A stretch of DNA of 64,000 bases, taken from Rhynchonema sp. JSB1_4. Taxonomy: Eukaryota > Nematoda > Chromadorea > Monhysterida > Xyalidae. This document shows, one piece after another, positions 1 through 64,000 of this stretch (the first letter of the stretch is position 1; each line of letters opens with the position of its first letter). The notes beneath the pieces are model-generated. The model was given only the letters and a program-made list of their open reading frames with translations, did not search any database and was not told where the DNA came from. The stretch lies in contig JASAMV010000663.1 of assembly GCA_030248065.1 (NCBI GenBank), forward strand, positions 1 through 64,000. The letters run 5' to 3'. Both the position numbers and the translations under genes were made by a program.

Positions 1-635
1 AGTGGTACTTACAAGACGTACAGTAGGCTTTTTAAGAAGTATTTTAAAAGAAGTAACTTTTTATCGGTTCACATTACCTAACAGATTATGCTGACGTAGC
101 CAATGAACATTCCAGAAAGTAGAAATTCAAATACATAGCATCAATTTTGCTGATAGCGTTCCAAATAAAACACAGCAGCAGAAAGTGTTTGTTCACTTTC
201 AAGCACCCACTAAACCACGTCCAGAATTTACATTTTCAAGTTTCTGAACATTCTAGTGCTTGTTGCGTCGGACAGGTTTCCATCAGCTGGTGATATAAGA
301 TTCTGTTTGCTTTTCTATTTGGGTTGTTCCTTGGGTGCCGCTAGAGATTAAGGTGCAAAATGATGAGCGTAGGCCCATAAGTTTTCAGCTCGGACCCAAT
401 TTCAATAATCAATCCATTTTGCCGAAATATATGCGAGTGCACATTTGTTGAGCAATCTGATTTTAACCGACACATATGCTCCAAGAGTTTATTCTTTTTC
501 GTTTGACCTGTTTTAGAGCTGCCTTTGGATATATTTCGCACATTTTAGCTGATGAATATAATATTGCATTATGATTCTACATGACGTGTAGTTGTCAAGT
601 CATACATAGCAGGCCATATTACATACATGTACATA
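1..635. other. No gene recognised at left edge
   Basis: AT-rich sequence with only short chance reading frames. It may be intron or upstream flank of the RIN gene whose first recognised exon starts at 1077. Nothing else can be supported here. Confidence 0.4.
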
Positions 636-865
636 GGGTGGAATTTTCGAAACGGTGTAAAGGTCAGTTGGGCGTAAAGGTCGTTGTATACATAGTTCGG
701 TCGAAAGCTCGGTCGGCGTAGCTCGGCGTAAACGTGAAACATTGCCTGTTATTAACGTGGAATGTTTCAAGTTTACACCGAGGTCTTTCACGCTGAGCTG
801 TCGACCGAGCTTTCCACCGACCTTTACACCCAACTGACCTTTACACCGTTTCGAAAATATCACCC
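636..865. mobile_element. MITE family 1, copy 1 (GGGTGR...TCACCC, 3-bp TSD)
   Basis: A nearly complete palindrome of about 230 bp. It opens with gggtggaattttcgaaacgg and closes with the matching inverted end ...tttcgaaaatatcaccc. It is flanked by the duplicated trinucleotide ATA (633-635 and 866-868). Three more copies lie at 21626, 37977 and 61280, each with a different 3-bp duplication (AGT, GTT, AAG), which fixes the element ends. There is no coding capacity; the transposase source is unknown. Confidence 0.88.
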
Positions 866-1076
866 ATAGTCGCTGCTTGTCAGTCATATACTCACTCGTT
901 GTGTGTTTTGCTTCACGAATTTTTTATTTCTTATTTTTTGACAGCCACATCCTGTTTACGCTGCTTTACTGCTCGTTTACCCGCTACAGATTTTCTTGAT
1001 ATAAATGCTTGGTTTTCAGTTGGCGAAATATTTCAACTTGCAAATCCAAATCCTCTTCCATCCATCCCTTTTCCAG

Positions 1077-4000
1077 ACCATCAACGAGGGTCTGGTCACA
1101 CCCCTGGTGCGTCGCAAAGAGTTCATCGTTCGTCAGCAACAACGCATCGCCAGGGCACAAGCCGCTGTTAACCAGGCTTCTTCCGGAACGAGCCCCACCG
1201 TTGGGTCACCATTTGCTGGCAAGAGGTTAGTTGTTCTACCCAATAGGTAGTGGGCCAAAGGTTTGTGGTCATTAATATTATGAATTTTCGATCAGGTACT
1301 GGATGTTGGAGGACTTCAGGCAAAAGCGCACCTGCATATTTCAAAAATGCAGAAATGCGGGTATTTGGGATTCGTAGACTTTCTACACAGTGCTGCGGTG
1401 TGGTTAGCTGGCGGTTACAAGGACCTTTTCTTCCGATGGCCTTCCAACTTATCTCAAAAAGCTGACACTTGAACCTTTTTGCCCTCCGGCTTTTGGCCTT
1501 TGACGACCTTTTAGTTGTATACCAAAACGGAAAGAGAAAACGGCCAAATAATGGCGGACCCATCGGTCTTTTTATTCAGTGCAGCACAAGCAAGTTGAGT
1601 TGTTCCATAAAGTTTGCTAATTGACATTATTGGGCTCAAAAACATTTTTCACATCCAAAATTGTTATGAACAGGCAGACCGAACCCGAAGAAGTACGTCC
1701 AACCAGAAATACTGCTTGTCCTTGTAGCAATAATGTGCATTTTGCCTTTTTACACACGTGTGCTAAAACTCTTGCTTTTCTCCAAGCGAGTGCTAAAATA
1801 ATTGTCCGGTGCGCTTACATTTGAAAACACGTGCGTTGACAAGCACTAAACATTGCTGACTAAAGTTGTCGGCGTTTTAGAGCTGCGGCTTTGGCGTCAC
1901 GTTACAACCTGCCAGCCAATTCTGCTCGAAAATGTCTTCAAATGAGGTTTATGCGCGTGAGGTCAAAATCTTGTTGTCTAAATTTGAAATATTTGGGCCG
2001 TGCATATGAGCATTTTGAACTCAAATATCCCAAAGAACTCACTCGTGGCTGATTTTGGCCGGTGTTTCACGAAGCGCGGTGCTCAAAACTGGTTAAGTTA
2101 CCTACCGACATTTTCAAGTGAAAGTCTGAATGGAGCAGGATGGGTCAAAAATAGACTGCAGATTGTGGGGTCAGGTTTGCGCAGCTGCTTACACATGTCA
2201 TTTTGAGTATAAGTGATGGAGTACTCACGTCAACACGTGCTCGTATATTTGTTCACACCTGTGGTCGGATTTGGCTGCAATTCACAGCTGAACCATGCGC
2301 GCTACAGGTTTGTCCATCATCCATCATTTCATACCCAAAATTATTCTCTCTTCAGATTCGGTTCGGACCGACTTCCCACAATGAAGAAACAATCCACCCA
2401 AACTTCGCCGCCCGACAGCCCGGATAAGGAGCATGTGAAACATCATCCAGCTGGACCGGACAGCGGCGCCAAACCGAACACTGGTTTTCATCCACGTTCA
2501 GGCAGCTTGCACAACAACAACAATAATTGGTCGGCTGTGACTAATGAACTCAAATGCAGGCAGCAGAGGGTTGCAAAGGTGTGTTTGCTTGGCGGTCGGG
2601 ATTTAGCGCGTGTGCATCAAGATATTTTCCTGAAACATCAAGCTAAAAAATGATGTTTGTACTGTAAACATATTATTATTTTTATTCCAAGTATTTTTCT
2701 CGGCCTTTTTTCGCAAGCTAAATCGTGTAAGAGGATTATAAACCTGCGTTCGCCCCGATTCCCTGAGGGGTTCCTGCCAAAACAATAATATGCTACATAC
2801 TGCCTCCGTGTTGCAAATAATATTGCAAATCCATCCACATACATAAGTACATCTGTGATGACATCTTGGGGCGCTATAGTCATAAATTTTGACATTATTG
2901 TCTTTATACAAGAGCCAAAATTGAAATTTATGTGGTACCCAATGTAAAGAGGTTACCTTGTTCGCCCCACATTTGGGCCATAAATTTCCAGCAGCCCCAA
3001 TAAAGCAAAGCGAAGACGCAACAAGGGGCCCATAAAATACCATAAGGTGGACACCCACAATTGCTTTGCTCGTCAAATTTTATAAATTTTGGCCATGAAC
3101 CTGTCGCCTGGTAAGGCAAAATTTTATGTTGTTAGGTCCTGCTCATGTGTTTTTATTTTCCACCTATATTCCGTTCAAAACTGTGCCCAAGATGTTTTCT
3201 TATAGTATTAGTTGTATGGCAACACGCAAAAATGCGCGTCGTTACATTAGTAATAAATTGTTTTAGTTCAATCGATTTTGGTACCAACATTGGTCTAAAT
3301 GATTATTACGGTTTGACTGTTTTGCTACCGGCACGCAAATGCCAAAGTGTTGTGTAATATTTTACCAACGATGTTGAAATATCCAGATTCAGGAAGAGCA
3401 GTCTGTAACTTTCATTGATGAAAAATGACGGTTGATAAAAGTGATTCACGCCAAATACAGGTTTCGATTTCAGGTGCCTCCCACAATCAAAGCTCAGCCT
3501 CAACCACCCTCCAGCGACTACGCCCTGTTGTCTGACTTTGGCTCGGGTCTGCCGCAAGTCATCGACACAACCGTTGTCTCCAGGTATATTGCCTCGTATG
3601 TTTGCAACTATTGTAATCTTGTTTTGATCAATTTCGATGCATTTCTGATATTAATAATGTCACTAAGACATCCAACACTATTTCAGATACTACTCCAAAC
3701 AACACGGTCACCCTTGCGAATCAGGCAAAAACATGTTGAGTGGAAGTGGCAGCTTGAATCATCAAATTCCGGAGAATGGTGATACGCCGGTGGACAATGA
3801 CGATCAAATGAGTGTGGCAGGTATTACGTGTATATTGTTAGTATTCGTTTGCGCATTTGCTGACACCAGTGGTTCATAGCTTCATTAATTGGAGCTACAA
3901 TGTTCCAAATATGGATTGAAAAAAATGGCCATACGTGTCCATGGAATGGACCGCTCCCATTAAAATCGATTGCCAGTTTAATACTGGTCGATGACTTTTT

Positions 4001-7000
4001 GTTTTGCTCGCCCATTTATGTGTGACTTTTAGTGACGATGATGATCTGTGTTTGCCACCACGTGGTCTAATTTCGTCAAATTATTTCACAGGTACCGTGT
4101 TCAACGAGCCCTGGGACTCGGCCGTGTGGGAGAACCTGGTGGATTTGGCCAACTATGGTGATTGTATCCAAGAACCCATTCTTGAGCACTCGCATGTGAT
4201 GAAACGGATGTCGCACGTCCAGCTGACGCCACCTGGTTGGTTGGGTTGTATAGTAAATTTCCAGATTCTCTGCCGCACAGTAAAATACGCCCCATAGTTA
4301 ATGTCAAGTTATAAACCCGAACGCTAACCATGCGCGGTTCTGAAACATTGCGCGCAGCTGCCTGCCTGGCTGGCAAGCTGCGTGTGCGTTGGCTGTCTGA
4401 ATGTTTCACAAGTTGATTTTCGGGTTTAGAACCTGACATTAACTATGGGGCGTACTTTACTGTGCGGCAGCGAATTTGGAAATTTACTATACCATATAGT
4501 TTGTGAAGTAATACATATTGGTTAATATTAGAGGCAAAATGGTGGATGCTGGTTGCCATGAGGGCTCATGCAGAACCAACCTCCGATGCCCTTGATTGGC
4601 AGGTCCGAGCAGCCTTATCCCGTCGAGCGACAATGTCCACGACAGTCAATATGCCAACATGAGCACTTGTCCGACCGACAGCAACGGCAACAACACAATT
4701 GACAACAACTACGGTAGTACAACGAGCAAAAGTGCACTTCTGCCCCCCGAACTTGGTCAACGACAGATATTGGCCGACAACATATCCTTGGACAAATTCA
4801 GACGAGCCAGCCAGGATAATGAAACATCAGCTAGTCTGGATAGGGACAGGTTGCTTTGTTTTGGTGTGTTGTATTGCTGCACAGGTTTTTCAGCGTTGGA
4901 GTCCCGTTTATGCAACTCTTATCGTGGTCGTTGGTTTTTTGCTATGTTGAACACTGCACCGTGCATCCTGCAAAGTTGATTTACTCAGACAATGTTGAAA
5001 AAGCAGACAGAATTTTTCAAATTGCAGAAATTGGTCGCAAGCCACCGATGATCGCAGTATGACCAACTCCACAGCCCTACCCTCCATGTCGTGCAGTTTG
5101 TACGAAGAATCATCCCTGAATCAGCAAGGCGACTTGCAGGTTGACCCAGATCATGAAACATCATGTGCACCGTCGATCAGACAGAAACACAGCGCACAGA
5201 AGTGGGCCGCGCACAGGATACAGGAATACGTGAGAAAGTTAGTCGGCTGATGTTTCATTTTTCGGTTTTGAATTGTTCTGAATATTAGTTCCATGCGCAT
5301 AAGCGTAAGCAACTACAGGCATACCGCACCAATGCTGCGCACAGCACGAGAATTCCAAATAATTTCAAATCACAAAATAATGTTCTTGTTACTTATTCAG
5401 ATTATCCACCAACGAGTGCACGATATTCGGTCGCACCATACAACAGTTCATTCGATGCACGTTGGAGGCGTGTGACCACGATCCATACGTGCAAATGAGA
5501 AATGTATGTATCGGTGATGTTTCATTTGTTTAGTGCTCTAAATGATCGGTGGTTCCATTAGTTTGTCTCACCTGGATCGGATTATTACTGGCGTCTTCTG
5601 CTCTTGTTTAGGAAGCCGGCTCCGAAATTTCCAGCGCCGAATAATGAACCCGAGATGGAGCCATTTCGGTACCGACCTAGATTATTCGTTTTCAGGTGCG
5701 TCAGTTCATGAACGGCATCAAGAACTACTTGGTGAAACACGGCGAGGGCCAGCTGCACGAATTGATTGAAAGAGAACGAGCCAAGCTGAATGCGGAGGAA
5801 TTTCTCAACATAGACACGATTCTCGAGATTGTCATGCATGATGTTGTGTTGGGTTGGTATAAGTGTTTTCGGCGCATGGTTGTTGACGCGTTCGTTGTTT
5901 TCTTTTCTTTATTTTGGCGGAATCAAAATTTTAACAAATTTTTTACATATGCGTGCAATTAATCGTTGCAATGATAGGCGACTTGCCTACGTTATCATGC
6001 CCATCTGAACCTGAATGCGTTTGGGACAACAAAATGTTCCGTGAGCGGGACATAAAGCTTAGTGTGTTGCGCGAACGACGATAATTGTTGTGCAGTCATA
6101 GTGATGAAAAAGACAACAGACAAAAAATGATTAGCAATGTGCTTTAAACCTGGCGCAGGTTAATAGGAAAGGTCATGATCACCACTGCCGCATAGAAATC
6201 TAATTGACCGTGAAAAAGTCAACTAAAATAATCACTTGCCAAAATTTGCAGCTCCGGTCAAACCACATCTGTATCGTCTGCTTATTGACGAACACAGCAG
6301 GTCTGGCTCACTGAACTGCATTGCCAAATGTCAGGCACATCTCAGGACCCAGCCAATCGACCATCTTTGGCCGTTCAAAACTAGTCCAAAGGTTCGGCAC
6401 TGCTCTTAATTTTATTTTAGACGTTAGAATTTGTTGGTAGTTTAACACTTTGTGATCGATTGCGTTTGGAATAATTACACACACTTGCAGTGTAAATTTC
6501 GTCTTATGATCACCACACCACTGTTATAGTGACCTTCCGAGTTTGTTTCTCTGTCCGCATTTGAACACAAATTTACACTTGTGCGTAATTTTCACATTTG
6601 GGTGTGAAAAAGTCACACTAAAAGTGTGAATGTTTACAGAAAATGAGCGAACTCGAGCCGATCCGGCTGCAGTTGCGTCGTATGCAGCATCAGCACTCGC
6701 CGATCAAAAAGCTGGACCATTTGCTGCACGCTGTGCACTTGCTGACAATTGGCACATTGCCAACGAACGGGACTGTAGCTGGACGGGACAGCAGATCAAA
6801 GACGCGAAGGACGGACTTGCCGAAAGCCGATGGTAAATTTGGGTGTATATTACGACAATGAATAGTGTGGGGTGTTAAAATTAAAGGGCTCGGGACACAA
6901 CCGAAGGAAGGGCAGCAGAGCGCAGTGTTATACATCGTTGGAAAGCACTGTGACAGCATATGTCACGCACAAATGTTAAGCTCCTTAGATATTTGCTATC

Positions 7001-10000
7001 TCTTGGTAGAGCGACTTTTCGTTCCAGAAAAAAGTGAATTTTTTCACAACTTGAAACGACCGATGCAGAATCCCCAAATGAGTTGAAAGTCAAGTAATAC
7101 GTGGACAGGATTACAACAGCTTCTGGATAACTTATCATGAGAACTTCAGTCGCTCAAAGCATTGCTTCACTCGGTGAGGGTGCGAAATGTTCCAAAAATC
7201 GGCCACATTTTTCGAAAACACAAGTTTGTCTCTAAATTTTGAGGCCGCGCTTCGTGTTGCAGAAATGAAAATGCAATAGAAAAATAGAGCATTTTCGAAA
7301 GTACCAGAAAATAAGGTTTTTAAATTTGGAAGCACTTAGATAGCGGCGTGACAGGCCGAAAAAGACTTAAAATTGCCACTAAACTGCATAGTTGCATTCA
7401 TTGACGGAAATGTGATGTAAATAAGCCACGTATTGCATTGCATTTGAAACAAGAAAGTCAGATAAACGCACAGTCCAACAATCTAGACGAGTTTCAAGAC
7501 TTCAAACCCCATGGTCCGGCTGCTGCAGCCATGCCAGCCTGAATAAGATATTTGGCTACAAGTCGTTACTGTTAAAGATTATTGCACATTTGATAGCACC
7601 AAACGATGTACCTTCAACGTAGCTATCGAACGATATATAACATGCCCATACTATCTCCTACTATAGACAAGAAACGGTCAAAATTCCGAAATCGCACACG
7701 GTGACGTGACGGTTTGTTCCAGAATCGTCAAAAAACCATTTTTTTAACCTCTGCCCTTAAGCGTAAGAATTAATTTGGGCTTGTTATATATCATTCGAAA
7801 GCTACTCCCGAGATACATTGTTTGGTGCTGTCACATTTACAGTACCTGTTAACAATAAGCATTTATAGCTGAATATCATATTCAGGTTAGCATGGCTACT
7901 CCGAGAGATCCGTAGACCTTGGGGTCTTCGGACCTTAATAGGTTGTTAAACCAGACGTTTCTCTCATTTTTTTGTTTCGAATCCGATACAATCTGTGGCC
8001 TTTATGTGTCATAATTCTGGCGATGAATGTAACCACCTAATTTGGCGGCAATTTAATGGATTTTTAGGCCTGTCACGGAGCTAGCCATGAATTAAAAAAT
8101 TTGAAAACCTTATTTTCTGGTACTTTCGACGATGCTCTATTTCCCCATTGCATTCTTATTTCCGCAGCGCTAAGCGTGGCCTCAAGATTTAGGGACAAAC
8201 TTCTGTTCTCGAAAAATAAGGCCGATTTTTGGAACGTTTCGTGCCCTCACCGTGTGAAGCAATGCTTTGAGCGACTGAAGTTGTGATGGTAAGCTATTCA
8301 GAAGCTGTTGCAATCCTATCCACGTGTTACTTGACCTTCAACTCATTTGGGGTTTCCGCACCGGTCGTTCCAATTTGTGCAAAAATCCACTTTTTTCTGG
8401 AACGAAAAGTCGCTCTACCAAGAGATAGTGAATCTCCAAGGAGCTTAAAATTTGTGCGTGACATAGGCTGTCGGAATGCTTTCCAACGGTATGTAACAAT
8501 ATGTCCTGCTACCTTTCCTTCGGTTATGTCCCGAGCCCTTTAAATATTTAACGCTGAATTTGGACGGCGTTTAGATTTTTCTGTACAGCTTTGATGTTGG
8601 ACGCAACTGAACAAAAAGCAGCTGGATACTCGAAGGCGGAACCTAATGAAATGTACATAGATCAAGACGTGGGTACCGAGCAATAATACCAGCTTCTCAG
8701 TGTATGGACCTGTAATGAGCATTTTGCCAGAGTCTCAGACCGAAAAATACGCAGTCTGACTAACTTAAAATTATTGACACTTTCTTAAAATTTGGCTGCC
8801 TGACACCATCTTTCAGACTTGGTGCAAGCGCTCGTGTACATGTTGGTGCGCTGCAGCGTGGTGTTGTGTGAGGTTGAGGCCTCGTACATGTGGGACCTGC
8901 TACCGCAAACTGTGCTGACCGGCGAAGCATCGTATTATCTGACGGCACTATTTAGCGCGATTCACATCCTGAAAACAACCGATATCAATGGCAATTCGCA
9001 AGGAAATCAGGTATAGTCCAGCCACGAACTCATGAGACGACTTTTTTTTGAAATTGGCTTGTGCGGATCCAACAATGTTCCGGTTCCACGTATTTCGGAA
9101 ATGAAAGAAAGAGAAACGCACGTATTTTTTAAAAACACGCTCTCCACTCGGTGCGTAAATTCCCTTTTGACTCCCAAAACATTTGTGTGCTGAACAACGC
9201 TGCTGTTCGCGTAAGCACGCAACAAATTGAGGTCAGCCAGCTGGAACTTGTCATCATCTCCCTCAGCCAATCTCTTTCTTTTGTTTGCGAAAACACGTGT
9301 ATCTAGAGCATTTTTGAATGCGGCCAAGCAAGCTTTAAAAAAAGTCGTCTCATGAGCTGGTGGCTGGACTATACGGATAGCGTGTTCACATAAACTTTGG
9401 CTTTTACGTTACAGTCCTGATGCGCATTTTAATAAATATTTTTTAGTCGGATTTAAATTGATTTTTAAATCTGTATGTAAAAATAAAACATTCACCAGTT
9501 TTAGGAACAGCCAGCAGTCACACCGTAATGAAAAAAGACTTGGCATCGATGGGAAATTATAACAACGACGAGTAGCACGTCAAATGGCACTTTTATACTG
9601 AGTCAAGATTCTACGTTTTGCCGCATTTTATTTTACATTTGTACATGTTTCACAGACCCCAAACCTGAGTCGTCGTGAGCAAGACTCCCAAAATGGCGAG
9701 CTGAAGCCGACCAAAAGTCTACATTCGGTCTCGTCAGGCATCAGCAGCGTGTCAACCAGCCCGGGATGGTCAGTTATGATTCTAACTTTTATGTTGTTGC
9801 GTCCGGTCCATTAATTTGAAAAGGTCAGCGGCTTTGGACGGTAAAAAGATCTACGTTGATTTATTGCCATTATTGCTTTAATTTTGTCGATTGCGAGCCA
9901 CATAGAATAAATCTGAAGATTCACGAACCATATTGTAGTAGGCCAAGATCTGGTGCATACCCAAAGTCTGAACTGAATCCATAATCATGTCGATTGTAGA

Positions 10001-10661
10001 ATTTCATCAACATTAATTTCAATTTCAGGTGCCAAGCCCTTCTTCGCGTCGCGGTGCCCGATGAAAATGAAGGCAACATTCAGTACCACACGCTGCCCTC
10101 TGGTCATCTGATGACAACAGCCAAATTGTGTAGGCTGATTGCACATCAATTCGCGATCACGAACCCGGACGAACACGGACTGTAAGCAGCGTTGTGGGAC
10201 TTAAATGGAATGGGTGGAATGAATAAATGAGCAGTTTTCGTTAACGTTCAACGAGAATCGATACTTTTTGCACTTTTTTGCTCCATGCTTTTCTGCCCAA
10301 CACTTGGAGGAAATGCGAATTGACAAAATATCATTAACACATCCAATGTTCTTTTGGAATGCGTGCACAGTGGCTGTTGGGTACCACTCAAGTATTACAA
10401 TTATATTCATAAGGCCAATTGGCTGATCTTCCCCATGTCGTTGATCACAAAAAAACCATCTTAAAGGGCTGATAAACAAGGACTCCATGTCTTTTCAGAT
10501 ATCTTCTGGTGGATGGTTTTGAAACGTGTCTTTTGCCCACCGATACCCCCGATGTGATTCGAGATCAACTCAAAGCAACGAATAAGCCACATTTATTTGC
10601 ATACAAACGGCACGAGGCAAAGATTGCCTGGCCCAAAGTGGCCATGACGCCTGCTCTCTGA
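1077..10661 (+). CDS. RIN-family Rab5 guanine nucleotide exchange factor (VPS9 and Ras-association domains), 5' partial
   Basis: RIN proteins (Drosophila sprint, vertebrate RIN1-3) activate Rab5 GTPases on early endosomes downstream of Ras. Fifteen phase-consistent exons are read: 1077-1225, 2356-2578, 3474-3583, 3687-3820, 4092-4235, 4603-4849, 5058-5237, 5401-5503, 5696-5852, 6252-6391, 6640-6832, 8817-9010, 9656-9768, 10029-10181 and 10499-10661 (TGA). They give 800 residues. The first ~400 are low-complexity Ser/Asn/Pro/Gln linker. The RH/VPS9 core follows, with QVRQFM-like VRQFMNGIKNYLVKHGEG, HSPIKKLDHLL and the VPS9 signature EASYMWDLLP...GEASYYLTALFSAIHIL. The C-terminal exons hold a Ras-association domain (YHTLPSGHLMTTAKLCRLIA; YLLVDGFE). 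No SH2 domain or start codon is seen, so the 5' end lies left of the window. Introns carry four repeats; one MITE starts 3 bp past the exon ending at 9010. Confidence 0.9.
4251..4489. mobile_element. MITE family 2, copy 1 (TA-flanked foldback, TAGTAAATTTC ends)
   Basis: Palindromic 239-bp element with inverted ends tagtaaatttc / gaaatttacta, flanked by TA at 4249-4250 and 4490-4491. Related copies at 54266-54488 and 60946-61193 share the ends but not the whole core. A TA target duplication is typical of Tc1/mariner-mobilised elements; family assignment is inference. It starts 15 bp past the splice donor of the RIN exon ending at 4235. Confidence 0.8.
6885..8539. mobile_element. TTAA-flanked long-TIR foldback element, copy 1 (1.66 kb)
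   Basis: The element opens agggctcgggacacaaccga and closes with its inverted complement ...tgtcccgagccct, flanked by TTAA at 6881-6884 and 8540-8543. The outer ~480 bp on each side are inverted repeats of each other; the ~700-bp centre is single. A second copy in the same orientation, nearly identical by eye, is at 58844-60499. TTAA duplication is used by piggyBac and Kolobok transposases. Short frames in the arms exist only because the arms are inverted copies and are not considered genes. It lies in the RIN intron between exons 6832 and 8817. Confidence 0.88.
9014..9371. mobile_element. MITE family 3, copy 1 (tagtccagccac ends, TA-flanked)
   Basis: Foldback of 358 bp with inverted ends tagtccagccacgaactcat / atgagctggtggctggacta, flanked by TA (9012-9013, 9372-9373). 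A second copy is at 25336-25694 in the choline transporter gene. The left TA lies inside the splice donor of the RIN exon ending at 9010, so the donor reads CAG|GTA followed by the element terminus. Confidence 0.85.
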
Positions 10662-11414
10662 TGTGATGTTTCATCGAATTTGAGTATAGTTGGACGCTGA
10701 TGTTCTGAATCTGAATTCTTGATTTGTTTGGAAGGAAAGTCTGTCACAAGTGTATATTATATACAAACCTGTAAATAGCGCTCAAGAAATATAATCTCAA
10801 ATTTGTTTCTGTCTGGTTTCAGTTCGTTTTTTTTCATTTAAAACTTGCACAATAACTATGATTCTATTAATCTTTTGCTTTTGCGTTCATAATGAAATTA
10901 TGAGTATGCCTTTCCGAGAAATTACACTTTAGCTAATTTACTTACATTGGTGCTGCTTTGTTTTTGTTACTTTCTTTGCACAATTTTACACTGAAGTCTA
11001 CATTCATTTCAGAGTATTATTTTTGATTTTTATCACGAGTAAACTGAATATTTACCATCATAGATGGCTCGATTAAATCGCTCCGAAACTGAATAATAAA
11101 ATTAAACTGAGCTGAAATTATGGCTCCGCAATAGAGTCATGGCATATTTGGGCTTGGCACAGCATGGGGGTGACGCTGAACCAAACTGCATGCCTACTAT
11201 GTACATGGCATCTGTCAAACATGCAACCTGGCATACTGCTCATTGTTTCCAAGGCGATACGAAATGCTAAAGTCATAGTCGTAGGATTAGGACACTCACG
11301 CTCAGCATTATTGTTTGCCCATCACCGTATACTATTGCGGACCGGAAACATGAAAGGAATTGGCTTTCACTCTCCCTCAAGGAAACGGGCAGTTTAAAAT
11401 TTCAATTAAATTTT

Positions 11415-11770
11415 CAGCCTTTAAAAAGAAGGGTACCGGGCCCCTTCACGAATAGAGCCGTCGGTGCTCTAAGCGAAAATTTTTCCAATTAGGCTTCTGT
11501 GTTCGAATTTACTATTATTTGTTTTGGCACCCAGTCGCAAATCCTCAACTTTAATCAACACTAAACTTGCCAAAATCGTTCAAATCAGCACAACCGCAAC
11601 CAAAATCGTACTTTTCCGTTGTCATTCCATTGCTTTACCACAATCACGTTCACATGTATGGTTGCAGAATGTCAAAATGCCATTCTAAAATATCCCTAAC
11701 ACTGTTGAAAAACACTTAGTTTTTGCGCTTGAAGCCCCTAGAGCTGTAAGCGGAATCATTTTCACCGTTG
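11415..11770. repeat. Degenerate copy of the CCGG-ended repeat (family 4)
   Basis: Shares ordered blocks with the elements at 19580-20038 and 25697-26162 (gaatagagccgtcggtgctctaagcg; aaacttgccaaaat; gaatgtcaaaatgc; gaagcccctagagctgtaagcgg). Many substitutions and indels suggest an old insertion. Its ends are not clear. Confidence 0.65.
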
Positions 11771-11837
11771 TTGTATGGGACGGAAACAAGAGCCAAAAGC
11801 AAAGCAATACCATGAACATTCTGGCAATGGTTTTGTC

Positions 11838-11942
11838 GCAAATCATCTCGTCAAAGAAAGTCGTTGAACACATGAGCCCCAAATGAGCGCGAAAACTACA
11901 TAAAACATATGTTCGACGACTTTATTTGACGAGATGATTTGA
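11838..11942. repeat. Imperfect hairpin
   Basis: The segment aaatcatctcgtcaaagaaa is met about 80 bp later by its near complement tttatttgacgagatgattt. Arms of about 20-25 bp; no target duplication seen. Confidence 0.5.
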
Positions 11943-12811
11943 CCAGATTACTATAAGCCAACATTCTCGCACCCAACCACAGAAACCACATTGCGGAAGT
12001 CAAACACATTTTTTTCGTCGCTGTGTCTTGTATTTTTCTTCTTTGTCAGAGAGCCGATTTTTCCTCCAGTTTCCACTTAGGACCCCCGGTGCTGTATGTG
12101 AAAAGCTCCGGCACGCATGTGCTTATTATTTATTTACTTTTTTTAGCGAGCCGTTCCAGTTTACAGAATTATCCAAGATGCAACATTTTTCTCAAACTAC
12201 AGCCACAGCCCAAATCTAGGTTTCATAATGATTGACCTCATTTTGAGCAGCCTCAATCCGCTTATTCATGTTTCGTGCCGACTTTTTGACACAATATTCT
12301 TTGCTTTCTTTGTTGTTTAGCGCACCCCACAATGTTATATATTTTGCCATCAATTTTGTGCCTGAGATCCCGCAAAAACCAGCAGAACGCACAGAACTTA
12401 TGAATATGTACATAAGCAATGGGGCTCACACCATTGCCCCGAACTACCGACCCCTGTCGCCTATTCGGGTTGTTTCTACTTTTGTATTGCCGCGTTTCAC
12501 TGTTTTGTAATGGTTTCAAGCCGCTCTTGTCGGCCACCTTTAGTTAGACAAATTCAAATTTCCCGCTCAACAATTACTCTTTTATTATAACATACACACA
12601 TAGGACTTTTATCGTATGCATAAGCTAGGTTTATTATGTCAACCAATCATATTATACAAGTGCAATATTTCAACCAATCAGCGTTTAGTATACTCTTGTC
12701 TTGTATTAATTCTCTGTGTGCGGTGACTACTTAAACTCTGCTCTTACCATACAAACTCGCTCTCTCTTCTCTCTTTACCTGAATCTTCGTGTGATTTACG
12801 TCCGATCGGAT

Positions 12812-12817
12812 AATAAA
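12812..12817 (+). promoter_or_regulatory. AATAAA hexamer in leader of the long ORF
   Basis: The only AATAAA in the pyrimidine-rich leader before the ORF at 12997. In an LTR retroelement it would mark the R region, but no second LTR copy was found, so this is only suggestive. Confidence 0.25.
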
Positions 12818-12996
12818 ACGACGAAACATTATTCGATAAACCAACCGCGGGCTAGCACGCGTGGCTCAATACTACCAATACTAACCTCCCTTCGAGTTGG
12901 AACGGTCGTCGATTGCCAGTCAGGGCCCGGAGTCATCTTCGGTCGGCCCGTATTGGAGCGAGGCCGCGGCAGGAGGATTTCGGGTGCACTTCGTCA

Positions 12997-15900
12997 ATGA
13001 TGCACCATGCACCAAGCTTGGATCAGGACGCTGAGCCAAGTTGCACTCTTTTCAAGGGACAGGACGCTGACCCAAACCATAGGAAACATATGGATCCCCC
13101 GGGATCGGTTGGCGAGTCCGCATTAGCAGATGAGCAGCCAAACCAAGATAAGGAATTTAGGGACGTGGACGCGGATCAATCTGCAACTGGGGTTGGGATT
13201 GAGGTCGCGGACAGCGATATGAGTAATATGCAGAACGGAAGCCGTCAGAAAGTACGCTTTGATTTACCCACGGCACCGTCCTCTATATGTTCAGATGATG
13301 ACGACTCGGGTAGCATCCGGTTGCTTCCTGATTCCGATGATTCTATGGACTATAAGAATACGTCTGATAGGTTGCGACAGCTGCTAAGCCAGTCGGAGGA
13401 ATCCTATTCATGGGCAGAGTTAGTGGAGCAACAACTCTCTAAACCCTCCGTAGTGGAGAATGAGGTGTGTGAAGATGGATACGAGGCAGGGGATGAAGCC
13501 CAGGTGGAGCCCGCCCAGGAGGGACAGATACGTACTGAAGGGATGGTTCATAGGGGACTAGTGGCCTTGCCCACGTTGAACGAAACAGTAGAGATGTCAG
13601 GATTGGATGAGATAGAACACGCTATGCAAAATAGGGACGGAAGCACGGACGAGGCGACTGCCATCGACCGTGGTGAGTCATTCATAGGCACGGATCAGCA
13701 GAACCAAAGAGGTTCCACACCAATTATGATTGGATATGATGTCGTGACTGACGATAAGATGAAGGCACACCCCTTGTGCAACTATGGGTCCGTGGGAGAG
13801 ACCGTAGGATTGTTGGCTGAAGCCGTCGCCATTCGACAGGATCTAGAATCCGGGTCGACCAGCGTCGAATTCATCAACGGCAAATTGGCTAAAGAGACAG
13901 GGGAACATTCGGCGAGCCCGGTGTTCGCTATTGAAGCAGAGGTACGCGATCCCTTCGGTGGGGTGCCTAAGGAACAGAGACACCAGCCTGTCCGGTCGAA
14001 TACGGCACCACCAGTGGTTGCGTCCTCGAATGATCCATGTGACAGACAGGAGGCATCTATGCCTTCGACGATTGAGGTTGCTGCGACGGCAGGCGCCAGT
14101 GAGGAAGCAAGGCTGCCTACCTCAGCCAAAGCCTCTAAGATAAGTAAGACACCTAAGCATGGTATGGATGATACCGCTGAAATGAATAGGGTTATTCATG
14201 ATAACAAGAGTGATGTTTCACTGCCCGAGGTGCGGTCGAATACCCGCCCGGTCTGTGATAATAACATGGGTAACGCGAATAGGAGCAATAAGAATAGTTC
14301 AGTTCCGAACCCCAAGAATGGTGAAACACCATCGGGCGGAACTGAAGAGATAAGAACGAATGAAAGAGAAAGTCGTGTCAGTAGCCCTAATCCGGATACT
14401 GCACGAAAGGAGGTGATAGCACCGCTCCGGGTGCTGAGCTCTGATGATTCTTCGTCATCAGGCCTGACGAGCCCGAGTAGATATCATGGTACGACAGGAT
14501 ATAAGATATGTACAAGTGATGTTTCACAAAAGATCACATTGGACAAGAATTATATGCTTCCGAAGTCGATAGTATGGGGAAGTACGGCCTCTTCCAAGGC
14601 GTACTCGTCGATTCGGTTTGAGTCCTTGACCGACGTCATGGTGCGTGGCATCAGGGATTCCGATTTCGTGCCTGAATTGAAAGGGAAAGCTAAGAAGAGG
14701 GCTGATTATGTGTGGAGGAAAGGGATTGATCCTCTATTGGGTATCCCGCGGAAGGAACTAGTACCTACAGGGGACGACGATGTGGAACTATGCTTGATGG
14801 CTAGGAACAGCGTGTCACTGGCTGACCTGACGTGTGCCAGACTCTATAAGGAAGGACATGAGCTTAGTGCCCATCCTGAGGTTATGAAACGAGCGCTTCG
14901 TGTGAACACGCTGGCGTATAGGTACCGATATAGGGTCCAGCTAAGTCAGGATAAGCCAGGTGTCTTCATTACCCCTGGGAAACTAGATCTGCCAGTGAGA
15001 TTAAGGAACAAACGTCGACTTACGGGTTTCGATCCATCGTATCTCGATGGTATCGATACCAGAAGGCCATATGAAGTAGACCCGGTCATGATTGCGAAAT
15101 ACGATCCTCGTCGGTCGACGCATGGGTGCGTCAACGGCCTGGAATGGGGTAAAGTGAAGGTTTATTGGGTTAAAAGTAAAGCAATAAACAAATTAAGCAA
15201 GTCATGGAAGGAAGGTCATAAGAAAGGAGGTTCTCAGATCCCAAATCCTGATCTGAGTGGAGGTCCAGACCATATGCTAGTTTTAGAGTTAGAGCCCTGC
15301 AATGTGCCCGGTAGTGTTTGTGGGTATTCTGCATACTTCAGTTATATGCACGGCGAGTTCTTATTCGATATGAACTCGACCGAAGTAGGTATCCGAAGGG
15401 AAGTGCAGGCCTGATTGCGCGAGTCAAGCCATTGTATTTACGCCCCGTTCGCCCCTTGCGAACTCAGGGAGTTCCGAGTGGGAGCGGAATACGAAGCCGA
15501 TATGGTGGAGAGGGATGCCGCTTATATGTGTGATGTAACGATCAATTCCGCTGAGGAATGGACGGACTCAGAGGACGTATGGCATGTCCCAGCCAAAGAG
15601 GCAGGAGGTATTCCGAGACCGACTAGGAAACTAAAGCGCAAACAACAGGCGTGGAGAACGTATCGCATAGCCAAAGTTTATGATTCGTCTGGTTATGACG
15701 CCACCTCATTCGGTGGGAGAGAGACGGGCCAGCGCACGCGTCAACGCTGCATGATTAATACGGAAGCTATGTGCTCTGAAGATGGGACGGCGGAACGGGC
15801 CGGAGCGTATACCAAAAGTGGCGAACCGCTAGCCGCTAGGAAGTTAGGTGGGAACGACGGTAGCCAGGTTGTTCTTCAATCTGACTCCCCTAGTGACCAA

Positions 15901-16194
15901 CATGCAAACAACCACGTGGTGGGTAGTGTACACCAGGATCTATGTTTAGTGAAGAACCCAGACGAGCAAACCATAATAAGTCATAATAAGATAGACCCTG
16001 ATACGGATAAGTCACCAACGACCAATCCACGTATACGCATCTCAACCCAACCACACCGCCACCGCTTTACTCATATACCTCATACCCATAGCTTGGCACA
16101 CGTAAATCGAATTCCCCAGAGCCGCGTTTATTTTGCTATTTTGAAGGTTACAGCCTTTTTTCATATACCTGGACGATGCGCTTCTAAGATTTAG
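12997..16194 (+). CDS. Long intronless ORF of unknown function with one in-frame TGA (possible retroelement gag-like gene)
   Basis: From the tandem ATGs at 12997/13000 the frame is open to TGA at 15412-15414 (805 residues) and then continues in the same frame to 16194 (another 259 codons). The first ~500 residues are acidic, polar and probably disordered (DDDDSG, SEESYSWAELVEQQ). The next ~300 look folded and basic (KAKKRADYVWRKGIDPL; KRRLTGFDPSYL; GLEWGKVKVYWVKS). No CCHC knuckle, protease, reverse transcriptase or integrase motif was found, and no flanking long terminal repeat. An intron-free 3.2-kb frame in a neighbourhood of genes with short exons suggests a retroelement, or a retroposed or recently arrived gene. 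The internal TGA could be a readthrough site, a decay mutation or a true end. I do not recognise the family. Confidence 0.55.
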
Positions 16195-16964
16195 CCTGTG
16201 TTGTGAAAGGTATGTACTTCTAGTATTTTTAGTATGCATTCCTTACGTCACAGATGTTTTGACTGACATTTATTCTCTTAAAGTAGCCGATTTTCACATG
16301 TATAACCAGACAGTCTAGTTCAACCGCAGGCACCCGCGTATTTTTATGATATGAAATGTAACATTTCGCATTTTTCATATATACCGAGCTTGTGGTTAGT
16401 ACGTGGCTATAAATCATCCATGAAAATCATGCACCTTTGAAGATCTATTATTTCTGGTTATGACAGCTATGTATATGTGGCTGATGCAGCTTCGTTCCTC
16501 TGTGGCAGATGGCTAAAAAAATAAGAACAGTTTTGTTATCCGAGTTCTCGTGGTCACGACCGTTCCGCAAGGTTCAGCGCTCGGATGACTCAAAGTTCAC
16601 ATGAATCGTAACTGTTTTTGTCATCTCAGCACACGATGTGCGACCACGGGTACATTCACGCTGTTTACTTTTCACAATTCAGTTTGTTTGCTGTTGTACA
16701 CCTCGCTGTTGCATAAGTCTGGTTTCCATTGTGCGTTTTGTCTGTCATTGTAAAATTTTCGTCTGCATCAAACGAGCACTCATTGAATTTGTGATGGTAA
16801 GATTTGACTATCTGTCATCAGAAGTTGCAATCTTCCCGGACATCACTGTCATAAATGACCGTGTGAGGAAGAAAAGGCTTTAACATCACCGAAATTGGCT
16901 GGGTACTGAAATAAGACATTGCCGCGAACAAAATTTTAAAATCCATTCTTCCAAAAAAATCATC
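16195..16964. other. Intergenic region before the fucosyltransferase gene
   Basis: No coding sequence, repeat or RNA gene recognised. It should contain the promoter of the gene starting at 16965, but no specific element can be named. Confidence 0.4.
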
Positions 16965-19900
16965 ATGGCTCGACATGCGAACAGAACAACGCAACAGCTG
17001 ATCTTCCTCTTGATTCTTCTTATTGGCGTTTATGGTTGGTTGAAAATTAGTTTCGTCCCATAGTGACTTTTGTGATAGCAAAGTTGGTGGATCAGTCGGG
17101 CCTGTTACGGTCTTATGCTGCTGACGTGACTTTTATACAAGTAAAATGAAGCTGAAACATATCAGCGAAGCGTTCCTTAAATCAGTTTTCAGTGGTCTAC
17201 CGACGAAAGTACTCGGACCAGTTGGAACCAAGCGAAATCAGTGCCGAAACCTCACAGGCTCCTAGTACATCAAACTCTACAGGCTCGCGAAAATCTGCTG
17301 CTTCACAAAACGCCAGCGCGGACAATCCAACCGGTTTCATAACAATAAACACGATTGAAAACGGGAGGCTGGGAAACCACATGTTCATGTATGCGGCCTT
17401 GTTGGGTGAGTGAGACAGAGACTTCAGCCTAAATTGGCCTGTAGGTGCATATGCGTGGCCTTCGGCATTCATTGATGTGGGTTTTTACATTGGAACCACA
17501 CACCGTGTGATGTTTCAATAATATCCATCGTAAATTACCAAAAACCTTTCAGGCATCGCACAAAAAACCGGGAAGCGAGCGTATCTGCATTCGAAATTGC
17601 GTGTAACCTACGTGTTCCCGTACTTGACCGTTCGTCAAAACCAACAGATTCAGCCGTTGGATAGAAAACAGGTGACGCAAAAATTTGGAGGCGTCTCTCA
17701 AATGGGTAATCACCTTAATCACTTTCATCAGCGGTTTATATCTTTCAAGTATACTGTAAGGTCAATTCCGGTCCGGCGGGCAAGTTCAACTTGGCAATTA
17801 CGCAACTGGGTGATGGGAACTTCATATTAAACGGATTCTTTCAAAGCTGGAAGTACTTTCACGATATTCGCGATCAAATGAAGTTGGAATTTCGGTGAGA
17901 ATTATAAACTTTTAATGGACTTTGAGATTTTTTTGTCGCGATTTGTATTTCAACCGCTTCATCTGGTGAGTGTTTGTTCTCAGATTCAGCGCAGCAACAG
18001 AACAAAACTGTCTGAGAACCTTGGAGCAAGCCAGCGGTTGTGTATCAATTGGTGTGCATTTGAGACGAGGTGCGGGGGGGAGGGGTGGATGCTGTTACTG
18101 TTCTTTTATTTGTTGTAATTTATCTGTCCAGCGAATCGCATTCTTGCAATATATGAATGGACTGATAAGTAGATAGATGTCGGCTGGTCAGTATTCAGTT
18201 ACAAGCTCGACAAAGTCACGTGACCAACACTGGTCAGACATGATTAATAAGGTTAATATGCTGAAAACCAGCAATTGCGGTTTTGTCCCTATTTTCTTCC
18301 CGATTGCGCTTGAATACTATTTTGCACTTCAGTTTCGAAAAAATTAATATATCCATTTTTTAGGCGATATGACGATGAAGAACGACTATGAACCAGCCAG
18401 TGCTGAGTACTTTGCCGAAGCAGTCAAATGGTTCAGGGACAAGTGAGGAAAGACATTTAGACTCTTCAATTTTTTTCCACGATTGTGTATGAGAATTTAC
18501 TACATGAAAAATAAAACAGGGAGGGTGGTGCAGAACAGTTGATGGATTTTTTTAGACTTTTGAATATATCACTTTGACAAAGGAAAAACCCAATCCTGTG
18601 TACCGTATGTCGACTGCTTGCCTTAAAGAAATGAAAAAATTTATCGTAAGGCCCAACTATACTGCGTTCTCTCACGAACATGAAACAAATTTTCCCACGC
18701 TTATTGGTTCTCGCGCGCTCGCCAGCCAATCAACGCGCGAGAATTTGTTTCGTGTTGCGTGAGAGAACGAAGTATAAGTTGGGCCTAGGGCGCCCTTAGT
18801 CATATATCATAGTCACAAACAGTCATAGTGGAAAATGGAAAATGAAAATGAAGAGAATAATCGACGTCCAAGTTTTCCATTTCCATTTTCCAAAATGACT
18901 AAGGGCATATTGGAAAATGGAAAATGGAAATGAAACTGCAGCAGTCATGCTTTGACATGGGACAAAACATTTCTGTTCCGCTCAGTTCTCGGCCGCTGAT
19001 TGGTCAGATTTTAGACAGAAAATATTTTGTTTCATTTCCATTTTCCATTTTCCAATGTGCCCTTAGTCATACTGGAAAATGGAAATGGAAAACTTGGACA
19101 TACAGTAGAATATTTTTCATTTCCATTTTCCACTATGACTAAGGGCGCCCTAAGTCTGAAAACAGCTCGTCTGCAACAGGGCAAGTATTTGGCATTTCAA
19201 AAATGTTTTGTGCACTCGTCATCATATTAATGACGTGCTGGTTTCAACGTCTGCGATGATTTTTGGTTCCCACAAACCTGTGAAGCAGACCAGGGTTGGG
19301 CAAAAAAAAATTTTTTTTAATTTTCAAAAAAAAAGGTTTTTGAAAAAATTTTCTTTTAAAGAAATTTTTCTTTAAATTTGTTCGGGGGAACAAAATGTTC
19401 TAAAACGTCCAAAAATGGCCTTTATGGGGGTCATTTTTTTGTCATTTTTTCTCAAGGGTCGAAAAGTTTTCTTCACAAAATCACCTTTAGGGCATGTATT
19501 TGGTACCTAAGATACCCAAATGATGTTATTATACCTTCCCGTGATGCATGGGACACAGTGTGCATGTACCTACGTGGACCCGGAGTTTTCCACTTAAAGC
19601 CCCCCCGAATAGAGCCCTCGGGGACTCTAAGTGGAAAATTTTCCACTTAAAGCCCCCGGAGGCTCTAATTGGATTTATTTTTTTACGGACCATTGATTTT
19701 ACATCGAAAAGTAAACTTGCCAAAATAGTTCAAACTAGTGTAAGAATGACCAAAATACCGCACTTTTCTGTTGTTTTACCAACGTTTTGCCACGTTTAGA
19801 TGAAGATCCTATCAATCAGGTTGAAATATGGTAACAGAATGTCGCTGGGCTAAAGTGTCTCTACCGACAACGATGAAAACACCCAGTTTTTCGCTTAAAG

Positions 19901-21329
19901 CCCCCGAGGGCTGTAAGTGGAAACGTTTCCACTTAAAGCCCCCGGGGGCTCTAATTAGATTTTTTCTTTCTGGTCGGAGGGTCCATTTTCCACCAATTTC
20001 CGCATAGAGCCCCCGGGGCTTTAAGTGGAAAACTCCGGTGCTTCGATGTCATACCCCATCAGGTCGGTCATATACGACTGATTCAGCTACCCGACAAGTA
20101 TTTCTGTAGTTTATATTCTCAATTCTGGTGGTTTATGAGTGAATCTTGCTTATTCGGCCACAAACTGTTGTGTCCGATACCACAGAGCAGCAATCATCGG
20201 TCCATAACAAGCACAGACTGTTGGATCGCACCTAAATGACGTAAACACCCTTCATAAGTGATGCAAGCTAAGTCACAAAAGTGACTTGTCAATTAAAGTT
20301 GCATTTTTTCGCGTTTTTGCGCGTTTTTTAGGCAAATTTGGTAAAATCTCCCCGAATCTCAGACTTTTTTAAAAAAATTAAAAAAATTTTTTTTAGAAAC
20401 TTGTGAAAGAAATTTTTTTCCAATTCTGCTTGAAACGTCCATGCAGTAGGTGATAAAATTGGGAATTTCTATAAAAGTAGTATAGTCATTCTCAAACTAC
20501 ATAATCAGATACCGAAATCGATAATCGACGCTTTATAGTAAACGTACATAACTTGCCAGATTATCTTCGGCCAAGTGTCTGCATTATTTGGTTGTCGGTG
20601 ACGACATAGCCTGGAATCTGCACAACAAGCCCGATGCACCCAAAGGGTCGACAATCACCATTTTGCCAAAGAACTCAATCGACCACGATCTATGTGTGTT
20701 GGCAAAGTCCAATCACGTCGTCATGTCTGTTGGTAAGGTTATTCGGCGATTAGTGTCTCTCTCCAGTACGCCAATAACTCATGCCACAAGCACGGCATGT
20801 AGTATCCAATCCACTGTGCTATTGGTCGCACATAAGAATTGGTCAAACCTTTTTCTGAATCGTGAAGCAGGAAAGTGACGGGGCAGTGACGTTGCATTGC
20901 GCGATCACACACAAAGAATGCAGTCAGTAAAATGTTTCAGACCCGCAGCAACGTGGGTGCTCTGCTGGATTATTTTCAGATGAAAATGTTTTATGAGAGT
21001 CGCATATAGCACAGTGGTTAAGAGTGACTGAACGTGAAAATCAGGATTGATTTGATGAATTCTTAAAGGCAAACCACGCAAACACGAGCCCGATTCGCCC
21101 AAAAAAAAAAAAAAAAAAAATCCCCCCCCCCCCAACCACCCCCCCCCCCCCCCCAATATGTGGTCATTGTGCGACCACTACCAATGTTTCAGGTTCGTAT
21201 GGCTGGTGGGGTGCGTATCTATCCGGTGGCTTGGTGACGTATCAGAAGAACTTTTCCAAGCCAAACTCTGGACTCAGAAAAATGTACAACGATGAGGACT
21301 TTTTTCTCCCCGAATGGACTGGATTATGA
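16965..21329 (+). CDS. Galactoside alpha-1,2-fucosyltransferase-like protein (GT11 family), complete
   Basis: GT11 enzymes transfer fucose from GDP-fucose to terminal galactose in the Golgi. Eight exons keep phase: 16965-17034, 17193-17405, 17553-17705, 17750-17894, 17984-18069, 18364-18442, 20560-20732 and 21193-21329 (TGA), giving 351 residues. Exon 1 encodes a short basic tail and a type II signal anchor (LIFLLILLIGVYVV), followed by a Ser-rich stem. GT11 motifs in order: GRLGNHMFMYAALLGIA near residue 80, FILNGFFQSWKYF, the GDP-fucose motif VSIGVHLRRGDM spread over exons 5-6, HYLVVGDDIAWN, and YGWWGAYLSGGLV near the end. The protein ends soon after that motif. Length matches the family. 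The intron 18443-20559 is packed with palindromic repeats. Substrate specificity cannot be read from the sequence. Confidence 0.92.
18648..18787. repeat. Palindrome, about 140 bp
   Basis: Inverted ends aggcccaactatac and gtataagttgggcct, continuing as cgttctctcacgaacatga against its complement. Lies in fucosyltransferase intron 6, directly abutting the next palindrome. Probably a small foldback element. Confidence 0.7.
18787..19152. repeat. Nested palindrome with (GGAAAATGGAAAT)-type arms
   Basis: Outer inverted ends tagggcgcccttagtcat / atgactaagggcgcccta. Inside, a second inverted pair (actaagggcatattgg / ccaatgtgcccttagt) repeats the same logic, and the arms consist of ggaaaatgg / ccattttcc arrays. 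It looks like a foldback element inserted into or derived from its own kind. Confidence 0.75.
19291..20435. mobile_element. Possible hAT-like element remnant (CAGGGTTGG end) containing an inserted repeat
   Basis: Begins cagggttgggcaaaaaaaaa, the same terminus as the elements at 56035 and 62404. A convincing right terminus is not found (best guess ccaattctg near 20435) and no 8-bp duplication is seen. The family 4 element at 19580-20038 sits inside it. Confidence 0.4.
19580..20038. mobile_element. Family 4 element, copy A (CCGGAGTTTTCC ends)
   Basis: Inverted ends ccggagttttccacttaaag and ctttaagtggaaaactccgg, with several internal repeats of the same tttccacttaaagcccc unit in both orientations. 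A close copy is at 25697-26162, where the flanks are TA/TA. Here the flanks do not match, so the insertion boundary is less certain. Confidence 0.8.
21100..21155. repeat. Homopolymer tract: poly(A) then poly(C)
   Basis: About 20 A followed by a run of C broken by a few A residues, within the last fucosyltransferase intron. Homopolymers this long may also be assembly-unstable. Confidence 0.8.
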
Positions 21330-21625
21330 TTATAAATTTTTGTTTGACTAGAAATTTTTGAGAAACCTACTATTTTTCGTAAACGTGTCCACCTGTGTAT
21401 ACAACGATTGTGCCAAATTGCATTTGAACTGTGATGCATATATCCAACTTTTCATTTTTATGGCATCGTGATCGATCTCACTCTTCTTAAGTTTGCTCAA
21501 GTTTTTCCAGGTTTATTGCCCATGTTTTAATAATAATTCTGCTTTTATTTCTTGTGTGCACTCTGCTGTATGATTTACACAAGCATTGGGATGAGACTTA
21601 CAAGCATAGGCACCCATAAAACAGT

Positions 21626-21843
21626 GGGTGGAATTTTCGAAACGGTCAGTTGGGCGTAAAGGTCGGTGTAAAGTTCGGTCGAAAGCTCGGTCGGCGTAGC
21701 TCGGTGTAAACGTGAAACATTGCCTGTTATTAACGTGGAATGTTTCAAGTTTACACCGAGGTCTATCACACTGAGCTGTCGACCGAGCTTTCCACTGACC
21801 TTTACACCCAACTGACCGTTACACCGTTTCGAAAATATCACCC
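21626..21843. mobile_element. MITE family 1, copy 2
   Basis: Same gggtggaattttcgaaacgg ... tttcgaaaatatcaccc palindrome as at 636, 218 bp, flanked by AGT (21623-21625, 21844-21846). Lies about 300 bp past the fucosyltransferase stop codon. Confidence 0.88.
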
Positions 21844-23934
21844 AGTAACTGCTCAAGCTTGTGGTGCTTACAAATATTACGCTTCCCCGAACATCCTCCC
21901 ACAACGGGCTTCCGAACAGGGGCACGCTCGTCATCAACTCAGTCAATGTCATTTATAATATTCATTCGGACTCATTTAGAGCTGCTTGGGTCTGTAGATG
22001 ACCAGTGTAGACCATTTGCGTTGGTCACAAAACAGTTAACCCATCTTCACGCACCGGCAACTGTGTGCAATGCATTGCAACGCAATACAGTTTGTGCAAA
22101 CCCAACATTGATGTAAAACGCATGCGGTAAGCCTTCGTTCCAACATGCTGTTGTTAGTATGTTTTTTAGTCCGGCCGTAAACCGGTTTTTCGTATGTGCG
22201 CACAGTTCTGTTGTGCAGCAAAAACCGACACGACATAATGTTTACAGGGTGCTTATTGCCTTTCATTTGCAGAGTTAAAGGTCTCCACCGCATTCCTTTG
22301 ACATGATTGGCAGAGGTAAACCAAACTATAGATGTGAAAAAAGATGTATTCGTTAATGTGACACCTTTCCGCGCTACGCTCAAACACTGCACCATCTCTT
22401 GTGTTGAGAAGGGACTGCGATAATTTCTTGGACCACTACTTCGAGTTTCACATGTGTCTTTCGCAGCCTGCATTTGACTATTTAATCTGCTTATTATTGT
22501 TCGATCTTACCACGGAGTTTGTTCGCTATGAACTGCCGGTACTGTTTCGCAAACGCCAAGCGAAAAGTACCGTAAGTCCCCAAGAGAAAACTTTGCAGAA
22601 ACTTACACTGAGCTTAACCACACAGTATGATGACCTTTCGACGTGCTGTGCCAAAAGGATTATCATCTCAAGTAATCTATCATGCTTACGCGTCAAACAG
22701 CCAGTCAAAAAAATCTCAGATCATTTTCTGGACAAAAAACAGCCAGATCTAGTCAACGCAGCTGTGTCTAACGTGGTTTTCCCCAACTGTTTTGCCCTAA
22801 AAAGTGTGTTTTGCACTCGCGTTAACAGGAGGTGTTAATCCATGATAAATATTTGCATTGCAAAGTGCCACTATCATACGCTCCAGTGCATACCATCACA
22901 GGTGCGCAGGCAAGCCTTGTAACCAGTTTTAGCGCATTCCTGCTGGTGAGTCTCAGAATGCACGGTTTGACTAATATTAATGTGGTCAACGCACATGGTC
23001 AATGCTGGTCGTCAACGCTGCCAAATGTCTGTAGACATTATTTCCTCGGCCTCATTTTGTGGCCGTTTTGGTCCGTCTGCGTTGAAGACCAAGCCTTGAC
23101 GACGGAACAATTAGGCCACAGTTTGGGCATTGAAAAAATGTTGTTTTATGTGTGCGCTGTGTTTCATGCCGGAGTTCTTGATCTATTTCACTACCAGAAC
23201 TGCAATAATGTCAATAAGACGTGTGGCATCATGAAGGTCACCATCAAGATTCTGACAATTTGCTTCGAAATGCTTAATTTGCGTGCGTGCAGAAGCCTGG
23301 GCAAAAATTAGCGCTGTTGTGTTTGGTTTGCAGAATGAAATTCATTTTCCATTTCATTGGTTTGAGTAAAATTCAATTATACCTGGTATGTGTGCAAATT
23401 GAACTGGTTCTTGGGATGATAGATATTCGTTTTATTTCTGTGCCCAAAATAACACGAATTTCTTTCGAGTTTGAAAATTTTGAGAAAGGTAGTAGACAGA
23501 ATTGTATATTCAAACACACAATACGTTAGCAATTGCGTCATTTCTTTGAATCATGTTTGTTTGTGCCCCATAAAGATAAAGAAACATGAGTCGGTACAAT
23601 GCCTGTGCATGCTGTGTCCGTTCTCAAGGTATTTCATTTCTTGCAGTTATTTCAAAAGCTTCCACTGTCGATTTCCCTTAGCTGACAATTTGCTTTTCAC
23701 GCATGTAAAGGCGAACTACATCAACATGAGCTCGATTTCGCAGCTGGCAGAATAGTGGAACATTCTTTCGTGGCTGCTGGTTTGGGAAAATGTTACACGT
23801 CGAAGAATACAAAATGGACCACGATGATTTTCTCTTCCCATACTACCCCCATTTCTTTGTGGAAATGTGTTTTGGTCTCGTTTTTTAATCGCATCAAATT
23901 TCAGGCAACAAATGTGAAAATCTTGAGTCTAAAA
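21844..23934. other. Intergenic region before the choline transporter gene
   Basis: About 2.1 kb. Two reading frames of about 145-160 codons overlap at 22401-23311, but they show no recognisable motif, codon pattern or splice structure, so I do not call a gene. A splice acceptor-like tttcag just before 23905 suggests a 5' UTR exon joining the coding start at 23935. Confidence 0.4.
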
Positions 23935-26900
23935 ATGTCGTCAGAAAATTTCACGGTAACTGAAGACCAGCTGAGCCAGGGCGTTGATTGGTGGGGATTG
24001 GCGGCGATACTCATATTCTACGCGCTGATTGGTTCGTCCAAAAGCTTGAACTATGCTGATCACATCGATTCCCCGCAACAGAGTGTAGACTTGCATAAAC
24101 CCGAATCCAAAAAACATTGAAATCAAAATCAACAATTAAAATTTAAAACTTTGTTTGACAACTAATTCTTGCTTGTCGCAGCTGCGATCGGCTGTTTGGC
24201 CGCGTGGTGGCGCCAGCGTCGCCTTGTCCAATCAGGCTCGACCTCGGCTCAGGACCAAAGCCAATCAGAATCGGCCATCGTCGCCGGCAGGGACATTGGA
24301 CTGTTCGTGGGAATTTTCACAATGATTGGTTGGTACAAGCAGCCTGAATGTATACCAGAAGTCCCCCTTCCGAATATGTCCGAGATGAGGGATTATTTTG
24401 AAAATTTTGCGAATAATAAGCCCCCACCTATGGTTATTTTCAGCAGTGTTTCTTATGCTTATACATAGTGGAGGCTTACTTTGGAAATTATTTATTTCTA
24501 ATCCGAATTTAATCTAAAATCCGAAGTGTCCCAAATGCATAAGCCCCCAAGGGACTTATTTGGCATTGTCCGGTATAAAGGGCGAGATCCAACCTGGTGA
24601 AGTAGGTAACGTCTTGCCTTGGTCACGTAACTCTTTTGCATCGAGGATATTTGTTTTCGAAGTGTTTAATTTTGTTCGTTTCCAAATGCGCTTTTGTAAA
24701 GGTATGGGACCAGCAATTTGCATAATGATTTGTTTGCGAAAGCGCTTCGGCCCTAAACAGTCACGGAATCCTTTTTCTTTTCTTGTCAGCAACATGGGTC
24801 GGTGGCGGTTATGTCAATGGCACCGCCGAGTACACGTTCACGAGTGGCCTCGTTTGGGTGCAAGCTCCTGTGGGGTACTCTATCAGTTTGATCGTTGGTT
24901 GGTAATTAACAATTTACATACAGTGCGCCTCATTTATAGTGGCCTTGATTAAAATTAATTTCTTCAGGAATAAAATGTTTTTTCATTTATAGTGGCCTTG
25001 ATTAAAATTAATTTCTTCAGGAACAAAATATTTTTTGTAAAACGAAAATCACTGAAAGTAACATTTTCTATCAAAGCCGGTTTGCAGGTGGTCTTTTCTT
25101 CGCCAAACCAATGCGAGCGCAGGGATACCTGACCATGTTGGATCCATTTCAACAACGTTACGGTCGATTTATTGGAGGATTGTTGTTCATTCCGGCACTG
25201 CTTGGTGAACTACTCTGGTCGGCGGCTATATTGAACGCGCTTGGTTCGCTTCTTTTATCAGAAAACAATTTCTTGTGCGAATTCTATTTTTGTAAGGTTT
25301 TTTCGATGCTGGAAAGACGGCCTTGTTTGGATGTATAGTCCAGCCACTAACTCATGAGACCATTTATTTTGAAGTTGACTGGTACGGATCCAATAATGTT
25401 CCGGTTCCACGTATTTCGGAAATGAAAGAGAGAGAAACGCATGTATTTTTTAAAAACACGCTCTGCGCCTCGGTGCGTAAATTCCCTTTTGACTCCCAAA
25501 ACATTTGTTTGTTGAACGACGTTGCTGTACGCGTAAGCACGCAGCAAGTTGAGGTCAGCCAGCTGGAACTTGTCATCATGTCTCTCGGCCCAATCTCTTT
25601 CTTTTGTTTGCGAAAACACGTGTAACCGGCGCATTTTTGAGTCTGACCAAGCAAGCTTTAAAAAGAGTCGTCTCATGAGCACGTGGCTGGACTATACCGG
25701 AGTTTTCCACTTCAAGCCCCCCCCCGAATAGAGCCCTCGGGGGCTCTAAGTGGAAAATTTTCCACTTAAGGCCCCCGGGGGCTCTAATTGGATTTATTTT
25801 TTTACGGACCATTTATTTTACATCGAACAGTAAACTTGCCAAAATAGTTCAAACTAGTGTAAGAATGACCAAAATACCGCACCTTTCTGTTGTTTTACCA
25901 ACGTTTTGCCACGTTTAGATGAAGATCCTCACAATCAGGTTGAAATATGGTATCAGAATGTCAAAATGCTGGCCTAAAGTGTCCCTACTGACAACGATGA
26001 AAACACCCAGTTTTCCGCTTAAAGCCCCCGAGGGCTGTAAGTGGAAACGTTTCCGCTTAAAACCCCCGGGGGCTCTAATTGGATTTTTTCTTTCTGGTCG
26101 GAGGGTCCATTTTCAACCAATTTCCGCATAGAGCCCCCGGGGCTTTAAGTGGAAAACTCCGGTACGTGTGCTAAAACTTGGTTATATTCTTTCCGTTCTT
26201 TAACAGTCCAGAGGCGGCATACAGAAAATGTTTCAACGCCTTGAAAACAGCATTCATCGTCGTGGATGATAACCAACAGGTCGATATCGTTGCTCAAAAC
26301 ATGCGCGTGTTACTTGATGGCTGCTGTTGCGATAAAACATTTGCTGTATACTTTGTTTGGATCGAGAAGACCATACATACTTCCGATAAAGATATGGTCG
26401 CTGTTTTTTTTAGAAAAATTCGCTTGGTCTGGTCACCAGTGGTTAACAAAAAAATTTTTTTATTCGAACCCCATTTTTTAAAAAAAATTTATTTAATTAA
26501 AAAATTTTTTTTTATTCCAGCCAAAATCTGCCCAACACGATAAAAAATGAGCGCTCAAGTACAAAATAGGGCTATTTTTGTTACATAATGTGTTCTAAGT
26601 GCATATAAAGCACAGGTGATACGAAAACCATGCTATCCAATAGTCGATAAGTACCAACCATAGTCAGGTACACACCCGTACCCTTCCCCAGGTGGTGCGG
26701 GTGTGATGGTATGGCTTTCTGATATTCGGGATGGGAATTTTGGGTGAAATTATGACGTCTAGGTACACGGCCAATGCAAATAAGCTGTACATAGTGTGAA
26801 ATTAGAGTGAATACAAAATCGAATCACTCCTTTCGGGTCTGGGGCATGGATAAATAAATGCCCACCCAGTCACACGTACGTGTGTAGTCATATGAGAGGG

Positions 26901-29900
26901 CCTGTGAGTGTGCGCACTATGTCTAGATGCCTCAAAACAACGATTATGGCACCCAATACACCCATGGTAGGGTTAGGTGATGTCAACAGTAGCAATTTTT
27001 ATGCAAAAAATAGCACTTTTAGAGCAAAAAAATAGAGAAATTTTCGAATTTTGAAATAATAAAAAAAATTTTTTTTAACTTTTGGGACGAATTTTTTTTA
27101 AATCTTTTTTAATAAAAAAATTTTTTTTAAAACCACTGCTGGTCACCACTTGTGCGTCTATTTGTGTGTCACATCACGATGGATGTTTCCAAGCCGAAGT
27201 TCTTATTCGCCGTTCTGGTCTATTCCTGCACCTTTGCGTAAACATGCGTGAAGGGGCACTGTAGGCTGAACGTGCCGGAATGCGGAATTATTGGTACACA
27301 TACGGAAAAATATGATCCATGACCATGTTGCGGAACGCAAAATCCAAAATGCGTAAATATTTCCGGATTCCGCTTTCCAAAAACCAGCGTAAACATCTTT
27401 CCGCATGTCAGGTGCTGCGGTGTCCACAATCCTCGGTCTGAGCCGTGTCCCTTCCGTCATTCTGAGTGCAGCAGTGGCGATCGCGTACACCTTCATCGGC
27501 GGACTGTATTCGGTGGCATTCACTGATGTCATTCAATTGATCTGTATTGCGTTCGGATTGGTAAGAGGGCGCGTAGCTTCGCAAAAAAAAACGTAAATTT
27601 GGGACAGCGTGTGACAACGTGAATAAAGCTCGAAGTCGTTCTTTGAGCCCTAACATGTGACCAAGCAAACGCTTAAATCACCAGTTTACTTCAAACTGTA
27701 CTAAAGTCACTGCATTTTACGTTTTCTTATTTTCCGACGAATAATTGGATAAATCACGGCCGTCAGAGTTCTGCCATTGAAATCGTAATCACACCAGCAC
27801 AGCCTGGGTTGTGGAGCAGTTGTGCAGCGTGTTTTTTGCCAACCCACCGCATCCTTTTTTATCGCAGACGGGCGGTGCACCAGGTAATCGTCAGTGGAAT
27901 GCCCCAATGGCTGATACAAACCATTCCCCAGGTGTTGGCCATTCCCTTCGCGTGGTCGCATCCCGATGCAGACCCGAATCGACCGCTCGACAATTTGTTG
28001 GGCACAATCGAGTACCCGGGCCAATACATCGATGGGTTCCTGTTGCTCATATTTGGTGGACTGCCGTGGCAGGTGGGCATAGTCTTCATGCGTGTCTGTG
28101 TTTGTGGTGACTTAAGGCGATTTTGGTTTCCCGATTGGGTCGCTAAAATGGCGGTGGACTTATGCATGTTGTAATGAAATGGTGGCCTTTATTTCTGTCA
28201 TGCAATCGCTGATGATTTTCTTGACAATTGGCGTTTATTAAACAAATGTTTATCTGATGCTGATGTTTCACGCCCAGGTGTATTTCCAACGCGTGTTGTC
28301 GGTTCGCTCGTCGCGCAACGCACAGATTCTGTCGTTTGCTGGTGAGTCACTCATTACGCACATGTAGCTGATCGGGAGCGGGGATTGTTGCTCAAATTTT
28401 GAAACATCTTCAACTTGAAAAAAGTCACAGCACGTGACCTGTGAAGATCCGCTCACCAGATGCAACACTCATACGTACAGTAGCTCTTGTCATCGAGAGA
28501 CGCTGAAATATAAAAACAAGTGCCGTTTATGGGTGTGCCCGTCAATTTTTTTATCGAGCATTACGCCAGTCTGATTCAGACCAGCATAAAGTGGTCAATC
28601 AGGCGCAGGAACGGTGAACAACTTTGTCGAGATATTCGTGCTTCCAAAAATACGTAAGGTCCAAACAAAATTTATGCGTTTACTTTGCTATTGTCGTTGC
28701 CCTATACATAGTTTTTGCCGTCAAAACCAGTGTTCGAACGGGATTCATTTTTAATCCCGGGATCGGGATTGGGATCAAGAAAGTGTCGGGATCGGGATCG
28801 GGATCCCGGTTTTGAAAACCCGGGATCCCGGGATCGGGATCGGGATCGGGATCCCGTTCGAACACTGGTCAAAACCGATACAACATCCGTGTCATTAACC
28901 TTCCTCCTTAGCCGCTCCCCCTTGTAGGTGGTGTCGGCTGCCTGCTCATGGCCATTCCCCCGTTGCTCATCGGTGTTTCCGCTCTTCGTCTGCCCGATGA
29001 CAGTCCACTGCGTGCAGCCATTGTCAACGACTCCACCATGTTGCTGCCGTTGGTTGTCAAACACATGACACCACCGGTTGTCGGGTGCGTTGGTGGACCT
29101 TCATTTGTTTCCTGGTAATTTGGGTACCACCTAATCTACATGTACCCACATTACCTATTCTGCCTGCCGGATTCGCACGACACCGAATTGTTTGCGTACC
29201 AAGACCCAGTAGTTGTGTACTCCCGCATTTACCAGCAATTCTCAGGAATGAAGTGCGCTGTACCACCGGGGCAGTCCACGTTTTTTGAGATTGTTGCGCC
29301 TTGAGTCTTGCTCCAAACGATGTTCTTGAATCTCTGTTTTGTGGGCATGTCAGAACATGAACTGGACCCAGCCGAGATCAGGCTCTAAGTGAAGTCTAAG
29401 TCTAAGCTCTAAGTCACAGAATGAGCTCGAATAAAACTGCCTGATGTACATATGTCCCTTCCTTTGACTCCTGTAACTTACATATATGTATGTAACTATT
29501 CATGATAACCGGGAGCGCATGCACATTCCAAATTCCTTTGCGAACAAAAGGTTGCTTTTTTCGACTGGGATACTAACTTAATGGTTATGCTGCGACTCCA
29601 CCGGTACTGAAAAATCATACACATTCGTTACACGCACGTCCACCGTTCTACAAGGCGACTGAGCAGTGTTCTGCCAGTGTGAACACTACACGATCCTGGA
29701 TAAAAGGCCATAACCACAACACAAAAGCCATAACAACCTACAAGTTATGTACCACTACAGCGTGACCCAAAAGTAGCATATGTAGCTTTCGTCGATTGCA
29801 GTTACATCGCGTTAGGTGCAGTGGCGGCCGCAGTGATGTCATCCAGCGACAGCTCGATTCTGTCAGCGAGCAGCATGTTCGCGCACAACATATTCAGAAA

Positions 29901-31548
29901 TGTGGTCTGGCAGAATGTGAGTGCAATTAAAAAATTGATTTGCATATTCAATTTAAAAATTGATGTCATTAATACCTGCTTGACGGCATCACAGTTTTGA
30001 ATGTCGCGCAATCAATCGTATTTATCGGGGCAGAATCGGGACCCGCTATTTTCTGTCACCCTAAATTACGTATGCGCATTCGCTCTATTTCTGGGTGTAA
30101 TCGGAAATTGTGAGGTTTTAATTACAGATGGTAACCAGACTGTTTCGTTACTCACCAACTTGTTTGTGAGCATCATAGTCCTGTTGGTTCAGGTTCGGAA
30201 AAGCAATTTCTTTATTGCTATCGGACTGATTGGCGACACAAAAAAACAAGTTTTAACTTGTGGTAAACCATTTCAAGGGTCATCAATTTTTTTTGCAAAT
30301 CCCCACAGGCTCCCGACAAGATCGTTCTATGGGTGCTGCGCGTGTCCGTGATTTTCTGTGGCGTGCTGTCCTGCGTGCTGGCGCTGGCGGTTCCGCAGGT
30401 GAGGTTTTGTTTCGACGAATAAAACTCACTATGACGCGTGCAGCTTTTCATTCCAGATTTGCTGTGTACTTTCTAGATCTTTGCCGAATATGGGAATAAT
30501 GTTATTTTTTACATCATGCAAAACTACCAACATAAACGTTGTGCATGTAACATCGGCTCATGCACGCCTAGTCGAGTATTTCAACTGATAACGGAATTGA
30601 ATTTTGAAAATCGGCCCAAGTTTTTTCATATTTTCCAAGTTCTATATTTTATTCGTTCCAAGGTCTATGCGCTGTGGGTTCTAAGTTCCGACCTTGTCTA
30701 CGTGGTTCTCTTCCCCCAACTGCTGTGCGCCGTCTACATCGGCTTTGTCAATCGTTATGGCGTATTGGCTGGCTATGCGGTCGGGTTGGCTGTCAGGTTT
30801 GTCCGACCGCTCTGTCTTTTGAAATCACTAAATTAATGTTATTTATTTGTAACGTTTAGACTCGGGCTTAACCTTCAGGGCTCAACCACTTGCGCTTTGG
30901 CTCAAGCACATTTGGAGTCCACGCCTAAGCCTGAGCCTGGTGGGGACTGTCGTAGCTTTCGCAGTACAGCAATTTCGAACTTCCCACCATCTTTCCGACA
31001 TTTAGGATGAACTGTGTACAGCCACTCATGTACTCAGCTTAAAGACTTTCCCACCACCATCCCCAGATGTGCCCACGGCGTGCCCGAACTAGAGTGGAAG
31101 ACCGGACTGGAGGCGACCAATTGGCCGACGAAAACACTGGCGATGCTCGCCAACCTCGGCATCACACTGCTCGTGTCGTGGTGAGTCATAAAGGGTGGCC
31201 CGAAAGTTCAAACACAATCGGATGAAGGGCATGCCATGTGCGTTGCACGTATTCTCGTGCTGACTGCGCCTTGTCGGTGTCAAACGTGGTGATGGGGTCC
31301 AGCCAGATTCATTTTCGTTTCTGGCTGGTTGCATTATGAAACATCGTGGTTTAGTCATCATGGCCAAAATCTCGTCTCCTTCTGAAACACGAATGAGCCT
31401 TATCTGCAGGTTGACCAAAGGCACAGTGCATCGTCACAAGAATGTAGTCGTCTCAGCCAAGTCGACGGCGATTCAACCTGTGAAACGGGAAGCCTGGGAG
31501 ATGCGACCACAGGCAGAACCGAAACCGGATGTTTCCACAAGATTATGA
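23935..31548 (+). CDS. High-affinity choline transporter (SLC5A7/CHT1-like), complete
   Basis: CHT1 takes up choline with sodium at cholinergic terminals and limits acetylcholine synthesis. Thirteen exons keep phase: 23935-24031, 24182-24328, 24790-24897, 25088-25243, 27412-27560, 27932-28072, 28278-28341, 28928-29084, 29802-29916, 30309-30398, 30663-30796, 31067-31180 and 31410-31548 (TGA); total 1611 bp, 536 residues. Vertebrate CHT1 is about 580. Landmarks in order: first membrane helix ([14 protein letters not shown]), [110 protein letters not shown] and [20 protein letters not shown]. The C-terminal tail is short and hydrophilic. The region after LAVR is shorter than in vertebrates. Intron 25244-27411 holds three stacked transposons. 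AATAAA lies 80 bp past the stop. Confidence 0.95.
25336..25694. mobile_element. MITE family 3, copy 2
   Basis: Same ends and core as 9014-9371 (tagtccagccactaactcat ... gagcacgtggctggacta), flanked by TA (25334-25335, 25695-25696). Lies in choline transporter intron 4. Confidence 0.85.
25697..26162. mobile_element. Family 4 element, copy B, inserted at the edge of a family 3 element
   Basis: CCGGAG...CTCCGG element very like 19580-20038. Flanks are TA on the left (25695-25696, shared with the right flank of the family 3 element) and TA on the right (26163-26164), so its target duplication is TA. Contains the same aaacttgccaaaatagttca block. Confidence 0.85.
26437..27138. mobile_element. hAT-like non-autonomous element (CAGTGGTTAA ends, 8-bp TSD)
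   Basis: Ends cagtggttaac / aaaaccactg with A/T-run subterminal sequence. Perfect 8-bp flanking repeat CTGGTCAC (26429-26436 and 27139-27146). CAG...CTG termini with an 8-bp duplication are the hAT pattern. No transposase motif seen. Confidence 0.88.
28728..28867. mobile_element. Microsatellite-armed hAT-like palindrome (CGGGAT arrays)
   Basis: A 140-bp palindrome with ends cagtgttcgaacgggat / atcccgttcgaacactg. Perfect 8-bp TSD GTCAAAAC at 28720-28727 and 28868-28875. Both arms are runs of the hexamer cgggat. Lies in choline transporter intron 7. Confidence 0.88.
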
Positions 31549-31627
31549 GATTGACTGATTTCCTTTGTACATTATCATGATCCACATGTAAATTTTTCTT
31601 CACACGTGATTTGGACCGCGCGAAACA

Positions 31628-31633
31628 AATAAA
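31628..31633 (+). other. Polyadenylation signal AATAAA of the choline transporter gene
   Basis: Exact hexamer 80 bp after the stop codon, in a normal position for a short 3' UTR. Confidence 0.6.
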
Positions 31634-31663
31634 AGTGTTCGATAGTTTTCGCGTGTCTCAACG

Positions 31664-31924
31664 CTAAACAAAAAGCGATATTTCAAAAAACTGCGATTTT
31701 TCAAAACCGGTTGCCAGAAGGCGTGTGTGGACACTTGTTGACGATTGCCATAAACGCATTGAATGGATAGCACAAGGATTCGAATGAGGACAATTCAACA
31801 ATACATGAGTATGCTGCTTCGTAATAAGACCGCAAACGTGACAAAATTGAGGATGTTTTGAGACACTCTGTACATCACTATTCATTCGTCCGATACAGGA
31901 CATCAGCATGGCTTGCAACCCCAC
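31664..31924 (-). pseudogene. Possible remnant of a non-LTR retrotransposon C-terminus
   Basis: An 86-codon frame includes FCHVCGLITKQHTHVLLNCP. This resembles the CxxC...HxxxxC zinc finger that ends many non-LTR reverse transcriptases. No reverse transcriptase motif is next to it, so the call rests on a single short pattern. Confidence 0.25.
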
Positions 31925-33413
31925 ATGCAGTTGATCAGATGGTGGTCTACGCGAGCAACAAGATCAGATCTGGTGATGAAGTGGAGCCCCGATTTGAACT
32001 GTTTATTATATGTATCATGCATTTTCGTGCACCCTTTTCGTTCCTCCGCTAAGTTCTTGCTCTCGTTCTTTTCGTTTTTCGGTTTTTTTGAGAGTTCATT
32101 CGTGTCTGCTCGTGAGCGTCCGTTGCGCTTTGTGTTCAACTGTTAGTTAGCCGTTCATCATTTATTTGCGTAAAACTAACATGTAACGCCGCCGCGGAGT
32201 TCTATTCATTATAGCGTTAGCGTAAACGGGACAATCCAGCTGGTGGCTTGGTCCGACAGCTCCCTACGCCGGTACTGCGATTATTGCACAATTATATAAA
32301 CTCCGTCGTTGCATCGTGTGTGATGAGTGGCGAGGTTGGATCGCGTACGACTGCAGGTTCACAAAAAATAACAAGTGTCGTTTTTGCCTCGAGTAACAAC
32401 ACCAACGAAGATTGTGGGCTGCTCAAACATGACGGACTTGATTAGTTCCTCTGATTACTGGGTTTCAACTTAGATTGTCCCGAGTCAAGTCAGTCCTGTG
32501 TGAGTAGGCGCGGCCTCAGGTACTCGAGGCAAAAACGACAGGTTGTTTTTTTATGATTTCATTCCAATTTTATCAGCGTACAATGTTCAGAGCAACACAA
32601 CAGGAAAGCAGTGATGTTGCTTATAAATGGCTGCATGCGACCAAGTTTCTGCTGGGGGTCAGTATTGGAAAGTAATAGTGAATTCAATTCGTCAGCTCCT
32701 GGAGTGTGCATAGAACCGGCTGTGTAACACATGGAAACGCACAATGTGCTGGAACATATTATCTATGAAAAGCATGAGCTGACTGGTGCGTCTCATAAAG
32801 TCAGTATAGCAACGAGTTGACATATATACCAAGGGCATTTTACGGAAATGCAAAACAACCGGAACCTGACCGTTGTTTGCATCAGAGATGACCAAACGAG
32901 GTAATATTTAAGTGATAATGTAGGTTACCTATACAGAAACCAGATATTTTGCTGTTTGTCCTGAATATGGGTTGTCTAAACAACTTTGATTGCTCTGATC
33001 AAGCTCGTCATCCGTGAACTACTGACGAAAGAAACACATGTACGTTATCTTTTTCATTAAGGCACATGATAAACGCTTTCAGAGGCGCCAAGATGTGAAA
33101 AACAAGCGCCGCATGCACTTTTGTGAAGAAACCATCACGCACCCTGAGAAAAAATTCTAAATTTTAAGCTCGAAAAAGGCCATTTTTGAACGTTTTAGAC
33201 AATATTGTTCCCCGGCCAATTACGGTATAATAATGGTACGGTCATCCCTGCTTCCGCGATTTTGCGTCAAGATAAAGCAAAGCAGAAGGCAAAGCAGAAA
33301 GAAGAAAGTAATAAAACAGTATCGTGATTAACAGTGATAACCAGCCTGTCTTGTACGAACTGCACTACTAAGATGGTGATTGAAAAGTGCCGCTTGAACC
33401 ATATTGAGGTGTA

Positions 33414-36400
33414 CTAAATTGTCCCAAGCGTTTGCCTGATGCTCCAAGGCGAGAAATCACTGCCGGATGTTCGGTCCATACTTTCGCAGCTCGGTGATCG
33501 CGAACGGAATTCGACCTCGTTCATTTGCACAATGCTCAGACCGGACAGGTCGGAACTGGAATGTTGACAGTCAAAGGTCTCAGCACGTACGGTAAACATT
33601 CTATCCGAGGGCTTACTCAAAAGTTGCCAATCACCAATCACGTGTCTACCGCAGAGAACCCTGATCGTACATATCAACTGAGCGAGCGCCAAGTTGATGT
33701 TTCACACGCGTCCACTGCTCACCAATGTTTGTCACTACTGGCATAGTAGTGCACACTTGGTCTGGGAATGCCATTGAAGGTCGATCCAGCGCACATGGTG
33801 TAAGCACCCATGTTGTCGAATCGGATCCAGTCGTTCTCACACATCAACGGCAGTCGCGTCTGTTTGATCACACAATCCAATCCGTCACATGTGGGACCCC
33901 ATATCGAACAGTGACTGAATGATGTTTCATCCGATGGCTGCAAAGTGGAGCGGAAGCTATTCTGTGGACCACCCTGTAAAAATGACCAGTCAACGGACCG
34001 GAAAGAGACACTCAGCCGTCACAGTTTGATGATCAAACAGAATGCAATTGAACGATCCATAGATCCCATCGTTGATGTAGTACATGCGACCCAGCTGTTC
34101 CGAATCACAGTCTGCAACCGATATCTTCGTAAACAAGAGTGTCTGCCTTGCAAAATCAGGCACCACTGGTGTACATACCTTGTTGCGTGATGCGACTTGC
34201 AGGTACATCTGTCTTTGCCACCACACTGCAGCACAGCATGAACGCGCTCGCGGCGAAAAATCGGCCCGGTTCGGCGACTATGTCGACTTCGATAGATCCC
34301 ACTGGAAAGTGTTCGTCCAACGCGCGGTTGATGGTCGATGCGGCCTTGAAATGGTGTGAAACATCAGCCAGTTACACAGCTGCCTTTGTAATGCATCAAC
34401 TTGAACATTTGCATGCACTAGGATCAGGGCTGGACCACAGCGGGCAGGGCATTTTTGTTATGGACCGCATCCTGCGATCAAGTTCGAGCATCAAATTTGA
34501 CCAGCGTAAAATTACACACAAAGAACTACAGTCCAACTGCAGTCGTTCAATCACAGTAATTGGCATGTCAGCAAACTCAGTCAGCAAGAATTTTCAGTAC
34601 CAAGGCGTCCAATGCGGTATAACACGAAAGATAGGCGGACATGAGTAAAAAATGAATGAAAGAGAAATTAACTAAATGGCTGGTTGTGTATATTTTTGTG
34701 TTTTTGCGATTCCCCGACTTATCATTAGGCTTCGGGTTAGGCTCTCCCAAACGAGTAGGATTCATTTTTAGGCTCACAATCCTACAGGCCTAAAAATAAA
34801 CTGAGGAAGTGCAAGATAAGAGAGACAAATTATGTATTAATTTCGGCATATGTTTGTCACTATTGTCAGAAAGATTTATTCAAACGTACTATAGCAACAA
34901 TCTTGCTGACAAGGTTTCCTGACATGCCAATTACTGAATAATCGTGATGACCCACTATGGAAAGTGTTCGTCCAACGCGCGGTTGATGGTCGATGCGGCC
35001 TTGAAATGGTGTGAAACATCAGCCAGTTGGCTGCTTCTGAAATGTAACAAATTGAAAGCAAGCACTGCAACCATTGATGGACCACAGCAGGCAGGGCATT
35101 TTTGTTTCTGGACGGCATCTTGCTTTGACCAGCGTAATACTACACAAAAACCGCGCAGTGTCGCCCAAGGCTTATAATCGTTCAATGTTTGCAATCAAAC
35201 ATGCTCACGAATTTCTTGAAACATCAGCCAGCCAGTCGCACCTCCTCAAACAACAATTCATTCGGATCGACCACTGACACGAATCCGCCACCAATGTCCA
35301 ACACTCGCATGTCGTGCCCCAAACCGTGTCCAACATCAAACAATCGACGTGCGTGTGCAATGCCGTGCGTCCACGCCGATGCGTCACGCGCACCACTGCC
35401 GCTGTGGAAACTGGAACATCATCAAGAAAATACGGAATGTATTCGACTGAAAAAGAGTTGTTATCTGCGTTTGGCCATTGGTGCGCCATATTGAACAGCT
35501 TTTCGGAGCGCAGAACGAAGCACCCAAACTAACGAAACGCCAATCACAGACACGCCTATGTCGGCAGCGGTCTTCAGCAACTCAGCAGCCACTTGCGTGG
35601 GTTCGCATCCGAACTTGATGCTCAAGTCACTTCGCGCGCTTTTGTCCGACACGCCGATTCGGAGCACCATCCTGCAAGCAAAAGTTACGATATATCTTAC
35701 AAAGCAGTGGTCAACCCAACGTTATGGTGACATGATATCGTGATCGGCATTCACAGTGACAATATACAATGTTGGGGGCTCTATAGACTCGGGGCCACCC
35801 CCCGGAAACTACCGTAATCAATGTGCTACCTTACCCAAACTTTTGTCACGTGATATACAGACCCATATGAACTTGTAATATTAGTTTTGGTCGTGTCGGT
35901 CAACGGAATCGGTCACGGCCGATCGCCATCGGTGTTCGAGTTCAAATTTCAAAGTTGTCCGAATGTTACATGTAGCACCTCTATCATGTTCAGAATTTTT
36001 TGCTGATTCCAAAAATGTTAAGCTTATTTCAATCTGATCGCAGAAGAAAAGGTTATTGGTAATCTCAAGACGGTTGCGATTATCCTGATGTGTCAAGAAC
36101 TCGACACCATCAAGGGCAGTCACATGCCAACCGCACCGCGAGCAACGCCATTTGATCAGATCAGTACCACCGTTTCTCCTCTTCACCGTGAGCCTCTGTA
36201 TGATGTTGTTGCACCGACCACAGACTTTCGTCTGAGGAATGATACCCAGTCGCTGCAGGTACTGTGCGGCTTCAAGTTCAGTCATGCTGCAGATTTGATC
36301 CATAAACATGCGTTGGGGTTGTTGGGCCTGAGCCATAATGCGGCTTAATCGGCACGGAAGAGAGCAATTAGATGATGCGCAATTAGACCACTTGCTGAGA

Positions 36401-38285
36401 GCAAATACAATGGGGGTTGCGCGCGCAGGTATACCGCCTTTTATGCCACCCATGTGTGCCGCGGGTGCTATGTGCGCACAACACCATGTAACCAACATGC
36501 AACACCCAGTGCACATGCTGCCTCAAAGTCACTTGCCCCTATGCGCGCTGATTGGCTGCACTGTTGGCTAAAATCCAGCGAGCGTGCAACTGAGATTAAA
36601 AATAGACTGTTACTCTTTCATGCGACGTCGGAATGAAATAAGCTTAACATTTTTGGAATCAGCGAAAAATTCTGAACATGATAGAGGTGCTACATCAAAC
36701 ATTCGGACAACTTTGAAATTTGACCTCGATACCACCGATGGCGATCGGCCGTGACCGATTCCGTTGACCGACACGACCAAAACTAATATTACAAGTTCAT
36801 ATGGGTCTGTATATCACGTGACAAAAGTTTGGGTAAGGTAGCACATGGATTACGGTAGTTTCTGGGGGGTGGCCCCGAGTCTATAGAGCCCCCAATGTTG
36901 TTCTCCATAGCAGAGTAATAGATTGGCTCATAGAGGCCATGGACAGCAAACCGGTGACTTTGTAACAGGAAGGCCACTATAAAGATGGTAAACTGCATTA
37001 TTAAAAAAACAACCATGTAAAACAACAGTACACCAACTGTGCGTTTGGGTGCGCCTGTTGCACTTTGTGCAGTTCATCAACATTATCGAATGTCATCACG
37101 TTCACGCCGCGTTTGGCAGCGTACCGAACGTAGTTGTTGGACTTACACGGATTCGCATAAATGATGCGTGATGGCGGCAGGCGTATATCGGTCAGGATCT
37201 GTGGCGGGATAGCAGAATAATAAAACAGCTTTGCGGTGAGTTCGCGACGGGCTAACATCGATAGAAACAATACATACAAACAACAGCCACTACATTTACC
37301 GCAGAATCACCTGGAAATTTAAGCGGGCAGAATAATAGAGTCACGAACAGGCACCTGAGAACCTGGCTAGATGCTTAACAGCAATGAGGTTGATCCAAGT
37401 TCGCGCCGGTTACAAAGCCAACGTGAGACAATGTCGCACGGGATACAAAGTACCCACCGATACAGTGCCGCGGTAGCGGTAATACTTATGCTTTCCCTAG
37501 ATGAGCGGTGCACTAGGTAGGACATCGAGTGCGAAAGCACCAGTCACGTTATGCCAAAAATAGTGCAGTGTAAGATCCTATACTGCTCTTGGGTAGTATC
37601 CCAAAGCCAACCGACCTGTTCAATTTCATTCTTGCTTGCACAATCGAACCCACAACCGAGTGATGCTAGCACTCTCAGCAACACAGGGTCATTGTTGCAT
37701 TTGACTGCGTAGTAGGGTGACACTCGGGGAAGACTTGTGCGCCAACGGGACATCTGCGCATAGATCTCGTCCAGATGCATCACGAAGAACGCACGGTCGT
37801 CCGCCTTGCAAAATGAGGGACAGCATGTGGATCCGAAACATCACCTTGGGCTATCAAGTAGCAAGACACGGTGCTACCTGTAGATTGTGCGCACTAGCAA
37901 CGTGCTGCGCGTACTGACGCGGTGAGAGTTTCATCTGCTCACCACCGCTCACCACGACCAATGGTGGACCGTCGTTGGGTGATATTTTCGAAACGGTGTA
38001 AAGGTGAGTTGGGTGCAAAGGTCGTTGTAAGCTCAATCGAAAGCTCGGTCGGTGTCAGCTCGGTTTAAACATGAAACATTGCCTGCTGTTAACGTGGAAT
38101 GTTTCATGTTTACACCGAGCTTACATCGACTGAGCTTTCGACCGAGCTTACACCGACCTTCACACCCAACTCACCCTTACACCGTTTCGAAAATATCACC
38201 CGTTGTTTCGCAGCTTGGTGTTGTGGCCATTTTTCGGCTCGCTGTCTATCCAGAACGAATCTTGTTGTTCAACCAGATTTATCAT
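33414..38285 (-). CDS. Ornithine decarboxylase (PLP-dependent), coding exon 1 interrupted by a MITE
   Basis: Decarboxylates ornithine to putrescine, the first step of polyamine synthesis. Minus-strand exons, 5' to 3': 38285-37878 (containing the MITE 37977-38201), 37804-37616, 37198-37038, 35671-35534, 35410-35242, 34344-34179, 34111-33999, 33973-33723 and 33660-33414 (TAG). Without the MITE and one TSD they sum to 1614 bp, 537 residues; vertebrate enzymes are about 460. Landmarks: PLP lysine in [49 protein letters not shown]; phosphate-binding [27 protein letters not shown]; catalytic cysteine in [33 protein letters not shown]. The C-terminal extension is long and Ser-rich. The exon 8 acceptor could instead be at 33937. 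The MITE adds an in-frame TGA; translation might begin at the downstream Met in EQMKLSPRQ. Confidence 0.9.
34958..35140 (-). pseudogene. Partial tandem duplicate of ornithine decarboxylase exon 6 with a stop
   Basis: 34958-35028 is identical by eye to 34303-34373, which covers the start of exon 6, its acceptor and the decamer; similarity then fades to about 35140. In the duplicate the frame runs through RALDEHFP and then meets TAG. No donor follows. It lies in the intron between exon 5 (ends 35242) and real exon 6 (starts 34344), so splicing would meet the decoy acceptor first. Confidence 0.75.
35775..36892. mobile_element. Merlin-like transposon with ~270-bp inverted arms and a zinc-ribbon ORF
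   Basis: Element GGGGCTC...GAGCCCC with exact 8-bp TSD CAATGTTG at 35767-35774 and 36893-36900. Arms of about 270 bp (to ~36043 and from ~36640) are inverted repeats. On the minus strand an ORF (about 36516-35881) contains [10 protein letters not shown]...[11 protein letters not shown]. This is a C2C2 zinc ribbon like the one preceding ISXO2/Merlin DDE transposase domains. No catalytic DDE region is present. Merlin elements make 8-9-bp duplications. The element is in ornithine decarboxylase intron 3. Confidence 0.75.
37977..38201. mobile_element. MITE family 1, copy 3, inside an ornithine decarboxylase coding exon
   Basis: Palindrome gggtgatattttcgaaacgg ... ccgtttcgaaaatatcaccc, 225 bp, flanked by GTT (37974-37976, 38202-38204). 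Removing it with one TSD restores an open minus-strand frame of 60 codons in phase with the next exon. No GT-AG pair lies at its ends. Confidence 0.88.
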
Positions 38286-40095
<1,810 letters not shown>

Positions 40096-40563
40096 CGTCT
40101 GTGAAACCATCCGTTTGCACGGATAACAGGCAGTTGAGTTTACAGCAATCGTAGTGGTTGCATTTATGTGTTTTGTCTTTTAAGAGATGTATTGAACCCC
40201 AAGCTGATACGCACTGCCATAACATTGTGAACTCTGGATCTTGAAAATCTATATTCTATATCTCGCACCGCCCTAAGCGCCTAAAACACTTTTCGTTACG
40301 AAGACGCCGTCGGCTCCCGTCGAGCTGAGCCCGGTCATTTGCAACAGTTTATCAGTTTTGACAATCTTTTACTGTTTTGCTGGTCGGAATTTGTAAGAAA
40401 TAAGAAGGAAGGTGGGGGAACAGGCAAATTGCCAAGCCTAAGTCATTATAAAACGGCCTGTTATCAACCCAACAATCATTCCTGAAATTTTGCATCGCCG
40501 AATATTTCCTTCAACTTCCGTCTTCAGTTTCAACATCTGATCCCAAGTGCTCCAACGATCATC

Positions 40564-42007
40564 ATGACAACAGCGGCCAAAGTCAAACCACCGAAAGTGG
40601 TGAAAGCGAGGGAGAACAGCAAGAAAGGTTCGCAATTATTATAATTGTCTTCGAAAAATTGGGCAATCGCACGAACCGATCTCAGCTGACGAAGACCAGA
40701 AAGATGACACGAAGGTTCAGAAACGTGCGCGACAGGAGAAGGAGAAACGCAGCGGCGCCGCCAAAAAACCGCGTGGTCAAGCGAAACAGAGAGTTGCTGC
40801 GGTGAGTTGCGCTCACTTTTAGCGCGCAATCAAATGACGAAATCAACTTATAGGCTTCGTTGATGTTTCAGACGCGTGAAGCGAGCGTGACATCGACTGC
40901 CGCCGAAGTGTCTGCTGCGACGGCCGTCGTTTCCGAACCGATTGTGCCGCCGGCGGTCGCAGTCCAGCCACCAGCAGCCAGTGCACAGCGAGTCAGCAAA
41001 GGTAACCCTTTTGCGGACTCGCTTCAATCGATGATTGCAACTGACACTTGAAACAATGTCGAATTTCATTGTCACAATTGTCGCTTCAGCGCCGCAACGG
41101 GAAGACGGACGCGCCAAGTGGAAATCGAACGAAAAGAAGACCCAACCGAAAGAGCAGGCGCCTGCCGAGCGCAATGGCTCCGATGGTGGCACTGGGGGTG
41201 AGCGGAGAATCTGGTCGATCTTTGTCTTTATTGGTTCTCACAGCTCAAAACAAGAAAATCATTTTTCAGCGAGTGACGTTGAAACGGCTGAACCACCTGC
41301 GGCTGAAAACGCACCAGAATCGCAGCCCAAACCGAATGCGAAGAAAGGCTTGTTCCTTAATCGTTTCTTTGGGCCTCGTTTTTGTCGCCTCAACCGACCT
41401 CAATATCCTGGTGCATGTTCCAGCAGCAGCACTGGCCAAGTCGACACCGAGATCGAAGGGCAAGAAATCGCTTCAACCAGATGGCCAAGTTGTGAGTTCG
41501 CGACGACCCGTAAGTGCCACTGGCGGTTAGCGTGGTGGGAATCAACAAGTTCGGGTTTTATCTCGCAAAAGTCATTGGTGCTCATAAAAATTTATATTTG
41601 GAGTGAGTGATGCTTACTTCACCCAAACAACCGATCACAGTCGATCGCAGAGCTTGAAGTTCAATATTTCGGCCGTTCAGTCAAATTCAGTGATTGCTTT
41701 CAGACAAGAAGTGTGCGCGATGTGGTTTGCCGAAAGCACCGCCAGCCAAAACGACGCTGAAACATCGTGGCGGTCGTGGCGATCAACGCGGTGCCCTATT
41801 GTTTTTTTTTCGTGTAACAAAACTGCACAATATATTTGAAAGTGGTTGATAAGAAGTCCTAATCTTACAGCCTCGCGTAAATCGACCCGATCGCCGGCCA
41901 AGAAAGCACCGAGTGTGAAGAAGCAGGGAGCTGGTCAGAAACGCACCAGGGATGATCGCAAAACACAACAAGCTCGTCAGATCGACAAACGAACTGCGAA
42001 GGCTTGA
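40564..42007 (+). CDS. Lys/Ala/Pro-rich basic protein, probably nuclear, function unknown
   Basis: Seven exons keep phase: 40564-40627, 40686-40801, 40872-41001, 41090-41197, 41270-41509, 41704-41790 and 41871-42007 (TGA), 293 residues. Exon 5 could lose an internal in-frame intron (41354-41415). The start MTTAAKVKPPKVVKARENSK and the end KRTRDDRKTQQARQIDKRTA are highly basic. The middle is Ala/Val/Pro-rich, with acidic patches and one CxxC (KKCARCGLPKAPPAK). Composition resembles linker-histone tails or other disordered chromatin proteins, but no winged-helix globular domain is present, so histone H1 is not claimed. The third exon's acceptor is the AG directly after TGATGTTTCA. AATAAA at 42181 would serve its 3' end. 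Confidence 0.65.
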
Positions 42008-42180
42008 TTGGATTTTGACATGACTTAGCCGAGGAAACTTTTTGAAACGTACTTTTTGATTGGACTTATGAAACATTAGAGTTTTCCATTTCTCATTGAT
42101 TTCAACCGATGTTCAGTGATTCACATTGATTTATTCAGGACTATTGCCGAAGCTTACTACTGACTCGTTTCTGTTTTCGG

Positions 42181-42186
42181 AATAAA
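42181..42186 (+). other. Polyadenylation signal AATAAA of the Lys-rich gene
   Basis: Exact hexamer 174 bp past the stop codon at 42007. Confidence 0.55.
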
Positions 42187-42269
42187 GCTTTGATTGATGA
42201 ACTTTTGAGGGGAAGTACAACAACACCGCACAAAAGATGAGTGCACAATTCGTTCGTTTTGCATTGGGT

Positions 42270-43075
42270 GGCCGTCGAAACCCCCGAAAAAAACCCCGAA
42301 ACGGAAAACCCCGAAAATAAAACCCCGAAAATGAAAAACCCCGAAAACGAAAAACCCCGAAAAAAGCCCGAAAAATAAAAAATGTCAGGGATGAAAAAAA
42401 ATTCTTGTTAGAGGTGGGTATTCATGTCGCTCGTAAACCACGAGTGAAACATCACCCCTACACTTGATAAATTGGCTTCGGATCAGACTTGAACCTAGAC
42501 TTGGGCTTAGGCTTGTTCATAGGCTTAGGCTTAGGCTACCAGCCAGGAAGACATGTCCATATGAAGGAAACATCCACAAATGTACAGCTGCGCAGGCTTT
42601 CTTTCAGGGTTAGGCTTAGGCTTAGGCTGCCAGCCAGGAAGACATGTCCATTTGAAGAAAACTTCCACAAAACCTTAACTGCTCAGGCTTTCCTTCAGGG
42701 TTAGGCTTAGGCTGCCAGCCAGGAAGACCTGGCCACATGAAGGCAACATCCACAAAAGTTTAACGGAATAGGCCTTCATTCAGGGTTAGGCTTAGCCTTA
42801 GGCTGCCAGCCAGGAAGACATGAACAAAGGAGAATTACCTAACTTGTGCCCGAACTGTACCAGTGCCCATTTTTTGGTGCACGAACGACATGAATACCCT
42901 TCTCTAACCAAAAGAATTGTTTTCCACACATTTTATATTTTTCGGGGTTTTTCGTTTTCGGGGTTTTATTTTCGGGGTTTTTCGTTTTCGGGGTTTTATT
43001 TTCGGGGTTTTTATTTTTCGGGGTTTTTTTTTCGGCGTTTTTTTTCGGGGTTTTTTTTTCGGGGTTTTCGACCCC
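42270..43075. repeat. Inverted (CCCCGAAAA)n arrays enclosing a minisatellite
   Basis: Left array of ccccgaaa units (about 42278-42372) and right array of ttttcgggg units (about 42950-43070) are inverted copies. The outer edges gtcgaaaccccc / ggggttttcgac also match. No 8-bp target duplication found. It resembles the microsatellite-armed palindromes elsewhere in the window. Confidence 0.75.
42500..42825. repeat. Minisatellite, four units of about 85-90 bp
   Basis: Each unit has ggcttaggctgccagccagg, then aagacatgtccat..gaag, a cttccacaaa-like block and caggctttccttcagggtta. Units differ by substitutions and small indels. Confidence 0.85.
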
Positions 43076-43497
43076 AGCGAGCAGTTGTGGTTCACTGTGG
43101 TTGCGCTGTTGCTTTGGAAACGAAATCGTGGTTATGATAAATGATCCGCTTAAATTTTCGCATGCATTCGATGATCCATCGTTCACACACGAAGAAAAGT
43201 GACATGGAACCAAAAAATGCGCCTGCTCACCGGGCTGACGAAAATCAAAGGAAGAGAAAGAAATTTGGGAGGAAACAAAAGGATCGCGAAGATTTTCAAT
43301 AGGAGAAGAATCACGCGCTTCGCGCGAAATTAGCGTTTTAGCGCAGTTTTTTTCGTTTTTCAGGACAAAAACGTTTTTTTCGTTTCAGTTTGTCACTATA
43401 TGGTGGAGTTATATATTCATACAACCACAAAACTCACAAATCAAAACAAATCTGCAACCGTGTGTTGACTGACAAACCGACTGTTTGTTGTTTCAAC

Positions 43498-46400
43498 ATG
43501 GAAAATGGCAGTCATTCCGAAAACGACACTGGCAGTGCGGGGGATGAAGCGGTTGGTTTTGTTCATGTTTGTTGGTTTTTCTGAATCGTTTCGTTTTTTT
43601 ATATTTCCCCGAATTGTTTCACTTTTACCACTTCATCATTCGTGCAGCGCGCGCATCGCACCGAGAACGTCGATTTGGGCGCAGATCAATCGCTGCTCGT
43701 CGACATCTCAGATGCGTTGAGTGAACGGGACAAGGTTAGTGGCTGCTAGTCACTGGCTGTGGCTGTCAGGCAATGGTTGCAATTGCAAGGTACCAGAGGT
43801 GGGAATCGGGCCGGGTTACCTCGGCCCGGCCCGGCCCGGCCCGACAGTTCGGGCCGGGAAGTCCGGCCCGGCCCGGCCCGACTTGGAAAAAAGTCGGCCC
43901 GGCCCGGCCCGGCCCGATTTTTTCGGCCCGACTTTTTCTGATGACATTTTGAAGGTACCTTGAAGGTACCCTTTGGCTTAGGGGCAGTGGTGTAGCTAGA
44001 CGGGGCGGCAGCCGGCAACTAGGCATGGGTATACCTAGCGCCCGGAATTCCGAAGGGCGAAACGCCTACTTTCAGGCAGTTTTTTTGCTTGTTTATGGCT
44101 TAAAAAGTGTCGCGTGTGCATTGTGTGCCCGAAAAAGCCTGTTTTTCACATATGTTTCAGCCTCTTTTTTAATCGATTTTGTAACGTATTTGGACCCTTA
44201 AGATAATTTTTCGCCATTTCACACCAAAAAACACATTCTGCGAAAAATAAATTACCGGTAATTTTTCGGGTAATTTATTTTGGAAACAGAGGTCGCAATC
44301 GGGCCGGGTTTGGCCGGCCCGGCCCGGCCCGAGCCCCCAAATCTCCGGCCCGGCCCGGCCCGGCCCGACCCGTACCCCCAAATCTCCGGCCCGGCCCGGC
44401 CCGAACCCCCAAATCTCCGGCCCGGCCCGGCCCGGCCCGAATTTTTTGGCTCAGATTTTAACCCAATTTTTGTCATAATTTTTACGATTTTTTGAACCTA
44501 TTTTTTGGTTGAAAACAACGGTATTGCAGGGGGTGGGGGTCCCCCCTAGGTACAGTAGGTAGGTAGGTTGACGCTCCATCCTGGTACACTAGGTAGGTCG
44601 CCGCCCGGCGGCTAGTACAGTAAGTTGCGATTTTTGGCTCAAAATGGAATATAAAATCGGTACTTTTCACTCCAAATAGGCGATAAATCGCCGCGCTACG
44701 CGCGAAATTAGCGTTTTAGAGCATATTTTCTTCAAAATTTCGACCGAAAAAATTTTGTTCCCCCTTAGCCCGGCCGGTACAGTAGGTAGGTTGCCGTCCC
44801 ACATTTTTGGTGGTACTGTAGGTTGCCGCCCCGCCTGGGTAGCTACACCACTGGTTGAAAATACATTGTTTTCCATGAAATGGTCGTCAGATAGAGACAA
44901 TACTGATCACTTACTTGCCGAATCCGTCAGAAATTTTGGTATTTTTGACAAAAAAATCCCTACTTTTTCAATAAAATAAGTCACTTCAGAAGCTTCGGGC
45001 CGGGGTGCCCGGCCCGGCCCGGCCCGACCCTCCAAATCTCCGGCCCGGCCCGGCCCGGCCCGAGCCAAAAGCCCAAAATCGCGGCCCGGCCCGGCCCGGC
45101 CCGGCCCGGCCCGGCCCGGCCCGACGTCGGGCCGGCCCGATTGCGACCTCTGTTTGGAAATTTATTTGGCTCCGGAAAAACGTTTTTTTCGCTTTTTTAC
45201 CAGAAAAAAACGGTTTTTTCACTGTGGGCACTATAGGCATGGGGACAATAACGATTTGTTGACCCAAACCCAATACCAGCAGTGTAGTTCCTGGGGGGAG
45301 CAGTGTGGTGGCAGGCCAATCGACCCAAGATACCCCAGGGGGGGGAAGGTTTCGGACTTTCTCGAGATACCCCCCAGAGGCTACCCAAGATACCCCTATG
45401 GTCCGTCAAAAGGCGAAAAAAGGCCGTTTTTTGCATGCAATTTTACTGCAAAATTGGCCTAAAAATGGGTATTTTTTTGACATTTTTGCCGAAAATTGGC
45501 CTAAAATGACCATTTTTGGGTGTTTGCGCGCGGAGCGCGCGATTTTTGGGGGTCCCGAGGTCGAAAAACACATATTTTTGCCTTTGAAAACCATAAATCT
45601 ACTTACTCGAGATACCCTTTGGGGTCGGCTCGAGATAGATACCCTCCCCCCCATCCCCCCCTAAGGGTTGACTCGAGATAGATACCCCTTAGGGGGGGGG
45701 GGAATCCCCCCCCCATCTCCCCCCCCCCCCCCAGCCACTACAGTGGGGGGGAGGGGGGTCCCCCCCCCTAAGGTTCTCTAACCGCCGCGACCAAGGTACA
45801 CAAGTACACTAACCGCCGCGACCAAGGTACACAAGTACACTAACCGCCGCGCCAGGTACACTAACCGCCTCAATTTTTGCCTAAAATAGGCAATTTTGGG
45901 CCTAAAATGGGCATTTTTAGGCCTAAAATGGGTGATTTTTAGGTCGATGTTGTCAAAAGTCGCCAAAATACCCTTTTTATGGAGAATTTTTTCCAAAAAG
46001 CACCAAAAATCGGTCAAATTTTCTACCTCAAAAAGTGACTTTTTCCTGAATTTGGGTCTTCCCCCCTTCCCCCCCCAGGGAGGTACACTAACCGCCGCAC
46101 GGAAAAAAGGGGTAGGTACACTAACCGCCGCGCCGGACCAGGAACTACACTGAATACCAGGGCCCGCCCACCCCCAGTACCCACTACTATACTTGCGGGC
46201 CGAAAAAAAAACCGTTTTTTTTCCGGAAAAAAACCGAAAAAAACCGTTTTTTTCCGAGGCCCGGAAAAATACGTTTTTATTTTTCCGGAAATTTTTCCAA
46301 GTGGCAACTTTTGGAAAAAAAAACGGTTTTTTTTCCAAAAATTTCCGAAATATTTTCAAAGGTTGCGAAAGAATGTTGTCAAAACCAATGTAAATCGGTG

Positions 46401-49400
46401 CTAAACAGTTCAAAATGAGCACTTTTTAATCTCCAAGTGCATTTTTAGCCTGTTTCAGGCCATTTCCCGACAAAATTTTCTCCAAAATAGGCGTTTTTGG
46501 ACCATGGGTATCCTTAAGTACTGGAAAAATATTTGGAAAAAAAACGGTTTTTTTTTTCGGAAAAAAACGGTTTTTTTTCCAAAAATATATTTTGCGGAAA
46601 AATACGCAAGTATACCCACTACCTCAATTTGGACCCAACCCAATACCCAATACCCAGGTTGAGTACCAATACCCAATAGTTTGTTCCTGGTCTGGAGGGG
46701 GAGATAGCGGATCCCCCGTTTTTTTTCGGAGGGGGAGAGTGATTGAGATCGAGAGGAGGAGTAAATTTGACCTATTTTGCCCATTTTTGGAAAAAATCTT
46801 CATAAAAGGGTTTTTTGACGACTTTTGACAACACTGACCAAAAAATCACACATTTTATGCCTAAAAATGCCTGTTTGGGGCAAAAATTGGTGGAGATAGT
46901 GTATCCGGAAGGGGCGATAGGGGGATTGTGTGCCACCTGAGAGGGAGATGGCGTTCCCGAGGGGGACCCCCTCCCCCGGGAACTACACTGCCTCAGATGC
47001 AGTTATGCCCTAAAGAATGGACTGTGCATAATGCATTATACAGCCTTGCTTGATTACTTATTCCTCAAGCACTTTTTCGTCCGAGTCCCATTGATACGTT
47101 TATAACCAATAGCGACTGTATTTTGTTCGTCTGTCATATCGCGTCGGGCCGGTCGAGCAGTTAAAAAACGGAGTCCCGGGCCCAATCCTGTGGTCTCCCT
47201 GCCTGGTGACGTTGTTTTCTGCACCGAAATGTTTTCGCGCGCACAGGTGAAATTCACGATCCACACGAAAACGTCGCTGGCCGACTTTCAACAGCCGGAC
47301 TTTTCGGTGATTCGCGAGCACGACGAATTCATTTGGCTGCACAACGAAATCGAAGAGAATGATGATTATGCTGGATACATTGTGAGTTGTTTGTCCTCGT
47401 GCTCGTTCATTTCTCTGACGAAATGCTATTGGCAGATAGATGCATTTGCAACATTTGCAGCCAAAAATTCAGAAATTAATTTTGTGTAGTTTAATTGCAC
47501 ATAAACTGAAGACAATAATAAGAAGAGGGCTTCATATTGCGCGTGGTAAATTTGGTAGTGCTGGTGGTAGTGATGTTGTGGATCGATCATTATTTCGGAA
47601 ATTACTTGAACTGCTGAAGCTTCGAAAACGTATGTAAGCTTTTGCTGTTTTTGCGCGTTAGAGCCCTTAAACTTGAGGCTATCCCTTCCATTTTTCGGCG
47701 CAATTCTCAAATTTTAGGTGCTAATTCCAATTACACCTGAAATACCTGACCAACTCCATTAGCGCACTCATTTCTTCCAACGCAACAGTTGTTCCCAGAG
47801 TTAAAATGAGCAAGTTTGGCGCTGGTCCAAATTCGATGGCTGCAAAAATGAAAAACGTCACGCGACGCCCGACGCGACCAAGGCAGTGCGGGACCCGATG
47901 ATCGCGTTTCAATCCGGAAATTTGGCTCATTTTCCAGATTCCTCCACCGCCGGCCCGACCTGATTTTGAGGCGTCGCAGGAGAAACTGCAGAAACTCGGC
48001 GAAGGCGAGGCGACAATGACCAAAGAGGAATTCCAGAAAATGAAGAAAGAACTCGAACAGTCAGTCAATAATATACCAGTTTGTGTCAAAACTTGCTTCA
48101 GAACTTATCTGAAGTACTGCTGTGGCATTTGTTATTCACCACCGATAGTCGTGTTTGTTCGTGCGAAACAGTGAGGCAGGCGTGAGTATACTGGCGAAAA
48201 AACCGGTTTTTTATATTTCGTGAGAAAAAAACCGAAAGAAAACAAAAAAAACAAGAAATAACTGCAGTGTATAAAGGATAGGGGAAGCCCAATTGTGGTA
48301 TTTTGGAGGCATGTTAATGTTAGCACGGACAGTACAGTGGTGTCCATGGGTGTTTTCAGTGCTGATTATGACCGAAATCGGTGAAACAAGCCACGTCGTC
48401 CGCGCGTTACCAAAGATGTTCTGGAGAAAAATTTTTTCAAACCTTTGTCAAAAATTGGAAAATAATCTGAAAAAGGCAGATGTTTCCCGGAGGCTGAGGT
48501 TTTTTCGGTTTTTCGGTTTTTTTTCACGTCCCAGATTGACCCGCTTTTTTCGTTTTTTTTTCGGTCTATCTGTAGTCAGCAGTGGCAGCAGTAAATTTCG
48601 AAATGTTTTTCAACGGAAATGCCGGTGATCGCATGGAGTTCGATTTGATAAAACTGCACAGCCAAACCTCTACATAGTGAACCTCTACAACTTCTGTGTA
48701 GGAACGAATCATCAGTCCCCAAACTGATATAATGCTCTGCATGGTGAATATTCTTCTTAGTGAACAAGATTGTCGGGTACCGTTCTGTTCGCAATGCAAC
48801 AGGTTTGACTGTGTTGAGCATGTGTAAAAGTGCCATTTATTTTCAGAGAGTACCTGGCGACGTTCAAGAAGACGGTAGCGATGCACGAAGTGTTTGTGCA
48901 ACGCATCGCTGCGCATCCTGTATTCAGAGAGGACAAGAACTTTCGTATTTTCCTCGAATACCCGAATGACGTGAGTTTGGGCTGTGAATTCTTGTGGTTT
49001 TTAAGTTGGCGGGGCTGGTCGACTGGCGGCTTTTGGTGATCCCTCGAGCGAGACCAAGCCAGCGTTGATTTGGCTGCATCCGTTTGGGGAAAATCACGAA
49101 AAATTGGGGGTGGGGCTGACTAATCTAGTATGTACAGGAATAATATATAAGTATATGCAACTTGGGAAATAATAATGTATGTATGGTTCAGGTTGCGTGC
49201 ATGTATTTGCGCATAGTTATTTCGGTCTGGGTCAAGCCCGCGCCGATTCTTATATCAACTGTTACTAGGTTAAAGACAACTTCGCGGGATTAGTGGATTT
49301 TATTGTCAAAAGTCATCAGTCAGGCAGGTCGCAGGTAGGGTGCACAGTTGAAACTTACATCTTGATGTCAAAAACTACAGGCGCAATTTACGCCCAGAAT

Positions 49401-52400
49401 AGCCGGTTACGTGCAAAATATGAAAATCCAAACCCGACTGCCTGACGCAAGCGAAACGCACGCTGCGTTCAGAATCCCTTGTATTATTGCAGCTGGCCGT
49501 GCGCGGTCGCAACAAGAAAGAGAAACTCAAATCACTCTGGGGCCGATTCAGCCAATCAGCGGACGAAGTGCTGTTGTCGGGCCAAAAAGATGTCGACGAC
49601 TTTTTCGAGTACGAAAAGAATTATATGGTCGAATACCACAATCATCTGAAAGAGGCCACCGTCAGGGTCGATCGGGTCACCAAATATCATAAATGTGTGT
49701 TTGTTTTTTATTGGACGTTTTTTTATGAAAGGTGGTTTTTGGCGCTCCGATAGCTAGGGTTAGAGAGATGTCGGCTGTCGGGTGTCGGGTGCCAAAAAAG
49801 TGTAGGTGTCGGGTGTCGGGTACCCCCAGATGTCGGGTGTCGGGTTTTTTGGGACCCGACAGCCGACACCCGACACTTACGGTTCAAAACATCAGTATTG
49901 CTGAGAGAAGAATTTTGAGAGAAATTTTTTTTGGAAAAAAATGTTTCCGAAGACGCAGAATGTGACATTTTGGTGTTTATTTCGTGTGAAAATACTTGAA
50001 TTCAGTAACTTGAGCTAAAGAATTGCACTCATGATGCAATTGAGCAAAAATTTGCCTGTTTTTGGTCCAAAAACAGGTGTCGGGTGTCGGGTTTTTTTCA
50101 AAAACTAGATGTCGGGTGTCGGGTTTTTTGTAACTGTCGGGTGTCGGGTGTCGGCTTTTTTTCTGAGATGTCGGGTGTCGGGTGTCGGTACTTCCAGATG
50201 TCGGGTGTCGGGTACCCCCCCCCCCCCCGACCTCTAACCCTACCGATAGCTTGTGGCCGAAGCTGAATTTTACGCGTACTGTTTTGGAATAAGAAGGTAC
50301 CACCAAATAATGCCAAATTAGTGCGGTATCAAGCTGGCAGCAAGCGGCTTGGCATGGATTTGGCACACTGTAGTTCCTAGGGGGGTCACCCCTGAGGTAC
50401 ACAAACCTCCGCGACCAAAGTACGCTGGTGCACCAACCGTCTCTCCAGGTACATTGTTTTCCCCAATTTTATGCCTAAAAATTGGTATTTTTAGGCCTAA
50501 AATGCCAATTTTAGGCCTAAAATGTGTAACTTTCAGTCGTGTCAAAAGTCGCCAAAATACCGTTTTTTTTCAAAAGGGGGCCAAAATAGCTCACGTTTTC
50601 TGCCTCAAAAAAGACTTTTTACTGAATTTGGGTCTGCCCCTCCGCGGCCCCCCCCCCCCCCCCCCCCACCCCCCCCCCCCCCCCAACACCCCCCCCCCCC
50701 CCCACCCAACCCACCCCAAAAACCCCCCCAACCCCAACCCCCCCAAAACCCACCACCCCCCACCACCCCCCCACCCCTTCTCCCAGGTAGGTGCAACAAC
50801 CTCCTCCAATAAAAAATGGGTACCTCAAAAACCTATATACACCCCCCCCCCCAAAGAAAGGGGTCAATGAATTAATAGGGCCCCCGGAATAGGCCCCCCT
50901 AAGCAAAGTGCCCTATACAGTCGTGTATTAAGGCTTTATAGTTATGCACAGGTACATATATGAACGTTTGTTGTTCGTTTACAGCCTATAATACACCTCT
51001 AATTGATGAATAGACACGAAGAAATGCGATTAAAAGCAAAAACACCCTTTCAGACCCCTTTCTATGAGCTTTTAGGGGTATTTCTGGGAAGAATTTTTCA
51101 GATTCGGGTCTGAATTAATAGAGGCCCCCCCGGAATAGAGCCCCCAAAATGGGGTCAGTGAATTAATAGAGCCCCCTTGTATTTAGGTTTTTACGGTAGG
51201 TACACTCACCGCCTCGCCGGACCAGGAACTACGGTTCCGTATCTATCGGCCAGTGAACCTTTTGAGCCATGTGATTTTTTGGGCCAAGTACTTTTTGGGC
51301 CACATTATGTTTCGAACCAGGAACCTTTTGGGCCATGTACCTTTTGGACCAGGTAATTTTTGGGCCACATGTGCATGGTGTACATTTTGGGCCAGGTACT
51401 TTTTGGGCCACATGTGCATGGTGTACATTTTGGGCCAGGTACTTTTTGGGCCACATGTGCATGGTGTACATTTTGGGCCAGGTACTTTTTGGGCCACGTG
51501 TGCATGGTGTGCCGAGCCACATGTTTATTTTTACTCAAATGACAGCCTGAACCAGGATCACGTCTACAGTACCTGTGGCGAACTGATCTGGCTTCGATTA
51601 TGTGCAAGTTGCACAACAAATGCCCCATGCATTTTGGGTTAAGGTTTAGGCTTTTAGATCAAAAACATAAGTAATATGTGGGTACCATTTGAGACAGGCA
51701 TGTCAGAGGGACATACCCGCGTGTGGCAGTATGCGCCTGTCTGACTGACAAAAGTGTCTGTAATTACCGGTACCCAACCACTCACAAAAACCCGCCGGTT
51801 TGACCACAAGCATTGTTTTTTGTTGATTTTTTGGGAAAAACATTCGTTTTTGTTCAAGTGTTCAACGCTGGAGTACCGTTTCTGTCAACTCTTTAGACCC
51901 TATTTGTAGCCTTGTTGAAACATTAACGACTCTCCGAATGGTGGAGGTTGAAAGTGCGTTTTATTTATCGATCGCCATCAAGACACAAGTATAGACGTAG
52001 ACGGCAGGTTGGTTGATGTTCCATGAATGATAATATAAGGCACGTATAAGACAGGGCGTGTCACATTTCAACGGTTTTTATGGGTGCCCACTCTTGACCA
52101 TGGTGTAATTTTTTGGGGTTTTGTAAGCTGCTGCACCCGGAAAACACCAGATTAATTTTGGTCACAAAATCCGATTGCTTGTGTGTGAAGTTGTTCGAGG
52201 TTTACCTGCGGATTGTGATCCAAAGTAGATAGATAGATTGCCTGTTAAAAAATTGACTATCCAAAAAGCGATATCAAACTTAGTGATCTGATCAGACCAG
52301 TTCTGTTTTGGTGACGTGACTTCTTTGAACTAAGGATATTAAAAAATGAGTGACGCCACTCATTTCGACCAGCGTAAAACAGTGATGTAGAGGTCCAGCA

Positions 52401-55400
52401 AAGAAGAGGGGGGGGGGGAAAGAAAGAGAGAGCGGGACCGGGGGGGGGGGAAAAAAGAAAAAAGAAAAAAAAAAGAGAAAGAAGAAAAACAAACCGAGGA
52501 GAAGGGGGGGGGCCAACCAGCAACCCCCACCACCGGCGCCCCCCCCCCGCGTAAAATATGTTCGCCAACCTAAGATGAATAACTTTTAAGCTGGAGGAAT
52601 TTAGTACTGCAGTAATCGGGGCATGCGCGGTAGCTTTTACATGAACGGGGAGAGCCATGTTTGCACCAGTTTCTTTGCGAGAGCAAACATTTTTCAACTT
52701 GTGTTCTTAACATCCTTAATGCAAGAAACACGTTTGACCAAGGCAAGTCACATCCGTTCCGATCACCAAGCTTCATATCGCTCTATGTGTAAAGAGGGTA
52801 CAGAATCTATTGCGTTGTTCTCTGATCTCCATATATAGCGTGGTGTGGTCAAAAAGTACCTTTGCCAGGTTCAGGATACTACATGTTGGAAATGCGATGT
52901 GAATGGTCTTCGACCAGGGAGTAAATTGGTACTGACTGACGGTTTTCGGACAGGACGAATTTGAACAAGGGCTTAATTTTTGGTCCGGACTCCGGACATT
53001 CTGGAATCAACAATCTGGTCTCCTACTGGGGTAGTGCGCCCGTCAGTAACTCCGCTCCGCCCATATAAAAACACCTCTGCCATAACCTCTCACTGACGCG
53101 ACCTCACGCTTTTACTTCTGACGTAATCACATGGAGCCCACGTGAAAGAGGGACATACCCGCGCGTTGCAGCATGCGCCTGTCTGATTGACGAACGTGAC
53201 TGCCGTGGGAATAACTTTTATTACACGTTTGAGCACTAGCGTCGTCCGATTTTTGTATGTACTGCATATGCGCAAGCGATCATGTGAGTAAACATAAACA
53301 TGTGGCCCAACAGGCACACCATGCTCACGTGGCCCAAAAAGTACATGGCCCAAAAGGTACCTGGCCCAAAAAGTACACCATGCACATTTGGTCCAAAAAG
53401 TACCTGGCCCAAAACGTACCTGACCCAAAAGGTACCTGGCCCAAAAAGTGCGCCATGTACATGAGGCCCAAAAAGTACCTGGCCCAAAACGTACCTGACC
53501 CAAAAGGTACCTGGCCCAAAAAGTACGCCATGTACATGAGGCCCAAAAAAAGTACCTGGCCCAAAAGGTACCTGGCCCAAAAGGTGCGTGGCGAAATTCA
53601 TACGCCAACTATTCATGCGTCATCACTACTAAATACTGCTCAACCAAAATTTGCCCAAATCCATGCCAAGCCTATGCCAGCAAATTTGACACGGCCCAAC
53701 GATTCTGGCAGTAACCGAGTCAACATTTCAGCGGCAGCCGACACGTACATCCGCGTTGCCAGCTTGATGGAAAGACTGGCGACCAACGAAGTCGACGATG
53801 GATTGCAACGATATTTATTAAAGGTAGCTGTTGGCTTTATTTTGTGTTGTCTTTTTTATCTGGGAAGGTATGGGTGTATTGTCTGTGCAAAAGCTTTGTT
53901 TGTGTCACTAAAATTCCAGAATGTCCTTCTGTGCCATATTATTTTGTTTATTATTTGAACGATTGAATAATAAACTTTTGATTAAAAAAATTTCAGACTG
54001 CCGAAACTTTCGAGAACGCACGAAAATTGGAAGCGCGATTGGCCACTGATGAAGATCTGAAGGAAAGCGATACGCTTCGCTACTACATGCGCGAGACACA
54101 GGCTGCTAAGGTGCCGCTTTGGGGGTTTATCTTTATAGTTTTTACTTTTATACATCGAGTTTGTTTGCTATTGAAAAAAATACCTTGTTTTAGTTTAGTA
54201 CTGCGGGCGAAACATTTTTCTGTGGTATTGCCCTTGAGACAAACGACCAAACTGACGCTATCTGTCAGTAAATTTCTAAATTCGCTGCCGTTTAGCATAA
54301 AATGCACCCTAATTAATGTCAAGTTGTAAACCCGAACACCAACCACGCGTGGTTTTGAAACATTGCGTACAGACTGCATGTCTGAATGCTTATTGCCATT
54401 ATTGTTTCGAAAGTTGATTTTCGGTTTAGAACTTTACATAACCATGGGGCGCATTGTATTGTGCGGCAGCGAATTTAGAAATTTACTATACTGGCATTTT
54501 TCGCATTTGGTTGGAATCAATATTTTCTTGGATGTTGATCATTTGAGTTTTTTCATTTGTTCAGGAATGTTATTCAAGTGGAACAGGTCGGTAAATAGAT
54601 CGCTTGTACTGAATTGAAGCCAATGACCAAAACGATTGTCCGAAAAAAACACCGCTATTTTATATTGTTTGTTTGTTTGTTCTATGGGTATTGGTTGATG
54701 GAATATCGACTGCATTAGTCATATGTCAAAATTTAGTTTTATCGATTATAAAATATAACCAACTGTTTATACGCTCTGAGCACGATTCATTCAGGACCTA
54801 CTCTACCGTCGTCTACGCTGTCTGGCCAATTACGAAGGCGCCAACAAAAATCTGGAGCGGGCCCGCGCTAAGAACAAGGACGTGGCTAGAGTGGGTTTGG
54901 GCTGTTTTATTGCTTATCCACATAATTGGTGATTAAACTATGAAACTTCTATCATAAAGTTTTCCCGCACGATTTGAGAGTGGATGCAACCGCCGCTAAG
55001 TGACCGACAGGGGCGGATACAGGATTTAAACCAGTGGGCGGCCGCGCCATCATGTCTGTGAGAACAGGACGAAGCAGGCGGCAGCTCACCGCTGTTGTCA
55101 CGTCAGGGTTTATGTTTTCAAAATAGGCTGGTAGCAAGAAGCCAGAAAAATGAAAAATTTAGCGGCTTTGTTCTTCTGAAATGCCGATTTACTGGCTTTT
55201 TGGCCTGCATAAAATATTTAGCGGCTTTTACGCCACTAAGTCAGAAAGTTTGCTAGCTTTTCAAAACAAATTAGTACATCGCTAAACAGCCACTAAAAAG
55301 TCCATGCTGGGTGGCGTGATTATTCTAAATAGTGGCCAAAAATGATTGCTTCTAAATGTTGGGTGATCATCTCGGGGGTGCTGGGGGGGAAGGAATCGAA

Positions 55401-56855
55401 CAATGTCGGTTGACACAAACCAGCTACAACCAAACCAACTACGCCATAAATGTCGATAAAAAGAATCGCTTGACCAAAAATTAGTATTAACACATTGCAT
55501 AATTTTTCCGCGCGCAGTGCGAGCACGAGCAAAAGGACGCGTGCGAAAAGTTCGAGAAGATCAGCGACGTATCAAAGTCGGACCTGCAGGATCTCAAAAA
55601 GCGGCGAGTGGCCGCGTTCAAAAAGAATCTACAAGATCTCGCCGAGCTGGAGGCGAAACACGCCAAAGTTGGTCTTGTTGCAATCTGTAATTTCGGATTT
55701 GGCAGTTTATAATTTGCCACTAGGCCGGCTCTGTCTGCTCGCAACACTTCGTCTGAGACGAAAATTTCTTTCATTCATTTCAAAAATTTCATTCATTCAT
55801 TCATTCGTCTGAGACGAAAATTTCTGCAGTCAAAAGAATGTTCTTGATTTCGACCGAGTAAAAAGTTGGTGCAATAGCGGCGGTGTCGTTCTTTCCCCAC
55901 TTTTGACGCAGCGATAGGTAACATGTTTCTAAATCGGTTTCAAATGCGCGCTGAAGACATTAATGATGTTTTGGTATCAATGTCATTCACTGATTCTTCC
56001 GACTTTTTTGTTGGCTATCTGCCCACATTGCAGTCAGGGTTGGATCAAAAAAAATTTTTATTATCGAACTTTTTAAGAAAAAACTTTTTAATTTTTTTTT
56101 AAAAATCACTTTTTTATTGCGGACCCCCAAAAATTTGGTTTTTTGAAGAATGAAATTTCTGAAATCAGGTTGCTTAGGTATGTTTTGAGGGACACTAAAG
56201 AGAACTTTTCCACCGACTTGCATGTTTACGTCGATCACCTGCGATCTAACCCCTTTGGTCATGACTTTGAGAACCTCGAAGGTGACTCTGTGTGTGGGTA
56301 TATATGACAAAGGGAAGATCAACTTTCTGTTTGTGAATTTGGGGATAAATTTGAAGAGAGATTAAGACTTCGTGGAGTCTGTCGATAGCTTACGACACGC
56401 TCAATAACTGTACAGTATACGGTATGGGGTGCAGCGATTGTTGGGATGTCTGGGAACTGTATGAATAATGAATCCGTTACAACACCATTTCAAACTGAAA
56501 TATAAGCGCCGCAGGCGATTTTTGAGAATGATGAGCAATAAAACGCATGAAAACATGCCTTTTTACCTTAAAAACATGAGAAAATAACGAAAAAAAAGTC
56601 AAAAAATAATAAAAAAGTGGACTTACTTTGTAAAATTTTAAAATAAAAAAGTGGCCAAAAAATTTTGCTTTTTTACTCCAACCCTGATTGCATGCAGTAC
56701 ATTAGATTATTTTGCGCATCCGCAATTTTTGTCATCAAAACTTGTAATTTTATTTCTCATTATATAAAAAGGGGAATAAAATTGTTGTTCCTACTTTACA
56801 GGCTCATCTGCAAGTGTTGAAGACAGCGATACAAACCCTGAAGGAAGACTGCTGA
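43498..56855 (+). CDS. Sorting nexin SNX5/SNX6-like (PX-BAR, retromer-associated), complete
   Basis: SNX5/6 proteins pair with SNX1/2 in membrane-bending PX-BAR coats for endosome-to-Golgi recycling. Eleven exons keep phase: 43498-43551, 43648-43734, 47247-47381, 47938-48059, 48847-48970, 49493-49694, 53732-53823, 53997-54110, 54795-54890, 55518-55667 and 56802-56855 (TGA). Total 1230 bp, 409 residues, matching vertebrate SNX5/6 (404-406). Landmarks: [20 protein letters not shown] opens the PX domain, then [28 protein letters not shown] in the helical PX insert typical of this subgroup, [17 protein letters not shown] and NFRIFLEY. The BAR domain begins with [20 protein letters not shown] and ends [20 protein letters not shown]. 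Introns 2 (3.5 kb) and 6 (4.0 kb) are filled with palindromic elements and minisatellites. Confidence 0.95.
43985..44853. mobile_element. Inverted-end element CAGTGGTGTAGCTA...TAGCTACACCACTG
   Basis: Inverted ends cagtggtgtagctagacggg and cctgggtagctacaccactg. No matching 8-bp flanks. It overlaps, without nesting, the next element (44287-45152), so at least one boundary reflects rearrangement. Confidence 0.55.
44287..45152. mobile_element. Microsatellite-armed hAT-like element (GGCCC arrays)
   Basis: Ends cagaggtcgcaatcgggcc / ggcccgattgcgacctctg, exact 8-bp TSD TTTGGAAA (44279-44286, 45153-45160). Arms are arrays of the pentamer ggccc in opposite orientation. A related half-element with the same opening (cagaggtgggaatcgggcc) is at about 43795-43940. 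In SNX intron 2. Confidence 0.82.
45280..46152. mobile_element. hAT-like element CAGTGTAGTTCC...GGAACTACACTG
   Basis: Exact 8-bp TSD AATACCAG (45272-45279, 46153-46160). The interior contains C/G homopolymers, a taaccgccgcgaccaaggta tandem repeat (about 31-bp period) and tttttaggcctaaaatggg units. A second copy is at about 50366-51234 and a degenerate one at about 46670-46991. Confidence 0.85.
46188..46614. mobile_element. Palindromic element TATACTTGCG...CGCAAGTATA
   Basis: Exact 8-bp TSD CCCACTAC (46180-46187, 46615-46622), extendable to TACCCACTAC. Arms are rich in ccgaaaaaaa / ttttttcgg and aaaacggtttttt. Lies 28 bp past the right TSD of the previous element. Confidence 0.8.
46670..46991. 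repeat. Degenerate copy of the CAGTGTAGTTCC element
   Basis: Right end ggaactacactg and left-end-like tagtttgttcctgg, with G-rich subterminal sequence. Boundaries are approximate. Confidence 0.45.
49755..50242. mobile_element. Microsatellite-armed palindrome (TGTCGGG arrays)
   Basis: Ends tagggttagag / ctctaacccta, exact 8-bp TSD CCGATAGC (49747-49754, 50243-50250). Arms are arrays of gtgtcgg units. The interior carries a smaller inverted pair. In SNX intron 6. Confidence 0.88.
50366..51234. mobile_element. Second, damaged copy of the CAGTGTAGTTCC element
   Basis: Starts cactgtagttcctagg and ends ggaccaggaactac. Shares aaaatgtgtaac..gtcaaaagtcgccaaaatacc with 45940-45975. The middle has a long C-rich tract (50645-50780). 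No clean target duplication. Confidence 0.65.
51245..51505. repeat. Minisatellite, unit about 43 bp (TTTTGGGCCAGGTAC)
   Basis: Repeated gtacattttgggccaggtac + tttttgggccacatgtgcat. The same unit occurs in opposite orientation at 53296-53590. Confidence 0.88.
52400..52550. repeat. Purine-rich homopolymeric tract
   Basis: Runs of G and of GAAA, then a C run at the right edge. Low complexity without further structure. Confidence 0.8.
53296..53590. repeat. Minisatellite, inverted copy (GGCCCAAAAAGTACCTGG)
   Basis: Tandem ggcccaaaaagtacctggcc units interleaved with catgtacatg blocks; reverse complement of the array at 51245-51505. Nearby, the segment gagggacatacccgcg occurs in the same orientation at about 51704 and 53146, so the pair is not one simple inversion. 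Confidence 0.85.
54266..54488. mobile_element. MITE family 2, copy 2
   Basis: Shares cgctgccg..., atgtcaagttgtaaacccgaac, ttgattttcggtttagaac and ggaaatttacta-like ends with 4251-4489. The left end is decayed (cagtaaatttc); TA follows on the right. In SNX intron 8. Confidence 0.75.
55008..55045. repeat. Possible transposon terminus CAGGGGCGGATACAGG
   Basis: Resembles a terminus (CAGGGGCGGATCCAGG) common to many animal DNA transposons. The partner end is not seen, so only a solitary end is proposed. Confidence 0.3.
56035..56686. mobile_element. hAT-like element CAGGGTTGGA...TCCAACCCTG, copy 1
   Basis: Inverted ends cagggttgga / actccaaccctg. Flanks attgcagt / attgcatg agree at six of eight positions (first six identical). 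Interior shared with 62404-63121. In SNX intron 10. Confidence 0.8.
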
Positions 56856-57913
56856 CTGGTTTTTAGACGTGTATTTTGTATTCTTAGAGTTTCAGTGTTA
56901 GTTTTCAGACTAATAGTTTGTTACTACTACAATATGATAATTTCGATAATTATGATACTTTTGTGATAACCAAAATTTGTATGTTATTTGATGATACAAA
57001 AGTAGCCAATATGTGATTGTTTATTTGTGTTTTGTTCTATTTTTCTTCATTTCTACCTAAGTAAAGGATTGAAGTCGAATCATAAGTTGCACTGATAATT
57101 CCTATCTTGATCAGATTTAAGAAATGAGCCCGAAACTGTTTGCTATTTTTTGATTTCATAGCTTCACATTATGAATATTTCTTGTCTTCATTCTATCATA
57201 AATACATACTTACTCCGGGTTGTTGAATCTGAATGTTCTCCGATGATTCATTCCTGTGGTATCTTAGGGTGGAATTATTTATCCTGTTTCTGTGCAAATA
57301 ATCTTATATTTCTGGGAATTGTATTATTATTGTTCTTTTTGCATTTGTGGATTCCAGAGCTGACGGTGTTTTTTCGATATTCCTCACAGCAAACGTAAAC
57401 ACAATGTCGTTTATTTATTGTCGTAATAATTGTATATTGTTTCAGTTGTCTTTTTGTTATTTTACTACCCATTTGCTTGGTGCCTTGGTTCCCTTGTTAC
57501 ATTTTCATTCTTGTGTCGGAACAAATTTGGCTTGCTCCATTTTCTGCATGTTGATGTAAACTGCAGCGTTTCGTCCGTGTGAACTGACTTGTGCTTGCTC
57601 CTGAATGTAAGGATTGTAAAAATAAAACAAAACTGAGTTTTCCTCCAAGGTTTGTGAACTGAAAACGGTCTGCCTTGCTACAAGAGAGGCATAAAACCAT
57701 AAAAACCCGTATCAGTTAATTCCCAAAACATGTGTGGTGCGCGTTATCGCACTTTGCCAGTTTTTTTATTCATTATCTTTTTCAGTCTGTTGACAACACC
57801 TATAAAACACATCTTCAAGACTCTACCTCGATGTCCATATATTTTCCGCGTGACACGAAAAAAATCGGATTCTACTCTGAAAATTAATTTCGCAATATAT
57901 GTAATAATTGACA
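56856..57913. other. Intergenic region between SNX and the nuclear receptor
   Basis: AT-rich; includes AATAAA at 57621-57626, which could end the SNX transcript. No other feature recognised. The receptor start codon is at 57914. Confidence 0.45.
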
Positions 57914-60900
57914 ATGGCAACACATACGCACGGCCTTCCGTACGCCAGTAAGCACTTTTCAAAGTTTAAAATTTACCTGATTGTGAAACATCAGCCAGCC
58001 TGACCACTTGCAGGTTCGCCAAGCAGTATGGGTTCTCCCTATGGCTCACCGCCGGGACCATATTGGGACAGTGCCCAGTCAAGCATGTTGTCACCTTACA
58101 GCAACAATGGCCATATACAGGTTGCATGCCTGCGTGTTTTACGATGCCGGAGAATCCCGACAAAAGCCCCCCTAGTTGATAATGATTTTTTTAGCGTGCA
58201 AAACTCAAGTAACAACAGCCCGGGAGCTCTAGTTTCGAACTTCTGTAGTAATGTACTTTTTCATGCAGTTGTGCACAGAAAGACAAAAAAATTGTGAGTA
58301 CGACTTAGCCAGGAGAGGACCTACTTGGAATCCTCCGTTAGTATGTCTCGGTTTCGGTTGCCCGTTTCGATCTGATGTTGCCAGGTCACAGTCAGTGTGT
58401 GAGTGCATCATGATGGGATCAGATGGCCACAAGCGAGCCGAGAAACAAGTCGAGATGATGCCTGATCAATGCTTGATAGTGCTCGAATCTGACATAATGT
58501 TTCATCTTTTTTGGATTTTCAGTCACCGCACCTTGAATATCAAGGCTACCGACCGCCATTAGCCGGCGACGATCTGCAACTGCAGTACGCACGCGCCGGT
58601 GGTGACTATGTGTATTACACGGGTCAGTTTGGGTTCGGTGGCCCAGTGATGGTATCGGTCACGTTTGGCTCAGTGTGCTCAACATGCCCAGCCGCGCCGC
58701 AGAAATAATGTGGATTGGGACCGAAAACTTCTTTTTTATTATCAATCTTTATCATTTTTTTCAGGTTTTTGACATGGGTAACTTAGGATTCACACACAAA
58801 ATACAGTACAAAATCGGCATTCTGCGTCCTTTGGGTCAATTAAAGGGCTCGGGACACAACCGAAGGAAGGGCAGCAGAGCGCAGTGTTATACATCGTTGG
58901 AAAGCACTGTGATAGCACATGTCACGCACAAATGTTAAGCTCCTTAGAGATTCGCTATCTCTTGGTGGAGCGACTTTTCATTCCAGAAAAAAGTGAATTT
59001 TTTCACAACTTGAAACGACCGGTACAGAAACTACAAATGAGTTGAAAGTCGAGTAACGCTTGCATAGGATTACAACGGCTTCTGGATAACTTATCATAGA
59101 ACTTCAGTCGCTCAAAGCATTGCTTCACTCGGTGAGGGTGCGAAATGTTCCAAAAAATCGGCCGCATTTTTTCCAAACACAAGTTTGTTTCTAAATGTTG
59201 AGGCCGCGCTTTGTGTTGCAGAAATGAAAATGCAATAGAAAAATAGAGCATTTTCAAAAGTACCAGAAAATAAGGTTTGTAAATTTTAAAACACTTAGAT
59301 AGCGGCGTGACAGGCCGAAAAAGACCTAAAAATTGCCACTAAACTGCATAGTTGCATTCATTGACGGAAATGTGATGTAATTAAGCCATGTATTGCATTG
59401 CATTGGAAACGAGAAAGTCAGATAAACGCACAGTCCAACAATCTAGACGAGTTTCAAGACTTCAAACCCCATGGTCCGGCTGCTGCAGCCATGCCAGCCT
59501 GAATAAGATATTTGGCTATAAGTCGTTGCTGTTAAGAACTATTGCATATTTAATAGCACCAAACGATGTAGCTCTGAATTAGCTATCGAATGATGTATGA
59601 CATGCCCATACTATCTCTTACTATGGACAAGAAACGGTCAAAATTCCGAAATCGCACACGGTGACGTGACGGTTCATTCCAGAATCGTCAAAAAAGCAAT
59701 TTTTTAACCTCTGCCCTTAAGCGTAAGAATTTATTGGGGCTTGTTATATATCATTCGAAAGCTACTCCCGAGATACATTGTTTGGTGCTGTCACATTTAC
59801 AGTAGCTGTTAACAATAAGCATTTATAGCTGAATATCATATTCGGGTTAGTATGGCTGCCCCGAGAGATCTGTAGACCTTGGGGTCTCCGGACCTTGATA
59901 GGTTGTTAAACCAGACGTTTCTCTCATTTTTTTGTTTCGAATCCGATACAATCTGTGGCCTTTATGTGTCACAATTCTGGCGATGAATGTAACCACCTAA
60001 TTTAGCGGCAATTTAATGGATTTTTAGGCCTGTCACGGAGTCAGCCATAAGTTAAAAAATTTAAAAACCTTCTTTTCTGGTACTTTCGACGATGCTCTAT
60101 TTCCCCATTGCATTCTTATTTCCGCAGCGCTAAGCGTGGCCTCAAAATTTAGGGACAAACTTGTGTTGTCGAAAAATAAGGCCGATTTTTGGAACGTTTC
60201 GCACCCTCACCGTGTGAAGCAATACTTTGAGCGACTGAAATTGTGATGGTAAGCTATTCGGAAGCTGTTGTAATCCTATCCATGTGTTACTTGACCTTCA
60301 ACTCATTTGGGGTTTCTGCACCGGTCGTTCCAATTTGTGCAAAAATTCACTTTTTTCTGGAACGAAAAGTCGCTCTACCAAGAGATAGCGAATCTCCAAG
60401 GGGCTTAAAATTTGTGCGTGACATAGGCTGTCGGAATGCTTTCCAACGGTGTGTAACAATATGTCCTGCTACCCTTCCTTCGGTTATGTCCCGAGCCCTT
60501 TAAAGGTGCCACAACGATAGCTGTTGGAGTGAAAAACACGTATTCTCAAAAACACGTCGAATAATACTAAAGTAACGCAACTTGGGTCGACGAAAAAGTA
60601 TGAATAAACCGATCGTATATCAAAACGGACATCTCATCGCTACGCGCCATTCTGTGTTGAAACATCACCCGGCTGGTCACTGTATGGCGGAGGACGCTCC
60701 TGCTCAACTTCGGCAGATGCGCTTTCATCCTCTTCATAGGGCGGTGGTGGGCCCAACAAGGGCTCGGCTGATTCGGCCTGGAGATTGAATAGTTCGCAGA
60801 ATTTTCCCGCGCGTTGTAGCATAACGCTTATCATAATATACAGATGTAAGTATAGCACCTTGCTTGCGGTACATCACAATCAGGACCGAGAAGCTCGTTA

Positions 60901-63900
60901 GAAAGACACCAACCGCCCAGGGGTGGTGAGCTCGTACGTGTGGTATAGTAAATTTCTAAATTCGCTGCCTCATCCATTTTTACAAACGCGGGGAAACTCC
61001 CGTTCGAAGTCGAGACAAGCAATAAAGTCATGCAGCTGGCTCGTGTGCGTTTCGAACGTTTCAGTCACACACAAGCTGGGTGTATCAGCTGCGTGGCTTG
61101 TTGACTGTGTGTTGAGCTTATGCCTCGACTTCGAACGGGAGTTTCCCCTGCGTCTGTAAAAATGCATGAGGCAACGAAATTAGCAATTTACTATAATAAC
61201 ACCAACGCAATGAGCAAGTCAATAGAGTCGGTGCTCTTCTCAGAGGCCAAGGCCTAAAGCACGTGCAAGGCCAGGCAAGGGGTGATATTTTCGAAAGGGC
61301 GCAAGGCCGCTCTCTGACAAAAGCAAAAAGTTCACAACACACTTTTTGCTTTTTGGTTTTTGCTTTTGTCAGAGAGCAAAAGCAAAAAGTTGACTTTTTG
61401 CTTTTTGCTTTTGTCAGAGAGCAAAAAAACAAAAAGCAAAAAGTTGTGCAGCGCGCACAAGCAGCAAATATTAGCGTGTTCCAGACCTGTGTAATTTTTG
61501 ATTTTCGGGTTTGTGCAGCCTGGTTTTGGGCGTAAAAAGTCATGATGACTTTTTGCTTTTTTTTCAAGTTTTTGCTTTTTGCTTTTGCTCTCTGACGAAA
61601 GCAAAAAGCAAAAAGCAAAAAGTCAACTTTTTGCTTTTGCTCTCTGACAAAAGCAAAAAGCAAAAAGCAAAAAGTGTGTGGTAAACTTTTTGCTTTTTGC
61701 TTTTTGCTTTTGTCAGAGAGCGGCCCAAAGGTCAGTTGGGTGTACAGGTCGGTGGAAAGCTCGGTCGACAGCTCAGTGTGATGGACCTCGGTGCAAACTT
61801 GAAACATTTCACGTTAATAACAGGCAATGTTTCACGTTTACACCGAGCTATGTACGCCGACCGAGCTTTCGACCGAACTTTACACCCAACTGACCTTTAC
61901 ACCGTTTCGAAAATTCCACCCAAGGCCTAAAGCACGTGCTATGTTTATACAGAGGACACAATACTGCAAATTTACACATTAACATCTGCATTTGCGCTGT
62001 ATGGCGGTGGTGGATCCAAAGTACGGTCGTCCAAACCAGCTCGTCTTCGGTGTACACGTGTTGGGTCGAACCGTTCTGGGTGCTCATCTAGGGCACCTCG
62101 AATGATTTAAGTGTAGTTTTCAGAACACATTTATTCCAGGTTGTTCGCACATTTGGGCTGTTTAAGAGAGCTTACAGTCAATAATCCATTCCAAATATTC
62201 AATTTCATCGGGATCTTCTGCATCCAGCAACGACACACTTGCGATGTAGTCGTTGATTCTGTCCAGCTGAGCTTGATTTGTTATTGTGTGTAAACGTCCT
62301 GCAACATTGACAGTGGTTGTACGTGTGCATACGTAGAATCCCAATGACTTTTTAGAAAAGTCAATTCGGACTCCTTCCTGTTCACTAACTCATGCGTGGC
62401 GAGCAGGGTTGGATTAAAAAATTTTTTGTCACCGAACTTTTTTTAAATAAAACTTTTTAAAAAATCACTTTTTTTAATGCGGGCCCCCCAAAAATTGGTT
62501 TCTTGAGGAATGAAATTGCTGAAATCATGTTAGTTAGGTATGTTTTGAGGAACGCAAAAGAGAACTTTTCCACTGACTTACACGTTTACGTCTATCACCA
62601 TTTGGTCATGACTTCGAGAACCTCGAAGGTAACTCTGTGGGTATATATGACAGAGGGAAAACCAACCTTCTGTTTGTGAATTTTGGGGATAAATTTTAAG
62701 TGAGCACCATGCTCATTTTGTGTCACAAAAGTAGCAAATGACTAATCCGCGACCACTGCAAACAGGCGAGCAACGTGCAGTCCGTCGATAGCTTACGACA
62801 CGCTCAATAACTGTACAGTATATGATATGGGGTGTCCTATATTATACATGCAGCGGTTGTTGGGATGTCTGGGAACTGCATGAGTCCATCACAACACCAT
62901 TTCAAACTGAAATATAAGCGCCGCAGGAAATTTTTCGAGAATTATGAGCAATAAAACACATGAAAACATGCCCTTGTACCCTTAAAAAAAGTCAGAAAAT
63001 AACGAAAAAATAATAAAAAAGTGGACTTATTTCTTAAATTTTAAAATAAAAAAAGTGGCCAACTTTTCTAAAAAAATTTAATTTTACTAAAGAATTTTTA
63101 CTTTTTTTTAATCCAACCCTGGTGGCGATTCACACGCAGACCCGCACGTCTCCCAGACGCGTCTGATTTGTTCTAGGCTCAGTTCCAGCTGTTCTCGGCC
63201 GCAATTCCTCATCGTTGTTAAACCGCCTCCGGCAAGCACCGTCATCCGTTGATTGCTGGCCACAAACAGCACTATTGACAACAGCATGACTTTGGGTGCA
63301 CACATTCTGGGACGCTCGATGATTTCTTGTGGTTGTATTTGTAAAATGGAATGTGCTGGCTCGAAGCGTTTTAAAAAAATTGTTTCAGAAAAACGCCCAG
63401 ACGGCGTCGGTGAACGACATGCAAACGGCGCCGTCATGACAATTACCACTCTTTTATGCACCATCGCCACATGATGTTTCAGACACGCACAGTCAAGTGT
63501 GCCTGATCTGCAGCGACCGAGCCACCGGCCGGCACTACGGCGCGGTGTCGTGCGACGGATGCAAGGGCTTCTTCAGACGATCGATCAGAAAGGAACGAGA
63601 ATACAAGTGCAGATTCAATGATCAATGCGTGATCGATAGAGGTGTGTGAATATTGATTGATGTGATTGAATTGACTGAGTATAACTGATTTCTGTCATTG
63701 TCTTCAGACCATCGTAATTCGTGTCGCGCGTGTCGCTATCGCAAATGTGTCGAAGCCGGAATGAAATCTGAATGTAAGATCAATGATGGATTCTGTATGG
63801 ATTGATTGATTCATTGTGAAATATGATTTCCAGTTGTTCAATACGAACGCGATCGCACGTACGTGAACGACCGACCCAGTGGTCAGGCTGCGAACCAAAA

Positions 63901-64000
63901 TGAAACATCAGCCGGACAAAATAATCAACCAACTGATCGAGTTGCGAACAACTCAGCAAAAGTTGTTGAATCAGTGAATCAGAATTTGAATGCGCTGACG
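57914..64000 (+). CDS. HNF4-like nuclear receptor, N-terminal part (cut by window end)
   Basis: Ligand-regulated transcription factor of the NR2A/HNF4-like type. Exons in phase: 57914-57947, 58014-58120, 58523-58622, 63483-63641, 63708-63773 and 63834 to beyond 64000. The first three encode a Ser/Pro/Gly/Tyr-rich A/B region starting [18 protein letters not shown]. The next two encode the DNA-binding domain: first zinc module [15 protein letters not shown] with P-box [11 protein letters not shown], second module [10 protein letters not shown]...[15 protein letters not shown]. All eight zinc cysteines are present. A Gln/Asn-rich hinge follows. The ligand-binding domain is outside the window. 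The 4.9-kb intron 58623-63482 contains a complete gene on the other strand and five repeats. Exon 4's acceptor AG directly follows TGATGTTTC. Confidence 0.9.
58844..60499. mobile_element. TTAA-flanked long-TIR foldback element, copy 2
   Basis: Second copy of 6885-8539, same orientation, flanked by TTAA (58840-58843, 60500-60503). It lies in the large receptor intron. Both copies look full length. Confidence 0.9.
60640..63305 (-). CDS. Small type I membrane protein with PPxY tail, nested in the nuclear receptor intron
   Basis: Minus-strand gene. Exon 1 starts at 63305 and encodes a likely signal peptide ([10 protein letters not shown] core) and a Cys-containing segment; its 3' limit (about 63130-63180) is unresolved next to a hAT-like insertion. 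Exon 2 is 62377-62176 (acceptor position inferred), ending phase 1 after EYLEWIID. Exon 60930-60842 enters in phase 1 and encodes one membrane helix ([20 protein letters not shown]). Exon 60777-60640 encodes an acidic tail with PPPPY and PPPY, ending DVSTQNGA and TAG. PPxY motifs bind WW domains, commonly of Nedd4-type ubiquitin ligases. Another exon (62087-61972), also entered in phase 1, would instead end [15 protein letters not shown] without a membrane helix. Family not recognised. The last two introns are short or repeat-filled. Confidence 0.6.
60946..61193. mobile_element. MITE family 2, copy 3
   Basis: Palindrome with ends tagtaaatttc / gcaatttacta, flanked by TA (60944-60945, 61194-61195). 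The core differs from copies 1 and 2 (gggaaactcccgttcgaagt and complement). It lies 15 bp from the acceptor of the minus-strand exon starting at 60930. Confidence 0.82.
61280..61921. mobile_element. MITE family 1, copy 4, split by a nested palindrome
   Basis: Ends gggtgatattttcgaaa / tttcgaaaattccaccc, TSD AAG (61277-61279, 61922-61924). The 18-mer aaggcctaaagcacgtgc also occurs on both sides. The left arm is broken by the insertion at 61305-61725. Confidence 0.85.
61305..61725. mobile_element. Microsatellite-armed palindrome (GCAAAAA arrays) nested in MITE family 1
   Basis: Ends ggccgctctctgacaaaagc / gcttttgtcagagagcggcc with 3-bp flanks CAA (61302-61304, 61726-61728). Arms are repeated aaaagcaaaaagc units and partial inverted repeats of the same. 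Confidence 0.85.
62404..63121. mobile_element. hAT-like element CAGGGTTGGATT...AATCCAACCCTG, copy 2
   Basis: Flanks GTGGCGAG (62396-62403) and GTGGCGAT (63122-63129), seven of eight equal. Interior matches 56035-56686, including ttttgaggaacgcaaaagag and aatataagcgccgcagg. It separates exons 1 and 2 of the nested minus-strand gene. Confidence 0.85.

Follow-up and report, generated by a model that had tools for sequence, protein, structure and literature searches.

The computational data suggest that a decamer hugely over-represented in this genome is the predicted proximal sequence element of the U1, U2, U5 and U6 snRNA genes in a GTTTC form, and that the same element is dispersed far beyond these genes. 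The window, i.e. the whole stretch of 64,000 nucleotides analysed here, contains 23 copies of TGAAACATCA on its two strands compared to a mean of 0.37 and a maximum of 2 in 100 dinucleotide shuffles. In the 204 Mb searched (an assembly of 203.9 Mb in 5,747 contigs), TGATGTTTCA, the decamer in promoter-element orientation, occurs 18,829 + 18,727 = 37,556 times and the same word read backwards 172 + 173 = 345 times, and the 12-mer TGAAACATCAGC occurs 4,320 + 4,341 = 8,661 times compared to 16 for its control. Read on the other strand, the full site spans approximately 17 bp, (R)GCTGGCTGATGTTTCAC. The first-pass annotation had proposed from the window that the decamer is hugely over-represented, continues in an extended form and is iterated on both strands as a DNA site throughout the genome; the genome-wide count that it suggested as a check lies far above the control word and bears out all three proposals.

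The copies are scattered and mostly unrelated in their flanks. In a 264-kb sample consisting of the window and 20 stretches of 10 kb picked by contig number, one of which adjoins the window, 58 copies were found in 16 of the 21 stretches rather than in a few clusters; even so, 17 adjacent pairs lie less than 500 bp apart compared to 5.8 expected. Once similar neighbours were dropped, 53 of the 58 sampled copies remained, and in a larger set 145 of 156 sites were unrelated, in line with the earlier conclusion that most copies do not belong to one repeat family. The set of 145 sites, i.e. the 156 minus 11 similar ones, counts sites sufficiently far from a locus end and was assembled without snRNA upstream pieces and MITE loci, the 3-kb snRNA loci being kept. 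Among 100 listed places of the 12-mer, 8 were already loci, 8 belong to a MITE family and 2 lie in another left-out locus, and 80 of the remaining 82 were retrieved.

All 22 positions in the first-pass annotation prove to be exact copies of TGAAACATCA when both strands are read, and a 23rd that it missed lies at 2631..2640 (-); strand is given here as the one reading TGATGTTTCA, and all 23 matches are exact. The motif is also found at 2436..2445, 5154..5163, 42445..42454 and 60658..60667 on the - strand, and at 5515..5524, 10664..10673, 17508..17517, 33920..33929, 40861..40870 and 33695..33704 on the + strand, the last of which opens a group of five within approximately 1.5 kb. The motif has a GC extension at 5248..5257 (GGCTGATGTTTCA) and 28261..28270 on the + strand and at 4820..4829, 38291..38300, 63901..63910, 34357..34366 and 35012..35021 on the - strand, the last two of which have a duplicated flank in common. 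On the - strand, a long extension is present at 35217..35226 (GGCTGGCTGATGTTTCA) and the full extension at 57984..57993 (GGCTGGCTGATGTTTCAC). Two + strand copies, 14211..14220 and 14517..14526, lie in the same frame of an 852-codon ORF (12856-15411), where both read DVS; protein searches with this ORF and with a cadherin-like ORF gave no relatives at E <= 0.001. The copy at 63472..63481 (+) lies in an open frame (63440-63646) right before a nuclear-receptor zinc-finger coding stretch.

A matrix trained on 52 dispersed copies only gave its top match on the sense strand and in place upstream of 28 of 31 snRNA genes, 34-38 nt upstream of U1, U2 and U5 and 46 nt upstream of U6. The 31 genes comprise all 10 U1 and all 8 U5 matches together with U2 and U6, after removal of the weak matches, four among the 9 for U6 and one among the 9 for U2. 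Matches at a fixed distance on the sense strand of 28 of 31 genes identify the decamer as the genome's predicted snRNA proximal sequence element, of the SNAPc type. If promoters are grouped by ungapped comparison of their distal upstream flanks, 20 of 22 groups have the match in place (nominal p ~1e-26). This scheme replaced a cruder grouping by gapped alignment and single linkage, in which 27 of the 31 promoters fell together and the match was in place in 2 of only 4 groups (p 0.002). Single matrix scores are modest, with 15 of 31 genes at p < 0.05 against random 150-bp stretches. No Rfam family matched in the window itself.

Among the forms of the snRNA element, the dispersed copies favour GTTTC. 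Among the 10 U1 promoters, two have the exact TGATGTTTCA and five have TTATGTTTCAC; the base before ATGTTTCA is preferentially G in dispersed copies and T in five of the seven U1 promoters with the core. The word TGATGTTACA, the GTTAC form of most U5 genes, has 1,549 copies compared to 477 for its control. The second snRNA block, searched for as GACTAC, GACTAG and ATGACT, is represented within the first 26 nt at 1 of 145 dispersed sites, and no convincing partner words were found within 76 bp downstream.

These differences bear on the reading in which another DNA-binding protein, of the forkhead or multi-finger type, recognizes a word that happens to match the GTTTC snRNA element, which we regard as improbable. 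A forkhead site would be shorter than the motif here, and the motif, including its left-hand part and right-hand C, aligns at a fixed place in four snRNA families. The preference for G rather than T before ATGTTTCA and the limited spread of the GTTAC form are consistent with such a protein, as are forkhead proteins for which PMC3597512 cites in vitro binding to a CTGTTTCA probe. As for the bare decamer, one paper that contains it (PMC10326622) deals with a C. elegans nlp-17 promoter fragment, and judging by titles and abstract openings, none of the papers surveyed that contain it on either strand is visibly about the motif.

Near-miss words in the 264-kb sample speak for constraint at most core positions. 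Sites with one mismatch among the final seven decamer positions number 29 compared to 23.5 expected by composition and to 53 exact sites, and those with one mismatch in the first three positions number 36 compared to 12.8; by our own steady-state estimate, neutral decay would give approximately 1/9 of the exact sites per position. Because near-misses are scarce at most core positions, constraint is favoured over a decaying repeat. A very young burst would also be short of near-misses and is disfavoured because they exceed expectation at the first three positions. That TGATGTTACA outnumbers its control shows that the position concerned can change, and by the same estimate the surplus is about as large as drift alone would produce there.

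An origin of the copies as relics or passengers of mobile elements is very unlikely given this scarcity of decay products, the mostly unrelated flanks and the lower share of motif copies in repeated DNA (9%) than of random positions (17%). It would account for a few copies: a fold-back MITE family with 179-bp arms carries the 12-mer approximately 88 bp inside each arm and makes up the 8 MITE places among the 100 listed, and 5 of the 58 sampled copies resemble another copy. Other MITEs have TGAAACATT at their centre, and the one-mismatch relatives that the first-pass annotation had seen there are recovered as four inverted pairs spaced 27 bp apart (735/762, 21713/21740, 38072/38099 and 61800/61827). 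For most sampled copies a decaying repeat was thus discarded on the evidence of the near-miss words.

The earlier proposal that the decamer hugs exons was not borne out. Of 52 motif sites outside repeats, 47 fall within a stop-to-stop ORF of at least 60 codons, compared to 88% of random positions (n=6,000), and the longest covering ORF has a median of 97.5 codons at motifs and 100 at random (p = 0.52). A crude codon score trained on 1,116 codons exceeds the random median at 66% of 53 sites (p = 0.004), a small shift in favour of the earlier proposal. With a null ORF-length test and a shift of this size, closeness to exons is not supported as a special feature.

A role as a splicing element, likewise proposed, fared no better. 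With a G behind it, TTTCA looks like a splice acceptor of nematodes, and the copy at 63472 with its downstream coding stretch would fit an RNA-level element, be it an acceptor, an exonic enhancer or a small-RNA target. However, the base favoured 3' of TTTCA is C (68 of 145 sites) rather than G (21), the motif strand is the coding strand in 6 of the 15 sites with the most coding-like sequence, and an association with ORFs is absent. Because neither strand nor neighbouring base gives a signal, an RNA-level element was set aside as most unlikely. A false lead is thereby removed, the decamer behaving neither as an exon code nor as a splicing code.

The genome encodes a predicted PIWI-clade Argonaute: the one exon compared reaches 59 bits against Drosophila Piwi but 24 against argonaute-2, and three loci share the layout of this exon. 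A search for Pfam Piwi_N gave no match in this genome or in the control genomes and is uninformative. Because it has 57 cuticle-collagen matches, the genome is that of a nematode; neither an exact 22-mer nor the Rfam model detected SL1 RNA, the latter being weak evidence as it was also silent in control genomes.

Combining the computed excess, the snRNA-element match, the GTTTC preference, the core constraint and the PIWI-clade gene, we suggest the following scheme: (i) the decamer site before U1, U2, U5 and U6 would be a proximal sequence element, presumably bound by SNAPc, (ii) approximately 37,500 exact GTTTC, Ruby-like copies would represent this element, scattered genome-wide and separate from the other parts of an snRNA promoter, (iii) SNAPc would be recruited to these dispersed sites, (iv) short, autonomous transcripts would start there, and (v) some or many of these transcripts might feed the encoded PIWI protein, on the model of piRNA loci that are dispersed in other nematode genomes. 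SNAPc binding, transcription from dispersed sites and PIWI loading are the steps that we infer, the output of these SNAPc-type, Ruby-like sites is putative and unproven, and we put the scheme as a whole forward tentatively, giving it slightly less than even credence.

The model for this scheme is the Ruby motif of nematode piRNA loci. Its core is given as NNGTTTCA (PMC7884074), ATGTTTCA is a natural C. elegans variant and the 21U-RNA starts approximately 35-42 nt downstream of the motif (PMC3597512), and Ruby derives from the SNAPc motif, the piRNA loci of some nematodes being scattered within active genes (PMC6436959). The dispersed sites here carry ATGTTTCA, an instance of this core. At the 145 sites, YRNT at +33 to +39 was found in 59, without excess over nine other 7-nt windows (54-73), no preference for T was found at the expected start distance, and neither an A/T-rich spacer nor an AT step was found to +72, the AT content being 0.505-0.574 in nine 8-nt bins. 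There is a small AT rise at +9 to +16 (0.57; 0.61 in 46 GCTGATGTTTCAC sites) and a weak YR excess at +35 to +38 (169 compared to approximately 154 expected from other positions, the top of 56 windows). With the YRNT, T and AT tests all negative at these sites, a strict 21U-RNA promoter was rejected; by our own estimate, the 145 sites leave room for a YRNT-coupled start in roughly a tenth of the copies at most.

Alternatively, SNAPc or a relative may bind the dispersed sites without a promoter role, for instance as marks for spacing, chromatin or germline licensing. The snRNA-element match and the constraint are compatible with this alternative, as are the homotypic clusters of close pairs and the failure to find an initiator, spacer or partner element within approximately 76 bp downstream. 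We know of no precedent for SNAPc-bound non-promoter sites, and no such use is evident in the titles and abstract openings surveyed; we consider this alternative unlikely, if clearly worth keeping in mind. A broader reading, which is possible but on balance doubtful, is that approximately 37,000 constrained SNAPc-type sites, not being 21U promoters of the known kind, make up a new genome-wide SNAPc-dependent class, either of starts of short transcripts that have no fixed initiator or of a DNA-bound mark.

Under this broader reading, such sites possibly represent the ancestral state of Ruby-type piRNA loci or a state to which these have drifted. According to PMC6436959, the piRNA promoters of nematodes are considered to descend from those of snRNA genes. 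This origin story becomes directly testable in a genome with tens of thousands of seemingly constrained snRNA elements and a PIWI protein in which the usual start signal is absent. The same sites raise the question of which other roles an snRNA promoter factor might have at thousands of places.

Bacterial DNA-uptake sequences also are short exact words in huge excess on both strands and with unrelated flanks. They are like the decamer in word excess; the decamer differs in being anchored at snRNA genes. The snRNA PSE/PSEA bound by SNAPc is like the element here in that a matching motif stands at a constant distance upstream of U1, U2, U5 and U6; the dispersed copies differ in lacking the second Pol II block (GAATGACTACCC type) at all but 1 of 145 sites and in being mostly of the GTTTC form. 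With the Ruby motif of type I piRNA (21U-RNA) loci the motif has the core NGTTTCA in common (C. elegans CTGTTTCA/ATGTTTCA), and the Ruby motifs of C. elegans and of the Pristionchus and Plectus relatives are likewise kin to the snRNA element and present in very many copies, in genomes that encode PIWI; the scattered organisation matches that of species with dispersed (P-type) piRNA loci. In contrast to Ruby loci, which have a YRNT start, an A/T-rich spacer and an AT step, none of which was detected at the 145 sites, the motif here shows strong fixation to TGATGTTTCA and has GGCTGGC as its left arm, and at least two copies lie within a long coding-like ORF. A further parallel is the bipartite motif described for Plectus sambesii and for P. 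murrayi, whose piRNA and snRNA forms are near-identical with GTTTC in the 3' half, a likeness that rests on the description in PMC6436959 rather than on letter-by-letter logos. Plectus, according to the same text, has PIWI outside clade V, as here, and P. murrayi has 3,082 motif sites compared to the 37,556 core-word copies in the present genome (PMC6436959).

With 23 copies of the decamer TGAAACATCA in the window where 0.37 are expected, the over-representation described in the first-pass annotation stands, although its list of 22 copies overlooked one at 2631. The suggestion of a genome-wide site is borne out by a count of 37,556 in the 203.9-Mb assembly versus 345 for the word read backwards; with the GC extension, the resulting 12-mer occurs 8,661 times versus 16 for its control. 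One copy is present per 2.8 kb in the window and one per 5.4 kb genome-wide, i.e. the window is about twofold denser. In a 264-kb sample consisting of the window and 20 stretches of 10 kb picked by contig number (one of which adjoins the window), TGAAACATCA is present in 58 copies in 16 of the 21 stretches; no other 10-mer among the 60 commonest reaches as many. The sites are clustered, with 17 neighbour pairs less than 500 bp apart versus 5.8 expected, a number that none of 5,000 simulations attained. A repeated stretch (L018) carries five copies in near-identical context, with A or G after TGAAACATCA.

Most sampled copies are not relics of a mobile element: 53 of the 58 remained once similar neighbours had been removed, in agreement with the earlier view that they do not form one repeat family. 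A minority ride on repeats, because a fold-back MITE family and other MITEs carry forms of the motif. In the fold-back family (L065-L068; about 185-748 in L065), the 12-mer lies within each 179-bp inverted arm, the arms start near AAGAAAGAAAAATGCCCC, and the middle part is found in either orientation; the related form TGAAACATT is carried by other MITEs, as had been noted. The window also contains a pure CA/TG repeat of about 500 bp (~39560-40100), arrays of CGGCCCGGCCCGG units that are present in other genome stretches too (43848-45150), and a large inverted repeat (6881-8543 and 58840-60503) with 605-bp arms that are 82% complementary and a related second copy 52 kb away.

Aligned on the other strand, the site reads (R)GCTGGCTGATGTTTCAC, with information spanning from about CTGGC before the core to C after it; an initial set of 68 sites shows nothing further locked to the motif within 110 bp, save single weak columns. 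One-mismatch sites are in excess at decamer positions 1-3 (12, 12 and 12 versus 3.3, 4.0 and 5.5 expected) and total 29 versus 23.5 expected at the other seven, among which positions 8 and 10 are looser (6 versus 2.4 and 6 versus 3.3). By our own estimate, functionless drift would add some 40 more one-mismatch sites at those seven positions, and the pattern fits selection keeping the site core, TGTT and C being the clearest cases.

The proposal that the motif hugs exons is not supported. Open reading frames of at least 60 codons cover 47 of 52 motif sites versus 88% of random non-repeat positions, the longest covering frame has the same length for both, and the codon score is shifted only slightly toward coding-like sequence; an exon mark thus has no visible support. 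An 852-codon open frame (12856-15411) contains two copies in the same frame and gave no match or relatives in Pfam and protein searches; at 63440-63646 lies a nuclear-receptor zinc finger (DNA-binding domain) exon with HNF4-alpha as its nearest relative in the PDB, which identifies the genome as that of an animal.

Forms of the motif recur in several snRNA promoters, for example GAGCCTGATGTTTCACC and GAGCTTGATGTTTCAGC before U1, GGCTTATGTTTCACG before U1 and U5, GGCTGGCTGATGTGACAG before U2, CAGCTGATGTTACAC before U5 and GCGCTGATGCTACAGG before U6. When the 150 bp before 31 U1, U2, U5 and U6 genes were scanned with a weight matrix trained solely on 52 dispersed sites, the best hit over all positions on either strand was on the sense strand and in place for 28 genes (34-38 nt before U1, U2 and U5; 46 nt before U6), with low scores for L056, L045 and L038, and was misplaced for L033, L050 and L054. 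In the U1 copies L050 and L054, the motif is absent from its usual position. Taken singly, the promoters score modestly (p < 0.05 for 15 of 31), and the weight of the snRNA link therefore lies on the place of the hit. Grouped by flank similarity, 20 of 22 groups are in place (nominal p about 1e-26); under a cruder grouping that lumps 27 promoters into one, two of four are. Because the hits fall at a fixed place before snRNA genes, the element is highly likely to be this genome's proximal sequence element, the site to which SNAPc binds in animals. Among L038-L064, a second block of type GAATGACTACCC / GATAGACTACCC is shared by many Pol II snRNA promoters and lies about 20-30 nt upstream of the RNA; in U6 promoters its place is taken by a TATA-like TTGATAAAAGG or TAGATAAAAGG. 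It is the GTTTC form of the motif that is dispersed; for the U5-type GTTAC word there are just 1,549 copies versus 477 for its control.

Among 145 distinct dispersed sites, the second-block words are in place in one. An ordinary 21U promoter would be expected to show an excess of YRNT roughly at +33 to +40, counted from the core; YRNT at +33..+39 is present in 59 of the 145 sites versus 54-73 in nine other windows of the same width, i.e. without enrichment. There is no T preference, and AT content hardly varies, rising slightly at +9 to +16. YR is slightly in excess at +35..+38, the highest of 56 windows. Because this start feature was not found, we do not class the sites as Ruby-type piRNA loci. 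The main rival to a promoter function, SNAPc-type binding without it, is in our judgement unlikely and ranks below the reading that we tentatively favor, namely that a SNAPc-type site has been recruited tens of thousands of times and that its dispersed copies would most likely start short RNAs tied to PIWI.

The genome contains 54 Piwi-domain exon matches. Of the four compared, three belong to the AGO clade and one, L088, to the PIWI clade, scoring 59 bits against Drosophila Piwi and 24 against argonaute-2. Two further loci share its exon layout, giving three PIWI-like loci (on contigs C1663, C3368 and C4595) that are perhaps recent duplicates or haplotypes. The relevant passages of the literature place PIWI outside clade V in plectids only (PMC6436959) and list none in clades I to IV (PMC4323106). 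Taken with the GTTTC form of the snRNA element, this suggests a plectid or some other early-branching lineage. The genome is assigned to a nematode by its 57 matches to the N-terminal domain of nematode cuticle collagens; neither an exact-word search nor the Rfam model, which was also silent in controls, picked up the SL1 spliced-leader RNA genome-wide.

In total, the motif is real and in parts ordinary, the snRNA element and the kinship to the Ruby motif being already known; what is unusual is the scale together with the missing start signal. In the accounts of C. elegans type I piRNAs drawn on here, the upstream core is NNGTTTCA (PMC7884074), or CTGTTTCA or ATGTTTCA located 35-42 nt before the 21U RNA with an A/T-rich spacer between (PMC3597512); Beltran and others trace the Ruby core back to the SNAPc motif found at snRNA genes, and report that in some species piRNA loci lie scattered through active genes (PMC6436959). 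The GTTTC form is common to Ruby loci and the dispersed sites, whereas the YRNT start is not enriched here. The strict 21U form is perhaps limited to a minority of sites, up to one in ten by our own estimate, and the dispersed sites may act like Ruby loci with a looser start.
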